Shown piece after piece: positions 1 through 64,000 of a stretch of DNA of 64,000 bases. The translations under genes were made by a program, and so were the position numbers. The stretch covers positions 54,849,471 through 54,913,470 of the forward strand of contig OY755046.1 in NCBI GenBank assembly GCA_963576565.1, given 5' to 3'. The notes beneath the pieces are model-generated. The model was not told the origin of the DNA. It saw nothing but the letters and a program-made list of their open reading frames with translations, and did not search any database. Each line of letters opens with the position of its first letter. Position 1 is the stretch's first letter. This stretch comes from Aspidapion aeneum (Eukaryota; Arthropoda; Insecta; Coleoptera; Brentidae).

Positions 1-154
1 ATTAAAAAATAAATAAAAAACAACAGTAATTATTTAATAATAAGTATAAGTTTGTATTTATTTTTTTCTTATTTTTGCTGGGGGTGTGCGTGCACTAGCG
101 CTCCTATGGACGAGCCGCCCCTGGCCATAGCGAACCGTGAACTATTTTATTTCC

Positions 155-268
155 AACAAACGTGAAATTTAGTACCCGTGAATTTAAAAAATCATGGCTA
201 ATCAGGCCGATTAGCCACGAAACTTGTTTGATTTTTTAAATTCACGGGTACTAAATTTCACGTTTGTT
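155..268. repeat. Perfect 40-bp-arm hairpin
   Basis: Arms 155-194 and 229-268 are exact reverse complements over 40 bp. The 34-nt spacer holds a smaller inverted repeat (tggctaat / attagcca). Part of the spacer plus right arm, gattagccacgaaacttgtt, occurs again near 707-726, so the sequence is dispersed. Perfect arms suggest a young foldback insertion. No target-site duplication was identified and no coding potential is visible. Confidence 0.85.
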
Positions 269-964
269 AGTACCATTTGGCTTAAAAATTCTGTTGATTG
301 ACGGTCACGTGTCTGATAGCGGGTAAAAACGCAATAAGTGTTGATCTGGCCTGAAAGAGCTGTCGTAGGTCACGGATTAGTTTGTTTCGTTTTATTTGTT
401 TTCGATCTTTCCATTGATCAATATTTATAGCAGTTTATTTCGCCTGCTTTTCTTCTTGTTTCTCTCGTATCTCGGTAGATGGCGCTTCTTGCGAAAGTTT
501 TCTCACTATTTACATAGGATTACAAACAAAACCGGCTAATTAACTTCGCAAGAAGGTCGCATTGACCAAGCAGTATTCTGAGGAGTCCCATAAGGACGAA
601 ACAGTTAACTGTCAACACTTAGTAGGTGCCCATTAGATCTTCGATCCCAGTGAGGTTAGCTTTTAAGCTACCCACGGAAAAAAATATGAGAGAAGCAAAA
701 ACTCCGATTAGCCACGAAACTTGTTTGATGTTTAAGTCAGTAAGTGGATGGTCCGGTAGTTCTCAACGCCTCATATGCAAGTCTGCATGAAATTATACCG
801 CGTGAACCAGTCCACATCTAGGGGGCTCAATTTCTATAACAGGACACAAAACAGATATAGTATAGCATTGATTAATAAGAGACTGCGATACGCACGATTC
901 CCGTAGAAAGCGTTCCACCGTTGCCAAAGGTAACAACCTGAAACAATTGTTGGGAGCGACAATT
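269..964. other. No gene recognised
   Basis: AT-rich sequence without a convincing reading frame. The only notable feature is the second copy of the hairpin-spacer motif near 707-726. Confidence 0.5.
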
Positions 965-1959
965 CCCACATAGCACAATCACGTGTTTAACACGTAAAAA
1001 AGGCGTGAGAAAAAAAAAACGTTGATTTTAAAAGCTGCTAGAAAAAAACGTTTATTTCATATATGAAAACAAGCTTAATAGGTCATTCATTAACATTATA
1101 AAAAATAACGTTGCTAAAAACTGCGTTGTAATAACGTCATTATCAAATTAAAACAGCAATTTTTTTACGTTAGCTTCAAGTGAATTTTATTAAAGTTAAA
1201 ATCATATTAGATTCACGCCTTTTCTACACGAATTTTAAAACGCGATTTGCATGGCTTTTCTACCGAATATTTTTGAGATTTTACTAGCAGCAGTGCTACC
1301 TATTGTCGGCATTTTTCACTTTGACAAAATCTATCAGGCAGGGCTTTGGCCTCTAAACTCCAAAAACCTGTTAACGAACTGATCCCTAAGCCTTCACGAT
1401 CACGACGCATCTGTTATTAACCTGATAAAGACACATTAATATTCTGTGAAAGTGTTTAATGTTAAAAAATCTTGTTGAGCTTTTAAAAAAAATAATGTAT
1501 ATGGATAGATTATAGATATTTTCTCTTGCCTTAAGCGCCATCTTTAAAACTGTCTTGAAGTGTTATAGTCTTAAACTAGTGAACTTTTATAACTTCCTTT
1601 CGCATCTCTTGTAAGTTAAAAAAATGTTATTAAAAAAACGTGACTAAAAAAGACGCAGAAAGTTAGTAGGTAAGTCTTAATCTAGAGGCGTTTTAGAAGA
1701 TGTTGTGGAGGACTTTTCAAGTGTAAGTTTGGTGCATGAAAATAAAGAGGGTAAAAAACACGTTATATACACAGCTCCAGAAACCTCATCAAAAAGTACA
1801 TTTTTATAACTTGATTTCTCCTTGTTTTTAAGTTATCTTTAAGCATGTAAATTTAACAAAATAAATATTACATGGTATGAGGTTGTTTTCAAGTAAAAAA
1901 AACTTTGTTATTTTTGTTCACGTTAATTTAACGTTGATGTGATTTTTGTGCTATGTGGG
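965..1959. mobile_element. ~1-kb non-autonomous TIR element, copy 1
   Basis: The element starts with cccacatagcacaa and ends with its exact complement ttgtgctatgtggg, giving 14-bp terminal inverted repeats. A second full-length copy lies at 42781-43761 with the same ends and clear similarity throughout. Flanks are TT here and AA at copy 2, so any target duplication is 2 bp or not visible. It has no transposase. Its right half contains a terminal-exon-like segment (1686-1809) followed by AATAAA at 1860-1865. The superfamily is not determined. Confidence 0.8.
1686..1809 (+). pseudogene. Captured terminal-exon-like fragment inside the TIR element
   Basis: An acceptor-like ...taatctag precedes an open stretch of about 40 codons that begins GVLEDVVEDFSSVSL and ends in TAA; AATAAA follows about 50 nt later. 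The same segment in the second element copy (43497-43610) is also open and ends in TAG at a nearly matching place. Between the copies most codon differences change the amino acid, so there is no sign of selection for a protein now. The arrangement of acceptor, coding tail, stop and polyadenylation signal suggests a host gene's last exon picked up by the transposon, or the tail of a lost transposase. I do not recognise the protein. Confidence 0.4.
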
Positions 1960-2039
1960 TTATTACTTGACGAAAATTATTAAGCAAAATAGCATTTTAA
2001 AATAATTATTTACTTCTGAGAACACCGAATTTTAAGGTA

Positions 2040-2530
2040 TTTTTCTGATTGTCCCGTTTATTTCAAAAACAAGCTTTTTTCAAAGACAATTTAATCGAAA
2101 ACCTAAATTTCGATTAACACTTTTTTCGTAAACAATTATTTCGATAGAAGATTTTTTTTTTAATTAATTTTTTTTCGAATAGGAATTTTTCTTGAGAAAT
2201 TATTTCTTTCTTTTCTGTCCTACTTTTGGGAGATCAACCCAAAAGCAGGAAATAAGCTCTTATAAGGAAATTTTTTTGAAAAAAATTGTGTTTCAAAAAA
2301 AATGTATTTGAAATCAACGTTATCGGAAAAAACGGATTCGAAAAAAAAAATATTTTTGGACATTGCAAAAAGAATGTTTTCGAAAAAATATTTTTGAAGA
2401 AAACGTCATTTGGAAAAAATGTCGAAATTGCGGTTTTCGAAAAAAATGTCATTCGTAATTTACATTTTCAATTAAAATGTCTCTTCGAAAAAAGTGTTTT
2501 CGATAACCGTGTTTTCGGAAAACGAACAGA
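2040..2530. repeat. A/T-skewed imperfect foldback
   Basis: Many irregular copies of a ttcgaaaaaaatg-like motif lie to the right. Their complement (ttttttcg) lies to the left of a small central inverted repeat, cttttggg / cccaaaag, near 2224-2246. Reading frames here only give Phe-Glu-Lys-Asn repeats and are not genes. Confidence 0.5.
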
Positions 2531-2621
2531 GACCCACTCCGTTTAATTGCAATCCTTATGGCCCATAGAAAAATCCTATTCCTATAAAGAAGGAAAGCCC
2601 TGCTGTATAAGGTTGTTAATA

Positions 2622-2956
2622 GCAGTGGCGCACCCAGGAATGTGTCTTGGGGGGGGGGGGCGACAGCTACCAAGGCGCCTCTCATAACTCGTGCGACCAA
2701 AAAACAAAAAAAAAAAGGTCATCATTCGTGTGTGGGCCGGAACCGACTGTTAAAAAGGGTGCCCCACAAAAATCTTTGCGACCAAAACAAAAAAAAAACA
2801 AAAAAAACAAGGTCATTATGTTTTTAGACTACGCCGCTGCTTAGGGGGGCCCGAAGCCTCATAATGTCACATTTTAAGCTATTTTTTGTGTTTTAAATAA
2901 AATATGTAAAATAATCAAAGGCTTAGGAAGTGCCCGCCCCCCCCCCCCCCCCCCCG
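2622..2956. repeat. Repeat-like block with poly-G and poly-C runs
   Basis: A 12-nt G run at 2649-2660 follows agtggcgcacccagg, a motif of the kind seen at MITE ends. A 19-nt C run at 2937-2955 borders the satellite. The short reading frames between are lysine-rich artefacts of A runs. Confidence 0.4.
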
Positions 2957-5900
2957 TTTGACGTTTGATTAATTTTTAAAGTTTGGCCATTTTGATCTTA
3001 TGGGATTCCCTACTCTAAAATTCGCTAAATTACGTTTATCCGAATCTCAACTGAGGATGTGGTTTTTTCGCATCTCTATGGCCCCACCATACTGCAACTC
3101 GGTCCTTTTGTTGATAAACTGCATGATTTTTGAAATAATAATTTTGGTTTTGGTATTATGGTCTTCCCTACCCTGAAATTCGATAAACGACGTTTTTCCG
3201 ATTCCTAACTCAGGGTGTGGTTTTTTCGCCATATTGCAACTGGATGCTTTTGTTGATTAACTGTATATTTTTGAAATATAAACTTTCAAACTTTGGCTAT
3301 TTTAGTCTTATGGGATTTCCCACCCAAAATTCGCTAAATGACGTTTTTCCGAATCTAAATTCTGCGTGGGGTTTTTTCGCATCACTATGGCTTCACCATA
3401 CTGCAATTCGGTGCTTTTGTTGCCAAACTGTATAGTTTTTAAAATATGAATTTTCAAATTTGGCAATTTTGGTCTTATGGGATTTCCTACCCTAAAATAC
3501 GCTAAACGTCGTTTTTCCGAATCTTAATTCAGGGTGTGGTTTTTTTGGATCACTATGGCCTCACTATACTGTAATTTGGTGCTTTTGTTGATAAACTGTA
3601 TAGTTTTTAAAATATGAATTTCCAAAGTTTGGCAATTTTGGTCTTAAGGGATTTCCTACCCTAAAATTCGCTAAACGGCGTTTTTCCGAATCTTAACTCA
3701 GGCTGCGGTTTTTTCGGATCACTATGGCCTCACTATACTGCAATTCGGTGCTTTTGTTGATAAACTGTATAGTTTTTTAAATATGAATTTTCAAAGTTTG
3801 GCAATTTTGGTCTTAAGGGTTTTTCTACCCTAAAATTCCCTAAACGTCGTTTTTCCGAATCTTAACTCAGGGTGTGGTTTTTTTGGATCACTATGGCCTC
3901 ACTATACTGTAATTCGGTGCTTTTGTTGATAAACTGTATAGTATTTGAAATATGAATTTTTAAAGTTTGGCAATTTTGTTCTTATGGGATTTCCTTCCCT
4001 AAAATTCACTAAACGTCGTTTTTCCGAATCTTAATTCAGGGTGTGGTTTTTTCGGATCACTATGGCCTCACTATACTGCAATTCGGTGCTTTTGTTGATA
4101 AACTGTATAGTTTTTGTAATAGGAATTTTCAAACTTTGCCAATTTTGGTCTTAAGGGTTTTTCTACCCTAAAATTCCCTAAACGTCGTTTTTCCGAGTCT
4201 TAACTCCATGTGTGGTTTTTTTGGATCACCATGGCCTCACTATACTGTAATTCGGTTTATGTTGATAAACTGTATAGTTTTTAAAATATGAATTTCCAAA
4301 GTTTGGCAATTTTGGTCTTAAGGGATTTCCTACCATAAAATCACTAAACGTCGTTTTTCCGAATCTTAACTCAGGGTGTAGTTTTTTCGGATCACTATGG
4401 TCTGACTATACTGCGATTCGGTGCTTTTGTTGATAAACTTTATAGTTTTTGAAATATAAATTTGTAAAGTTTAACAATTTTGTTTTTATGGGATTTCCTA
4501 CCTTAAAATTCGTTAAACGTCGTTTTTCCGAATCTTAACTCAGGGTGTGGTTTTTTCGGATCACTATGGCCTCAAGATACTGCAATCCGGTGCTTTTGTT
4601 GATAAACTGTATAGTTTTTGAAATATGAATTTTCAAAGTTTGGCAATTTTAGTCTTATGGGATTTCCTACCCTAAAATTCACTAAACGTCGTTTTTCCGA
4701 ATCTTAACTCAGAGTGTGGTTTTTTCGGATCACTATGGCCTCAACATACTGCAATTCGGTGCTTTTGTTGATAAACTGTATAGTTTCTAAAATATGAATT
4801 TCCAAAGTTTGGCAATTTTGGTCTTAAGGGATTTCCTACCATAAAATTCGCTAAACGGCGTTTTTCCGAATCTTAATTCAGGGTGTGGTTTTTTGGGATC
4901 ACTATGGCGTCACTATACTGCAATTCGGTGCTTTTGTTGATAAACTGTACAGTTTTTGAAATATGAATTTTCAAAGTTTGGCAATTTTGGTCTTAAGGGT
5001 TTTTATACCCTAAAATTCCCTAAACGTCGTTTTTCCAAATCTTTACTCAGGGTGTGGTTTTTTGGGAACACTATGGCCTCACCATACTGCAATTCGGTGC
5101 TTTTGTTTATAAACTGTATAGTTTTTAATATATGAATTTTCAAAATTTGGCAATTTTGGTCTTATGGGATTTCCTACCCTAAAATCACTAAACGTCGTTT
5201 TTCCGAATCTTAACTCAGGGTGTGGTTTTTTCGGATCACTATGGTCTGACTATACTGCGATTCGGTGCTTTTGTTGATGAACTGTATAGTTTTTGAAATA
5301 TAAATTTTTAAAGTTTAACAATTTTGTTTTTATGGGATTTCCTACCCTAAAATTAGCTAAACGTCGTTTTTCCGAATCTTAACTCAGAGTGTGGTTTTTT
5401 CGGATCACTATGGCCTCACCATACTGCAATTCAGTGCTTTTGCTGATAAACTGTATAATTTTTGAAATATGAATTTTCAAAGTTTGGCAATTTTGTTCTT
5501 CTGGGATTTGCTACACTAAAATTCGCTAAATGTCGTTTTTCCGAATCTTGTATAAACTGTATAGTTTTTGAAATATGAATTTTCAAAATTTGGCAATTTT
5601 GGTCTTATGAGATTTCCTACCCTAAAATTCGCTAAACGTCGTTTTTCCCAATCTTAACTCAGGGTGTGGTTTTTTCGGATCACTATAGCCTCACTATACT
5701 GCAAGTCGGTGCTTTTGTTTATAAACTGTATAGTTTTTAATATATGAATTTTCAAAGTTTGGCAATTTTGGTCTTATGGGATTTCCTACCCTAAAATCAC
5801 TAAACGTCGTTTTTCCGAATCTTAACTCAGGGTGTGGTTTTTTCGGATCACTATGGTCTGACTATACTGCGATTCGGTGCTTTTGTTGATGAACTGTATA

Positions 5901-8900
5901 GTTTTTGAAATATAAATTTTTAAAGTTTAACAATTTTGTTTTTATGGGATTTCCTACCCTAAAATTAGCTAAACGTCGTTTTTCCGAATCTTAACTCAGA
6001 GTGTGGTTTTTTCGGATCACTATGGCCTCACCATACTGCAATTCAGTGCTTTTGCTGATAAACTGTATAGTTTTTGAAATATGAATTTTCAAAATTTGGC
6101 AATTTTGGTCTTATGATATTTCCTACCCTAAAATTCGCTAAACGTCGTTTTTCCCAATCTTAACTCAGGGTGTGGTTTTTTCGGATCACTATAGCCTCAC
6201 TATACTGCAATTCGGTGCTTTTGTTGATAAACTGTATAGTTTTTGAAATATGAATTTTCAAAATTTGCCAATTTTGGTCTTATGGGGTTTCTTACCCTAA
6301 AATTCGCTAAACGTTGTTTTTCCGAATCTTAACTCAGGGTGTGGTTTTTTCGAATCATTAGGGCCTCACTATACTGAAATTCGGTGCTTTTGTTGATAAA
6401 CTGTATGGTTTTTGAAATATGAATATTCAAAGTTTGGCATTTTTGGTCGTAAGGGATTTCCTACCCTAAAATTCACTAAACGTCGTTTTTCCGAATCTTA
6501 ACTCAGGGTGTGGTTTTTTTGGATCATTATGTCCTCACTATACTGCAATTCGGTGCTTTTGTTGATAAACTGTATAGTTTTTGAAATATCAATCTTTAAA
6601 GTTTGGCAATTTTAGTCTTATGGGATTTCCTACCCTAAATTCGCTAAACGTCGTTTTTCCGAATCTTAACTCAGGGTGTGGTTTTTTCGGATCACTATGT
6701 CCTCACTATACTGCAATTCGGTGCTTTTGTTGATAAACTGTATAGTTTTTGAAATATGAATTTTCAAAGTTTAGCAATTTTGTTCTTATGGGATTTCCTA
6801 CCCTAAAATTCGCTAAACGTCGTTTTTCCGAATCTTAACTCAGTGTGTTTTTTTCGGATCAATATGGCCACACTATACTGCAATTCGGTGCTTTTGTTGA
6901 TAAACTGTATAGTTTTTGAAATATGAATTTTCAAAGTTTGGCAATTTTGTTCTTATGGGATTTGCTACACTAAAATTTGCTAAACGTCTTTTTTCCGAAT
7001 CTTAACTCAGAGTGTGGTTTTTTTGGGTCACTACGGCCTCACCATACTGCAATTCGGTGCTTTTGTTAATAAACTGTATAGTTTTTAAAATATGAATTTT
7101 CAAAATTTGACAATTTTGGTCTTATGGGATTTCTTACCCTAAAATTCGCTAAACGTCGTTTTTCCGAATCTTAACTCATGGTGTGGTTTTTCGGATCACT
7201 ATGGCCTCACTATACTGCAATTCGGTGCTTTTGTTGATAAACTGTATAGTTTCTAAAATATGAATTTCCAAAGTTTGGCAATTTTGGTCTTAAGGGATTT
7301 CCTACCATAAAATTCGCTAAACGGCGTTTTTCCGAATCTTAATTCAGGGTGTGGCTTTTTCGGATCACTATGGCGTCACTATACTGCAATTCGGTGCTTT
7401 TGTTGATAAACTGTATAGTTTTTGAAATATGAATTTTCAAAGTTTGGCAATTTTGGTCTTAAGGGTTTTTATACCCTAAAATTCCCTAAACGTCGTTTTT
7501 CCAAATCTTTACTCAGGGTGTGGTTTTTTGGGAACACTATGGCCTCACCATACTGCAATTCGGTGCTTTTGTTTATAAACTGTATAGTTTTTAATATATG
7601 AATTTTCAAAGTTTGGCAATTTTGGTCTTATGGGATTTCCTACCCTAAAATCACTAAACGTCGTTTTTCCGAATCTTAACTCAGGGTGTGGTTTTTTCGA
7701 ATCACTATGGTCTGACTATACTGCGATTCGGTGCTTTTGTTGATGAACTGTATAGTTTTTGAAATATAAATTTTTAAAGTTTAACAATTTTGTTTTTATG
7801 GGATTTCCTACCCTAAAATTAGCTAAACGTCGTTTTTCCGAATCTTAACTCAGAGTGTGGTTTTTTCGGATCACTATGGCCTCACCATACTGCAATTCAG
7901 TGCTTTTGCTGATAAACTGTATAATTTTTGAAATATGAATTTTCAAAGTTTGGCAATTTTGTTCTTATGGGATTTGCTACACTAAAATTCGCTAAATGTC
8001 GTTTTTCCGAATCATAACTCAGGGTGTGGTTTTTTCAGATCACTATGGCCTCAACATACTGCAATTCGGTGCTTTTGTTGATAAACTGTATAGTTTTTGA
8101 AATATGAATTTTCAAAATTTGGCAATTTTGGTCTTATGAGATTTCCTACCCTAAAATTCGCTAAACGTCGTTTTTCCCAATCTTAACTCAGGGTGTGGTT
8201 TTTTCGGATCACTATAGCCTCACTATACTGCAATTCGGTGCTTTTGTTTATAAACTGTATAGTTTTTAATATATGAATTTTCAAATTTTGGCAATTTTGG
8301 TCTTATGGGATTTCCTACCCTAAAATCACTAAACGTCGTTTTTCCGAATCTTAACTCAGGGTGTGGTTTTTTCGGATCACTATGGTCTGACTATACTGCG
8401 ACTCGGTGCTTTTGTTGATGAACTGTATAGTTTTTGAAATATAAATTTTTAAAGTTTAACAATTTTGTTTTTATGGAATTTCCTACCCTAAAATTAGCTA
8501 AACGTCGTTTTTCCGAATCTTAACTCAGAGTGTGGTTTTTTCGGATCACTATGGCCTCACCATACTGCAATTCAGTGCTTTTGCTGATAAACTGTATAAT
8601 TTTTGAAATATGAATTTTCAAAGTTTGGCAATTTTGTTCTTATGGGATTTGCTACACTAAAATTCGCTAAATGTCGTTTTTCCGAATCTTAACTCAGGGT
8701 GTGGTTTTTTCGGATCACTATGGCCTCAACATACTGCAATTCGGTGCTTTTGTTGATAAACTGTATAGTTTTTGAAATATGAATTTTCAAAATTTGGCAA
8801 TTTTGGTCTTATGAGATTTCCTACCCTAAAATTCGCTAAACGTCGTTTTTCCCAATCTTAACTCAGGGTGTGGTTTTTTCGGATCACTATAGCCTCACTA

Positions 8901-11900
8901 TACTGCAATTCGGTGCTTTTGTTGATAAACTGTATAGTTTTTGAAATATGAATTTTCAAAATTTGCCAATTTTGGTCTTATGGGGTTTCTTACCCTAAAA
9001 TTCGCTAAACGTTGTTTTTCCGAATCTTAACTCAGGGTGTGGTTTTTTCGAATCATTAGGGCCTCACTATACTGAAATTCGGTGCTTTTGTTGATAAACT
9101 GTATAGTTTTTGAAATATCAATCTTTAAAGTTTGGCAATTTTAGTCTTATGGGATTTCCTACCCTAAATTCGCTAAACGTCGTTTTTCCGAATCTTAACT
9201 CAGGGTGTGGTTTTTTCGGATCACTATGTCCTCACTATACTGCAATTCGGTGCTTTTGTTGATAAACTGTATAGTTTTTGAAATATGAATTTTCAAAGTT
9301 TAGCAATTTTGTTCTTATGGGATTTCCTACCCTAAAATTCGCTAAACGTCGTTTTTCCGAATCTTAACTCAGTGTGTTTTTTTCGGATCAATATGGCCAC
9401 ACTATACTGCAATTCGGTGCTTTTGTTGATAAACTGTATAGTTTTTGAAATATGAATTTTCAAAGTTTGGCAATTTTGTTCTTATGGGATTTGCTACACT
9501 AAAATTTGCTAAACGTCTTTTTTCCGAATCTTAACTCAGAGTGTGGTTTTTTTGGGTCACTACGGCCTCACCATACTGCAATTCGGTGCTTTTGTTGATA
9601 AACTGTATAGTTTTTAAAATATGAATTTTCAAAATTTGACAATTTTGGTCTTATGGGATTTCTTACCCTAAAATTCGCTAAACGTCGTTTTTCCGAATCT
9701 TAACTCATGGTGTGGTTTTTCGGATCACTATGGCCTCACTATACTGCAATTCGGTGCTTTTGTTGATAAACTGTATTGTTTTTGAAATATGAATTTTTAA
9801 AATTTGGCAATTTTGTTCTTATGGGATTTCCTACGCTAAAATTCGCTAAACGTCGTTTTTCCGAATCTTAACTCAGGGTGTGGTTTTTTCCGATCACTAT
9901 AGCCTCACTATACTGCAATTCGCTGCTTTTGTTGATAAACTGTATAGTTTTTGAAATAGGAATTTTCAAACTTTGCCAATTTTGGTCTTATAGGATTTCC
10001 TACGCTAAAATTCGCTAAACGTCGTTCTTCCGAATCTTAACTCAGGGTGTGGTTTTTTCCGATCACTATGGCCTCACCATACTGCAATTTGGTGCTTTTG
10101 TTGATAAACTGTATAGTTTTTGAAATATGAATTTTCAAACTTTTGCAATTTTGGCCTTATGGGATTTCCTACCCTAAATTTCGCTAAACGTCGTTTTTCC
10201 GAATCTTAACTCAGGGTGTTGTTTCTTCGGATCACTATGGCCTCACTATACTGCAATTCGGTGCTTTTGTTGATAAACTGTATATTTTTTGAAATAGGAA
10301 TTTTCAAAGTTTGGCAATTTTGTTCTTATGGGATTTCGTACCCTAAAATTCGCTAAACCTCGTTTTTCCGAATCTTAAATCAGGGTGTGGTTTTTTTCGG
10401 ATTACTATGGCCTCACCATACTGCAATTCGGTGCTTTTGTTGATAAACTGTATAGTTTTTGAAATATGAATTTTCAAACTTTGGCAATTTTGGTCCTAAT
10501 GGATTTCCCACCCTAAAATTCGGTAAACGTCGTTTTTCCGAATCTTAACTTGGGGTGTGGTTTTTTCGGATTACTATTGCCTCACTATATTGCAATTCGG
10601 TGTTTTTATTGATAAACTGTATAGTTTTTGAAATATGAATTTTTAAAATTTGGCAATTTTGGTCTAAAGGGTTTTCCTACCCTAAAATTCGCTACACGTC
10701 GTTTTTCTGAATCTTAACTCAGGGTGTGGTTTTTTCGGATCACTATGGCCTCACCCCACTGCAATTCGTTGCTTTTGTTGATAAACCGTATAGTTTTTGA
10801 AATATGAATTTTCAAAATTTGGCAATTTTGGTCTTATGGGATTCCCTATCCTAAAATTCATTAAATGACGTTTTTCCGAATTTTAACTTAGGTTGTGGTT
10901 TTTTCAAATCACTATAGCCCCAACATACTGCAACTTGGTGTTTTTGTTGATAAACTGTATAGTTTTTAAAATATAAATTTTTAAAATTTGGGAATTTTGG
11001 TCTTATGTTATTCCCTACTCTTAAACGACTTTTTTCCGAATCTTAACTCAGGGTTTGGTTTTTTCACATCACTATGGCCCTACCAAACTGCAACTCGGTG
11101 CTTTTGTTGATAAACACTATAGTATTTAAAATATCAATTTTCAAAATTTGGCCATTTTCGTCTTATGGGATTCCCTACTCTAAAATTCGCTAAATGAAAT
11201 TTTTACGAATCTCAACTCAGGATGTGGGTTTTTCGCATCACTATGGCCTCACGAAACTGCAATTCGGTGCTTTTGTTAATAAACTGTATAGTTTTTAAAA
11301 TATGAATTTAAAAAATTTCCTCATTTTGGTCTTATTGGAATCCCTATCCTAAAATTCCTTAAATGACGTTTTTTAGAATCTTAACTCAGGGTGTTGTTTT
11401 TTCGTATCACTATGGTTCCACCATACTGCGATCCGGTGCTTTTGTTGATAAAAGGTATAGTTTTTGAATTATGAATTTTCATAATTTTGTTATTTTGGTC
11501 TTATGGTTTTCCCTGCCCTAAAATTTGCTAAACAACAATTTATCGAATCTTAATTCAGGGTGCGGTTTTTTCGCATCACTATGGTCCCACTGTACTGCAA
11601 CTCGGTGCTTTTGTTGATAAACTGTATAGCTTTTGAAATATGAATTTTTAAAATTTGTGTATTTTGGTCTTATGGGATTCCCTATTCTAAAATTTGCTAA
11701 ATGACGATTTTCCGAATCATAACTTAGGGTGTGGTTTTTTCGCATCTCTATGGCCCCACAATACTGCAACTAGGTGCTTCTGTTGATAAACTCTATAGTT
11801 TTTGATATATGAAAGCTTTGGCCATTTTGGTCTTATCCCTACTCCAAAGTGCTTTTTTTGCATCTCTATGGCTCCACCATACTGCAACTCGGTGTATTTG

Positions 11901-12050
11901 TTAATAAACTCTATAATGTTTGTAATTATAATTTATGAGTTTGGCCATTTTGGTCTTATGGGATTCCCTAACCTAAAAATCGCAAAATGACGTTTTTCCG
12001 AATCTTAGCTCAGGGTGTGGTTTTTGGCATCACTATGACCCCACCAAGTA
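2957..12050. repeat. ~169-bp satellite array, about 53 units
   Basis: Tandem head-to-tail units of about 169 bp each contain tgcttttgttgataaactg and cgtttttccgaatctta. The copy number of about 53 is array length divided by unit length. Central units (about 3500-10800) are very similar; units at both edges (2957-3500 and 10800-12050) are much more diverged, the usual pattern of homogenisation from the centre. Variant units recur with higher-order spacing: the tggtctgac variant lies at 5242, 5854, 7708 and 8383. One unit near 5549 lacks about 64 nt. All reading frames in the array are artefacts. Confidence 0.95.
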
Positions 12051-12238
12051 CGGATCCGGGCATAAATCTTTGGGCGACGAAAACAATACTTGTGCATTTA
12101 TTTTTTTTCTAGGGGGAGTAATTATCCGTTAAGCCCTTTATTTATTAACTAAAACTGCATATATTTTTTCTAAGAGGGTAATTACCACGTTACCCCCTCA
12201 AATTCGCGCTAGCTATAGTGTGAGTTAAAGACCCTGTA

Positions 12239-12741
12239 GGGTGTTTCAGACCACCAACACAGGCCGATTATTTTAAAATGGAATAATTATTTTAAAACAT
12301 TTTTAAATCACTATCAAGGTAGTGAGATGTGGTCTTTCTGATGAGGTAGGTTTTAAGGTCCTAGCCTTACAGGAAGTGTCAAAATTCCGCTCGACGTTGA
12401 TTTTTTTAAATGGAACATGCTATTTCTGATTGCGGATTTCAATTCTACGCGGAAAAATTAAAACGTCTTATTCGAAAACTTTTTCCCAAAAATGCTTTTT
12501 TTAAACCTCAAAACAACTTATATTAAATTATTTCGCAGTTATACCCAAGACAAAAACGGAAAGTAACCAAATTCTAAATTAAATGACACAGGCAAAAACA
12601 ATCTTTTTAATGGAAATGTGTCATTGGTCAACAAGTTTGGGCAGTAAATATTTTGGTTACTTTCCGTTTTTTTCTTAAAAATGTTTAAAAATAATTATCC
12701 CTTTTAAAATAATCGGCATGCCCAGATGGTCTGAAACACCC
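12239..12741. mobile_element. 503-bp MITE with TGTA target duplication
   Basis: The left end gggtgtttcagacca matches the complement of the right end tggtctgaaacaccc, and similarity of the arms continues for about 75 bp through gccgattattttaaaa. TGTA flanks both sides (12235-12238 and 12742-12745). A second inner inverted repeat, aacggaaagtaaccaaa / tttggttactttccgtt, sits near 12555-12668. No coding capacity; the superfamily is not assigned. Confidence 0.8.
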
Positions 12742-12764
12742 TGTATATGACATATATTTAAAAT

Positions 12765-14284
12765 TATTTTACAAACAAAACTTTATCTGTGTATTTCGCC
12801 ACTATTAAGGAATTTTTTTATTTGAGAAACGACTGCGTTTCGCCTATAAATTTCCAGTGGTTTTTATGAAAAAATAAATATTTTAACCTAAAAAAATTTG
12901 TAAACTTTTATTTTTATTAAACAATACAATTGCAACGTTTCGATTGTTCTTCTACAATCGTTCTCAAAGGCTCAAATATACAATTTTCAAATTATTCTTT
13001 TATCAATATTGCCTACTCTGCTTTATGTTTATGTTGATAATCTAATTAAGGTCATCAAAGAGTTATACCGCAATATTAAGGCAAAAGTTAAAATCAAAGC
13101 AAAATTAACCAAAGGCTTTCAAGTAAATATAGGTCTTAAACAAGGTTGCTGTATCTCGCCTACGCTCTTCAAGATATACTTGGAAGTCCTTAAAGTATGG
13201 AAGAGAAAATGTCAAAACATGGGAATTCCGTTGGACGAAACCACCTTGTATACTTTATGTTTTGTCGATGATCAGATGGTGGTGGCTCAGGATTATGACG
13301 ACCTCGAATAAATGACACGAAAACTAATAGAAGAGTACAATAAGTGGGGACTAGAGGTTAATCTCAAGAAGACAAAGTATAATGTGTATCGGTGGAGCGA
13401 AACAAGATCTAATCTTAAATATCGGGCAGCGAATTCAGTCCTGTGATGAATATAAATACTAAAAATTACAGCTGACGGAACACTAGACAAAGCTATAAAA
13501 GATCGAAACGTACAAGGAAGAAAAGCAATAACTTCATTAAATGGAATAATTTGGACCAAAATATATCGAAACATAACAAAAAGCTTATATATAACACCAT
13601 TGTAAAAAGTATTATTACATACGGCTCAGAAGTATGGCCAATCAAGGATAGAACAGAAAAAATGCTTTTCGCTACGGAGATGGATTATTGGAGAAGAGCA
13701 GCAGGGAAATCAAAAAGAGAAAGGGTTACAAATCAAAGAATAAGAGAAATTATGATAGTGGGTGAACGTACTTTAGTGGATGATGTAAGAACAAAACAAC
13801 TGGTGTGGTACGGACATGTACAAAGAATGAATGTTGAAAGACTACCTAAACAAATACTACAATGAAAACCAACTGGCCAAAGAAAACGGGGGACGGCCAA
13901 GGAGAAGCTGGAGAGAAGGAATAGACAGTGAAATAAGAATAAGAGGCCTAGATGATAAATTATGGGCAAACAGAAACGAGTGGAGATTGGGTATCGGAAG
14001 ACGTAGAACGTTGTGAAACCGATAAATATATATGATAAAATAATAATTTAAAAATAGTTTTTTTGAGTTGCTTAAGAACGATTGCGGAAAAACAATCGAA
14101 TTGTCTCTATTGTGTTGTTTATCAAAAATATTTTCTAATTTTATTAGGGAAATTTTTATTTTCTCTTATAAACCACTGCCAAGTTAGTGATTTTTCTTTT
14201 TCTAGGAAAAACGCAATGGTTTCTTAATGCAAACATTTTCTTTTATATTGGTGTAATACCCAGATAACGTTTTGTTTGTAAAAT
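12765..14284. mobile_element. Element with long (~210 bp) imperfect terminal inverted repeats
   Basis: Left arm 12765-12976 aligns with the complement of right arm 14062-14284. Anchor matches include attttacaaacaaaac at the outer end, ccagtggttt in the middle and cgattgt...caatcgttct at the inner end. The interior is a LINE fragment on the plus strand. Either a foldback-type element received a LINE insertion, or the LINE piece was mobilised inside the repeats. Confidence 0.65.
13009..14016 (+). pseudogene. 5'-truncated non-LTR retrotransposon: reverse transcriptase and C-terminal domain
   Basis: The protein-level match starts in the reverse transcriptase palm: GLKQGCCISPTLFKIY, then the catalytic FVDDQ at 13261-13275. 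Codon 13309-13311 is an in-frame TAA where a Tyr would be expected, and the frame continues as MTRKLIEEYNKWGLEVNLKK. After at least one frame change the C-terminal region is recognisable at 13551-14016: ITYGSEVW, QLVWYGHVQRM, GRPRRSWREGID and a final EWRLGIGRRR. A second stop (TGA) replaces a Trp after 13862. Endonuclease and N-terminal parts are missing. It is a dead LINE; the clade is not resolved without alignment. It sits between the long inverted repeats 12765-12976 and 14062-14284. Confidence 0.85.
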
Positions 14285-14454
14285 GAATCCGCCACAAACA
14301 TATAGATTTTATTTAAAATTATGTCTCCAGTGGCGAAAATAAAAATCAATATGCGTTGGAAATATACTTCTTTCTGAAATAGAAAAGAGAGCGAAGTTCA
14401 CTCTCCTAACTCACCGAACTAGGAACATAGGAATCTTGTCGCCCAATTTACTTT

Positions 14455-14640
14455 TCTGTAGCGGCCCGGAGACAGGCCAAGGACCTATAAAAGGCCCATG
14501 GATGTCTAACAAAGATGCGCCACAAGGGCGCCAAATTGAGGTTTCAAAGCTCAGGTAAATCCACATGGAAAAGTACAGACTAGAAATGAAAGAGGTACAT
14601 ACCTATCATGCACAAGCATTATAACTTAGTATTAGTTGGC
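14455..14640 (+). mobile_element. 3'-end fragment of a Jockey-type LINE
   Basis: The segment containing aatgaaagaggtacatacct and catgcacaagcattata is nearly the same as the 3' end of the LINE at 34393-34940. No intact frame remains. Confidence 0.7.
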
Positions 14641-14954
14641 ACTCTTGTCCGCATATGTTAATTGCAAACACTTCTGCTTAGAATATGGTAGATATGTTCC
14701 TCATTGACAAAGAGAGCTTGAAACGAACCGTACCGAACCTGTTATGCCTAAACCAGCTCCTTCCGCTAGCTTGGATCCATTTGAATACAAGACCGAAGCG
14801 TTCCTTGCTTACGGTAGTTCTTTTATGGTCCATAATTGGCAGTCTTTTATTACCACTTTGAATGGAATGTCTGTATCCAGATACTCCATTCGGCAAGAAA
14901 TTGTACCAGCAACTAGACAATTGTTAGGGGTGAGATTTGGTGAAACATAATTTC

Positions 14955-15077
14955 AGCAGTTGCCCTGCGTCTTTTTAGGGAATATCTTGATAATCTAGTT
15001 CCTAATCGATTAATAAGCACACGGGAAACTATGTTATGGCCATCGAGATCGCCCGATCTTGCTACTTCCTTCTGTAA
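14955..15077 (+). pseudogene. Mariner transposase scrap
   Basis: One frame reads ALRLFREYLDNLVPNRLIS followed by TMLWPSRSPDLATSF. This is the region before and at the last catalytic Asp of mariner transposases (...PPRSPDLTPLDF in typical members). The block ends in TAA after about 40 codons and the catalytic Asp itself is not preserved. No terminal repeats are identifiable. The open stretch at 14744-14950 just upstream is not recognised. Confidence 0.6.
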
Positions 15078-15199
15078 AGTTACAATATAAATAAATTTAA
15101 AAAACTAAAGAAGCATTTTTTTTTTAATAAATAAATAAAATTACAGAAAAGTTTACAGGCTAGCGATGCCAGAGAGGCGGTAAGGGAGAAAAGGAGATA

Positions 15200-15929
15200 T
15201 CGAAATTAGGAACGAAACAGGAAAGCGCCTCTGCATCTGTTCAGACAGTCAAGCTGCGCTGAAAACACTGTGCAAACCAACCATATACACGGGTTTGGTG
15301 CAGGAGTGCGCGAATGCACTTCAGGAGTTGGAGCTCGTATGGGTCCCAGGTCAAATGGTAGTCCCAGGAAACCAGAAAGTGGGCGAACTCACCAGGGGTG
15401 GATCCCGGAAGAAATGCGTCGGGCCATAATCTTTCCTGGGGCTCAAAAGAAGAGCATGAAGTCGGCCCTAACTCAGTGGACCCAGAAAGAGATACAAAAG
15501 GAATGGACCAACACAGGAGACGTCAGACAGGTGAAGGAGTATGTAACGGGATACAGTAAGTCCCGTAGAGACTGGCTGCTCCGTAGAACATGAAGAGAGG
15601 TGGGAGCCATAGTAGAAGTCCTAACCGGACACTGCGTCCTACAAGGACACTTGGCGAAGATGAGAGTGAAGGAGGACGCGACATGCGAGCGATGTTGGGA
15701 AGAGGGCGAGACCTCGGCGCATTTCCTTTCATCATATGGAGCATACAAGGAGGCACGAAGAGAGGTATTCGAAGCCGTCGAGACGGAGAACCTTCTGAGT
15801 CTGTGGTGGCCCGATATTCTGGCCTTTGTACAGAAGACGGGCAGATTCCTTAGCAAAGGAAGAATGCAGAAGGGGGATGCCCGGGGGTTGGCGAAAAGGG
15901 CGCTTTATGTGCCTAGTCGCCAGGCCTAG
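15200..15929 (+). pseudogene. LINE C-terminal region with RNase H domain, frameshifted
   Basis: CSDSQAALKTL near 15235 is the second-Asp motif of retrotransposon RNase H domains, and LVWVPGQ...GNQKVGELTRGG follows. After frame changes the tail reads LTGHCVLQGHL...CERCWEEGETSAHFL, the Cys-rich region typical of R1/I/Loa-group LINEs. The last codon is at 15929, and a run of act repeats at 15943-15960 looks like its 3' microsatellite tail. Stops and shifts show it is dead. A related fragment lies at 20425-20680. Confidence 0.8.
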
Positions 15930-15960
15930 AGCCTACCCCACACTACTACTACTACTACTA

Positions 15961-16700
15961 CAGAAGTATTTCAAACTATTACCCCCAACATGATCCTATG
16001 TGGAACAAGAGTTAATTTTCATAATAGGCTCGACTAGACAATCTAGCCGAAGAAAGAGGACTTTTGGAAGATTCCTTTTTAAATTTTGTTGTTTTTCAAG
16101 AACCTGCTTTTATCTGTTACTTCCTATAATTTTGACATTTTATGTTGTCGGAAATAAATCTGAGTCGTTCTACAAAAACGGCCAGATTTATAAGTGACAA
16201 AAATCAATAGGATAGCATAATTCGCGTTTTCAATAACGCATTTTATTAGAAACAGCAAACGGACCTTACCAACGCGTGGTCGAAGGCGGACCACGGATTA
16301 CCAAGAAACCCAGTGGTTTTTAGATCCAAACCTGACCATAACGACTTCAAATTTTAGTTTTACGCAAACAGCAGCACCACCTTGTGGACGATCCCAAAAC
16401 CTTATATACAAGGTTGATAAAAAAAAAGCGCCTAACATGTTTTTCTTTTTTTGCCCTCATGTAATGGCGGGAGATTTAAAAAAATTTTAAAGGCGGGAAA
16501 TTTTCATTTTTTGCTTTTGAAGGGTTTGTTTGAGAAAATCGTTTCGTCAAAGTCTCTTACCTTTAATAAAGTTGAACATGACATGAAATCTTGTCAGAAG
16601 GTACCATATAGGCTAATATTCCTGTCGTTGAAAATAATTATGACACACAGCGCCACACCTCGGCAATCCTCACAACTAAAATACGGGTTTAGTGTGTCTC
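15961..16700. other. No gene recognised
   Basis: Mixed AT-rich sequence between the LINE tail and the P-like element. Short frames at 16000-16197 and 16451-16903 lack recognisable motifs; the second runs into the P-like left end. Confidence 0.45.
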
Positions 16701-16714
16701 GAAACTCACATGAC

Positions 16715-18637
16715 GCGCAGCCCACGCGAAAGACCGGCCCGGGCGCGGAAATATCACGTGACCATAGGAGGGTCACAAAAGAACGCCTCTCGGCCAGCTG
16801 TCATTATATACCATGTGTTTTCAGTTTTGGAATGTTTGTTTACGTCGATTTTTTTTTAATTCGGGCACGAATTTTATGTAAATTTTATCAGTTATTAAAA
16901 TAACACAGCCTACGAAAAAGACTGAAGTGGGCTGCGTTAAAATAATTAATGGCTAATGAGTAAATTATAAAGAAAATACCTATAAGATAAACAATGCCGC
17001 GAACGTGTAATTAGTGTTGTTCCTTGTGGGTCCAACTATAAAACTGAAACCTAATATGTGTCAACTTTTATTCTGCCAGTGGACAAACAAGTGCATGAAA
17101 TTTGGTTGCGAAAAGTTCCTAATGATTTAAGTAATTTAAAACGTCCACAAGTTTGCATCAAACATTTTCCTAACGAGCAGGTTATTTGGTTGGATAAGTG
17201 TGTTTGAAATGGAGAGCTAAAAAATTTTAAAAGACAAAAACCCAAATTATGTAATAACTAAGTAGATAACCTGTATCTACTGTTTGATAAGCTGATGTCG
17301 AGAGGCAACAAATGAAAACTGCAATTAAAGAAATCAAAAGTTTTATCAAATATTGACAACATTACAATTTTATTGTTCTAATACTAAAATAAACAAAAAT
17401 TGGATTTTAACCCAAGAACGTGACACAGTCTGCCTGTGCCTGATCCATCACTGTTAGCATCTCTAGTTGTTGAGGGAGATTTGTAATTTTTTGTGAATGT
17501 TAACAATGTGTCCATTCCAAAAAACAAACTGCCAAAAAAGCAGGAGTTTTATTTTAGGACTGCACCGATACACTTGAAGTGCTAATGCAGTTTATTGAAA
17601 TGAAAGTTGCAAACGGGAAAGATAAGATCTTGGATAAGATTGATTAAGTAATAGACATCCTTAGTGACATTTTCAATAGTGAGAGTGAAAAATGTGTTCA
17701 ATTTTCATTTCTTATTGAACAATTAGGTCTCTACACTTTATTATTGGCTTCGTCTTTGTTTCTCCAGTCATCCAGTGCATACACGTCAATTTATAATTCT
17801 AAGTTAATATGTCTTCTGCACCCTCGCAATATTAAGAAACTGATTTGTAAAATATTGTTAACAGATAGTAATCTCTCTGGTAGTGTGAACTATTTAAAAA
17901 GTAAGATTCAGCTTTTAAAAGAACATGAGTTGGTAGTTAACTAACTTACACATTAATGAAATATATATTAAACTTTGTGCTGGATAATTTTTCAAAAAAT
18001 TATTGACGACCACTACATTCAGTTCATTGAATGTGAAAACCATCTCACTTATTCACAAAATCACTTGTTTCTTTTTAATAAATTATTGTATAATGTTTTA
18101 TATTGAAAATTTTTCTTTAGATAAATCTAGCGAGTGTTTTGGTGGAGAAAAACTATTGCCAAAGCTTGAAAAAATTAGTTTAAGGGCATGTAAAGTTTTT
18201 TTTAATAATTTTATTATAAAGCACAATGATTTAGTGTCTGCTAATAAATCTTTGAATAAGAACTTAGACAAAGATGATGACACTCAAAGAAAACGGTTAG
18301 GTTTGATATGTCCAATTTTGAAAGACTTGTATAGATTTGAAGTAACTAACGATATTATGTACCTAATATATGTTCCTAAATATATTAGAGTGCAAATTTT
18401 GTATATTTTTTTATTTTGTAGATTCAGTTCTTTTATCCATAATAAACACATACATCAACAAAATATTTTTTTCAATTTATGCCTATATGAGAACAAAAAA
18501 TTTTTGTCAATTTATTTAAATTGTGTAAAAACACATAATATATTAAGCAATACAATAAGAATCCTGGAACTCCTAGGATCACGTGACCGCCGACTTGCTT
18601 ATAACGCGCCATGGCCGGTCTTTACCGTTGGCGGCGC
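16715..18637 (+). mobile_element. P-element-like (THAP) DNA transposon relic
   Basis: Imperfect terminal inverted repeats are visible: 16715-16739 and the complement of 18613-18637 match at 21 of 25 positions, both ending in aaagaccggcc. Similarity resumes inward with cacgtga and taggag, to 16770 on the left and 18570 on the right. The interior of about 1.8 kb encodes remnants of a THAP transposase (separate entry). The size, a THAP domain and a DEIY-like catalytic motif together support a P-superfamily element. The outer boundary and the 8-bp target duplication expected for P elements were not found. Confidence 0.6.
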
Positions 18638-18683
18638 ACGTGACGCTAGTAAATTGGGCAAAGTTTACACAATTAAAATATAA
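16994..18683 (+). pseudogene. Degenerate THAP-domain transposase (P-like)
   Basis: ATG at 16994 gives MPRTC. After an apparent 7-nt insertion the THAP zinc-finger signature continues: VVPCGSNYKTE, a stop, then VSTFILPVDKQVHEIW (the conserved Trp), and VCIKHFPNEQVIW (the Cys-x2-His pair). Downstream fragments include LYTLLLASSLFLQSSSAY near 17730. Near 17945 comes LHINEIYIK, which corresponds to the P-transposase LxxDEIYVK motif with the catalytic Asp changed to Asn. The longest open part, 18003-18683 (226 codons), contains LEKISLRACKVFFNN and QRKRLGLICPILKDLY, then runs out of the element through the right terminal repeat. Stops, the insertion and the Asp loss mean it is inactive. Confidence 0.6.
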
Positions 18684-18907
18684 GTTGCTGCACTTGTCAA
18701 AAATCAATGGAAATATAGAAACTAAACGCGTGCCGACGTAGGCTGTCGCTGGTAACTGCAAAACAGATGTGCGATTCGGCGTTTGATGTCGGCTGCCGGT
18801 TCAAAGATCCACCAGCCAATAACCCGCTGCAAAACAGGTGTGCGATTCGACGTTTGATGTCGGCCGCCGGCTCAAGTGCATTAACTTATATTTTAATTGC
18901 GTAAACT
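18662..18907. repeat. Inverted repeat flanking a 72-bp tandem duplication
   Basis: A 24-25 bp arm at 18662-18685 (core caattaaaatataagtt) is the complement of 18884-18908. Between them, gtgcgattcg-cgtttgatgtcgg with its surroundings occurs twice about 72 bp apart (near 18767 and 18839). GC content is higher than in neighbouring DNA. Confidence 0.65.
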
Positions 18908-19429
18908 TTGACTTGGGTGGTTCTTATGTTATGTGGCCGTAGGAATAAAGAAATACGGGTTAAAACTAAATAAAAGGGTTTAAAAATAAAAAACTTTGCA
19001 ATTTTTATATAATTGTTTATTTCATGATCTGCTGATAGTATATTAAATAACAAGTTTTGAAAGCGACTCCTTACACACAGGCGCGACAAGTTGGTGTACT
19101 AATCCAAAGGCGAGTTGGACAAGTCAAGCGAGTGTGGCAAGAGGTTTTCAAATGAGTTTTTGACTAACATTTTTCCACGACTGCCATAAAAAGTTATCTA
19201 ATTCATGCTTTTTTAGTTTAAAATGGGATATTTTGCAAAAACACAACACCAAATAAATAATAATAAATAAAATATGCGTGCACAGAGGCGATATATTCGG
19301 CTGCAAATTACTTTGCAGTGGTGTGCGTAAGAAATTGATCAAGGGTGGGCAGATTAAAGCGTTTGTTTCCCGAGTAAATTTTATAAGACAGTCGTGCAAT
19401 AATATACTATAGTTTAACAATAACTTTCA

Positions 19430-19743
19430 TTATTCTCTAAATACCCTCCAACCATGTTTAACAAACCTTCCCAAAAACTCAACAAAACCTACAAAGCCCT
19501 TTTTATATAATAAATATGGGGATAAAATCAAAATTATTGGAACCGTCAGAACTTTTGATATAACTTTAACTAATGTTACAACAATTGTAACAGGTAATTT
19601 TATAACAAACCAAATTGCTCTTACTGGAAAAGTCAGGAGAGCCCAAATAGCTCTTACTGGAAATAAGATAAGCCCGGTAAGAGAGAAAGAACTTCTTTGT
19701 TCAACGACTTCTTCTTTATTTCCACTGAACAGGTTTAGAAGAG
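19430..19743 (-). CDS. Gene A exon 2: small secreted hydrophobic-repeat protein
   Basis: Exon 2 follows an acceptor with a T-rich tract (tttttattttag) ending at 19744. Entry phase 1 fits the phase-1 donor of the exon at 27510-27630. It encodes about 104 residues to the stop at 19430: ALLNLFSGNKEEVVEQRSS, then 11-residue steps FPVRAIWALLT, FPVRAIWFVIK and LPVTIVVTLVK, then a hydrophobic stretch, SPYLLYKKGFVGF and a final HGWRVFRE. The first two steps are also near-identical at DNA level, 33 nt apart. The joined protein is 144 aa. Family and function are not recognised. The tail motif is shared with 38421-38707 and 56024-56354. The 7.8-kb intron contains Penelope, LINE and MITE relics. Confidence 0.75.
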
Positions 19744-20420
19744 CTAAAATAAAAATTATGAGAGATAATGCAAATACTTTTTTAAAAATTTTTGTACGAG
19801 CAGAAAATAAGTAGCAAATTATAATAAATATTTTATATGAATTAAGAGAAAAATATTTGGAATGACTTCCATCTAAAATTTGGTACCTTTTTCTAATACA
19901 TGGATATTTCACCAAAAGGTGGCATTAAAGAGTTACTCTTTCCTATAATAAATGTATAAAATTATTTAAATATTAATCGTTACACAACCTACGAATGGTT
20001 ACCCGGAAGTCTGCCAAAACTGTCGATGTTTAATTCACATATTTGCGGCTCTAGAAATACTTTTACGCCTTGTGGAGCGCAAAATAATAATTGTATGCCC
20101 CCTTTTGGAAAATATAGTATATCAAAAAAAAATATTGTTCGTACACAAAAGTTTTTTTACCCTGCGAACTTAAACCTAAATAATTTTTTTGACTGGGCGA
20201 CAAAGAAATATGCCCCCTTATTCAAACTTAGTAAGTATGGAGGCACATTGGAAGACGATTTTCTAGTAGTATTAAAGTTATATGGAATAAACAGATAACA
20301 GGTCCCCATATAAACCTGTGATTATTATTTTTATAGCGGGAAGTGTGGAAGACGCAAGCGGGGAACCTTTAAAATTCGTAATACATTTATTATCTATTAG
20401 TAGCGAAAGATAATGTGAAC
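19744..20420. other. 3' end of gene A intron, no other gene recognised
   Basis: The open stretch on the minus strand continues upstream of the acceptor to 19915, but the paralogue comparison places the exon start at 19743. A plus-strand frame at 20026-20298 (90 codons) has no recognisable motif. Confidence 0.5.
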
Positions 20421-20424
20421 TGAA

Positions 20425-20680
20425 CAGGCGCTCTTAAAAGCGCTGGTAAAACACCGATGGAATGAGGCAGGCTAAGCTCCTTTTCTAGGACGTTAGCGCC
20501 TCCAGAACGAGGACCTTTTGCACACTCGGGAGAAAAGATGAGATGAGACTGGCGACAGGGCTCTTGACAGGACACTGTCGTCTTAATAAACACCTTAGCA
20601 TTCTGGGAATCGTTGAAGACTCGGAGTGTCGTGGCTGTATGGACGACGAAGAATACCGTTATGATTTTTAGACAATAAAG
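20425..20680 (+). pseudogene. LINE C-terminal Cys-rich fragment
   Basis: One frame reads EMRLATGLLTGHCRLNKHL followed by VEDSECRGCMDDEEYR, the conserved post-RNase H Cys-rich region of R1/I/Loa-type LINEs and closely similar to the tail of 15200-15929. The upstream part (near 20425) shows LKALVKHRWNEAG in another frame. It is short and frameshifted, hence dead. The minus-strand frame over it is a shadow. Confidence 0.7.
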
Positions 20681-21215
20681 CATATTTTGACTTTGACTTT
20701 GGCTAGTGGCGAAACATTACTGTATTCAACGATACACACGTATGGATTCTACAGCAGATGTAATAATTTTTGAAGATGAAGAGACACGGCAGGTCTTAAG
20801 GCTAGGAACTAAAGACACCGCTCGCTCTGATTTCCTTTTCGAGACGTAATATTGACATTTTTATTACCACTAAAGACGTATCGCTTGAGAAGTTCAAAAA
20901 CCGACGTGTTATCTCCAGCCGTGTAGAAGTTATGGCACAAAAGTTGTGACAATTATTATTGTATTTTCCAACAATCCAACCCCAAGTTCGTTTCTTTGTG
21001 ATTTCAAATAGTCGTCTGGATTCCTGCTTATCTGGATTCGGATCTACCAAATTCCTGCAGCTTCATCAAAATCTCGAGGTACGATTTTTTAAAGTAGCTT
21101 GTTAACTTCTGAATTAAATTGTCCTTTTATGTCTTAACAAATTATGTCGACTTCTATACACTGGCTACATCAGCGCCACATGCCAGTGGTGAAGTCGCTT
21201 GATGAAACCTGATTT

Positions 21216-22291
21216 AGAAATAAAATTTCGGACTTTCGGTACATGGATGACACATTTATTATATGGCCGGAAAATGAAGACGAACTACAGAATTTTCTAC
21301 ACCATTTAATCGGTATTCCACCAACAATCAAGTACACCATGGAAATTAAAAAGATTCGGCCTTACCTTTTTTGGATGTTCTTGTCAAACGATCAGACAGA
21401 AACATTCAAACCACTGTATATAGGAAACCTACACACACGGGACAGTACTTAAATTTTAAGTCTAATCAGAATGCTAAAAAAACAAGGAGTTATAAGAAGT
21501 TTGTATTAAAGAGCCGTAAATATTTGTAGTAATAATGAAGAATTAACCGCAGAAATTAACAACATTAAAAAAGACCTACAACAGAATGGTTATTCCGAGA
21601 AATTAATAAACTCAAGGATATTAAAATAAAACCAAACTAAATGTACCAAATTCTTAAAATAATAATCCGTTAGGTGTTATTGACATTCCATATGTTCAAG
21701 GGATTTCAGAAAACATAAGACGAATAGGTAAACACTATAATATAAAAACAGTATTTTCTTCGGGAAATACGATAAGAAGTTTTGTAACTAAAACAAAACC
21801 AGACAATACCTCAAATAATAAGGAATGTATTTACCAAATCCCGTGTGAGTGTGGTAAATCATATGTAGGTGAAACGAAACGCCCTCTTCAGGTTAGAGTA
21901 AATGAACATCTAAAAAGTACCCAATTAGGGGATATTGAAAAATCCGGTTTAGCAGATTATGCATGGTCAAATGATCACAGGATTCAGTGGTCAGAAGCTA
22001 AAGTTTTACATAAGGAGTCGCATTGGCGAAAACGAAAGTTTATCGTACTGCTTTTATAATGCAGAATAAAGAAGTTTTCAGTCAACCAAGCACGGACATA
22101 CCAAACATATGGAAACCACTCCTTAAGGGAAACAGGCGTCTTAGGATTAAAAAAAGAAGGCTCTCACCTGACTGCACACCAAGTAGTATAAGTAGTAGCC
22201 TAAAGACTAGATTGTTTAGTTTACACTTGATAACGGTTAGAGATACTTACTAACCGAAATAAAGACAATGGAAGTCCGAAATTTTATTTCT
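21216..22291 (+). mobile_element. Penelope-like element relic with GIY-YIG endonuclease
   Basis: The interior begins RYMDDTFIIWPENEDEL, the catalytic YxDD box of Penelope-like reverse transcriptases, then [15 protein letters not shown] and an out-of-frame Lys-rich segment. Farther on, CIYQIPCECGKSYVGETKRP and VNEHLKS is a GIY-YIG-type endonuclease core, near 21825-21925. Stops and frame changes separate the parts and the first reverse-transcriptase motifs are absent, so it is 5' truncated. The block is bracketed by inverted copies of agaaataaaatttcggactt at 21216-21235 and 22272-22291, in keeping with the odd terminal structures of this class. Confidence 0.85.
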
Positions 22292-22299
22292 ACACAATC

Positions 22300-23930
22300 A
22301 TTGTCTACGAGTTTCAAACAAAGAAACCTGACTTGTTCAATATAGATGGCCACAGTGTTTTAATTCATGTTGATAAATCGTGTGTTTGCATTTCTGGCAA
22401 CTAGGTGGATACACGGGTCATCATGCGTTTATATGGGGTTCTATTATCTGTCTATTGTAGATCAAAAATTAATATATATTAGTTTTTATTAAATTAGCTT
22501 TAAAGCCCCTTTAGGACCCCCAAAAATTTTTCCTTGAAAACTAAGCTTCGAAAGGAAAACTGTATAGGATACCTTATTGTAGACAATAAATTTTTCTTAA
22601 TAACCCTGTATAATTTGACGGAGTCATAGTAATTACAAAACCTTCAGCGGCGTCCGTTAATTGAAGTAATTTATAAATTAATATTTATTTATTCGATTTT
22701 TTAAAAAGCAACCTTCATAGGAAAATGTTAGGTAAACATTTTATAATAGACAACCAAATTTTTTTAAACGTTGTCTGATTATTTTTATAATTAGAGCTTT
22801 AGGAGCGTCGAAAAAAAACCATTTTTGGCTAATAGTTTTATCTAATTTTGTTAGAATTTAATCTTAATATAAAAAAAAATATAGGAAATAATCTTTGTTC
22901 TAGATAGAAAATTTTCCTTTTTAACGATGAATAAGTCGATTGAGTTCCAACTTAAAATAAACCTTTTAGCGACGTCGTTATAAAAAAAGCATGTTTTTTA
23001 CATATTTTACCCGATTTTTCTAAAAACTCTTTATCAAAAAATGTGTTCCACACTTTATCGTAGACAATAAATTTCTTTTAATATGTTAAAATGCTGTATC
23101 ACAGGGTGAAAGTTATTACATATTATACAAATAATTTTTAAAAATCATCAAAAAATTTTATCCAACTTTCTTAAAAACTAAGCTTCTTATGACAAAATAT
23201 ATTTTTCGCCTTGCGTTGAATAATGAAATTTCCTTTCAAAAAGTGTATCACACAATTTGTTTAAAATATTCTTAAAACCCAATGTCTGTAGGATAGGATA
23301 ACAACATTTTTCAATTTCAATTTCAATATGTAACAGAAATTGATTATTTTGGTTAGGTTTAGAAATTTATTTAAATATAATATGTTACATAAATTCCACA
23401 TTATAAAACAGCGGTTAAAAGAAAATTTAATTTTCTAGAATAAAAATATTGCCATTTTTTTTTATATGTTATATATATGTATGTTTAAATTTTAAAAAAC
23501 TTTTAAAAAAACTGTTTCTTTTTCTAAATAATCTCAATTTACGGACGCCACTAAAGAATTCTCCTTTTTTGATCAATACCTTTGTTGGAAATAGAATTTT
23601 GTTTTGCCCAAAAAAAGAGTTGTTTTGAATTTTTGCTAAAAAGTTATATTCCGATAAAATTTAATAAAACCTAAAAAAATCTTTTTTGGGGGCTTAGAAG
23701 GGGATGTTGCTTACTCCCTCTCAACATTTTGAGGGGAAAACCATGAGATTTGGATTCAGTGAGAACAAAGTCCATGAAAATGACAGTTTGCCAAAAACTT
23801 ATATAAAATGTTTCTAAACCCAACCCTCCTTTTCAGATTTTTTGCCTTGAAGATTAGTGTGCAGTGACAATCGACCCTAAAGGAAAAACCCTGTTGCGCT
23901 CATCACTTTTTATTATAAAAATAACTATAT
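22300..23930. repeat. AT-rich intron DNA with diverged internal repeats
   Basis: Three or more diverged blocks share actaagctt..., gtagacaataaattt and ctgtat-acacaggg-like words (near 22545-22615, 23020-23110 and 23170-23270). No coding potential. Confidence 0.4.
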
Positions 23931-23934
23931 CGTA

Positions 23935-24008
23935 CCTCCTCTTTTTTGGCGGCTAACGGTCTCCAATGCATAGGGATCTACTACAAAATAGTATATTAGA
24001 ATTATAAC
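23935..24008. repeat. Dispersed repeat, copy 1
   Basis: It shares ggcggctaacg-tctc-aatg and acaaaatagtatattaga with 42415-42485 and 57418-57480. Here the repeat is interrupted by the MITE at 24021-24417. Confidence 0.65.
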
Positions 24009-24020
24009 ATAGGGACTAGA

Positions 24021-24417
24021 GACCCTGTATGTATCACATATTTTAACAATAGAGAGACGCGACAAACCCATCACAGTCACTAAAATTACCATTTTTTGGT
24101 TATGTTATTTTCTTGCCAAGTTCATTGGCGTTTCACTAAAATAATTTAAATTGTAAGCGGTGAGTAACATCAATCAGCATGCAACATAATAAACAAACAT
24201 GTTTGTCCGCACCCTCTGTACAGGTTTTGTTAAAAATCGTTTATTTTTATTTTCCGACGCTTATGAATTAACAATGACAGAAGGTTTGTTTCTATCTAAA
24301 AACCGAGTATCGAGGATCGATATTTTCATCCTTTGATTTTGATTTTAATAAATTTGACTTTGAAGAGTTTGTCGCGTCTCTAATTCTTTAAAATATGTTC
24401 TACATACAGGGTCGCTT
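24021..24417. mobile_element. MITE with ~47-bp inverted ends and 12-bp flanking direct repeat
   Basis: Left arm 24021-24067 (gaccctgtatgta...agagacgcgacaaac) is the imperfect complement of 24367-24413; the inner 15 bp are exact. The word atagggactaga occurs immediately outside both ends (24009-24020 and 24418-24429). Only one similar word is present in the related uninterrupted repeat near 57468-57480. No coding capacity. Confidence 0.75.
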
Positions 24418-24429
24418 ATAGGGACTAGA

Positions 24430-25879
24430 AAGACACTTTTATATGACACATTTTTTGGAACTTAATCTAATATTGGATGTCACACACTGAAAAAAAATAT
24501 TTGTTAAATGCTTATCTAAGCATTTTAAATCGCCAATTAATTAGTCCAAAGGAACACAAATTTTGTGTGCCGTCGGTAACGTTTCACTTGTCAACTTTTT
24601 TAATACAAATATTGCCTTTAAAGTGGTGGGGCTAATAACTGAATGTTACCTTTAAAAGTTTAAAGATTGTAGATTTGTAAACATGCAGCTTTTTGCAGAT
24701 TTTATGCATAGAAAATTAAATGAAAAATATATATCTTATCACAAGAAATATGTCCCCAGGGGTAAAAACCAATTTTTCCACAAAAAAAATCATTCCACGT
24801 GGCAACTTAGTACAAAAAGAAGTAATGGGTTATAAAGGACTACGTTTTCGAGAGTATTTTAATTATTGATAAAAAGTCGTTTTGTGTTTGAAAATAAAAA
24901 TTTTAAGGTTTGATGCAAATGTTGTTGTTCTTTTTGTAACGTGGATTATCTTACGTATAGCTTGATTTATAAATAAATAAATTTGCGTCATAAGCTTGTT
25001 AAAATATAAAGAAATTGTCCCATCTGTAAAATAAAATTTGACGTCCATTGAAAGACCAGTGGACGCCTACAATTCACTACATTAAAAAATATGTCCATTT
25101 ACGTCCTTTAATGTCTAGAAACGAATTTCCATTAGACCGTCAAAGGATCTTTAAAGGAGGTTTGATGTCATGTTCTGAAACTGACGTCTATGGACGTCTA
25201 AAATGTAAAGACCTGGACGTCCAATAAGGTCCAAACCTTATGTTTACCGAATTATGTTAAAACAAAAGTACAAGCTAATATTTTTGTGGCAATTTCTAAT
25301 GCTTTATAGAGTTGTCAAACTAACCTCACAAAAATAAAATCAAATTTTTTAAACACATATGGAAATATTTTCACAAATATATTATTGTTCATTGGACGTT
25401 AATACCGGATCTGTGTTGGTAACAAGGCCCACCAATATAAGCATATGGTTACAATACTTTAAATAAGGCTGAAAAATAAGTCCCATTAAACAGCATTGTG
25501 TCCCATTAAATTACAGTGTATTTCTCATTATTATTTTTATTATTAAAGTGAAGACAATATTTTAGACATAAAGTTCTGGAAAGTTAAGAGAAATTGGTAT
25601 CGTAAATCTTGTGACTGCTTGCCTGCCTAACATTTAAACCATTTATTTTTTTCATCCTGCAAAAAACGCAAGAAAATTGTTTAATAATAAAGCCTACTGT
25701 TGAGTGTAAGGCCGGGCCCTTATGAGTGGACGAGCCATTGGTAACAGACAACCCTATTTGTTTTTAAATTCGTAATAAAGAAAATTTAGTAATTAACCAC
25801 AGAATTTTAGTACAAGAATACGTAAAGCAACCCCCATAGTAACAAAAAATAAATAGATCCATGACGGATCTAATATCTT
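24430..25879. other. No gene; cluster of ggacgtc words at 25036-25240
   Basis: AT-rich intron sequence. Between 25036 and 25240 the words gacgtcc, gtggacg and gacgtct recur at least six times. A similar short cluster occurs near 44305-44365 next to gene B exon 1. Purpose unknown. Confidence 0.4.
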
Positions 25880-26287
25880 CCTAGCTAGCCTATTAGCACA
25901 CTTCAAGTGAAGCAATGATACATCAGTCCTGAAAACAGCTTTTTGTAAATATCTCAGAAAATAAAGCTTCTACGAAGTCTTTGGTTATGACACAAATTAT
26001 TGAGCGAAATACATTCTACTTTATTCTGAAAACCGCATAGTGATATCATGCTCCTTTAAAAAGTTAGCATTATTTTAATTGTTAAGAAACTGTCATTAGC
26101 ATGAAAGGTGGCGAACACTATTTTACCTAAATATTTTATGAAAATCGGTTTAGCGGTTTAGGAGCTATCATGTTACGGACAGACACACACACACAGACAT
26201 ACATTATAAGTCAAAATACACCTAAATAACACATTTTTCATCAAAACTAATACCTTTTTAGCCATTGCTGTGTGAGCTAGGAAGGTA
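25880..26287. mobile_element. Dispersed element ending in cttcctagct
   Basis: The ends cttcctagct (25883) and agctaggaag (26276) are inverted. Near the right end the text tgaaaatcggtttagcggtt is followed by an (ac)n-rich tract and acagacat, as in the larger elements at 48071-48823 and 60376-61145. Non-coding. Confidence 0.55.
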
Positions 26288-26547
26288 AAAATAATTGTTC
26301 TATCCTGTCAAACCTTCTCACTTCTGACAGTTTTTTTTTTTGTTTTGTTTACCAAAAAGCACATGGGAACTGCTGCGACATTACATAGCGGTTTTTCGCG
26401 GCACTTCACACGTCACTAAAATGTATTTTAATGTCTTGCCAGATCTGACATTGCTTACTTAGTTTCATAGATACGACGGGTGGGCCTTATTAAAGGGTTT
26501 TTTGTTTTTAACAAGTAATTGAGAAAAGGAGTGCCAGAAATATAGAC

Positions 26548-27415
26548 TCATGTTACCTTTATGGACCTACAAAAACCATATGATACCATTCCAGTAGAAA
26601 AATTATGGACAGTGTACATAAAAGCAATAAAAGAACTATACAAAGGATCAAAATCTAAAATTAAAATTGGGAATCGACTTTTAAAAGAATTCCTGGTAAC
26701 GCAAGGCTTAACACAGAGATGTTGTATTTCTCCAACTCTTTCTAAAATATAAATCGCAGTTGCTCCAAAAAACTGGAAACGTAACGTACGCGGCATGGGA
26801 ATACATTACAGTTTGCTAAAGACAAAGTAACTGTAGCTAATGATAAAGAAGATATGGAGTATATGATGAGAAATTTAACGGAAAAATACCAAAAGTGAGC
26901 GGGGACAAGACACAGTACTTATGTTCTGGAAACGAGACAATAGACAAACAATATCTTTATGCAATGAGTATGTATACTTGGCTGTCACATTTGATCAGAC
27001 AGGAACAGACTGTAAAAAACTGGAAAAAAAAGCAAAAGCACAAATGGTTATTGGATGCCTTAACAGTATTTTGTGGAGCAGAGAGATAAAAAAGAATGTA
27101 AAATTTAACATATATGAAACAATGGTAAAAAGCACGCTGTTGTATGGAATAGAGACTTGTCGCGTAACAAAAAAATACAAACCAAAATGGAAAGTGTTGA
27201 AATGGATGCAATAAGAAGATATATATCTAGAACAGATCATATAAGAAATGGCAACCAATAGGGCGCAGAAAAAGAGGGTTCATAATCTAGAATGGCAACA
27301 GTCAATCCAAAGATCAATAAGTCAAAAAAACATGACAGAAGATGATTGTCAGGATCGAATGAGGTGGAGAATAGGCGTCGGATAACGTAGAAAAACGTTC
27401 TAAACCGACATAGCA
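26548..27415 (+). pseudogene. Internally deleted non-LTR retrotransposon
   Basis: The reverse-transcriptase part begins VTFMDLQKPYDTIPVEKLW and runs through IKELYKGSKSKIKIGNRLL to GLTQRCCISPTLSKI, then a stop. NWKRNVRGMGI and a degraded active-site region (about 26790-26870) follow. VYLAVTFDQTGTDCKKLEKK and GCLNSILWSREIKKN come next, then MVKSTLLYGIETCRVTKK, the usual post-RT stretch, ending in RMRWRIGVG near 27380. Several stops interrupt it. It belongs to the same broad group as 13009-14016 and lies inside the gene A intron. Confidence 0.85.
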
Positions 27416-27509
27416 ATAGTAGTAGTACGTATACCCCTCAACCACCTTAGATGTTTTTGTGCTGTCTGGCTATTGAATAAATTTTTTTACAAACGAAATT
27501 ATAACTTAC

Positions 27510-27630
27510 CGGCCGAATTAATGGAAAATGTGTTTTGGAGCTGTGCATCCTCTTGCCCAGATGCAACATCGCTCAAAATTAGTAGAATAGCCGAAGCTAA
27601 AACTGCAAAACACAACTTGTAGCCAACCAT
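27510..27630 (-). CDS. Gene A exon 1: signal peptide exon
   Basis: ATG at 27630 opens 40 codons: MVGYKLCFAVLASAILLILS, then DVASGQEDAQLQNTFSINSA. The exon ends one base into the next codon at a consensus donor (G|GTAAGT). The first 25 residues are a typical signal peptide with probable cleavage after Ala-Ser-Gly. The start is supported by paralogue B, whose exon aligns from its own MGGYKLCF. Joined to 19430-19743 it gives a 144-residue protein, probably secreted. A TATA-like box lies about 51-60 nt upstream. Confidence 0.78.
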
Positions 27631-27680
27631 GATTTTTGTTTGTCAAAATGTTTTGGTGAAAGATAGAAAGTCAAGCCCGT

Positions 27681-27690
27681 TTTTATAAAA
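27681..27690 (-). promoter_or_regulatory. TATA box of gene A
   Basis: The minus strand reads ttttataaaa followed by acgggcttgactttc, 51-60 nt before the ATG. The gene B flank aligns over this stretch (cggagttggctttc) but has lost the consensus TATA (ttagaaaa). Confidence 0.55.
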
Positions 27691-27699
27691 CTGGTAAAA

Positions 27700-29455
27700 A
27701 ACTAATTTAAGTTATTATCAATTGTTTAGTAAGTTATTATTTTTTTATTGATTTAATTAACGAAATTTTGGACGGTATTGGACCAAAAACAATATAGCAA
27801 TAATTTTAATGTTCCAAGTTTTTATGATAACATAAAAAAATACTTTGCCAATTAATGGGGCCCTAAGCCACCCACTTCTTTTATTAAATGTGTACCTAAG
27901 GACCATTAAATGAAGTTTGTCAATTCCACACTTAAAATTGCGATTGATACACATGGGTAAGCAATTTTTTAATTAAGAACATGTATTTTGATCATTCTTC
28001 TTTCGTGGTTCTTAAATTCCAGAATTAATTATTCGAGCAAAATAAAAATTTTGCTCCAGGGGTTCTGCAGTACACCCTGTTCCAGACCTCTCCATAATTT
28101 TGGAGCTATGAGTATACAGTCTTTATTCTGTATGCACCATTGAGTTGTATAACGCCCTAAAAGGGCGTTAGAGACGGAAAGACAAGGCATTTTTTATTGA
28201 CCCTATCCAATTTGGTTCCTATGGTCGGGTATTTCTTTTACAATAAAAACAGAAATAGACATTATTGAACATGTGAAACGGACAAAGATAGGGTGATTTT
28301 GCATGCTAATAATACCCTAGATAATATAAGGGTACTTTTATCTCTTTCACACTGACGGCATAAGTGCGACAGAAAAGCAGCTGGCTACCTTTAATCCACC
28401 TGCCGTATTTTGAGTGATTCTACCTGTTAGTCCGTGTATACAGGGAAAACTGATAGACAATGTTGTCTAAGTACGGAAATGATTTTTTTTGAATTTTGTG
28501 CGGGAATATTACAAAAAGAAATCTTAAAACGTTTAAAAACAAGTTTAGAAGTAACTATTTGAGTTTAAACATGGTCCAAAATTGTTTTTTGTGGAAAAGA
28601 AGAAAAAAAATCCATAAAAAAACAACATTTCATGGGTAAGTCGTCTTGACAGATAGTTTTTCCTAAAACACGAGAAAGTTCAGTAGCGTCACGATAGATA
28701 GTTTTTTCTGCGACCGTGCGATTTTACCCTCACACATTTTGATTCAGAAAGTGTCACTTCCCCGCACTTTTTTTTGCATTGCATGAAAATTAACAAAAAG
28801 TATTTGATTTTCTTAAAAATGATTTCTTTTTAAATTCTTACATACCGATTTTTATCCAGTTGTTTTTGTTTTTTCGAACCAAACTTTTGACATGTCACGG
28901 TCGAGTTTCATACATCTTGATGAATTGTTACACACACTGATCTATGTTTTTATAAATTTCGATAAATTTAATGTTTTTTGCGGACTTTACAGTAATTTTA
29001 AGTTAAATTTTGGTCTTTCATCGCGAAAGTATATATTTATTATTATATGACCACCGCGACCGGTCTACAGGCCGGTATCATATGTTTATGTCCTTCTAAT
29101 GTCATTTGACTATCATGCTGTCTTACTTAATAAGGTCACTTAGTTTAATTAATAATTTTGTCCTACATAATATAAAAGAAGAATAGAAACCAACAAAAAA
29201 TTTGTGACACTTCGATTACCCATTTTCTTTGATTGCGATGGATTAGGGTGACCAGATTACGGTTTATTAGGGTGCCCAGAGTGCGCAAAAAAAGATTTTG
29301 AAAAATTTCCCTAAAAAAATTGAAGACCAAACACTCACTCGCCACTCAATGTTTATGGTCGCATACACTAATCCTAACTCGATTTCCGACGATTATTGAC
29401 AATGGTTACCCCCTGGACATAAACCTAACAACTTTTACTATATTTATTAACAATA
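27700..29455. other. Gene A 5' flank; no other gene recognised
   Basis: The flank to about 27890 is alignable with the gene B flank (44590-44770), both ending near a gccaatt-atgggg-ccctaagc motif. An isolated unit of the repeat array found at 31990-34340 occurs at about 28010-28150 (gcaaaataaaaattttgctcc, then ctgcagtacacc). The rest is AT-rich and unassigned. Confidence 0.5.
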
Positions 29456-30392
29456 GGTAGGTTAGGTTTGGTTAGGTTGGGTTAGGTTGGGTTAGGTTGG
29501 GTTAGGTTGGGTTAGGTTGGGTTAGGTTGGGTTAGGTTGGGTTAGGTTGGGCTGGGTTGGGTTAGGTTGGGTTAGGTTGGGTTAGGTTGGGTTAGGTTGG
29601 GTTAGGTTGGGTTAGGTTGGGTTAGGTTGGGTTAGGTTGGGTTAGGTTGGGTTAGGTTGGGTTAGGTTGGGTTAGGTTGGGTTAGGTTGGGTTAGGTTGG
29701 GTTAGGTTGGGTTAGGTTGGGTTAGGTTGGGTTAGGTTGGGTTAGGTTGGGTTAGGTTGGGTTAGGTTGGGTTAGGTTGGGTTAGGTTGGGTTAGGTTGG
29801 GTTAGGTTGGGTTAGGTTGGGTTAGGTTGGGTTAGGTTGGGTTAGGTTGGATTAGGTTGGGTTAGGTTGGGTTAGGTTGGGTTAGGTTGGGTTAGGTTGG
29901 GTTAGGTTGGGTTAGGTTGGGTTAGGTTGGGTTAGGTTGGGTTAGGTTGGGTTAGGTTGGGTTAGGTTGGGTTAGGTTGGGTTAGGTTGGGTTAGGTTGG
30001 GTTAGGTTGGGTTAGGTTGGGTTAGGTTGGGTTAGGTTGGGTTAGGTTGGGTTAGGTTGGGTTAGGTTGGGTTAGGTTGGGTTAGGTTGGGTTAGGTTGG
30101 GTTAGGTTGGGTTAGGTTGGGTTAGGTTGGGTTAGGTTGGGTTAGGTTGGGTTAGGTTGGGTTAGGTTGGGTTAGGTTGGGTTAGGTTGGGTTAGGTTAT
30201 GTTAGGTTGGGTTAGGTTGGGTTAGGTTGGGTTAGGTTGGGTTAGGTTGGGTTAGGTTGGGTTAGGTTGGGTTAGGTTGGGTTAGGTTGGGTTAGGTTGG
30301 GTTAGGTTGGGTTAGGTTGGGTTAGGTTGGGTTAGGTTGGGTTAGGTTGGGTTAGGTTGGGTTAGGTTGGGTTAGGTTGGGTTAGGTTGGTT
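29456..30392. repeat. (TTAGGTTGGG)n decamer array, about 93 units
   Basis: The decamer gttaggttgg is repeated almost without change for about 930 bp. Exceptions are at 29551 (gctgggttgg), 29851 (attaggttgg) and 30191 (gttaggttat). The decamer is one TTAGG, the ancestral insect telomere unit, plus one TTGGG. The array is internal and in one orientation, and decays into ttcggttaggttcgg-like text to about 30560. Confidence 0.95.
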
Positions 30393-31059
30393 CAGTTTGA
30401 GTATGTTCGGTTAGGTTCCGCTAGGATTGTTTAGGTTAGGTTTAGCTATATTCGGTTAGGTTCGGTTCAGTTTAAGCAAATCGAACCGAACCAAACCGAA
30501 CCGTTAGATTCGGTTTGATTTGGTTCATTTCGATACGGATGGGTTCAGTTTGCTTTTGTTCAGTTAGACCTTCGATAAATTTTAAAAAAGTAAATAATTA
30601 TTAATTTTTAGTGTTTTAAGGAATAAAAATTGATATAATGTTCAATTAAACTAATTTTTATTTGTAAAAATGTAGGAATCATAATTTTCTTGATTTTGTT
30701 TTGAATTTCATGCTTTTTTAAAAATTGTGCATTTTCATAAAAGGACCAAAAAAACTGACCCGATTTGGATCAGTGACCTTAGTTATTTCAAGTTTTTGTT
30801 GACAGCTGATAGACGTCAGGGACCGTTTTGTTTCAGTTTGAAATGAGAAAATGCTTCTTTTGTAGCAATTTGTATGGATTTTAATGGGGTTTTAAGAATG
30901 TTTCAATTTCAATTTTTTTAACAAAATCAACGATAATCCGCAATTTTTTTTTTAGAAATCACTATAAAATGGTCTAAAATTATCATTTTTCAAAAAACTT
31001 CGTAGTTTTAAGAAAGGTGGTAAAACGTACCAGACCCCTGAAATGTGTTGCAGTCTAGG
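30393..31059. other. Degenerate repeat flank, no gene
   Basis: 30393-30560 contains decayed decamer words and an inverted ggttcggt / accgaacc cluster. The remainder to 31059 is AT-rich with no convincing frame. Confidence 0.5.
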
Positions 31060-31486
31060 ACAACTGGGCGCCGCCAACTCGGCGCCACCAACTGGGCGGC
31101 AGGCCAACTGGGCGCCGGGCCAACTTGACGCCGAGCCAACTGGGCGCCGGACTAAAATATTTTTTCTTGATAAAATGTGCAGATGAAAAACAACCTTAAA
31201 AAAATTAAAGTGGCGGATCCAAAATGGCGGACTTTCTTATTTATGCATCGATATGTATCGAATATGGAACTTGGCGGTGTTTCAAGTCGCAGAACACTAA
31301 ACCTACCAAATTTCAACACTCGACTTAATAGATGTTGAAAGTTTTGTATAAATAACATATTTATTTTGTTTTTATCTGCACATTTTATCGAAAAAAAAAA
31401 TAGTCCGGCGCTGAGTTGGCCCGGCGCCCATTAGGCCCGGCGTGGCGCCCTGTTGGCGGCGCCGAGTTGGCCCGGCGCCCGGTTGT
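31060..31486. mobile_element. GC-rich foldback element with repeated subterminal motif
   Basis: Left arm 31060-31190 carries tandem ccaactgggcgccgg-like words and ends in gataaaatgtgcagat. Right arm 31375-31486 is its imperfect complement (atctgcacattttatc, then ggcgcc-gttggcccggcgcc words). The arms are far more GC-rich than their surroundings. The middle contains ggcggatccaaaatggcgga. No transposase. Flanking duplication was not clear. Confidence 0.75.
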
Positions 31487-31514
31487 TCCATTTCGAATTG
31501 AAATTTTTAGTTCC

Positions 31515-31640
31515 GAAATTTCATCTGACTCGAGCATAACTTGTAGTCCACCCAAGAAAAGAAGAGTTGAAGAAGACCCTTGTTCAAAGAAAGAAAATAT
31601 TTTACCTGGAAGGTACAACATTTGTAAAGTTCTAAGATGA
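31515..31640 (+). CDS. Possible nuclear-protein exon (unrecognised)
   Basis: After an acceptor-like aatttttag the frame reads SSEISSDSSITCSPPKKRRV, then EEDPCSKKENILPGRYNICK and a stop. The composition (Ser-rich, then a basic PPKKRRV patch like a classical nuclear localisation signal) looks like genuine protein, unlike surrounding frames. A possible donor ggaag|gtacaa lies at about 31611. It abuts the foldback element, so it may also be a transposon-captured piece. No partner exon was found. Confidence 0.25.
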   Translation, partial: EISSDSSITCSPPKKRRVEEDPCSKKENILPGRYNICKVLR

Positions 31641-31989
31641 AAACAATAATTTTAATACATCCACTGCACTTAGCATGCTTAGAAATTCTTTTTACTCTTT
31701 TTTTTTCTGAAGAGAATTTTGTAAACACACACAAGTAAGTATTCATGAATTATTTATTATTCAAACAGAAAATTGTTGATAAAAAAATTCTAGTGGAATT
31801 CAAAATTTTTATTTTGCGCCGCCACTGCCCTTTTTTATCCAAGACAAGCAAATAGAATATTTTTGCGATGTTGCATGTTTCCGGACTCACCAAACCGAAA
31901 TTCTATTTTCATCCCTATTTTGCTCATTAAATTCTTACTTGTATTTGGTCAATTGCGATAAAAGCTTGATATAATGGCAATTTTGGCCC

Positions 31990-34340
31990 ATGCCGGGTCT
32001 ACCCGTAGGGTATAGAAGTCAATGGTATGCACACACTTTCATTTCTTCCAGACTTTTCTTTTGGGTACAGAGACCCGATACCCTTCAAGAAAGCTTTGGT
32101 TTAATTTGTAAAGGTGTCTTGTCCCTTTACCTAAAATTTTTTAAAATTTAATTCATGAGTAAATTATTCGGAGCAAAATATAGTTTTGCTCCAGTGATTC
32201 TACATTACTCACCTGTTCCAGATATGTCCCCCATGTTAATACCTTCAGTATATCAGACGACTTCATCCTGAGTGCAGGGTACACACTTCCATTTCTTCGA
32301 GACTCCCCTTTTGGGTACCAAGACCAGATACCCTTAAAGAAAGCTTGGGTTTCATTTGTAAAAGTATCTTGTCTGCAACATAAAAATTTCGCTTCAGTGG
32401 TTCAGTAGCACACACCTGCTTCAAACCTCTTTCCTATTTTAAAACCGTCAGTACATCAGACAGCTTCATTCTTGGTGCAAGATACACACTTCTATTTCTT
32501 TCAGACTTTCCTTTTTGTATAGAGACCAGATACCTTTAAAGAAGTTCTTGGTATAATTTGCAGAGGTATTTTGTCGCTGTTTATGTACTGGCTAAAAAAT
32601 AATAATAAATTATAGGAAGCAAAACAAAATTTTGTTTAAGTGTTCTGCAGTACACACCTGCTCCAGACCTCCCGACTATTTTGAAACCGTCAGTATTCCA
32701 GAATACTTTATTCGGGGTGTAAGGTACACACTTGTATTTCTTTCAGACTTTCCTTTTCGGTAAAGAGACCGGATACCCTTCGGTTTAATTCATAAAGGTA
32801 CTTTATCCCGGTTCCTGGCTAAAAAGTATTTTTATTAGGGTATCCGGTAACCTTAAAGAAAGCTTCTGTTTAATTTATGAAGCGATTTTATCCCTGTGCC
32901 TGGCTAAAATCTATTTTGCTTAAATTCGAGAATAAATTATCACGGAATAAATAAAGTTTTGCAAGTAGTACACCCTGCTCCAGACCCCTCCAGAATTTTG
33001 GAGCCGTCAGTATAACAAACGCCTTTATTCTGTGTGCAAGGTACATAATTTCATTTCTTGCAGACTTCTTAAAGGCATTTTATCTATGTACCTAGCTGAA
33101 AAGTATTGTTATTAAATTTCAGAATAAACAATAAAGGGCAAAATAAAATTTCGCTGCAGTAGTTCTAAATTACGCACCTGCTCCAGACCTCATTTTGAAA
33201 CTATCAGTATACCAGACGCCTTCATTCTGGGTGCAAAGTACACACTTTCTTTCAGACTTCCTTTCTCGGTACAGAGACTGGATACCCTTAAAGGAAACTT
33301 CGGTTAAGTATTTTGTAAAGTTAACTTGTCCCTGTTCATGTACTGACTAAAAAGTAGAATAGTTTTTATTGAACAAATTATCCAGAGCAAACTAAAATTT
33401 TGCTCCAGTGGTTCTGCAGTACACACTTGCTCCAGACCTCTCCCATACTTTGAAACCGTCAGCATACCAGACGATTTCATTCTGGGTGCAAGGTACACAT
33501 TACCATTTCTTCTAGATTCCCTTTTGAGTAAAGAGACTGGATACCCATAAGGAAGCTTCGGTTGCCCCCCCTTTTGTCCAGAGAACTCCAAATATAAGAG
33601 ACACATTCTGGTGTATTATACAACGGAACAAAAAAAATATTATTATATACATGTTCAAAAAATCCCTTCCTTCCCTTTTTAAAAGACTGGGAGCGCCCTA
33701 GGTTATATTGTCCCTGTTCATGTACTGGCTAAAAAGTATTTTTGTTAAATTTCAAAATAATCTGGTGTCAGTATAATACTAGACACCTTTATCCTGGGTG
33801 CAAGGTACACACTTTCATTCCTTCCAGACTGCCCTTTTGGGTATAGAAACCGGATACTCTTAAAGAAAGCTTTAGTTTGATTCATAAATGTATCTTGTCC
33901 TTGTACAGTACACCCCTGCTCCAGACTTCTCCTTTTTTTGAAATCGTCAGTATACCAGACCACTTTATTCTGGATGTCTAATCATGTACTGTCTTAAAGT
34001 ATTTTTACTAAATTCCAGAATAAATTAAACGGGAAAAATCAAAATTTTACTCCAGTGCAGTGGTTCTGCAGAACTCACCTACTCCAGACCTCTCCTCTAT
34101 TTAGAAACCGTCACTATAGCAGACCACTTCATTCTGGGTGCAGGTACAGACTGGATACCTTTAAAAAAACTTTGGTTTAATTTATAAAGGTATCTCGTTC
34201 TTGTTCATGTAGTGGCTAAAAATTATTTTTATTAACTTCCAGGGAGAAGTTATCTAGGGCAACATAAAATTTCTGCAGTACACACCTGCTCCAGACTTCT
34301 TTTCTTTTTAAAACCGTCAGTATACCAGATGACTTTAATC
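31990..34340. repeat. Diverged tandem array, ~10 units of 165-325 bp
   Basis: Units repeat the order gagcaaaataaaattttgct, ctgcagtacacacctgctcc, ccgtcagtataccaga, caaggtacacacttccattt, gagaccggatacccttaaag and catgtactggctaaaaag. The ccgtcagtat landmark falls near 32248, 32445, 32685, 33010, 33205, 33455, 33765, 33945, 34110 and 34315. Unit tails continue after 34950, so the LINE at 34393-34940 was inserted into the array. Reading frames here are artefacts. Confidence 0.85.
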
Positions 34341-34392
34341 TGGGGGCAAGGTACGGTATACTTCCATTTCTTTCAAACTTCCTTTTTGGATG

Positions 34393-34940
34393 CAGATACC
34401 CTTATACCTGTTTTTCGACAAGTTTTTGATAAGAAACTAACCTGGAAAAACCAGATATCGAATGCACTTTCAAAAGCAAGGGGAGCCCACAGTAGACTAA
34501 ACTTCTTGTTAAATACCAGCAACACTCTACACCGAAGAGTAAAATTACAAATATGGAGGCAAGTCTTTCGCCTCATACTAACATATGCAGCCCCATGCTG
34601 GAACAGAGTGTGCAAAATGCAAATGGGAAGGCTACAAAGCTTCCAAAACAGAGTCGTAAGACAAATAGCTGGAGCCCTTTGGTTTGTGCATAACCGACAA
34701 ATAAATTAATTAAGAGAGAACTCAACATTGAGGATGTACCAGAAACAATCCAGGAGCAGAAGGATCGTTTTATGAGACGATTCGAGGGGCATCAATATCC
34801 CGGGGTACAGGATGCATTCCTGTACCGGCCCGGAAACAGGCCGGGGCCCTACAAGAGGCCCCTGCAGTACATACTAGAAATGAAAGAGGTACATACCTAT
34901 CATGCACAAGCATTATATCTTAGTAGTGGTAGTAGACCGT
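34393..34940 (+). pseudogene. 3' part of a Jockey-type LINE
   Basis: The frame from about 34410 reads VFDKKLTWKNQISNALSKAR, then LLNTSNTLHRRVKLQIWRQV, LILTYAAPCWN and LQSFQNRVVRQIAGALWFV, the C-terminal part of Jockey-group reverse transcriptases. After a stop and frame change HQYPGVQDAFLYRPGN and the 3' untranslated part follow, ending with a gtagtggtagtag tail. The N-terminus, endonuclease and most of the RT are missing. It is inserted in the tandem array. Confidence 0.85.
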
Positions 34941-34949
34941 TAGAGGAAC

Positions 34950-36140
34950 CCTCGATTTAATTTGTAAAGCTTTCTTGTTCCTGTTTATGTACTGGCTAAA
35001 AAATATATTTTTAAATTCTTATCCTAGAATTATACAAGGGTAAGAGATACGATTTTAGTTAAATACGAAAAAAGTTGCGTCATTTAAATCCCAATCAGAT
35101 GCTGTAAATATCTACAGAGCTTCCACATTAATATCGAGCACAAAGTAAAAGTTCTGTATTTTGAAAAATTAAATAGAACATAAAAATAGCTTTTCAACAA
35201 AACAAAAGCTTTTATAATACAGGGCATAACTTAAATTATGCACCAAACTTGAAGGGATAGTGGGAAAGGTCAAAAGTATACAAAAACTTTAAATAACTTT
35301 AAAGCTAAAGAGATTTATGATTTTTTTTATACTGGGACATTCCATTCATAGCTAATATGAATCGCCCAGTCTTTTTAGCCAATTTTTTGTCAAAATATGC
35401 CTGGGACGTTACAAAGGGAGTTATGATTGAAAACAAGACTTACCTCAAAGGTTTTCCTTACAAAGAATATGAAGTGTGATTGTGATTTGTCTCCTTTGGG
35501 TGGTCGTAACTCCTTTTTAGCTTCACTTAGGTTAAAGGTTTTTAACAATACATTGTTTTTAAGGCACTGATTTTTTTAAATTTAATTTAACACTAATTAG
35601 AAAGTAGGCTTAGTTCGGCAAGGGCCGTTGGTTGATTCCACAGGGAGGCAGGGATCAACCCTCTTCTAACGCGTCTTTGCGAGCGTGCATTATTGGAATT
35701 GAAGACACTGGCGTGAAAAGGGTGCAAGCCACAAAAACTTACAAATTTATGTTTTAAGTGCAAATAGTTTAGAAATAAAGGTCAATCAAAATCAAATAAA
35801 TTGCACTTAAATTGGATTTTGTTGATTTAAAATGATTTTCAAAAATTAATTTCTCTAAAGTAATTGCATGTGGCATAGATCCTTTTCACTCCAAGGTCTT
35901 GAATTTTTATATTATATATTCGTATGACGAACTAAACTGTAGCCCTCGTTTCAGTCGGTCCACAAACTTTTCAACTCGGGCTTAAAAGTATCACTTTTGT
36001 CCCGGGCTATTTAATATACTATTTTAGAAACAGCAAGAAAGTTGTATGGATGTATTTCGGAAGATTTTATCTATTACAAAAAAAAATCATATTATTAAAA
36101 ATCTACTGTTTCGTTTTAATAAAAAAAACTTTCAGATACA
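34950..36140. other. No gene recognised
   Basis: It starts with the remaining tail of the interrupted array (to about 35030), then AT-rich sequence. A GC-richer stretch at 35600-35720 shows no tRNA fold or convincing frame. Confidence 0.5.
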
Positions 36141-36414
36141 GTAGGGACTTATTAGAACCTGACTTTATTTTAGAGTCGGCTTTATTCTGACAGATTTACA
36201 AAGAAAACTGACAGCTGACCTCTTAAAATTGACATACCAAAGTCAATTCTAAAAATAAAGTCGCTAACTGTCATTTAATAAAAACAGACACTAATAAATC
36301 CGGTTCTTAAATACATAAATAAACCAACTGCTTTTTATATGTAAATCTATCACAATACGGCCAATTTTAAAATAAGGGCAGATTTTATTCCAATAAGTCC
36401 CTAATAAGTCCCTA
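36141..36414. mobile_element. MITE with tagggacttatt ends
   Basis: The left end tagggacttatt is the complement of aataagtccctaa at the right, where the end word is duplicated (36392-36414). Internal words ctgacag, ccaaagtcaa and aataaagtcg recur at 52674-52937 and partly at 46300-46395, so it is a family with at least three copies here. Confidence 0.65.
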
Positions 36415-37602
36415 GTAAGAATATTAGGCTAATACAGAAAACTGTACAGAACTTAAAAAAATATTCAGAAACCAAAAACTACCTTTTTTAATCTTAAATA
36501 TTCCGCACTTACGGCTTTTTTGGGTTCTAAAAAGAATAAATTTGGAAGTTTTTAATTTTATTTGCTAAATTAGAAAATTATTGTTTTTAACTAAAAATCT
36601 ATTTTAATAAAATTAAAAAATTGTTTATTAAAATCTTAAGACATTTATTTTAGCTTTTTGTTTTTGTTTAGGTAAAAATACTTTGCCGGGATTAAAAACA
36701 AAGCCAGCAATAGTTTATTATAAACCAAGGGATAAAAGTGTCACAAGTTTTTTCATCCCGAAAAAAAAATGATATTTTTATTCATAAAAATTATATGCCA
36801 AAAGTACCAAACGTACATTTTATATTCCCAGCAAACAAGGGTGTATCCAGGGGAGGGCAAGAGGCGCAGCTGGCCTCCTTTGTCATCAAATTTCTTAAAA
36901 TCAGGCAAAGCTAAGAAAACCATTAAATTCACAAACCTGCCCCCTTCTGTTTTGAGCTGGATACGTCCTTGCCAGCAAAGTAGCTTGGCAGGGGCCTATT
37001 TACATAGCGCATTAAATAATACGTTCTCCCAACAAGTGTTCCACACTTCATAATTGACACACATAATTGTTTATTTAAATTAAATTAATTTTCTTTGAAA
37101 AAATTGTAATCTTTTGGTTGACAGACTTATTATTATAACTATTATTAATAAAATAAAACTCAGCAGTTTTTATCTAGTTGTTTATTTCATCATATTATAT
37201 TAATAATATATTAAAATTTATTATTATACAAAATATATATTAAAAATTAGACATTTTGTGGAAACCCTTTTTTGACACATTTTTTATTTTATTGAAGAAA
37301 AAATTACAAATGTGAAAAGAAATATAATAAAGTATAGTGTGAAAAACACTTCTAAGACAGTCGTGTTAAAAAAATAATAATTTAATTACATACAGATTAA
37401 CTACAACTAAAATATTAACAATAGATACTTAAAGTTACGCACTTCGTAAAACGTTGCCGTTCACGTAACTGAGAAATGCTGTAATCTTATTGGTCAGAAC
37501 TGTGTGTTTGACAGCTAACTACGTCGCTGCTCTTCGCTGTATGAGATTCGCAGGGATTGTTGTCGTAAAGCGCATTGTCTGCGGACGTATTTCAGCCAGT
37601 CC
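36415..37602. other. No gene; AT-rich flank
   Basis: Short inverted words gtgtatccag (36840) and ctggatac (36957) suggest a small MITE remnant. The overlapping frame 36769-37053 has no protein motif. 37440-37600 is GC-richer but shows no recognisable exon. Confidence 0.4.
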
Positions 37603-37975
37603 CAGTGTTGCCAGACTTTTCTGACGACTTTTCTTCAATCAAGTGACAAAAATCCTTCATATCCTTCAAAACACTAACGGGTCGGTGGTCGTCACCAAAT
37701 AAAAAAAAACTTTATACCATGAACGATTTTTAAATAAAAATGGAACAAAAAACCAAACAAATAAAATATAACTTAAATCATAAATTATAAAAACCAAAAT
37801 TAAAAAATAAAGTTAAGTTAGATAAAATTATTGGAATATTTGCAAAATATTTATATTTGCCTCAAAATAGTCAAAATCCTTCTAATTCGGATAAATGCCT
37901 TCAATCCTTCAATAGTCAAAATTTTTGTTAAAAACCCTTTATATTGAAGGAAAACCTTAAAATCTGGCAACACTG
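37603..37975. mobile_element. 373-bp hAT-type MITE with 8-bp target duplication
   Basis: The 13-bp terminal inverted repeats cagtgttgccaga are exact at both ends. The flanks gccagtcc (37595-37602) and gccagccc (37976-37983) match at 7 of 8 bases, the target-duplication length typical of hAT elements. Internal ccttcaatcctt-like words recur. Non-coding. Confidence 0.85.
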
Positions 37976-38420
37976 GCCAGCCCCGTAGGCACCGTCTCAA
38001 CCGCCCGCCCAACCAATCAAATTTCGAGATTCACCCAGCAACGATAACGAATACGCGATTCGAAGTGCGTATCCACTTTAAGTGTCTAATAACTTTTACA
38101 CCAGTATTTAATAATATTTTGAAACTAAGTACTTTGATCAGGGTCTAAGTACCAATTCTATAGACTTAATCTCAACCAGTTGAAGTGTAGTTTTTTATTA
38201 CTCACAGGTAAAATAGTTAAACTAGTATAAAAATAAAGAAAAACCAGATAAAAATTTTGTAGCGACATGCGTTATATTTTTGGAAATCTAATCCGTGTAG
38301 TCATAATATAAAATAGTGTCAAATTCATTATTCAAGGTAAAAAAACTAGTTAGATCTTTGACGGAAATGTAGACCTAGTCTATAAACTTAGCACCTAGTA
38401 CCCTTTAGCAAATACTGATC

Positions 38421-38707
38421 TTAAAGACTTGAAAAGAATGGTTTCCATCCCGACAGGAAGAATTTCTTTGCATACTTAAGAAAACCCCATATTCCCTTTG
38501 TTATTAATAAATATGGAATGAAAAGCAATACTAGTGGCGTCAGTAGAAAACAATGAATTAATAGTTTGACAATATTATAAATAAATTTAACAGGTAGTGA
38601 TGCAAGCCAATAAATACCTTTTACTGGAATAGACAGGACTTTTAGTGGAAGAGTCACGGCTTTACCTAGTAGGCTGGCCACATTCAAGGGTTCTGTTGGG
38701 GCTACGC
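38421..38707 (-). CDS. Gene B exon 2: small secreted hydrophobic-repeat protein
   Basis: The acceptor ctttatttttag ends at 38708, and phase 1 fits the donor of 44423-44555. The exon reads GVAPTEPLNVASLLGKAVT, then LPLKVLS (7 residues), IPVKGIYWLAS and LPVKFIYNIVK (11 each), LLIHCFLLTPLVLLFI, PYLLITKGIWGF and SGWKPFF, with the stop at 38421. The joined product is 139 aa. The repeat grammar (Pro at position 2, one Lys or Arg at position 4) and the PYL...KGxxGF...GW tail match gene A exon 2 (19430-19743) and the broken copy at 56024. A possible polyadenylation signal lies near 38195. Function is not recognised. Confidence 0.75.
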
Positions 38708-38951
38708 CTAAAAATAAAGTTTATGAGAGTAGAGGAGGCCGCAAATATTTTTTGGAACTTATTTTCTTAGTTGATGGACGAGGGTGAATCAAATATAAAC
38801 AAGCCTCTGTTTATAAACTAATTATTTAGAAACATGACACACAACAGAATTTTTTTTTACTTTTCTACACATCCCCCTCTGTTAATACACTTTTCCCAAC
38901 GGTTTCATAAAAGGAAACTGGGCTGGTATCTAATCAGTTGCGCACGAATTC

Positions 38952-39557
38952 CTACACCTCTTCATTGGTCTGAAATTGCTTCCCGCCCAGTGAATCTTTG
39001 AGTGGGCCAAATATATGAAAATCGCAAGGTGACAAATCTGGACTGTGTGGAAGGTATTCCAGCACAGTCAAGTGCATTTCATTGATTTTGGCCTGTGTTA
39101 AAGCTGCCGTATCAGGTCTAGCGTTGTCATGCAGGAGCAACACGTCTTGGATGGGGTGTGCTCTTCTCTTTTGGCGATAATCAAGCTTTACCTGGTCGAG
39201 TAAGTTGCAGTAGTAAGCCGCGTTTATTGTTATTCGCTCGTGCAAAAAATCGACCAACAAAACTCCTCTCCAGTCCCAGAAAACGGTCGCTAAAACTTCG
39301 CCTGCAGAAATGATGGTACGCGGACGCCGTGGGTGACTCACGTTGTCGACACGCTCAAGGCCGTCGTTCATTTCTTTGCACCAAGTTTTTACAGGTACCC
39401 ACGAAAGCGTCTTATTTCCGAACTGTGCTCGCAATCTGCATTGAATTTCAGCAGGTTTCACGTTTTCGCGTGTAAGAAATTTAATGATTATTCTTTGCGC
39501 AACACTACTGTCTACTTTCTTCTCGCTCATTGCGATTGCTCCTGGCCAAATAAGCAT
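38952..39557 (-). pseudogene. Mariner transposase with internal deletion
   Basis: The frame is open for 201 codons. The N-terminal helix-turn-helix region is present (VAQRIIIKFLTRENVKPAEI, then SHPRRPRT). It then jumps to AGEVLATVFWDWRGVLLVDF and continues through LLLHDNARPD to HSPDLSPCDFHIFGPLK. The two last catalytic Asp residues are exactly 34 residues apart, as in D34D mariners. The block between them and the DNA-binding part, including the first catalytic Asp (the TGDE-type motif), is missing, so it cannot be active. It resembles the mariner group behind SETMAR/GVQW-type proteins. Clear terminal inverted repeats were not found. It sits in the gene B intron. Confidence 0.88.
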
Positions 39558-39759
39558 CGCGGCACTACCAGCCGCCTACATGCTGCTGAATATTCCTACT
39601 CCAAAATTATAACGGCCACATTCATCTTTAATGATTTAATAAGTATATTCTGTTAATAATAATAATAAACAATTTTTCATTCTGGTAATAATTTTCCGAT
39701 GGGTTCAAAACGTAACTAGTAAATTATATTTTAACAAACTTTTCCTACGAGCGATTTTC

Positions 39760-40430
39760 TGCACGCCATTGGAAATATTGGAAATTTTCGAAGGTGCCTC
39801 GGAAATATTGGAAATATTGGGAACATTGGAAATAATAAAAAAAAATTCTCTTTCATATTTTGTAACCTTAGGGATCGTGCTTAAATTACGCAACGCAAAA
39901 ATTCGAGATTTTTGACCCACACCCCCCCCTCGTAACATTTTTTCAAGAAAAAACACATTAAAATAACATTGAGTGTAACGCAAGGCCAAAACCCCCCTAC
40001 CCCCTTGAGCATTACGTAATTTAAGGGTAGGCCCTTATAAGCATTAAACTTACTATAGAACAATTTTTATTTCTGATACTTTTGAAGATTTTGAGGAAGT
40101 AGAAGCAAGACGATGTTATTAGGTGTGATGCTGATTACAGCGATGAAGATATCCTCGATTAGTGAGTAGGGAGTGTGTCAAGAATGAGATTTTTGTTGTA
40201 CAAATTTGACCTTATTTCTGTATATTTGTTTGAAGAACAACTCCTGATTTGTGTTCATGTATAAACCTTCTGCGTTTTCCAGTGTTTTGTTATGATTTTG
40301 TAAATAAATATTCCCTTATTTCATATTTTTTTTAATATTTCATATATTTCCAATATTTCCATATAATTCCAATGTTTTAGGAAATATCTCCGGAAATATT
40401 TCCGAAAATATATATCTGGAAATTTTACAA
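39760..40430. repeat. Inverted ggaaatattgg repeats around a MITE
   Basis: Left 39764-39838 has tandem ggaaatattgg words; the complement (ccaatatttcc) lies at 40325-40425. Between them sits the 164-bp MITE at 39871-40034. Confidence 0.55.
39871..40034. mobile_element. 164-bp PIF/Harbinger-like MITE
   Basis: The ends gggatcgtgcttaaattacg and cgtaatttaagggtaggccc are imperfect complements. TTA flanks both sides (39868-39870 and 40035-40037), fitting the TWA target preference of PIF/Harbinger elements. Internal C runs occur. Minus-strand frames over it are not genes. Confidence 0.7.
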
Positions 40431-41186
40431 CACTAGGCAGTGTTGGTGGATTCATTGTGTTAACGGTAGCAGATACAAGGAAAACTGCAACAGACCAAAA
40501 AGTTTTTGGATAAAACAAGGAATTTATTCTGTATCTTGGAATTTATTAAAGACGAACCAGTTTTAGAAAAGGTAAAAAAGGAGCATTCTCGCTAAAGAAA
40601 TATTTTCCTGCAGATTCTAATTATTTTTTGACATGCCTAATGACGTAAACCCTGTAATTTAAGGTTTTCGGTTTGAGCTAATTATCTTAAAAACTGTGAG
40701 AGCTATCAACGAAAAATGAAAAAATAAATTAATTTCAACAGTCTGTAAATGGGCAACGAAGCGCCTGCTGACCTATATACATAGAAATGCCAAACAATCA
40801 CTCCTTCTCATTTGCCTGTCTAAGAAACATTAACATCATTGAATGTGTCAAATTGACGAGCATCAGATAAGTCTAGCAAGGCTTTGGTGCTTTTAAATAA
40901 CAGCCAGGTTGTATTTTGAGCTTTTGTTATAATACAACCTATCATCTCAGTAACTTTTAGAACTGAGAAAATAAGGGCCCTCATTTCATATCCTTTTTTA
41001 CTTGCCAGAAATATTGGCTACCCATAGAGAATAGCCAGAATATATTTTTTAGTTAACTTGAGTAAATCCTTTACTAGTACAACTAGTTTTATTAATTAGA
41101 AAATAAGTTCCACGTATTCATATCTGGGAAATAAGTGAGGAGAGTTTTATTTTTGAAAAAATATGCTATTTTGGTTTGGTTCGGAA

Positions 41187-41300
41187 AACTTTCCTGACTT
41201 CTTTCCCGGGATCCTAGAGGGTGTGAATCCAAACCAAACTCGGTTCGGTTCGGTTCAGATTCACACCCTCTGGGATCCCGGGAAAGAAGTCAGGGAAGTT
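41187..41300. repeat. 43-bp-arm palindrome with a third partial copy
   Basis: 41187-41229 and the complement of 41258-41300 differ at only a few positions (core ttctttcccgggatcc). The loop holds cggttcggttcggtt. A third decayed copy, cctgtagaatcccgg, follows at 41341. Confidence 0.8.
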
Positions 41301-41363
41301 ATTTTTTTGTTGGTTGTTTCGGTTCGGTTCGGATTTATATCCTGTAGAATCCCGGAAAAGAAG

Positions 41364-41555
41364 CCATGCGCTATTTTGGGAATAAGCTATTTTACGCATA
41401 TATGCTATTTCAGTCATGGGCTATTTTGGGCATGCGCTATTTTGGACATTCGCTATTTTGGCCTGCGCTATTTTGTCTTGCGCTATTTTGACCATGCGCT
41501 ATTATGTCCTGCACTATTTTGGCCATGCGCTGTTTTAGCCTGCGCTATTTTGTAC
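41364..41555. repeat. Minisatellite of catgcgctattttgg
   Basis: About 12 units of 12-17 nt repeat gcgctattttgg with short variable linkers (catt, cct, ctt, ccat). The open frame over it (AILDIRYFGLRYF...) is a repeat artefact. Confidence 0.85.
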
Positions 41556-41805
41556 CACTGCCCATGTAAGTAGTATAAATATAAGAGGGAATGAGTTGTG
41601 ATTGACCGGGCCCCATGTGACTTCGAATCCGATTATCTTGAACTGAGCTGACAAATTGTTTGCAATAAACGAACAAATAAACTAACGTCTCCCTCCACGA
41701 TCACTAACGAATAAGTCGCGGCGAATAATTTGTCGACTACTGGTTGGAAATAGATTCATGTTTGTAATCAACCGAGGGAATCCTATCTTTCGGTTTTGAG
41801 TGTAT

Positions 41806-42326
41806 GACCCATATGGAGGTGCAATCGTCGAGCTTTATCATATTGAGGGGCAGATGGCGCTGAAATAAATTCGTCTAATACGCAGTATTCAAGAACTGCT
41901 AGTACGATTTAGTTGCATGTGTGAGTTCGGAGGTTTATGCCTATTCTGCCGTCCTTAGTAAGACCCACCTATCTACGTTTTCACTTATTTCGAGAAAAGC
42001 GAGTTTAAAGTTTAAATGCTTGCCAAGAGTTACAGAGTAATATATTTTTTTGTTGGTAAATGTTTATGGGTTTTTAATAGCAATATCTAAGTAATAAAAC
42101 AAAAAAAAGTTAAAAATTATGAACCGAATCTATTTAAAGCCATTTTCGGTCCTAACTCATTTTTGATTTTTTTGCAGATAGGTGGGTCTTACTTAGGACG
42201 GCAGTATTATACAAATGCCATTAGATCATAGTAGTTGTCTCTGAATATTGCGAACTAGACGAATTTATTTCAGCGCCATCTGCCCCTCAATATGGTAAAG
42301 CTCGCCGGTGGCACCTCTATATGGGT
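41806..42326. mobile_element. Foldback element with ~190-bp nested inverted arms
   Basis: The outer arms share cccatatggaggtgc, tattgaggggcagatggcgc and aaataaattcgtct with the complement of 42225-42326. Inner arms ctgccgtcctta-taagacccacctatct (41945-41980) pair with 42175-42210. The central part, about 190 nt, is AT-rich. Non-coding. Confidence 0.8.
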
Positions 42327-42414
42327 TATTTACTCAATGCTTTAGGTCAGAATTGGCCTAAAAGGATATACTTCTGTTGTGCTTATTAATTTCTAGTATA
42401 AAATTAATTGTATC

Positions 42415-42485
42415 ATACCTCTTTTTTTGCGGCTAATTATCTCCAATGCATTGCGACCTAAAACAAAATAGTATATTAGAAAAAT
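42415..42485. repeat. Dispersed repeat, copy 2
   Basis: It shares gcggctaa, tctccaatgcat and acaaaatagtatattaga with 23935-24008 and 57418-57480. A 19-nt C run follows at 42512-42530. Confidence 0.6.
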
Positions 42486-42780
42486 AAGCAGTAACGTGTT
42501 AAATTTTTGGACCCCCCCCCCCCCCCCCCCGCGAACTTTTTTTTGAGGCCCCATATGTCACTGTATTATATTTTATATTTTCCAAAAATAACCCATAATA
42601 GTAAATATTTATACACAATATTATTATCTAATAGTAAAAAAACACAGCGAATTTTGGCAATCTTCTTCTTCTCCTCCTCCTTTATTTCAACTAGTTTTCT
42701 TTTTTGAGCCCCACTCAGATATTTGCACGAACTACTCATTTTAATATTTTAAATATCACCTCAAAACTCAAACGTAACAA

Positions 42781-43761
42781 CCCACATAGCACAATCACAT
42801 GTTTAACACGTAAAAAAGGCGTGAGAAAAAAAAAATTAAAAGCTGCTAGAAAAAACCGTTTATTTCATACCTATGAAAACAAGCTTAGTAGGTCATTCAT
42901 TAACGTTATAAAAAATACCGTTGCTAAAAACTGCGTTTTAATTACGCCTTTATCAAATTAAAACAGCAATGTTTTTACGTTAGTTTCAAGTAATTTTTAT
43001 CAATGTTAAAATCACATTAGATTCACGCCTTTTCTACACGAATTTTAAAACGCGACTTGCATGGCTTTTCTACCGAATATATTTGAGATTTTACTACCAG
43101 CATCGCCACCTATAGTCGGGATTTTTCACTTTGACGAAATCTATCAGGCATTGCGTTGGTCTCTAAACTCCAAAAACCTGTTAAGGGACTGATCCCTGAT
43201 CCACGATCACCACGCAACTGTTATTAACCTAATAAAGACACATTAATATTCTGTGAAAGTGTTTACTGTTCATAAATCTTTTTTAGCTTTTAAAAAAAAC
43301 TTAATGTATATAGATAGATACATAGATATTTTGTCTTGCCTTGAGCGCCATCTTTAAAATTGTCTTGAAGTGTTGTAGTCTTAAACTAGTGAACTTTTAT
43401 AACTTCCTTTTGCGTCTCTTTTAAGTTAAAAAAACGTGACCAAAAAAGACGCAGAAAGTCAGTAGGTTTGAGAAGTCTTAATCTAGTGGCGTTTTAGAAC
43501 ATGTTGTGGAGGACTTTTCAAGTGTGAATTTGGTAGATGAAAATAACGAGGGTAAAAAACACGTTATAGACACAGCACCAGAAAGTTCAGCAAAAAGTAC
43601 TATTTTATAGCTTGATTTCTCCTTGTTTTTAAGTTATCTTTAAGCATGTAGATTTAACAAAATAAATATTACATGGTATGAGGTTGTTTTCAAGTAAAAA
43701 AAAACTTTGTTATTTTTGTTCACGTGAATTTAACGTTGATGTGAGTTTTGTGCTATATGGG
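42781..43761. mobile_element. ~1-kb non-autonomous TIR element, copy 2
   Basis: It has the same ends as 965-1959 (cccacatagcacaa ... tgctatatggg, with one change at the right end) and is alignable throughout. It carries the same terminal-exon-like segment at 43497-43610. It lies in the gene B intron, while copy 1 is outside the cluster, so the element is dispersed. Confidence 0.8.
43497..43610 (+). pseudogene. Captured exon-like fragment, copy 2
   Basis: After acceptor-like taatctag the frame GVLEHVVEDFSSVNLVDENN is open to TAG. It differs from copy 1 (1686-1809) mainly at amino-acid-changing sites. Same interpretation as copy 1. Confidence 0.4.
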
Positions 43762-43987
43762 AAGTAAAACAACAAAGACTCGCTAATAACCCATTAAAAC
43801 GGGGCATAACCTATGGGAATCACTAAGGTTTCGACCAGCCAGGGTTGATTGTTTGGACGTTCACATTTTTTATGTTCGAATGAAATCGTGACAAATTAGA
43901 TATGGATTTGAAATGTTTAAATCTGCATATTTGTATTTTTGCAGTTTGTTTTATATACATAGGTAGGTAATACTTTTTCTTAGAGTT

Positions 43988-44013
43988 TATTGGGGGCCCG
44001 GGGGCCCCCAATA
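43988..44013. repeat. Short GC-rich hairpin
   Basis: Arms tattggggg (43988-43996) and cccccaata (44005-44013) enclose a cccggggg loop. A GC-rich stretch (cccgcgtggcgggg) follows. Nature unknown. Confidence 0.6.
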
Positions 44014-44422
44014 TACCGTGGCACCCCGCGTGGCGGGGTCTGCGGGGCCGTTTGACACGCGCCTGAACATAAGGGCTAGAACATAGGTATTTTTTTATTG
44101 AAACGAACAAAAAAAACGAAAACAAACATACATACACCTCAGTCTGAGATCTTCAGCAAATCTACTTAAAACCCCTTCTTCTACTTGTTTTTCGGTGTAC
44201 ACTCCGCATGCAAAACCGCTTAATCTATTTCTAAAATCGAGCCCAAGACGCTCGTTTTTATGTATCTCGGCTAGAAAGACCGCAAAAATACATCGAATTT
44301 GGCTCACAATGTACGTTCAATTTCCAGCAATGGACGTCCAGAATGTCCAGACTTGAACGTCCAATCGGAATTTTAGTTAAGTTTTTTTTTGATAAACCAT
44401 AGAATAACAAAGGATAACTTAC

Positions 44423-44555
44423 CGATCGAAGGAATAGCTTTTTGTATATCTATTAAATTTTGGAGTTGTGAACCATCTTGCCCACTGGCAACATCGCTTA
44501 AAATGAGTAGAATTGCCGCAGGAAGAATTGCAAAACACAACTTGTAGCCCCCCAT
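44423..44555 (-). CDS. Gene B exon 1: signal peptide exon
   Basis: ATG at 44555 opens 44 codons: MGGYKLCFAILPAAILLILS, DVASGQDGSQLQNL, then IDIQKAIPSI, ending in phase 1 at G|GTAAGT. It is strongly similar to gene A exon 1 up to LQN, which fixes the start. An in-frame ATG 12 nt upstream (44567) would add MAKV but has no counterpart in gene A. The signal peptide probably cleaves after Ala-Ser-Gly. The intron to 38707 is 5.7 kb. Confidence 0.78.
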
Positions 44556-44589
44556 GACCTTTGCCAATATTTTTTTTTATAACAAAGAA

Positions 44590-44770
44590 AGCCAACTCCG
44601 TTTTCTAAGGCTAGTAAAAACCTAAAAGTTATTATATATAGGTGTTACTTTTTTATTGTTTCAATTAAGGAAATTTTAGTGGGTATTGAATCAAATTTAA
44701 TAGACTAATTAATTTTTATGAAAACATAAAAAAGCCTCCGCCAATTGATGGGACCCTAAGCTCATACTTA
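44590..44770 (-). promoter_or_regulatory. Gene B 5' flank conserved with gene A
   Basis: The flank aligns with 27650-27890 of gene A: shared words include ttggctttc / ttgactttc next to the start, aagttatta, tttttattg, atgaaaacataaaaaa and gccaattgatggg-accctaagc. The TATA consensus of gene A is degraded here (ttagaaaa). This indicates duplication of the whole gene with its promoter. Confidence 0.5.
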
Positions 44771-44864
44771 TAGCATTATTTGCCACTTTTTCTATTATAT
44801 AACAGTGTTCCCTCAAGCCGTTCGAGAGTCATAAAACCGTTAGATGTTAGTTTAGTTTTTTTTT

Positions 44865-46295
44865 GTAAAAGTGGTACCAAGATTGGTACTGAGATGGTAA
44901 ATATACAGCAATCAAATCTTAGAACCTGGTAGATTATTTTTTTTTATCATCCCTGTCTTATTTCCAAAGTGTGGTGATCTGCTAAAAACCAGCAGAGCAA
45001 TATATGTTTTTTAAAAAGCGGTACCTACAGCGGTTCTCCCACTGTAAATTAATATGGATCTTTTTCGTCTTTTCTGTGTCTATTGCGTGACTAAAACTGG
45101 CAGAGCAGCATAGAAAAATGTAGGTGATAAAAATACAATATTTAAAAAAAAAAATTTGGAAAATTGGTACCAAGATGGGTACTGACACGGTAAATATAGA
45201 GCAAATAAATCTTAAAACCATGTAGATTATTTTTTTAACTTCCCTGTCTTATTTCTAAAATTTGGTGACCTGCTAAAAGCCAGCAGAGCAACAATAATTA
45301 CATGATTTTTAAAGAGGGTACCTACAGCTGTTCTAACACTGTGAATGTCAAGCAATTAAAAATTTTATCACTTTATTTACGATTAATGTGGAGCTTTCTT
45401 ATCTTTTCTGTGTGTATTGCTTGACTAAAGCTAGCAGAGCAGCAAAAAGGGGTATTTACAGCGGTTCTAACACAGTGATTGTTAAGCAATTAAATATTTT
45501 ATCACTTTATTTACGATAAATGTGTATCTTTCTCGTCTTTTCTGTGTATATTGCTTGACTAAAGCTAGCAGAGCAGCATAAAAAATGTAATAAAAATACA
45601 ATAAAGAAATCAAAAATATTTTTTTTTGTAAAAGTGGTACCAATACGGGTACTGACACGGTAAGTATAGAGCAATTAAATCTTAAAACTTTGTAGATTAT
45701 TTTTTTATCATCCCTGTCTTATTTTTAAAATTTGGTAATCTGCTAAAAGCCAGCAGAGCTATATATGTTTTTTTTAAAGGGGTACCTACAGCGGTTCTAA
45801 CACTGTGAATGAAGCAATTAAATATTTTATCGCTTAATATACGATTATTGTATATCTTTCTTGTCTTTTCTGTGTATATTGCTTGACTAAAGCTAGCAGA
45901 GCAGCATAAATATAAATTTGTTTGTTTTTTATTTTAATTTTTTTGTAATAGTGGTACCAAGATGGGTACTGACACGGTAAATATAGAGCAATTATGTCTT
46001 ATTTCTAATATTTGGTGATTTGCTAAAAGTCAGCAGACCAATATATGTTTTTTAAAAAGGGGGTAACTACAGCGGTTCTGACACTGTGAATGTTAAGCAA
46101 TTAAATATTTTATCACTTTATTTACGATTAATGTGTATCTTTCTCGTATTTTCTGTGTCTATTGTTTGACTAAAGCTAGCAGTGCAGCATAAAAAAATGT
46201 TATAAAAATATAATATTTTTTCAAAAACCTTTTTTTTTAATTTTTTTTTTGTAAAAGTGGTACCAAGATGGTTACTGATATGGCCAAAGTCAAAT
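44865..46295. repeat. ~310-bp tandem array, about 5 units
   Basis: Units repeat tttttgtaaaagtggtacca, actgacacggtaaatata, gccagcagagcaatatatg, ggtacctacagcggttct and tcttttctgtgt-tattgc. gtggtacca landmarks lie near 44871, 45167, 45635, 45953 and 46257, with one extra partial unit near 45450. The array lies just upstream of the gene B flank. Frames in it are artefacts. Confidence 0.85.
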
Positions 46296-46299
46296 TTAG

Positions 46300-46395
46300 A
46301 AATAAAGTCGATAACTTTCATTTCATGTAAATCTGTCACAATACTGCCGATTTTAAAATAAGGTCAAGGTTTATTCCAATAAGTCCCTTTGTATT
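46300..46395. mobile_element. Fragment of the tagggacttatt MITE family
   Basis: It shares aataaagtcg, tgtaaatctgtcacaata and ttattccaataagtccct with the right half of 36141-36414. Confidence 0.55.
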
Positions 46396-48070
46396 TTGTG
46401 TCGTTTACTTCACCAAAATCAATTATTGAATATGGAAATAGAAGGTTTTTTTTTTGTTGTCTATATTGTAGGTTTAAGAAATAATAGGGTTCTTTTAGTC
46501 AGGTTCATTGCCAGTCTGTTACCCTTTTCCACAGATAAGAGAAGTATTTTTCTGTGCCCTTTCCAGATTCTGCGCCCTAAAATATTGTTAGTAGTAGTTT
46601 GATAATTTGCGAATAGATGGCGACACGTTTTTTTTAATATAGCAAGGCCAACAAGGTAGCCCTGAATATAGCAATGGAGATTAAAGCAAGGCCAACAGAA
46701 AAATACAGGCCACGACCCTGAACAGATCAGCTGTTCTCAGGAGGCTGACTTATACATTGGGTCTTTTGGGAGGTCAGAAGTTTTTTTATGATTTTTTCAA
46801 AATGGCACTACAGATTTCCGCAAAATTACAGTGCAATATTCTCAGGCACCATCCCGATATTCCACCAAACCTAACGCCATGTAACGCATGCGAACTGTTC
46901 TATTTGACATGTCTTTGTCATCTGTGTTTGTCACATTCGCTTCTGCTTTAAATTTAATTTTTGTGTGAGCTAATGAATCGGCTCTGAAAAATTAAGGATT
47001 ACTATACATTAAAAAAAAATGTTCTGCAAAAATATACTAAAAACAATCTCAAAACCGGCTTTATTTTAAAACAAATGAAATATTCATGAACCGCCATTCC
47101 AACTTCAATATTTTGAAGAAAATCAGCTGTGTCGTGACGTGACCATCAAAAAAAAATCAGCCCCCGATGTGACATCAACAAAGTGGAGGATCGTAGCCCG
47201 TCCATTTTGATAGCCCTGATTAAAGCTACTAAATTTTCAGCGCCATCCATTTGTGAACAACTGAAGCACGAAAATTTTTAGTACATGATCTCTGTATAGC
47301 GTGTCCCATTTTCGATGGGATTAAATGGGAAACTCGGTTATTATTAAAGATATTGATTTTCTGATTGCACCTTACCGTGCTCTTTTTTTGAGCCCTTAAA
47401 AATGGCGTAATCAGATTTTGGCTATACCCCGTAGTTTCGCTAATACAGGGAGTTTTTGAAAAAATTGTATTTTTAATAATCCCTTGTATCTCGCTTATTT
47501 TGCTGATTACCATTATGTGTAAGACATTGTTGGCATTTTTGAGTAATTTTTCTTAACGCATTTTGCATAAAAATATTTCTGCCATTTAAATATTGGGATT
47601 TTGTTGCTTGAATGAAGCAGTCAAACATATCACATTTTTCAAAATCTGGATATGGTCGATTTCTAGCCAGTTTAAAATAATTGTGAGCCATTCACAAAAA
47701 TGACAAGTAAAATGACAATGTCAATTCCACGCTTTTGTTTGTAAATTTCACGACCTGCTGTGCTACCATCAAATAATTAGTATGATATTATTTTTGTAAC
47801 TTTTTAACGTTTTTTACTTTACTTATAAATCTTTTAATTATTATTTCAAAACAGATAAACTAAAAATCGTTCAACTAGTGTGTCTTGCAATTTTTAATTT
47901 ATAATTACGTTGAAAATTTCCAGGTTCTGACTATAATTTCTTTTTCAAATATTAAATAGTTTTTTTAACCTTAAATCAAAAAAATATTAAAGTTTTATCA
48001 TTTTAAAGTAATAATAGCATGGAACCAATCAAAGTAGTAATAAAAAAACTCTGCCAATATATGGGCCCCT

Positions 48071-48613
48071 AAGCTCACACTAGGTACTATAGTTATAGTG
48101 TACGTGTGAGGTAATATAACTAAAAACTGAAATATATTTTAGTCAACTCCAGACTAAATTACCTTTTGTTTGGTACCACACAAGCCATGTTTAGACTTAA
48201 ACTCAAATTTTTGAAATCTACCCCCACCCTTACAAAAAAAACAAAAACTAAAATGTATTTTGTTAAAGTCCGGACTCAATTACCTTTCGTTTGATATCAC
48301 ACACGCCATATTTTCACTTAAACTCTAATTTTTAAAATATACCCCCACCCTTTTTTTTAAATAAAATGCATTTTGTTTAACTGCAGACTCAATTACCTTT
48401 CGTTTAATATCACACACGCCATATTTTCACATAAACTCTAATTTTTGAAATCTACCCCCACCCTTTTATTTGGTTTGTGTTCGGTGGATTTTGTTCATTT
48501 TTAAATGGGACCATCTCGACCCAAGACCCAGCCTAGGTACCAAATTTCATTAAAATCGGCCAAGCGGTTTTTGAGTTATGCGCGTTGGTCGTTACAGACA
48601 GACATACAGACAC

Positions 48614-48648
<35 letters not shown>

Positions 48649-48649
48649 T

Positions 48650-48687
<38 letters not shown>

Positions 48688-48823
48688 GGCGCAACAAAAA
48701 AGTTTCAAAATCATCTGAAACGCAAAGATATATAAAAATTTTTGAAATCGGAGCAACTTTTTTTTTCTCGAAAAAATTAGGATCACCATAGCTCACACTA
48801 CTATAGTATAGTATATGTGTGAG
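48071..48823. mobile_element. Dispersed element with hairpin ends, 3 internal repeats and (CAGA)n
   Basis: Both ends are small hairpins starting agctcacac and ending gtgtgag. Inside, a ~106-bp unit (aattacctttcgtttgatat, cacacacgccatattttcac, tacccccaccctt) is repeated three times. Then come attaaaatcggccaagcgg, atgcgcgttggtcgttac and a (caga)n tract at 48596-48690. An inverted second copy lies at 60376-61145 and a relative at 25880-26287. Non-coding. Confidence 0.8.
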
Positions 48824-49171
48824 CTAAAAATCCAGGTCAGTATCTAATTTTTTTATGATAAATACCATATCTCAAAAACTAAACAATATTTAAAAAAATT
48901 GACAACGTCATTATTTTGCTCTAAAAAAGTTGCCATAGAAAGGTTTTTACAGAATAACAATATCTTGCAAAATAAGCGAGATACAAGGAATTAATTAAAA
49001 TGCAATTTTTTCAAATTATTAGCGAAACCACGGGGTATAGCAAAAATCTGATTACACCATTCTTAAGGGCTCCAAAAAAGAGCACGGTAAGGTGCAATCA
49101 GAAAATCGATATCTTTAATAATAACCGAGTTTCCCATTTAATTCCATCGAAAATGGGACACGCTGTACATG

Positions 49172-50165
49172 ATCTTACTATGAAGGTTTCTATCGTATTT
49201 GGTTTGCTGATGATAAAGCTGTGACTGCATCTGGACGTAATAGTCAAGAACTTTCTAAAAAATGCTCTCAAGCTTCCAATGAAATGTCAAACTGGTGTAC
49301 AGAAAATTCTCTTAGGCTTAACATGGGGAAAACTGGCTTACTAACTTTTCGCAAACAAATCAAAACTGATGAATCTTTATATGTTCAGTTCAATGGAAAG
49401 TCTATACCAGTTTTAGAATTTACAGATTTCTTAGGAATCACAATAGATTCATGTCTCCGTTGGGCATAACAAATAAATAAATTAAAAAACAAACTTAATA
49501 GCTCTTGTGCTGTTATAAGGCGCCTTAGAGATCTGGTTTCATTTGACAGTCTCAAAACATACTATTATGCAAGTATACATAGTGTACTCTCATAATATGG
49601 TATTATTTTTTGGGGGTCCTCCTCTTTTGCAATGGATGTTTTCCGAGCGCAAAAAAGAATAAGAAGGTGTTTACTAAAACTTAAATCAGGCATTTCTTGT
49701 GCTCAGCACTTCACCAGACTAAGAATACTGACAGTGCCATCTATATATTTCCTACAACTTGTTATTTTTGTTAAAAAACACAAAGCCCTTTTTCCAACAA
49801 ATAGTGACAGATAGGGCAGTAATATGACTGTTGAAACCAGACCCAGAGCTGAGCTCGCTATTCCTATGCATAGATCAACATTTTTTGAAAAGGGACTATT
49901 TTATAAAGCTATAAAAGCCTACAACAGTTTACCAACAGAGATCAAATCAATTGAGAATGAAATAAAATTTAAAAACGCTACAAAAAAACTATCTTTACCA
50001 AAAATGTTTATATGTATTTATTTAAGTATTTTACTTAGTTATTTAAAAATGAAATAACATATTGTTCCAACTATTTTGTACAAATTTTTGACGTTGCTTT
50101 GTCAAACATTGTTTTGATTTTGTCGGCAATAAATGTTTTGAGTTTGAGTTTGAGAGTTTGAGTAT
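49172..50165 (+). pseudogene. 3' part of a non-LTR retrotransposon
   Basis: The frame reads YRIWFADDKAVTASGRN (catalytic FADD at 49203-49214), then CTENSLRLNMGKTGLLTF, VLEFTDFLGITIDS and a stop at 49467. After this come INKLKNKLNSSCAVIRRL, YYYASIHSVLS, LTVPSIYFLQLVIFVKKHK, and finally AELAIPMHRSTFFEKG and FKNATKKLSL. It ends in ttgagtttgag repeats near 50140-50165, its probable 3' tail. Upstream domains are missing and several stops exist. It is inserted in the right arm of the large inverted repeat. Confidence 0.85.
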
Positions 50166-50169
50166 GCAG

Positions 50170-51149
50170 TCTCAATTTAACAAAAAAATCGTATGTTTCT
50201 CAATTTAAGAATTTTTTTTATTTAAATAGAGTGATTTCGCTCAGGTTTTTTGCCAGTCTGTTACCTTTGCCTTTATTCTGCGCGGGCGCAGCAGCTCCCT
50301 GTCATCTAAAGAATAAAAAAATCCAAAGAAACAAACTTTCAAACGTATAGATCTTAGATTACCATAATTTGGTTGGTTTGATACGTGATACAGTGGGTTT
50401 TAGGTGGTTGGCTCTCTAATGGTAAAAGTAACCCAAGCAGCAATTTAACGTTTTGCCGACGTATTCAAATTCGTTAGGCGACTAACTATGATTACACGGG
50501 CGAATTATGCCTCAACGTTGCTACGACTCCATTATGCACCAATATGGTTAATCATTTTAGGGTTTATACAACGTTATCCATTTAACCATGGGTCTTAGTT
50601 GGTCGTTGTTTTAACGTTAATGGTTTAACTTGAAATCAACTAAGAATTCCACTAAAGGTTCTTTTTCTGTTCACAAAATAGTCGTTACTTTAACCCAAGG
50701 TATAGCATCAACCGTATTCTACACTATAGTATAAACTGGACACTTTCCGAAAACTAATTCGAATATCAACAACTAAAAACAAGGAATATATATGTGAAAA
50801 AAATTATGCTTGGGGATGGAAAACAAGAACGCTGTCAAGTTTATTGATAATTATATATAGACTTGGTTCTAAAAAACACACGCGCCACAGATCCGTTGTG
50901 TTTTTCGATTAAATGAATTTTTTTGTAAAAAAACAGAATTTCTCAAATTTGAAAAATTTTATGCAGAATCGATCGAACGTTAAAAATTCATCATAATGAC
51001 CATTTTATATGCATAAAAAAAGAGAATAAAAAGCTAAAAAAAAGTTTTTTTGTTTACGTTTCAAATGCATCAATGGCAAAATCATGTAGAAATAAAAAAT
51101 GGCATATTCGTAAGGTGTCTAAAATATTGACATAAGCATATACTTGGGT
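50170..51149. other. Unassigned insertion in the right arm
   Basis: Together with the LINE this separates the two right-arm pieces. It contains words such as aacgttatccatttaacca near 50570, but no recognised gene or clear terminal repeats. Confidence 0.4.
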
Positions 51150-51778
51150 TGCCCATTTAACCAGGGCTATCAAAATGGACGGGCCACGATCTTCCACTTT
51201 GTTGACGTCACATCCGGGGCTGATTTTTTTTTTGATGGTCACGTTACGACACAGCTGATTGTCTTTAAAATATTGAAGTTGGAATGAGGGTTCATGGATA
51301 TTTGATTTTTTTTTAAATAAAGCCGTTTTTGAGATTGTTTTTACTTTATTCTGGCAGAACAATTTTTTTAAATGTATAGTAAGCCCTAATTTTTCATAGC
51401 CGCTTCATTAGCTCACACAAAAATTAAGTTTAAAGCAGAAGCGAATGTGACAATCACATATGACAAAGTCAAATACATGTCAAATATAACAGTTGGCATC
51501 TGGTACATGGCGGGTAATTTGAATTAAAAGTAAGGAATGCTAAATCTTGAAGATTTTAACCTTTTAATCATGTTGTTTCCTTACAAACCATTGGTGGAAT
51601 ATCGGGATGGTGTCTGAGAATATTTCAGTGAAATTTTGCGGAAATCTGCTGTGCCATTTTGAAAATATCATAAAAAAACATCTGACCTCCCATAAGACCC
51701 AATGTAAAATTCAGCCCCGGGAGAACAGCTGATTTTTCAGGGTCGTGGCCTCTATTTTTGTGTTGGCTTTGATTTAAC

Positions 51779-52673
51779 GAAAATATTACCTACTTCGTTC
51801 CATAGTAGCGTTGGCCGACTAAAAAGTGAACGCTCCCCAACCTTTCGCTGCGTAGTTCTACCGCTAGGGGTCCGTGCGTGCTGTCAATGTTTGACATATG
51901 ACAATTGTCATCGAAAAAAAAAAAACCGCGATTTATCGTTTCCACAGAGAATCTTCTTTATGGTTTTCACCTCTCTTTTTTTCGTTTTTCCACCGGACGG
52001 CTTTACTAAAGGATACGTATTCTTCAATTTTTGGGAGGAGAATGTGAGTAGTCCTCACCGTAAAAAGGTGAATGCTCTATTCCCCAAAGCACACTCCCGT
52101 GAATTCAAGTTCACCACCTCTCACGAGGTGAAAACGAGTTCCCGGGAAAGTTTCTAACCTCACTTATTAGTTTTGTGATTTGTTTTTTTTTGCGAAAGTA
52201 AAAATATAGTTTTTAGGTAAAGCCCTATTTAGATATATGTATGTATATGCATTGAAACTAAATTGCTATACTGCGGTGCATAGATTAATAGCAATATCTC
52301 CACTTTCATACCCAATTTAGTGAGACTGTTTAATTTAATGCATAATATAAATGTGTTCCTATATAACATTTTATATTTCATCTTAAAAAGCCGCGTGTTT
52401 ATTAATTTGACACTCCAGAGAAAAGTTTATCTGAACCTAAAGGCGGTTTAAAATAGTGCAGTGTTCTTACAACTACATTTTTAAAGTGGCCTTATATAAA
52501 AGCAGTTTAATATGCCTCTATAAACAAAGTGTTAAACATTAATAATCATAACTCCATTTGGCCTGAAATAACTGACAGAAAGAAGTGTGAGTTATGCTTA
52601 TGTAGACATAGGCGCACCAAGGGGGAGGATCTCGAGCCAGGGCTCCCTAAAGCTAAATTTTTTTTAGATAATT
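51779..52673. other. No gene recognised
   Basis: A frame at 51891-52157 (88 codons) covers words repeated in both orientations (ttcaagttcacc, ctcacgaggtg) and has no recognised motif. The rest is AT-rich. Confidence 0.4.
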
Positions 52674-52937
52674 AATGACTTATTGCAATAAATCCAGGCA
52701 CTATTCGACAGTTTCCCATTATAAGAACAGCTGTCTTCTTTCAAATTTAGGCCTTTGTGTATTATAAGAGCCGAAATTAATAGTGCCGCCATTATTATTG
52801 GAAAATAAACTACTTGATTTATAAATTCGACTTTGGTATGTCAATTTTGAAAGATCAACTGTCAGTTTTCAATGGAAAACTGTCAGAATAGTGCCCGGCA
52901 CTATAACTGCCTGATTTTATTTGCAATAAGTCCCTAA
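52674..52937. mobile_element. Second copy of the tagggacttatt MITE family
   Basis: The left end aatgacttattgcaa and right end ttgcaataagtcccta are inverted. Internal ggcacta and ctgtcag words are also inverted. It shares ctttggtatgtcaattttga with 36141-36414 in opposite orientation. Confidence 0.6.
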
Positions 52938-53347
52938 TTTTAAAAAAAACTTCCTGAATTCAAAAGTAAAATGGCATAAAACGCACTTTGGTTAGTTGCG
53001 AGATACGCGGCAACGTGGTGCACTGGAGTTGCACGGCGTGATTCTAAACCCTGCACTCACAAACCGCTTCGAACGTTCAAAAATACGACATTTTCATTCC
53101 GGGGAGAAAAAGTGAGTTTGATTTGCCGGGAACGTTCCCGGGAGCACTCCCTTCACAAACTTTGAAGAATACGGCTCCAGTTGGAAAGAGAAGTTGCTAT
53201 TATAATTATTATTTTTTCTGGCAGTACAAATATTTTTAATTTTCCCCTAAGATTAACTCCGTATAACGACACGAGACAAGAGAAAGGCTCTCTCGAGCGA
53301 TTGAAGAGTTCTATCGTCGAGACAAGAGACCCATTCTCTCGCATAAG

Positions 53348-53375
53348 GAGACGAGAGAAGGCCTTCTCTCGTCTC
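53348..53375. repeat. 28-nt perfect palindrome
   Basis: gagacgagagaagg is directly followed by its complement. It lies in a stretch (53260-53390) rich in cgagac and gagaa words. The frames on both strands here are shadows of each other and not convincing genes. Confidence 0.7.
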
Positions 53376-53577
53376 GTCTCTGCTCGCAGCAACACTACTA
53401 ATTAGCGCCTGTCGTTACCTATAATAAAGATAACAGCATGAAATGGTGCTGCTGTCCCCTCGCAGAATGAAGGTAATGGTTACAGACTGGCAAAAATCTT
53501 AACCAAAACACTTCAATTTGAAGTATCCTATTTGGGTATTTTAATTTGCCTAAAATATTTCTAATCACTGAGTTTAA

Positions 53578-54409
53578 AGGCGCGTTTTCACGAATCTATT
53601 TTAGTTGATCAACTTTGGTCGTTCAACTAAAATCGAATAAAAGGATCTGTGAGAACATATGTTTCAACTTTAATCGGTCCACTTTTGTCGATTCCACAAA
53701 AGTTTAGGGGCGTTCTCACGAATCGGTTTTATGTTGATCAACTTTGGTTGATCAACTAAAATCGAATAAAAAGAACCATGAGAACATATGCTTCAACTTT
53801 AATCGGTCAACTTGTGTCGATTCCACAAAAGTTTGATCCATTCAAACTTTATCGTTCAAGTTATGAGTCATCAATATTTTTCGTCGAGTCGAATCTTGTT
53901 TTAAGCGTGTGAACGTTTGTTGGTCGACTTAAATCACTGTATTTTGTTGCATTTTACCTAGGGACCTCGGGAGCCATCCGCTTTCAGTAGTTTTGTTGTT
54001 TTGTAGAGTAATGTTATAATAAAAAAGAATTATTGTTCCATTAAAAGCAAAACAAAGTTTAAAGTGGTCAGAGGGTGTTATGTTCAAATTTTTAGAACTA
54101 TACCATAGGAATTAAAGTCACTGTATAACGAAGCTTCGTTATATAGTGACCTTAATAGTAATGACGTCTTTGGAATCATCGACTAGATGTTACAAAAATA
54201 AAGATGCTAGAGAAAATGCTTTAAATGTGATGGCCCGGGAGCGGATGTTAAAAATAAAATAAAAACAATAAGAACCATGTACAAACACGTATCACGGCCC
54301 CTGGCGCCATTTTTATTCAACTAATTTAATCGATTTTTTGGTTGTGATCTGAACAAAAACTTGAGCGATTTTAGTTGATCAACTAAAATCCTTTCGTGAG
54401 AACGCGCCT
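53578..54409. mobile_element. 832-bp MITE with TAA target duplication
   Basis: The ends aggcgcgttttcacga and tcgtgagaacgcgcct are imperfect complements flanked by TAA on both sides. ttttagttgatcaact follows both ends. A ~125-bp internal segment (cacgaatc...tcgattccacaaaagttt) is tandemly duplicated at 53590-53835. A further hairpin, aacgaagcttcgtt, lies near 54130. The TAA flank suggests a PIF/Harbinger-like origin. Confidence 0.75.
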
Positions 54410-55044
54410 TAAGTTGCGTGTCTGGTAGTGTCCAGCGAAATTTTTCTAATATGCATTTAAATTAAACTTATGCCAATCATGGCTCACAAAATTGTCTGCC
54501 TATATCCACCATTTTTACTTTTATAAATTCAAATCAGTGGTGGTCACGTAAAAAATTGATATAAAAATATATTTTTTTTACTTGAAAAAGGATATTTTTA
54601 ACTATTTATTTTTTTACGTATTTATGAACATATGGAAGACATTAAATAACTTTAAAATTATTAATAATCAGATTACGATATACTTATATAGTTATTTTAT
54701 TAGCAAATGACCCCCTCGATCACCTCACTCTGTTTGATCCATGTCTGTGCTGTGCGAACTGCTGTACCTTCTTTTCTTGAAACGTTTTAGCTCATATTTG
54801 ACCTATGTAAAACTCTACTTTGGAATGAGCTACGAAACAAACTTTGCACAGTCGTAGACCTTCAGAGTTAATAACCCCTCCAAGTTTCATGAACTTCCAT
54901 AAAGTGGTAAAGTAGTTACGAAATTTCACAAAACGTCGAAATTGCCACTCTTGTATAGATCATCAAAATTCTCCTGTACCTCCAGACATACTACAAAGCA
55001 GAAATTATGACCAAACCCTTGGAAAAAATAAAAAAACACCAACA
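54410..55044. other. No gene recognised
   Basis: AT-rich sequence. The last ~100 bases resemble decayed units of the tandem array that follows. Confidence 0.45.
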
Positions 55045-55470
55045 TTCTAATTTACTCCCCTCCCCTATACATGTAAAGTTATGTCAAAGTAACATTGCCC
55101 ACTTCCAGAAACGCTATACAGCTGAGCTTTGGCAGACTAATAATAAATATGATGAAACTATAGAAAAAAATTAAAAAATATCCAAATTATAATTAACTTC
55201 TCTCCCCTATAAATGTAAAATTATGTAAAAATAACATTTCCCACTTCAAGAAATGCTAGAGAGCTAGGCCTTGAAAGACCGATAGGAACTATGATAAAAC
55301 TATAGAAAAATAAAAACAAAAACACTAACATTTTAATTTATTTTCCTTCCCTATAAATGTAAAATTATGTAAAAGTAATATTGCCCACTTCCAGGAACGC
55401 TAGAGAGCTGAGCTTTAGAAAGCTGGTAGTTCCTATGATAAAGCGATAGGAAAAAGTTAAAAAACCCCAA
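55045..55470. repeat. ~147-bp tandem repeat, 3 units
   Basis: Each unit contains cccctataaatgtaaaatta, gcccacttccaggaacgcta, gagctgagcttt and aaactatagaaaaa. The units are diverged and non-coding. Confidence 0.75.
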
Positions 55471-55652
55471 AATTTTTAATAAGGCATTGCAAAAATTTTG
55501 AACGATATCCTGCATATTTTACTACTTTAAAACTTAAAAATTATCCAAATCCTCTCAGAAAGAAGTCAGATATATTTCTTGTAAAAAAAGCCAAGTACGC
55601 GAAAATGATATTCCGTAGAAAGAATTAAGATAAAAGTAAGGCCAAAATGAAT

Positions 55653-55800
55653 GGTCCTTACCAGTTTGAAAATGTTTTTCTAAACTTGGCTATTATGGCT
55701 GCAGATGACTCCTAGGCATACTTAGTGCTAAATTGAACATAAAGAATTTTGGCTGTAATAGCAAAGTTTAAAAAAACATTTCCAAACTAGTAAAAACCTT
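55653..55800. repeat. Small foldback, ~45-bp arms
   Basis: ggtccttaccagtttgaaaa near 55653 pairs imperfectly with ccaaactagtaaaaacc near 55780. The inner match is aaacttggctatta / taatagcaaagttt. Confidence 0.65.
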
Positions 55801-55941
55801 TCATTAAATTTTTATTGGAAAACTTGGCTTAAAATGTTTTATTATGATATATATTTAAATAAATAGCTCATCATTATCAAACTTTGTTTTTTATTTAAAG
55901 AAATTGCAAAAAACCCAACAAATTATTTTGATTTTGTCCCA

Positions 55942-55947
55942 TTTTAT
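55942..55947 (-). terminator. Possible polyadenylation signal of gene C
   Basis: The minus strand reads AATAAA about 77 nt after the gene C stop. The flank between (gtgctaagtttctagactag) matches the gene B 3' flank near 38370-38395. Confidence 0.45.
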
Positions 55948-56023
55948 TATTTAATATTCCTATGTTTATCGACCAAAATGTAGACCTCCCTAGTCTAGAA
56001 ACTTAGCACTTTAAATAATGGTC

Positions 56024-56354
56024 TTAAATCCATGACAGGAGGCCTCTCCATCCCGATACAGCAAAATTTGCGAAATACCTAATAAAACCTATTATTCCCT
56101 TTTTATATATTAAATATGGGGACAAAATCAAAATAATTGGTGTCAGCAAAAGCTTAGAGATACAATGAATCAATATTTCGCTAATCTAAAAACGATTCTA
56201 ACAGGCAGCGTTATAATATACCAAACAGCTCTTATTGGAAAAAATATCACTTTTAGTGGAAAAAATATCACTTTTAGCGGAAAAATCAGGACATTAAATA
56301 TCAGGCGGATAATAGCCAAAGGATCTGATGTGGCTACGGGACTGTTGAACAGAC
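56024..56354 (-). pseudogene. Gene C exon 2 with one frameshift
   Basis: The acceptor aatttttag ends at 56355. The exon reads GLFNSPVATSDPLAIIRLIF, then FPLKVIF twice (7 residues each), FPIRAVWYIIT, LPVRIVFRLAK and a stop. A one-base shift at about 56168-56178 restores the family tail: LLLTPIILILSPYL, YKKGIIGF and SGWRGLL, ending with TAA at 56024. The two FPLKVIF copies are a 21-bp DNA tandem duplication. Either the gene died recently or the base is an assembly error, as the sequence after the shift is otherwise well preserved. It pairs with the partial exon at 63956-64000; intron about 7.6 kb. Confidence 0.72.
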
Positions 56355-56900
56355 CTAAAAATTAAGTTAAGTTTATGGATGTCATAAAAAAATGGCAACA
56401 CTGAAATTTAAAAAAAATACTTTAGTGTGGTGTCACTAAAAAAACAATTTTTGTCTAGGGTCTACCACACAACAAAAACTCAAACAAGCCGTTGAAAAAA
56501 TAGGTCTTTTATTGGTTTGGTGTGGGTACGGGACTGTTGAACAAATTTAGACCTAAAAATTAAGTTATGGTTATGGAAACACTGAAATTCTTAAAAAATA
56601 TTTTAGTGTGGTGCCACTGAATCTTTAAAAACAATTTTTGTCTAGGGTCCAAAGACACAAAAAAAAACTCAAACAAGCAGTTGAAAAAATAGGTCTAGTG
56701 AAAAAGTGTGAGGTTGTGATATGGGTACAGGACTGTTGAACAAATTTAGACCTAATAAAAATTAAGTAAAGGTCACGGATGTCCTAAAAAATGGCGACAC
56801 TGAAATTTTAAAAAATATTTTAGTGTGGTGTCACTGGATCTTTAAAAACAATTTTTGTCTAGGGTTTAAACAAAAAAACACTACAAGAACTCAAACAAGC
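56335..56900 (-). repeat. Triplicated intron end / exon 2 start of gene C (~199 bp units)
   Basis: Three tandem units repeat gggactgttgaac, the acceptor complement (acctaaaaattaag), caacactgaaattt, tagtgtggtgtcact and aatttttgtctagggt. Acceptor AG positions are 56355-56356, 56553-56554 and 56752-56753. The outer two precede a decayed exon start reading GLNLFNSPVPTPNQ and a stop in the middle unit. Only the innermost leads into the exon body. Confidence 0.8.
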
Positions 56901-57417
56901 AGTATTTAGTTGTTCCAAAATTCCTGAATAATAGAATTTGAAGCAAGCTGAGGTCAGGTAATCCTTCAGCTACCATCTAGCTTATTTTATCGGTCTTCTT
57001 TCTCCATTGCTTTTAAATATTGAAATGTCACGGGTTAATCCTGTTCACAGTCCAAATTTTTTGATTTTAATGTGATTTTTTCATCAGAAAATCAAAACAA
57101 AATAGTATTTACTATTACTAACCCTGCAAAAAATATCATATATATCATATATATATGTGAAAAATCCTCAGATGTCTCAAAAAGAAAATGGATTGAGATA
57201 TGAGAATTGTTTTTGAAAAGACAGGTGGATGGACGTCCGCCATTGCGGGACAATTTCTGTTGGCAACACTGAATTTCTTTTAAACGATGGTAGTGTGTCA
57301 AAACAATATTTTTTCTGGGCTATATTATACAAAATAAACATAAAAACGCTCAAAAACGTACCCGAAAGAAATAGGTCAGCCAAAAAAATAGCAATGAAAA
57401 CCCAATTGAAAATAGTT

Positions 57418-57480
57418 TGGCGGCTAACGATCTCGAATGGCTTGCGATCTACGACAAAATAGTCTATTAGAAATATAGGG
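57418..57480. repeat. Dispersed repeat, copy 3 (uninterrupted)
   Basis: It shares ggcggctaacgatctc and acaaaatagtctattaga with 23935 and 42415, and continues directly into ataggggctagaaag without the MITE found at 24021. Confidence 0.6.
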
Positions 57481-57574
57481 GCTAGAAAGTTACTTTTTGT
57501 ATTTCTTAACGTTCTTTGCTGCTTTCTTCCTTTTCTTTTTCATTTTCGTTTTCGTTCTATTTTATTCTATCTGT

Positions 57575-59690
57575 TTAGCCTTCTTCAATCCAGCTTTGGA
57601 CATAGGCCTCCCCCAATATCTTCCACTTTTTTCTTTCTGTCGCCGTGTTCATTGATATGGTTCCCGCATGTTTCTTCAAATCGTCCGCTTTTCTCATTTC
57701 GGGTCTACTCCTACTTCTTTTATTTTCCCAAGGTCTCCAGTTTACAATCCATTTACTCCATCGATCTTCTTTCTGTCTGATATTATGACCGGCAAATTTC
57801 CATTTTAATTTTGCTACTTCTCCTCTGACATCCTTTACTTTTGTTTTATTTCTTATCCCTTCATTCCTTTTTCTATCTGTCAGCTTTACATGTAACATTT
57901 GTCTTTCCATTGATCTTTGGGCTTTTGTTGCCTTATCCATGTTTGATTTTGTAAGTGTCCAGGTCTGGGATTCATAGGTAAGTACAGGAAGGATACATTG
58001 GTTATACACTTTCGTTTTGAGGTACTGAGGATGGTCAACTGTACTGCTTGTTCCTATTTTGTTAATATTTTCGTAAAAAGCTAAATTTCATTGTAGAGTG
58101 TTATAGGTGGATAGTTTTTTTGGTCTGCTCTATCGCCTTTCTTGTGTAGAATAATGGTTATGGATTCTTTCCAGTTGTTTGGGACTATTTTTCTTTTAGT
58201 ATTTTATTCAGGAGAATATGGAGGGTATTAACCACAGCTTTACCACTGTAATTGAGCATTTCTGCCGTTACTCCATCTTTTACAGGTGATTTGTTATTTT
58301 TAATTTTCTTTTATACTCTCTTTATTTCCGCTTTGCTTATTTCAGGTTGTAGCTCGGAGTTTATGTTGTTTATTTTTGTTTGGAGTTTCTGCGTTTCTCG
58401 TGATGGTTCCCTTTTGGTTTGGTATAATTCTGTATAGAATAGTTGTGTGATATTTAATGATATCCTCTTTAACATTAGTTTCTATGTCGTTAATATCCTT
58501 TATTTTAATTATTTCATATCTATCTAGAGTCGGCCTTAGACCTTTCATATTTCTGTTATTTTCAATAACTCTCTTAACTTTAATTTCTTGGCTCTTACTT
58601 TTATTTTCTTTTATCATTTTTCTTATAGTTTTATTTATTTCGGTGTATTCTATAGATGTTTTGTTTTTCCTTCTCTCTCGAGGGTCAGCCTTTTTTCCAT
58701 CAGTCTCTTTATTTCTTCTGATATACAATTTTCCCTCTTTATATCTTTTTGTTCCATGTCTTTTCCTACTTTGGTCATAGCTCTTGTCAGCATATTATTT
58801 ATTTCATCTATATTTTTATTTTCGCATCCTAAGTTTTGGATTAGCTGTTCCTTTAGCCTTTCTTTGTTGTTCATTGTTATTATTAATTAATTCAAAATTG
58901 CTATCAATGCAGATTTTTGTTCTGGCCATCCTGTGATCACTACCTGTTGAAAAGCGATTTAGGACTCAGTCAGTATGTAATCAATTTCGTTTTTCGATAT
59001 TCCATTAGGGCTAAGCCGTGTCCACTTTCGTTGCGGTTTCTTTCTATAGAACGAGTTCATTGAATAAAGCTGTTTTTCCTCTAGATAATTCCTTAAGGTT
59101 GTGCCCCTTTCATTTCTTTCTCCATATCCAAATTCTCCTATTTTAGTCTCTTCGATGTTAATCCTCTTACCTAATTTGGCATTGAAATCTCCCATTACTA
59201 GTGTCAGATGGGTTTTGTTTTCGTCAATGGCTGTTGAGATGTCATCGTAGAATGCTTCGATATGCTCGTGATCATAGGTAGAAGTGGGGGCATATACCTG
59301 AATTACTTTAGGTGATGTTCTTTTCATTTTGAGTGTAAGATAGGCAACGTGATCTGAGATTCCTGTAATAGTATCGATGTGCTTGCTTATCCTACTCCGA
59401 AGTTGCTATTATCTTCATTACCTTTATGATAAAGTAGATTACCGAAGTTCAGTTTTATCCGATTTTCTGATTTCTGACAGGCCTACAATGTCCCATTTTA
59501 TCCTTGTCAGTGCTACTGTGATTTTTTCTTTTTTATTTTCCCGAAAAAGAAGGGTTGCCACCTAAGCTATATTCGCCGTACCGAGTTGCTTCCTCCCTGC
59601 CTTTCATACCGGTGTGGTCTTCTCCCGTATCCGTGGGAGAGGGACCCTAGACAGGTGCTTACCCTCCGGGTCAGAGGGTACCTATTAAAT
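57575..59690 (-). mobile_element. RTE-type LINE with 5' end, core RT deleted
   Basis: Reading 59690 down: a GC-richer leader (gacccggagggtaagcacct, accacaccggtatgaaaggc). Then an AP endonuclease: RIKWDIVGLSEIRKSDKTEL, KVIQVYAPTSTYDHEHIEAF, LVMGDFNAKLG, GYGERNERGTTLRNYLEE and ISKNEIDYIL (58959-59327). Then the Lys-rich linker (YTEINKTIRKMIKENKSK), a short piece HKKGDRADQKNY, and the C-terminal region VLTYESQTWTLTKSNMDKAT and LKWKFAGHNIRQKEDRWSKW (57575-58009). Most of the reverse-transcriptase core with the catalytic Asp pair is absent (around 58010-58100). Domain order and the C-terminal signature fit the RTE clade. It lies in the gene C intron on the same strand. Confidence 0.88.
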
Positions 59691-59699
59691 ACACATAAT

Positions 59700-60375
59700 T
59701 TATTCGGTAGGTAGAACTAGAAAGACAAAAGTTAAAACTGTAGCGCGCTGTCTATAACAAAAAATTAAAATGTTTTTACACTTTGGATATTTGTTGGGGG
59801 CCCATCCAGCTAAGTAAAATTTAAAGATCTGGTAACTAATGAATTCATAGAATTTAATGTGTAGTGGCCATTGCTTTTATTGACGATAAACTCCAGGACC
59901 GCAGAAATGGAACGATTTATTACCATAACCGTAAAGATATCCGAGTGAATTTTCGAATGAACAGAAATGACCTAATATTATCGGTCGAAGTATTTACTGG
60001 ACACTGCCCGGTCAAACAATCAAGGACTAGTGCAATCTTTGACTAGTGCACACTGCAGATACTCAGGGAGTCCTAATTGTAGGGAAGCAAAATGCTATTG
60101 TTGTCAATTTTTGGTAGATTTTATATCGACCCAAGAAAAGTAAAAAATGAAAAATTGAACGTTCGATTTGTACCCTTTCACTTTTTTCAAAACATTTTTA
60201 AACAGAAACAAAACAAGATATTTAGTGCTACAGTTTTCATTGGGGCCCCTCTCAATGTACAACTTTTAAAAATATTTATCGATTAAAAAAAAATATGTCA
60301 AAGTCAAAACAAGTTTACCAAAGTAGTGGACCCTGTCAAAAAAATCTTTTTGAGGCGGATCTAATCTAAAACACT
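59700..60375. other. No gene recognised
   Basis: AT-rich gene C intron sequence. Two short plus-strand frames (59864-60046 and 60092-60286) show no motif. Confidence 0.5.
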
Positions 60376-61145
60376 TTTTAGCTCACACATATACTATACT
60401 ATAGTAGTGTGAGCTATGGTGATCCTAATTTTTTCGAGAAAAAAAAAGTTGCTCCGCTTTCAAAAAATTTTATATATCTTTGCGTTTCAGATGATTTTGA
60501 AACTTTTTTGTTGCGCCGTCTGTCTGTCTGTCTGTCGGTCTGTCTGTATGTCTATCTGTCTGTCTGTCTGTCTGTCTGTATGTCTGTAACGACCAACGCG
60601 CATAACTCAAAAACCGCTTGGCCGATTTTAATGAAATTTGGTACCTACGCTGGGTCTTGGGTCGAGATGGTCCCATTTAAAAATGAACAAAATCCACCGA
60701 ACAGAAACCAAATAAAAGGGTGGGGGTAGATTTCAAAAATTAGAGTTTATGTGAAAATATGGCGTGTGTGATATCAAACGAAAGGTAATTGAGTCTGCAG
60801 TTAAACAAAATACATTTTAATTTATAAAAAAAAAAGGGTGGGGGTATATTTTAAAAATTAAAGTTTAAGTGAAAATATGGCGTGTGTGATATCAAACGAA
60901 AGGTAATTGAGTCCGGAGTTTAACAAAATACATTTTAGTTTTTTGTTTTTTTTAAGGGTGGGGGTAGATTTCAAAAATTTGAGTTTAAGTCAAAACATGG
61001 CTTGTGTGGTATCAAACAAAAGGTAATTTAGTCTGGAGTTAAATAAAATATATTTCAGTTTTTAGTTATATTAGCTCACACGTACACTATAACTATAGTA
61101 CCTAGTGTGAGCTTAGGGGCCCATATATTGGCAGAGTATTTTACT
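60376..61145. mobile_element. Inverted second copy of the 48071-48823 element
   Basis: It starts tagctcacacatatactata and has a (tgtc)n tract at 60519-60588, then ccgcttggccgattttaatg. Three ~106-bp units follow (gggtgggggta, ggcgtgtgtgatatcaaacg), ending with gtgtgagcttaggggccc. Orientation is opposite to copy 1 and similarity is high. Confidence 0.8.
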
Positions 61146-62564
61146 ACACTTTTTAAAATATGAAAAAATATTTCCGGAAAAATTTGTAGCAGAATCACGA
61201 ATAACAAATAAAGTTTTAAAAAGTGGGTATGTATAAGTAGTCCAAAGTATTAGAATTTTACGAATAACGCAACAGCTTGGTATTTGTGATTCTGCTACAG
61301 ATTTTTCCTACAAGATTTTTTCTTATTTTTAAAAGCGCAGACCCAAAAGGAAGATAAAACTCCCAATAGAAATTTAAAAACAGACAGAGTTAAAAAATTC
61401 AATTTTTAAAAGAATAATATTTTTAATTTAAAATAATTTTTCTTGTTAGACAGGATTGCCTAATTAAAACCGTAATAAAAAATAATTTGTCTCTTTTTGA
61501 TTTTGAGTTATTTTGAAAAAAGTGAGCAGGTGCAAACTAGAAAGTTAAGGGCAATAAAACGCAGCTTAGATTGAACCAATGATTTTTCCAAGTTTGCGGA
61601 AAATTTTTAAATATTTTGGATTATATTTATGTTTCTTAAATTTTTTACTTCATTAAAGTCGATGTACAAACCTGGCCAAAAATTGACGAAAATTGCGGCT
61701 AACTGACCGACCAGTATACGATTTCAATATTTAAAAAAAACTGAAAAATAGCCAAATTTAAACGCTTTTTGCCACCACTTAACAAGTATATAGTGAAAAA
61801 TAAATTACGCTGCTTGAAAAGTTGTCTATAGTAGAACAAAGGTTTTAGAGGGACCCAAAATTAAGCACAAAATAAGAAATCCTCAGCTGTTTATCTCCAA
61901 AAGTGGAATTTTTGGTTAAAAAACCATTATTTTGAACCAATGATTTTTCCAAATTTGCGGTAAATTTTTAAATATTTTGGATTATATTTATATTTTTTTA
62001 GGGGAGTAAATTTCGTATTTAGTTCTCTATCAGAACCGATAAAAACTCTTTTAAGTTTTGATCAAATAAAGATTTTTTTGTTGTGTATAAGCAGTCCAAA
62101 ATCTTGAATTTTGCGAAAAATGCGACAGCTTGGTCTTTGTGATTATGCTATACATTTTCCCCGCAAAATTTTTTCAAATTTTAAAAGGTGAGGTATATCC
62201 TGACAAAAGAAAGAAAAAAAGTACGTCAGATAAAATTTGCCTCAGGAACTTTTTGACATGGTTCAAAAATTCAAGTTTTTACATTATTTTTCTTTATATA
62301 TATAAAAAAAATATTTTTAAAAGTTGCGTTACATGGTCTTATACAGACTAGAGTCCCTGTATGTGACAGATATTGTCACATAATATCTTAGCTGTTTTTG
62401 ATTTTAGGATAAACGCAGCTAAGAGTACAGTAAAAGCCAAAAATTGTTTTGCTGCCCGACCATAAGTGCATTTGTTTCCTACAGGACCTCATCGAGGACC
62501 GTAAGAAGCTACAGGAACACACGGAACATGTTTGAAAGTGCAAACATTGTTGTTGGAATGCACA
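61146..62564. other. Repeats in gene C intron, no gene
   Basis: Small inverted repeat ttgtagcagaatcac (61180) / gtgattctgctaca (61287). A direct repeat, ttgaaccaatgatttttcca with about 70 bp around it, lies at 61571 and 61933. A further related block is near 62080-62160. No coding potential. Confidence 0.5.
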
Positions 62565-62853
62565 CCTGTAGCACTATTCTTGATTTTTGAGGAAATTTTA
62601 TTCATCTCTCTCGAATACACGTTCTGATTGGTTCGATGGCATTATTATTACAATTAATACATCATTTTCAATAAAAATTGATCTATTGGTCTTTCGTGAG
62701 AAAAAACAAAACAACCGAATTCCATAAAAGTTTATGATTTTAAAGGGAATGGGAGTGGTGTATAATGCATAGACCAATCAGATGAATTTATTTGAGGAAG
62801 AGTGCTCGTTTTCCTTAGATTTGTGGGAAATTTAAAAATATTGCTACAGGTTA
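62565..62853. mobile_element. Small MITE with acctgtagca ends
   Basis: The ends acctgtagcactatt and aatattgctacaggt are inverted. Inner matches are ctgattggt / accaatcag and aattttattcatct-like words. Non-coding. Confidence 0.6.
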
Positions 62854-63629
62854 CCCTGGACATGAGAGCAATGAGGTTGCGCACCAGCTCGAAAAGGATG
62901 CAGCCCTGGTCAGTCTAATAGGGCATGAGCCAACCCTTGATATCGACGTCCGTAGTGTAGTGGTATCCAACCCTTGGTGTCGCACACAATGTAGATAAAA
63001 CTGCTATATTAGGATGAAGAGTAAATGTCTTCCAGTTAACTAACTTCAAGGATTCGAAGTAGATATCCATTGGAATTCTGTAGTAAAGATGAATAATCCA
63101 CTCCAAAGAAGGAATCAGCCGGAATAGGTATTTCTTATACCTAACAAGACGTACATGGGCCTACTTTTTTAATGTCATCCCTCTGTTGTACATTTGTAGT
63201 AATACAAAGAAGCAGTGCGTTGTTTGAAAACCACAACACAAACATAGAAAATATGTCTGTTGGACAGTCAAAGGTTGCCCAATGGACGGCCCTTGATGTT
63301 CAGAAACAAACTTCTATTAGACGTAGAGAAGTGTTTAGTATGCTTCGTACATTGGACGTATGGACCAATGGGTATTTGATTAACGGCTTTATTTTTATTT
63401 GTCATAAACAAAGGGATAACTTAAAGGTAAATCAAAAAGAATGGAAAAATAGGTGAACCCTATTTTTCATTCTACGAGTGAACGACAGCGAACCAAGGAA
63501 ACCAAGTCCATGGCGGGACGAAAACGTTCACCGGTCTATAAGGTAGAAAGACTTATCGTCACAGTTCAACCAGACCATGCTATCACCGTCTCCACGGTAT
63601 CGGTTCCGGAACCGAAAACAATGAGTTAC
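62854..63629. other. No recognised gene; two plus-strand frames of unclear nature
   Basis: Frames 63172-63456 and 63453-63662 are open, and the second (AGRKRSPVYKVERLIVTVQP) has protein-like composition. It runs straight into the hairpin at 63630, so it may be transposon DNA. The word ggtaaatcaaaaagaatgg (63426) also forms the hairpin centre. Confidence 0.35.
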
Positions 63630-63938
63630 GCAAGTATAAAAGGCAATTTCAAAGGGGTATAGTCAACCACGGACACCGGTGTTTCGGAAAAAGGCATTTC
63701 CATCCCCAGCGTGGCTTGCCTGACACAAAGTAGAACAAACTGTCTACAAGATACAAGGTAAATCAAAAAGAATGGAAAAATATAATATTAATTCATTCTT
63801 TTTGATTTACCTTGTATCTTGTAGACAGTTTGTTCTACTTTGTGTCAGGCAAGCCACGCTGAGGATGGAAATGTCTTTTTCCGAAACACCGGTGTCCGTG
63901 GTTGACTATACCCCTATGAAGTTGCCTTTTATACTTGC
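63630..63938. repeat. 145-bp-arm hairpin next to the gene C donor
   Basis: Left arm 63630-63774 and right arm 63794-63938 are near-perfect complements with a 19-nt spacer and only a handful of mismatches (for example ccccagcg against cgctgagg). The right arm ends 17 nt from the donor at 63955. The mismatches argue against a simple assembly mirror artefact. Confidence 0.9.
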
Positions 63939-63955
63939 TTAAAGAGATAACTTAC

Positions 63956-64000
63956 CGATCGAATTAACATCATTTTGTTTAACTAATAAATTTCGGAGTT
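63956..64000 (-). CDS. Gene C exon 1 (partial, cut by window end)
   Basis: The minus strand reads LRNLLVKQNDVNSIG and then a phase-1 donor G|GTAAGT at 63955. This aligns with gene B (LQNLIDIQKAIPSIG) and gene A (LQNTFSINSA). Signal peptide and start codon lie beyond the window. Its phase matches the acceptor at 56355. Confidence 0.65.

Follow-up and report, generated by a model that had tools for sequence, protein, structure and literature searches.

Six paralogous genes, five intact and one broken, form a single-locus tandem array in the beetle Aspidapion aeneum. The genes themselves are well supported, and the roles proposed below for their products are putative. The window, a 64-kb stretch of DNA, holds genes A and B and nearly all of gene C; 100 kb on each side of it on the same contig was also read, giving 264 kb. 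All six copies (A to F) lie on the same strand. The features located in the window and at its right edge are as follows.

27819..27837, minus strand: promoter palindrome of gene A, TTTTATGTTATCATAAAAA
27510..27630, minus strand: gene A exon 1, signal peptide and start of the propeptide, with a phase-1 donor GTAAGT
23936..23980, minus strand: gene A exon 2, end of the propeptide with an RQKR convertase-type site, phase 1-1
19430..19743, minus strand: gene A exon 3, coding for the cationic, hydrophobic mature protein (Pro-started repeats) up to its stop codon
44713..44731, minus strand: promoter palindrome of gene B, TTTTATGTTTTCATAAAAA
44423..44555, minus strand: gene B exon 1, signal peptide and start of the propeptide
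42419..42457, minus strand: gene B exon 2, RKKR site, phase 1-1
38421..38707, minus strand: gene B exon 3, mature protein and stop codon
63956..64088, minus strand: gene C exon 1, its last 45 bases (63956..64000) in the window and the rest in the flank
57416..57448, minus strand: remnant of gene C exon 2, with the branch-point/acceptor block and VSRQ retained and the K-R residues and adjoining A/B-like donor gone
56024..56354, minus strand: gene C exon 3, with an in-frame stop and a frame change; boundaries counted on the sequence

Extent and copies of the array

The outer exons of A and B proposed by the first-pass annotation proved exact to the base. All are in phase 1; each exon 1 is followed by a GTAAGT donor, and the acceptors are AG. 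Between A and B, exon 1 is 70% identical (E ~1e-14) and the terminal exon matches at E ~1e-12; none of 2000 shuffles reached the A/B score for either exon, and by this sequence comparison both are homologous far beyond chance. The motif MxxxKLxF...SDVAxGQ is present in exon 1 of all six copies, which bears out the claim of a common signal-peptide exon, as judged from sequence. Additionally, a palindrome of the form TTTTATR...RTAAAAA stands in six of six promoters and nowhere else in the 264 kb. Its paired TTTATG-like half-sites may be of the kind recognized by Caudal/Abd-B-type homeobox factors.

Gene C is not an intact paralogue, because its terminal exon carries an in-frame stop and a frame change; it is probably a pseudogene. 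The earlier description of three same-strand paralogues in the window thus stands as to a local paralogous family and fails as to three working copies. To the right of the window are three further genes, D, E and F, each with three exons on the same strand as A to C. The array thus continues past the right window edge, whereas the extension past the left edge that had also been suggested is not supported by the 100 kb read there, which contained no copy. A recently duplicated segment, ~10 kb or longer and 98–99% identical between its copies, contains D and E, and this repeat backs the proposed origin by local, tandem duplication.

Several weak matches to exon 3 were rejected as copies. Two in the left flank are chance-like, one at -54054 in window coordinates (E 0.006, interrupted by stops) and one at -92296 (E 0.002); those in the right flank lie at 107382 (E 0.096, one stop) and 98677 (E 0.11). 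A profile scan of the 264 kb gave nothing below E 0.64 outside the array. Furthermore, when the 1.29-Gb genome was searched with a signal exon and with two mature exons, the array alone came back and no further copy.

The middle exon and its convertase-type site

While the first-pass annotation described two exons separated by a single phase-1 intron, A and B instead have two phase-1 introns with a small phase 1-1 exon between them. The two-exon model is in frame, yet it is ruled out by this conserved exon inside the introns, an exon that D, E and F beyond the window also have. The exon was first spotted by intron conservation in the window and then checked on flanking sequence: the exon-2 peptides of A and B match the introns of D, E and F in the right order and strand (E 0.008–0.097 in 264 kb), and at E<=0.2 nothing else in the 264 kb was matched apart from A and B themselves. 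Because these flank E-values are modest, and chance-like exon-3 matches (E 0.002 and 0.006) occur in the left flank, the argument for the exon rests on position, strand and phase. Phase 1 is kept in all five intact gene models, and in gene A a second acceptor 3 bases downstream would also keep the frame. The splice block TTCTAATATACTATTTTGTnnTAG, with up to 3 substitutions allowed, occurs three times in the window, once each in A, B and C. A transposon fragment is ruled out as the source of the intron piece, which is found once per gene, colinear, on the same strand, with splice signals and phase kept.

In the intact genes, exon 2 is 39–45 bases long and ends in R-x-K-R: RQKR in A, RKKR in B and F, and RSKR in D and E. 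The site is at the same place in all five, with variable flanking residues. The pattern ALxx[LVI]SRxKRG, derived from these genes, has five occurrences in the six frames of the 264 kb, one per intact gene; bare SRxKR has 18. Since the middle exon ends in this convertase-type site, the products of A and B look like preproproteins composed of a signal peptide, a short propeptide and a cationic hydrophobic mature protein. All five intact genes combine a predicted signal peptide with a conserved R-x-K/R-R site downstream of it.

On the sequences compared, the shared marks of the family are the prepro part, with its exon-1 and exon-2 motifs, and the promoter palindrome. Pro-started repeats of ~11 residues and a PYL...KGxxGF...GW tail had earlier been taken as the hallmark; they hold for A, B and C and not for D, E and F, and the repeats were dropped as a hallmark once the latter sequences were compared. 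In the nine pairs other than D/E, the prepro part is more conserved (pN 0.21–0.26 vs 0.38–0.56 for the mature part), a pattern described for the myticalins, a defence-peptide family (PMC5577615). The dN/dS ratio is 0.40–0.91 for the mature part and exceeds 1 for the prepro part in four of nine pairs. Exon 3 of D and E differs by six nonsynonymous and no synonymous changes, an excess that weak constraint would also give.

Mature proteins and searches for relatives

The predicted mature proteins have 95–124 residues, a pI of 9.2–10.5, a GRAVY of 0.50–1.01 and at most one cysteine. Mean hydropathy over 19-residue windows peaks at 2.26 for A and 2.48 for B. Prolines 84, 95 and 106 of gene A are spaced by 11 residues, and such a run is not retained in D, E or F. 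Of 500 shuffles, 7 (A), 2 (B), 9 (D), 21 (E) and 52 (F, the weakest case) reached the mean helical moment. The maximum moment is unremarkable in B, where 66 of 500 shuffles are at least as high, and in F, where 133 are. AlphaFold2 predicts one long helix each for A and B, in weak models (pLDDT 69.3 and 67.8, pTM 0.35 and 0.36, two sequences each). Membrane interaction, earlier called probable, is still something we infer: the cationic composition, the GRAVY range and the predicted helix are compatible with it.

The family was described as unrecognised, and no match in Pfam or the protein collection contradicts this. Protein-collection searches turned up sets of 94, 42 and 34 candidates, of which not one reached E<=10; the first two sets came from A or B models lacking the middle exon. 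No insect proteins were shown among the entries, so the result says little on other insects. Pfam-A was scanned with four of the five intact genes, A and B as two-exon models and E and F as three-exon models, F minus 3 residues. No family was found for A, E or F, and B gave only DUF412 at 15.3 bits, under the cut-off of 23.6. Among PDB sequences, B without its middle exon had 11 weak matches (best E 0.59), and the exon-3 peptide of E had none. Rfam gave no matches within the window, and of 41 stretches in viral contigs that fit a pattern, none was confirmed. Literature queries with exact sequence strings and with concepts turned up no account of such a family among the matches listed. Elsewhere in the A. 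aeneum genome, coleoptericin-like matches are present.

Possible functions and alternatives

The explanation we favour, tentatively and as somewhat short of probable, is that this one locus encodes an array of secreted proteins which a convertase releases and which act on membranes, most likely serving defence as an antimicrobial or other cytolytic secretion. Exon 1 would encode the signal peptide and the start of a ~30-residue propeptide, and the signal peptide would send the protein into the secretory pathway. A furin-like convertase would then cleave after R-x-K-R, freeing a mature, cationic, hydrophobic and helix-forming protein that may bind and insert into membranes, and the paralogues would diversify after duplication. 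Linear antimicrobial peptides are typically shorter and less hydrophobic than these proteins, which counts against an antimicrobial reading. The secreted proteins are possibly defence effectors. That they constitute a novel insect effector family is a conjecture we hold with reserve: cysteine-poor, convertase-activated proteins of 95–124 residues would enter membranes by several helices that are hydrophobic, cationic and kinked at prolines, in one lineage and from a single array, co-regulated through the palindrome, the mature exon diversifying and the prepro part conserved.

Known systems resemble the array in part. Ceratotoxins of Ceratitis fruit flies are secreted antibacterial peptides limited to one genus, with seven clustered genes in the medfly genome (PMC5034548). 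Like them, the array is a clustered multigene family (here six genes) with a signal peptide, as judged from sequence. Ceratotoxins form a Pro-punctuated, hydrophobic, cationic helix; their mature peptides are much shorter than here and their precursor is different. They come from Diptera, and the likeness is one of description. Beetle coleoptericins are secreted defence proteins with a convertase-type propeptide site; however, A, B, E and F have no match to Coleoptericin PF06286 at E<=1, and the composition here is hydrophobic. In mussels, myticalins and modiocalins are described with a conserved signal region, a dibasic convertase site, a hypervariable mature region, a phase-1 intron and pseudogenes among paralogues (PMC5577615). 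The array shares the conserved signal region, convertase-type site, variable mature part, phase-1 intron and a pseudogene. Unlike the array, with its N-terminal propeptide and hydrophobic mature part of 95–124 residues, these peptides are reported to have a C-terminal propeptide and a mature part of 23–42 residues lacking predictable secondary structure (PMC5577615).

An unlikely alternative is a reproductive or glandular secretion (seminal, accessory-gland, salivary or defensive-gland) whose proteins coat or enter membranes, be it in the mate's tract, on sperm or eggs, or in another organism, and are not immune effectors as such. A tandem array of divergent paralogues suits such genes, as may the palindrome in all six promoters with its putative homeobox half-sites. 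Ceratotoxins, again clustered insect peptides, are made in the accessory glands of females and occur on laid eggs as well (PMC5034548).

Rather improbable is a lipid-handling or structural role, in which Pro-punctuated amphipathic 11-residue helices would lie on lipid surfaces, as in apolipoproteins, surfactant, wax or cuticle, and would not kill. Exchangeable apolipoproteins carry Pro-punctuated amphipathic repeats of 11 or 22 residues, and the proline spacing in A and the predicted helicity of these hydrophobic proteins recall them. However, the array proteins are strongly hydrophobic and cationic, only some copies have the spacing (D, E and F do not), A, B, E and F have no apolipoprotein match in Pfam, and a convertase-removed propeptide is unnecessary for such a role. 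Small membrane-resident proteins are likewise improbable: the hydropathy peaks of A and B would suit segments that span the plasma membrane or membranes of the secretory pathway, whereas an incidental R-x-K-R sits poorly with its fixed place among varying neighbours in five of five intact copies. Transposon-derived or non-functional gene-like repeats are very improbable: the region is transposon-rich (three of eight other window ORFs match Pfam Transposase_1, RVT_1 and Exo_endo_phos_2) and copy C is broken, but order, phase and strand are kept by three exons, a promoter and five open frames, queries with exons 1 and 3 match this locus only in the genome, and A, B, E and F have no transposase, RT or other mobile-element match in Pfam, the kind of match that would have told against the first-pass annotation.

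If expressed, the array of putative convertase-released proteins would represent a new secreted insect protein family, unusually long and hydrophobic for cationic effectors. A tiny symmetric exon with a convertase site is easily missed, and a preproprotein may then be mistaken for a plain secreted protein. With old, recent and broken copies adjacent in ~90 kb, gene birth, diversification and death can be read at this locus.

Gene structure and the middle exon

The first-pass annotation had described three paralogues of two exons each, a signal-peptide exon joined to an exon of repeats by a phase-1 intron. In both intact in-window copies (genes A and B), the exon positions and phase-1 junctions stand, with donors, acceptors, and phases in agreement; the two-exon structure does not, as a middle exon lies within the introns.

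Features of genes A, B, and C (window coordinates)
27630-27510, minus: gene A exon 1, phase-1 GTAAGT donor at its end
23879-24007: gene A conserved intron block
19743-19430, minus: gene A terminal exon (exon 3), starting past an AG acceptor in matching phase
44555-44423, minus: gene B exon 1, phase-1 GTAAGT donor at its end
42361-42487: gene B conserved intron block
38707-38421, minus: gene B terminal exon (exon 3), starting past an AG acceptor in matching phase
64088-63956, minus: gene C exon 1, complete with flank sequence
57416-57477: gene C conserved intron block

By sequence comparison, the A and B exons are alike far above chance (tblastn E about 1e-14 for exon 1 and about 1e-12 for the terminal exon, scores reached by 0 of 2000 shuffles each). 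Their upstream regions (about 240 bases) are also alignable as DNA, with 72% identity over 336 columns that include most of exon 1. Within the introns, all three genes share one short, strongly conserved block, other matches being weak. On the gene strand of A and B, this block carries a phase 1-1 exon of 39-45 bases, preceded by an acceptor and a CTAAT element resembling a branch point and followed by a GT donor. The peptide gained ends in ALETVSRQKRG in A and ALEIISRKKRG in B, and supplies R-x-K-R, the furin-type recognition pattern. The exon could be overlooked because the A and B reading frames are open with or without it.

In shuffle tests of the exon-2 peptides, the observed scores were reached in 0 of 2000 shuffles for A/B and B/C and in 7 of 2000 for A/C. 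The A and B peptides, made independently of three further copies in the right flank (genes D, E, and F), also found exon 2 in each of these (tblastn, flanks, E 0.008-0.097). Since these E-values are modest and chance-like left-flank matches of exon-3 queries reached 0.002 and 0.006, it is the place, order, strand, and phase of the matches that test the middle exon. Taken alone, SRxKR is found 18 times in the six frames of the 264 kb comprising the window and 100 kb on each side; ALxx[LVI]SRxKRG occurs five times, once in each intact gene. The modelled gene structure is almost certainly correct.

Extent of the array and its surroundings

The array had been suggested as possibly passing both window edges. 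It does so on the right, where tblastn placed exons 1, 2, and 3 in order in each further gene; on the left, no copy was found within 100 kb.

Genes in the right flank (window coordinates)
81175-72460, minus: gene D
91834-83201, minus: gene E
108824-101237, minus: gene F

Profiles from all copies, whose in-family matches are by construction, detected no further copy in the 264 kb (best match outside the array, E 0.64). The window itself occupies 54,849,471-54,913,470 of contig C9. Searches of the whole genome (1.286 Gb, 149 contigs) scored the best candidates only, and very diverged copies could escape them. Gene B exon 1 matched all six genes (E<=10, 6 candidates scored), gene E exon 3 matched E, D, F, and A (E<=10, 4 scored), and gene A exon 3 matched A, B, and C (E<=0.001, 12 scored).

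Gene C was less well preserved than the annotation had implied. In a self-comparison, the window's final 60 bases matched the end of B exon 1. With this short tail, 21 of 2000 shuffles reached the B/C score, a weak result, and 635 of 2000 reached that of A/C, which lacks significance; the full exon settles the kinship (E 7e-9 against A, 4e-12 against B). Its exon 3 is broken by a shift of frame and an in-frame stop, and its exon 2 is without the K-R residues. As judged from sequence, C is most likely a pseudogene, leaving A and B as the intact paralogues in the window.

Repeats are found within and around the genes. The C intron holds a palindromic 317-base element (63626-63942, 95% self-complementary), probably a fold-back transposon, 13 bases past the end of exon 1, and tandem duplicates of about 190 bases with the exon-3 start (56320-56903) lie upstream of full C exon 3. 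A Mariner-type transposase frame (38952-39557; Transposase_1, E 7e-13) lies in the B intron, 245 bases upstream of exon 3. Elsewhere are a satellite of about 169-base units (3203 to about 11900, the far end inferred from copy count; 51 copies in register at >=60% identity to a reference copy), LINE-type fragments at 13009-13311 (RVT_1, E 1.6e-7) and 58959-59327 (Exo_endo_phos_2, E 4.5e-7), and a complex block (32031-34404) whose internal direct repeats are diverged and reach about 700 bases. In the right flank, a 1764-residue open frame (127279-132570, minus) resembles, by eye, a BEL/Pao retrotransposon polyprotein.

Promoters and divergence of the copies

Alignment of the six upstream regions revealed a palindrome, TTTTATRTYWTMRTAAAAA, in 6/6 copies, 176-239 bases before the ATG, the pattern being derived from those copies themselves. 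It was absent elsewhere on both strands of the 264 kb, and none of 10 first-order Markov sequences contained a match. The palindrome presumably resembles Caudal/Abd-B half-sites.

Genes D and E share a duplication of at least about 10.2 kb at 98-99% identity; the 6 changes between their exons 3 are all nonsynonymous, too few for any claim of selection. Among the other nine pairs, which are not independent and whose mature alignments are gappy, prepro dS (0.17-0.63) is below mature-part dS (0.77-2.62) in 9/9, and pN is 0.21-0.26 versus 0.38-0.56. This contrast is indicative and would fit 5ʹ-end gene conversion or extra constraint there. dN/dS is 0.40-0.91 for mature parts and 0.42-1.53 for prepro parts (>1 in 4/9).

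Encoded proteins and their relatives

The precursors are 159, 152, 180, 177, and 179 residues long in A, B, D, E, and F, respectively, with mature parts past R-x-K-R of 105, 95, 124, 124, and 124 residues (pI 9.2-10.5, GRAVY 0.50-1.01, 0-1 cysteines). The proline-started repeats and PYL...KGxxGF...GW tail described earlier are present in A-C but do not mark the whole family; a C-terminal Pro-x6-Pro block, defined by its proline positions, is found in 5/5 intact copies. AlphaFold2, given two sequences each for A and B, modelled exon 3, at low confidence, as one long helix (pLDDT 69.3 and pTM 0.35 for A; 67.8 and 0.36 for B), so that these regions are likely helical. The mean helical moment exceeds that of shuffled sequence in A, B, D, and E and is marginal in F (reached by 7, 2, 9, 21, and 52 of 500 shuffles, respectively; maximum moment, 2, 66, 23, 36, and 133).

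The family had been called unrecognised, and the searches agree. Pfam-A gave nothing above cut-off for A, B, E, and F; PDB sequences gave only weak matches to B (best E 0.59) and 0 to E exon 3; and no relative was found in viral contigs or a protein collection. As the collections searched are perhaps poor in insect proteins, other beetles may have members of the family among their unnamed predicted proteins. An exact-string search of full-text literature returned none.

Coleoptericins are, to our knowledge, restricted to beetles. In this genome, the coleoptericin family (PF06286) has three partial matches above the curated cut-off (model positions 94-143, E 7e-4 to 9e-4), with none in 14 control genomes, which makes a beetle the likely source of the sequence. 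One 73-residue coleoptericin-like frame is identical at two loci (contigs C2 and C8), where adjacent frames also match; the third match is on contig C1. Given this identity and the matching adjacent frames, a dispersed repeat may have spread this defence-gene domain.

The system is of a familiar type, in which divergent secreted preproproteins are encoded in a tandem array, and may be compared with ceratotoxins (PMC5034548) and myticalins (PMC5577615); here the mature part is unusual in its length and hydrophobicity. Most likely, signal peptidase would remove ~25 N-terminal residues and a furin-like convertase would cleave behind R-x-K-R, after which the freed cationic, hydrophobic, helical protein would partition into membranes. 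Secretion and processing are predicted with high confidence, and membrane insertion is the probable fate of the mature protein. The best single guess at a purpose, a tentative one, is defence.
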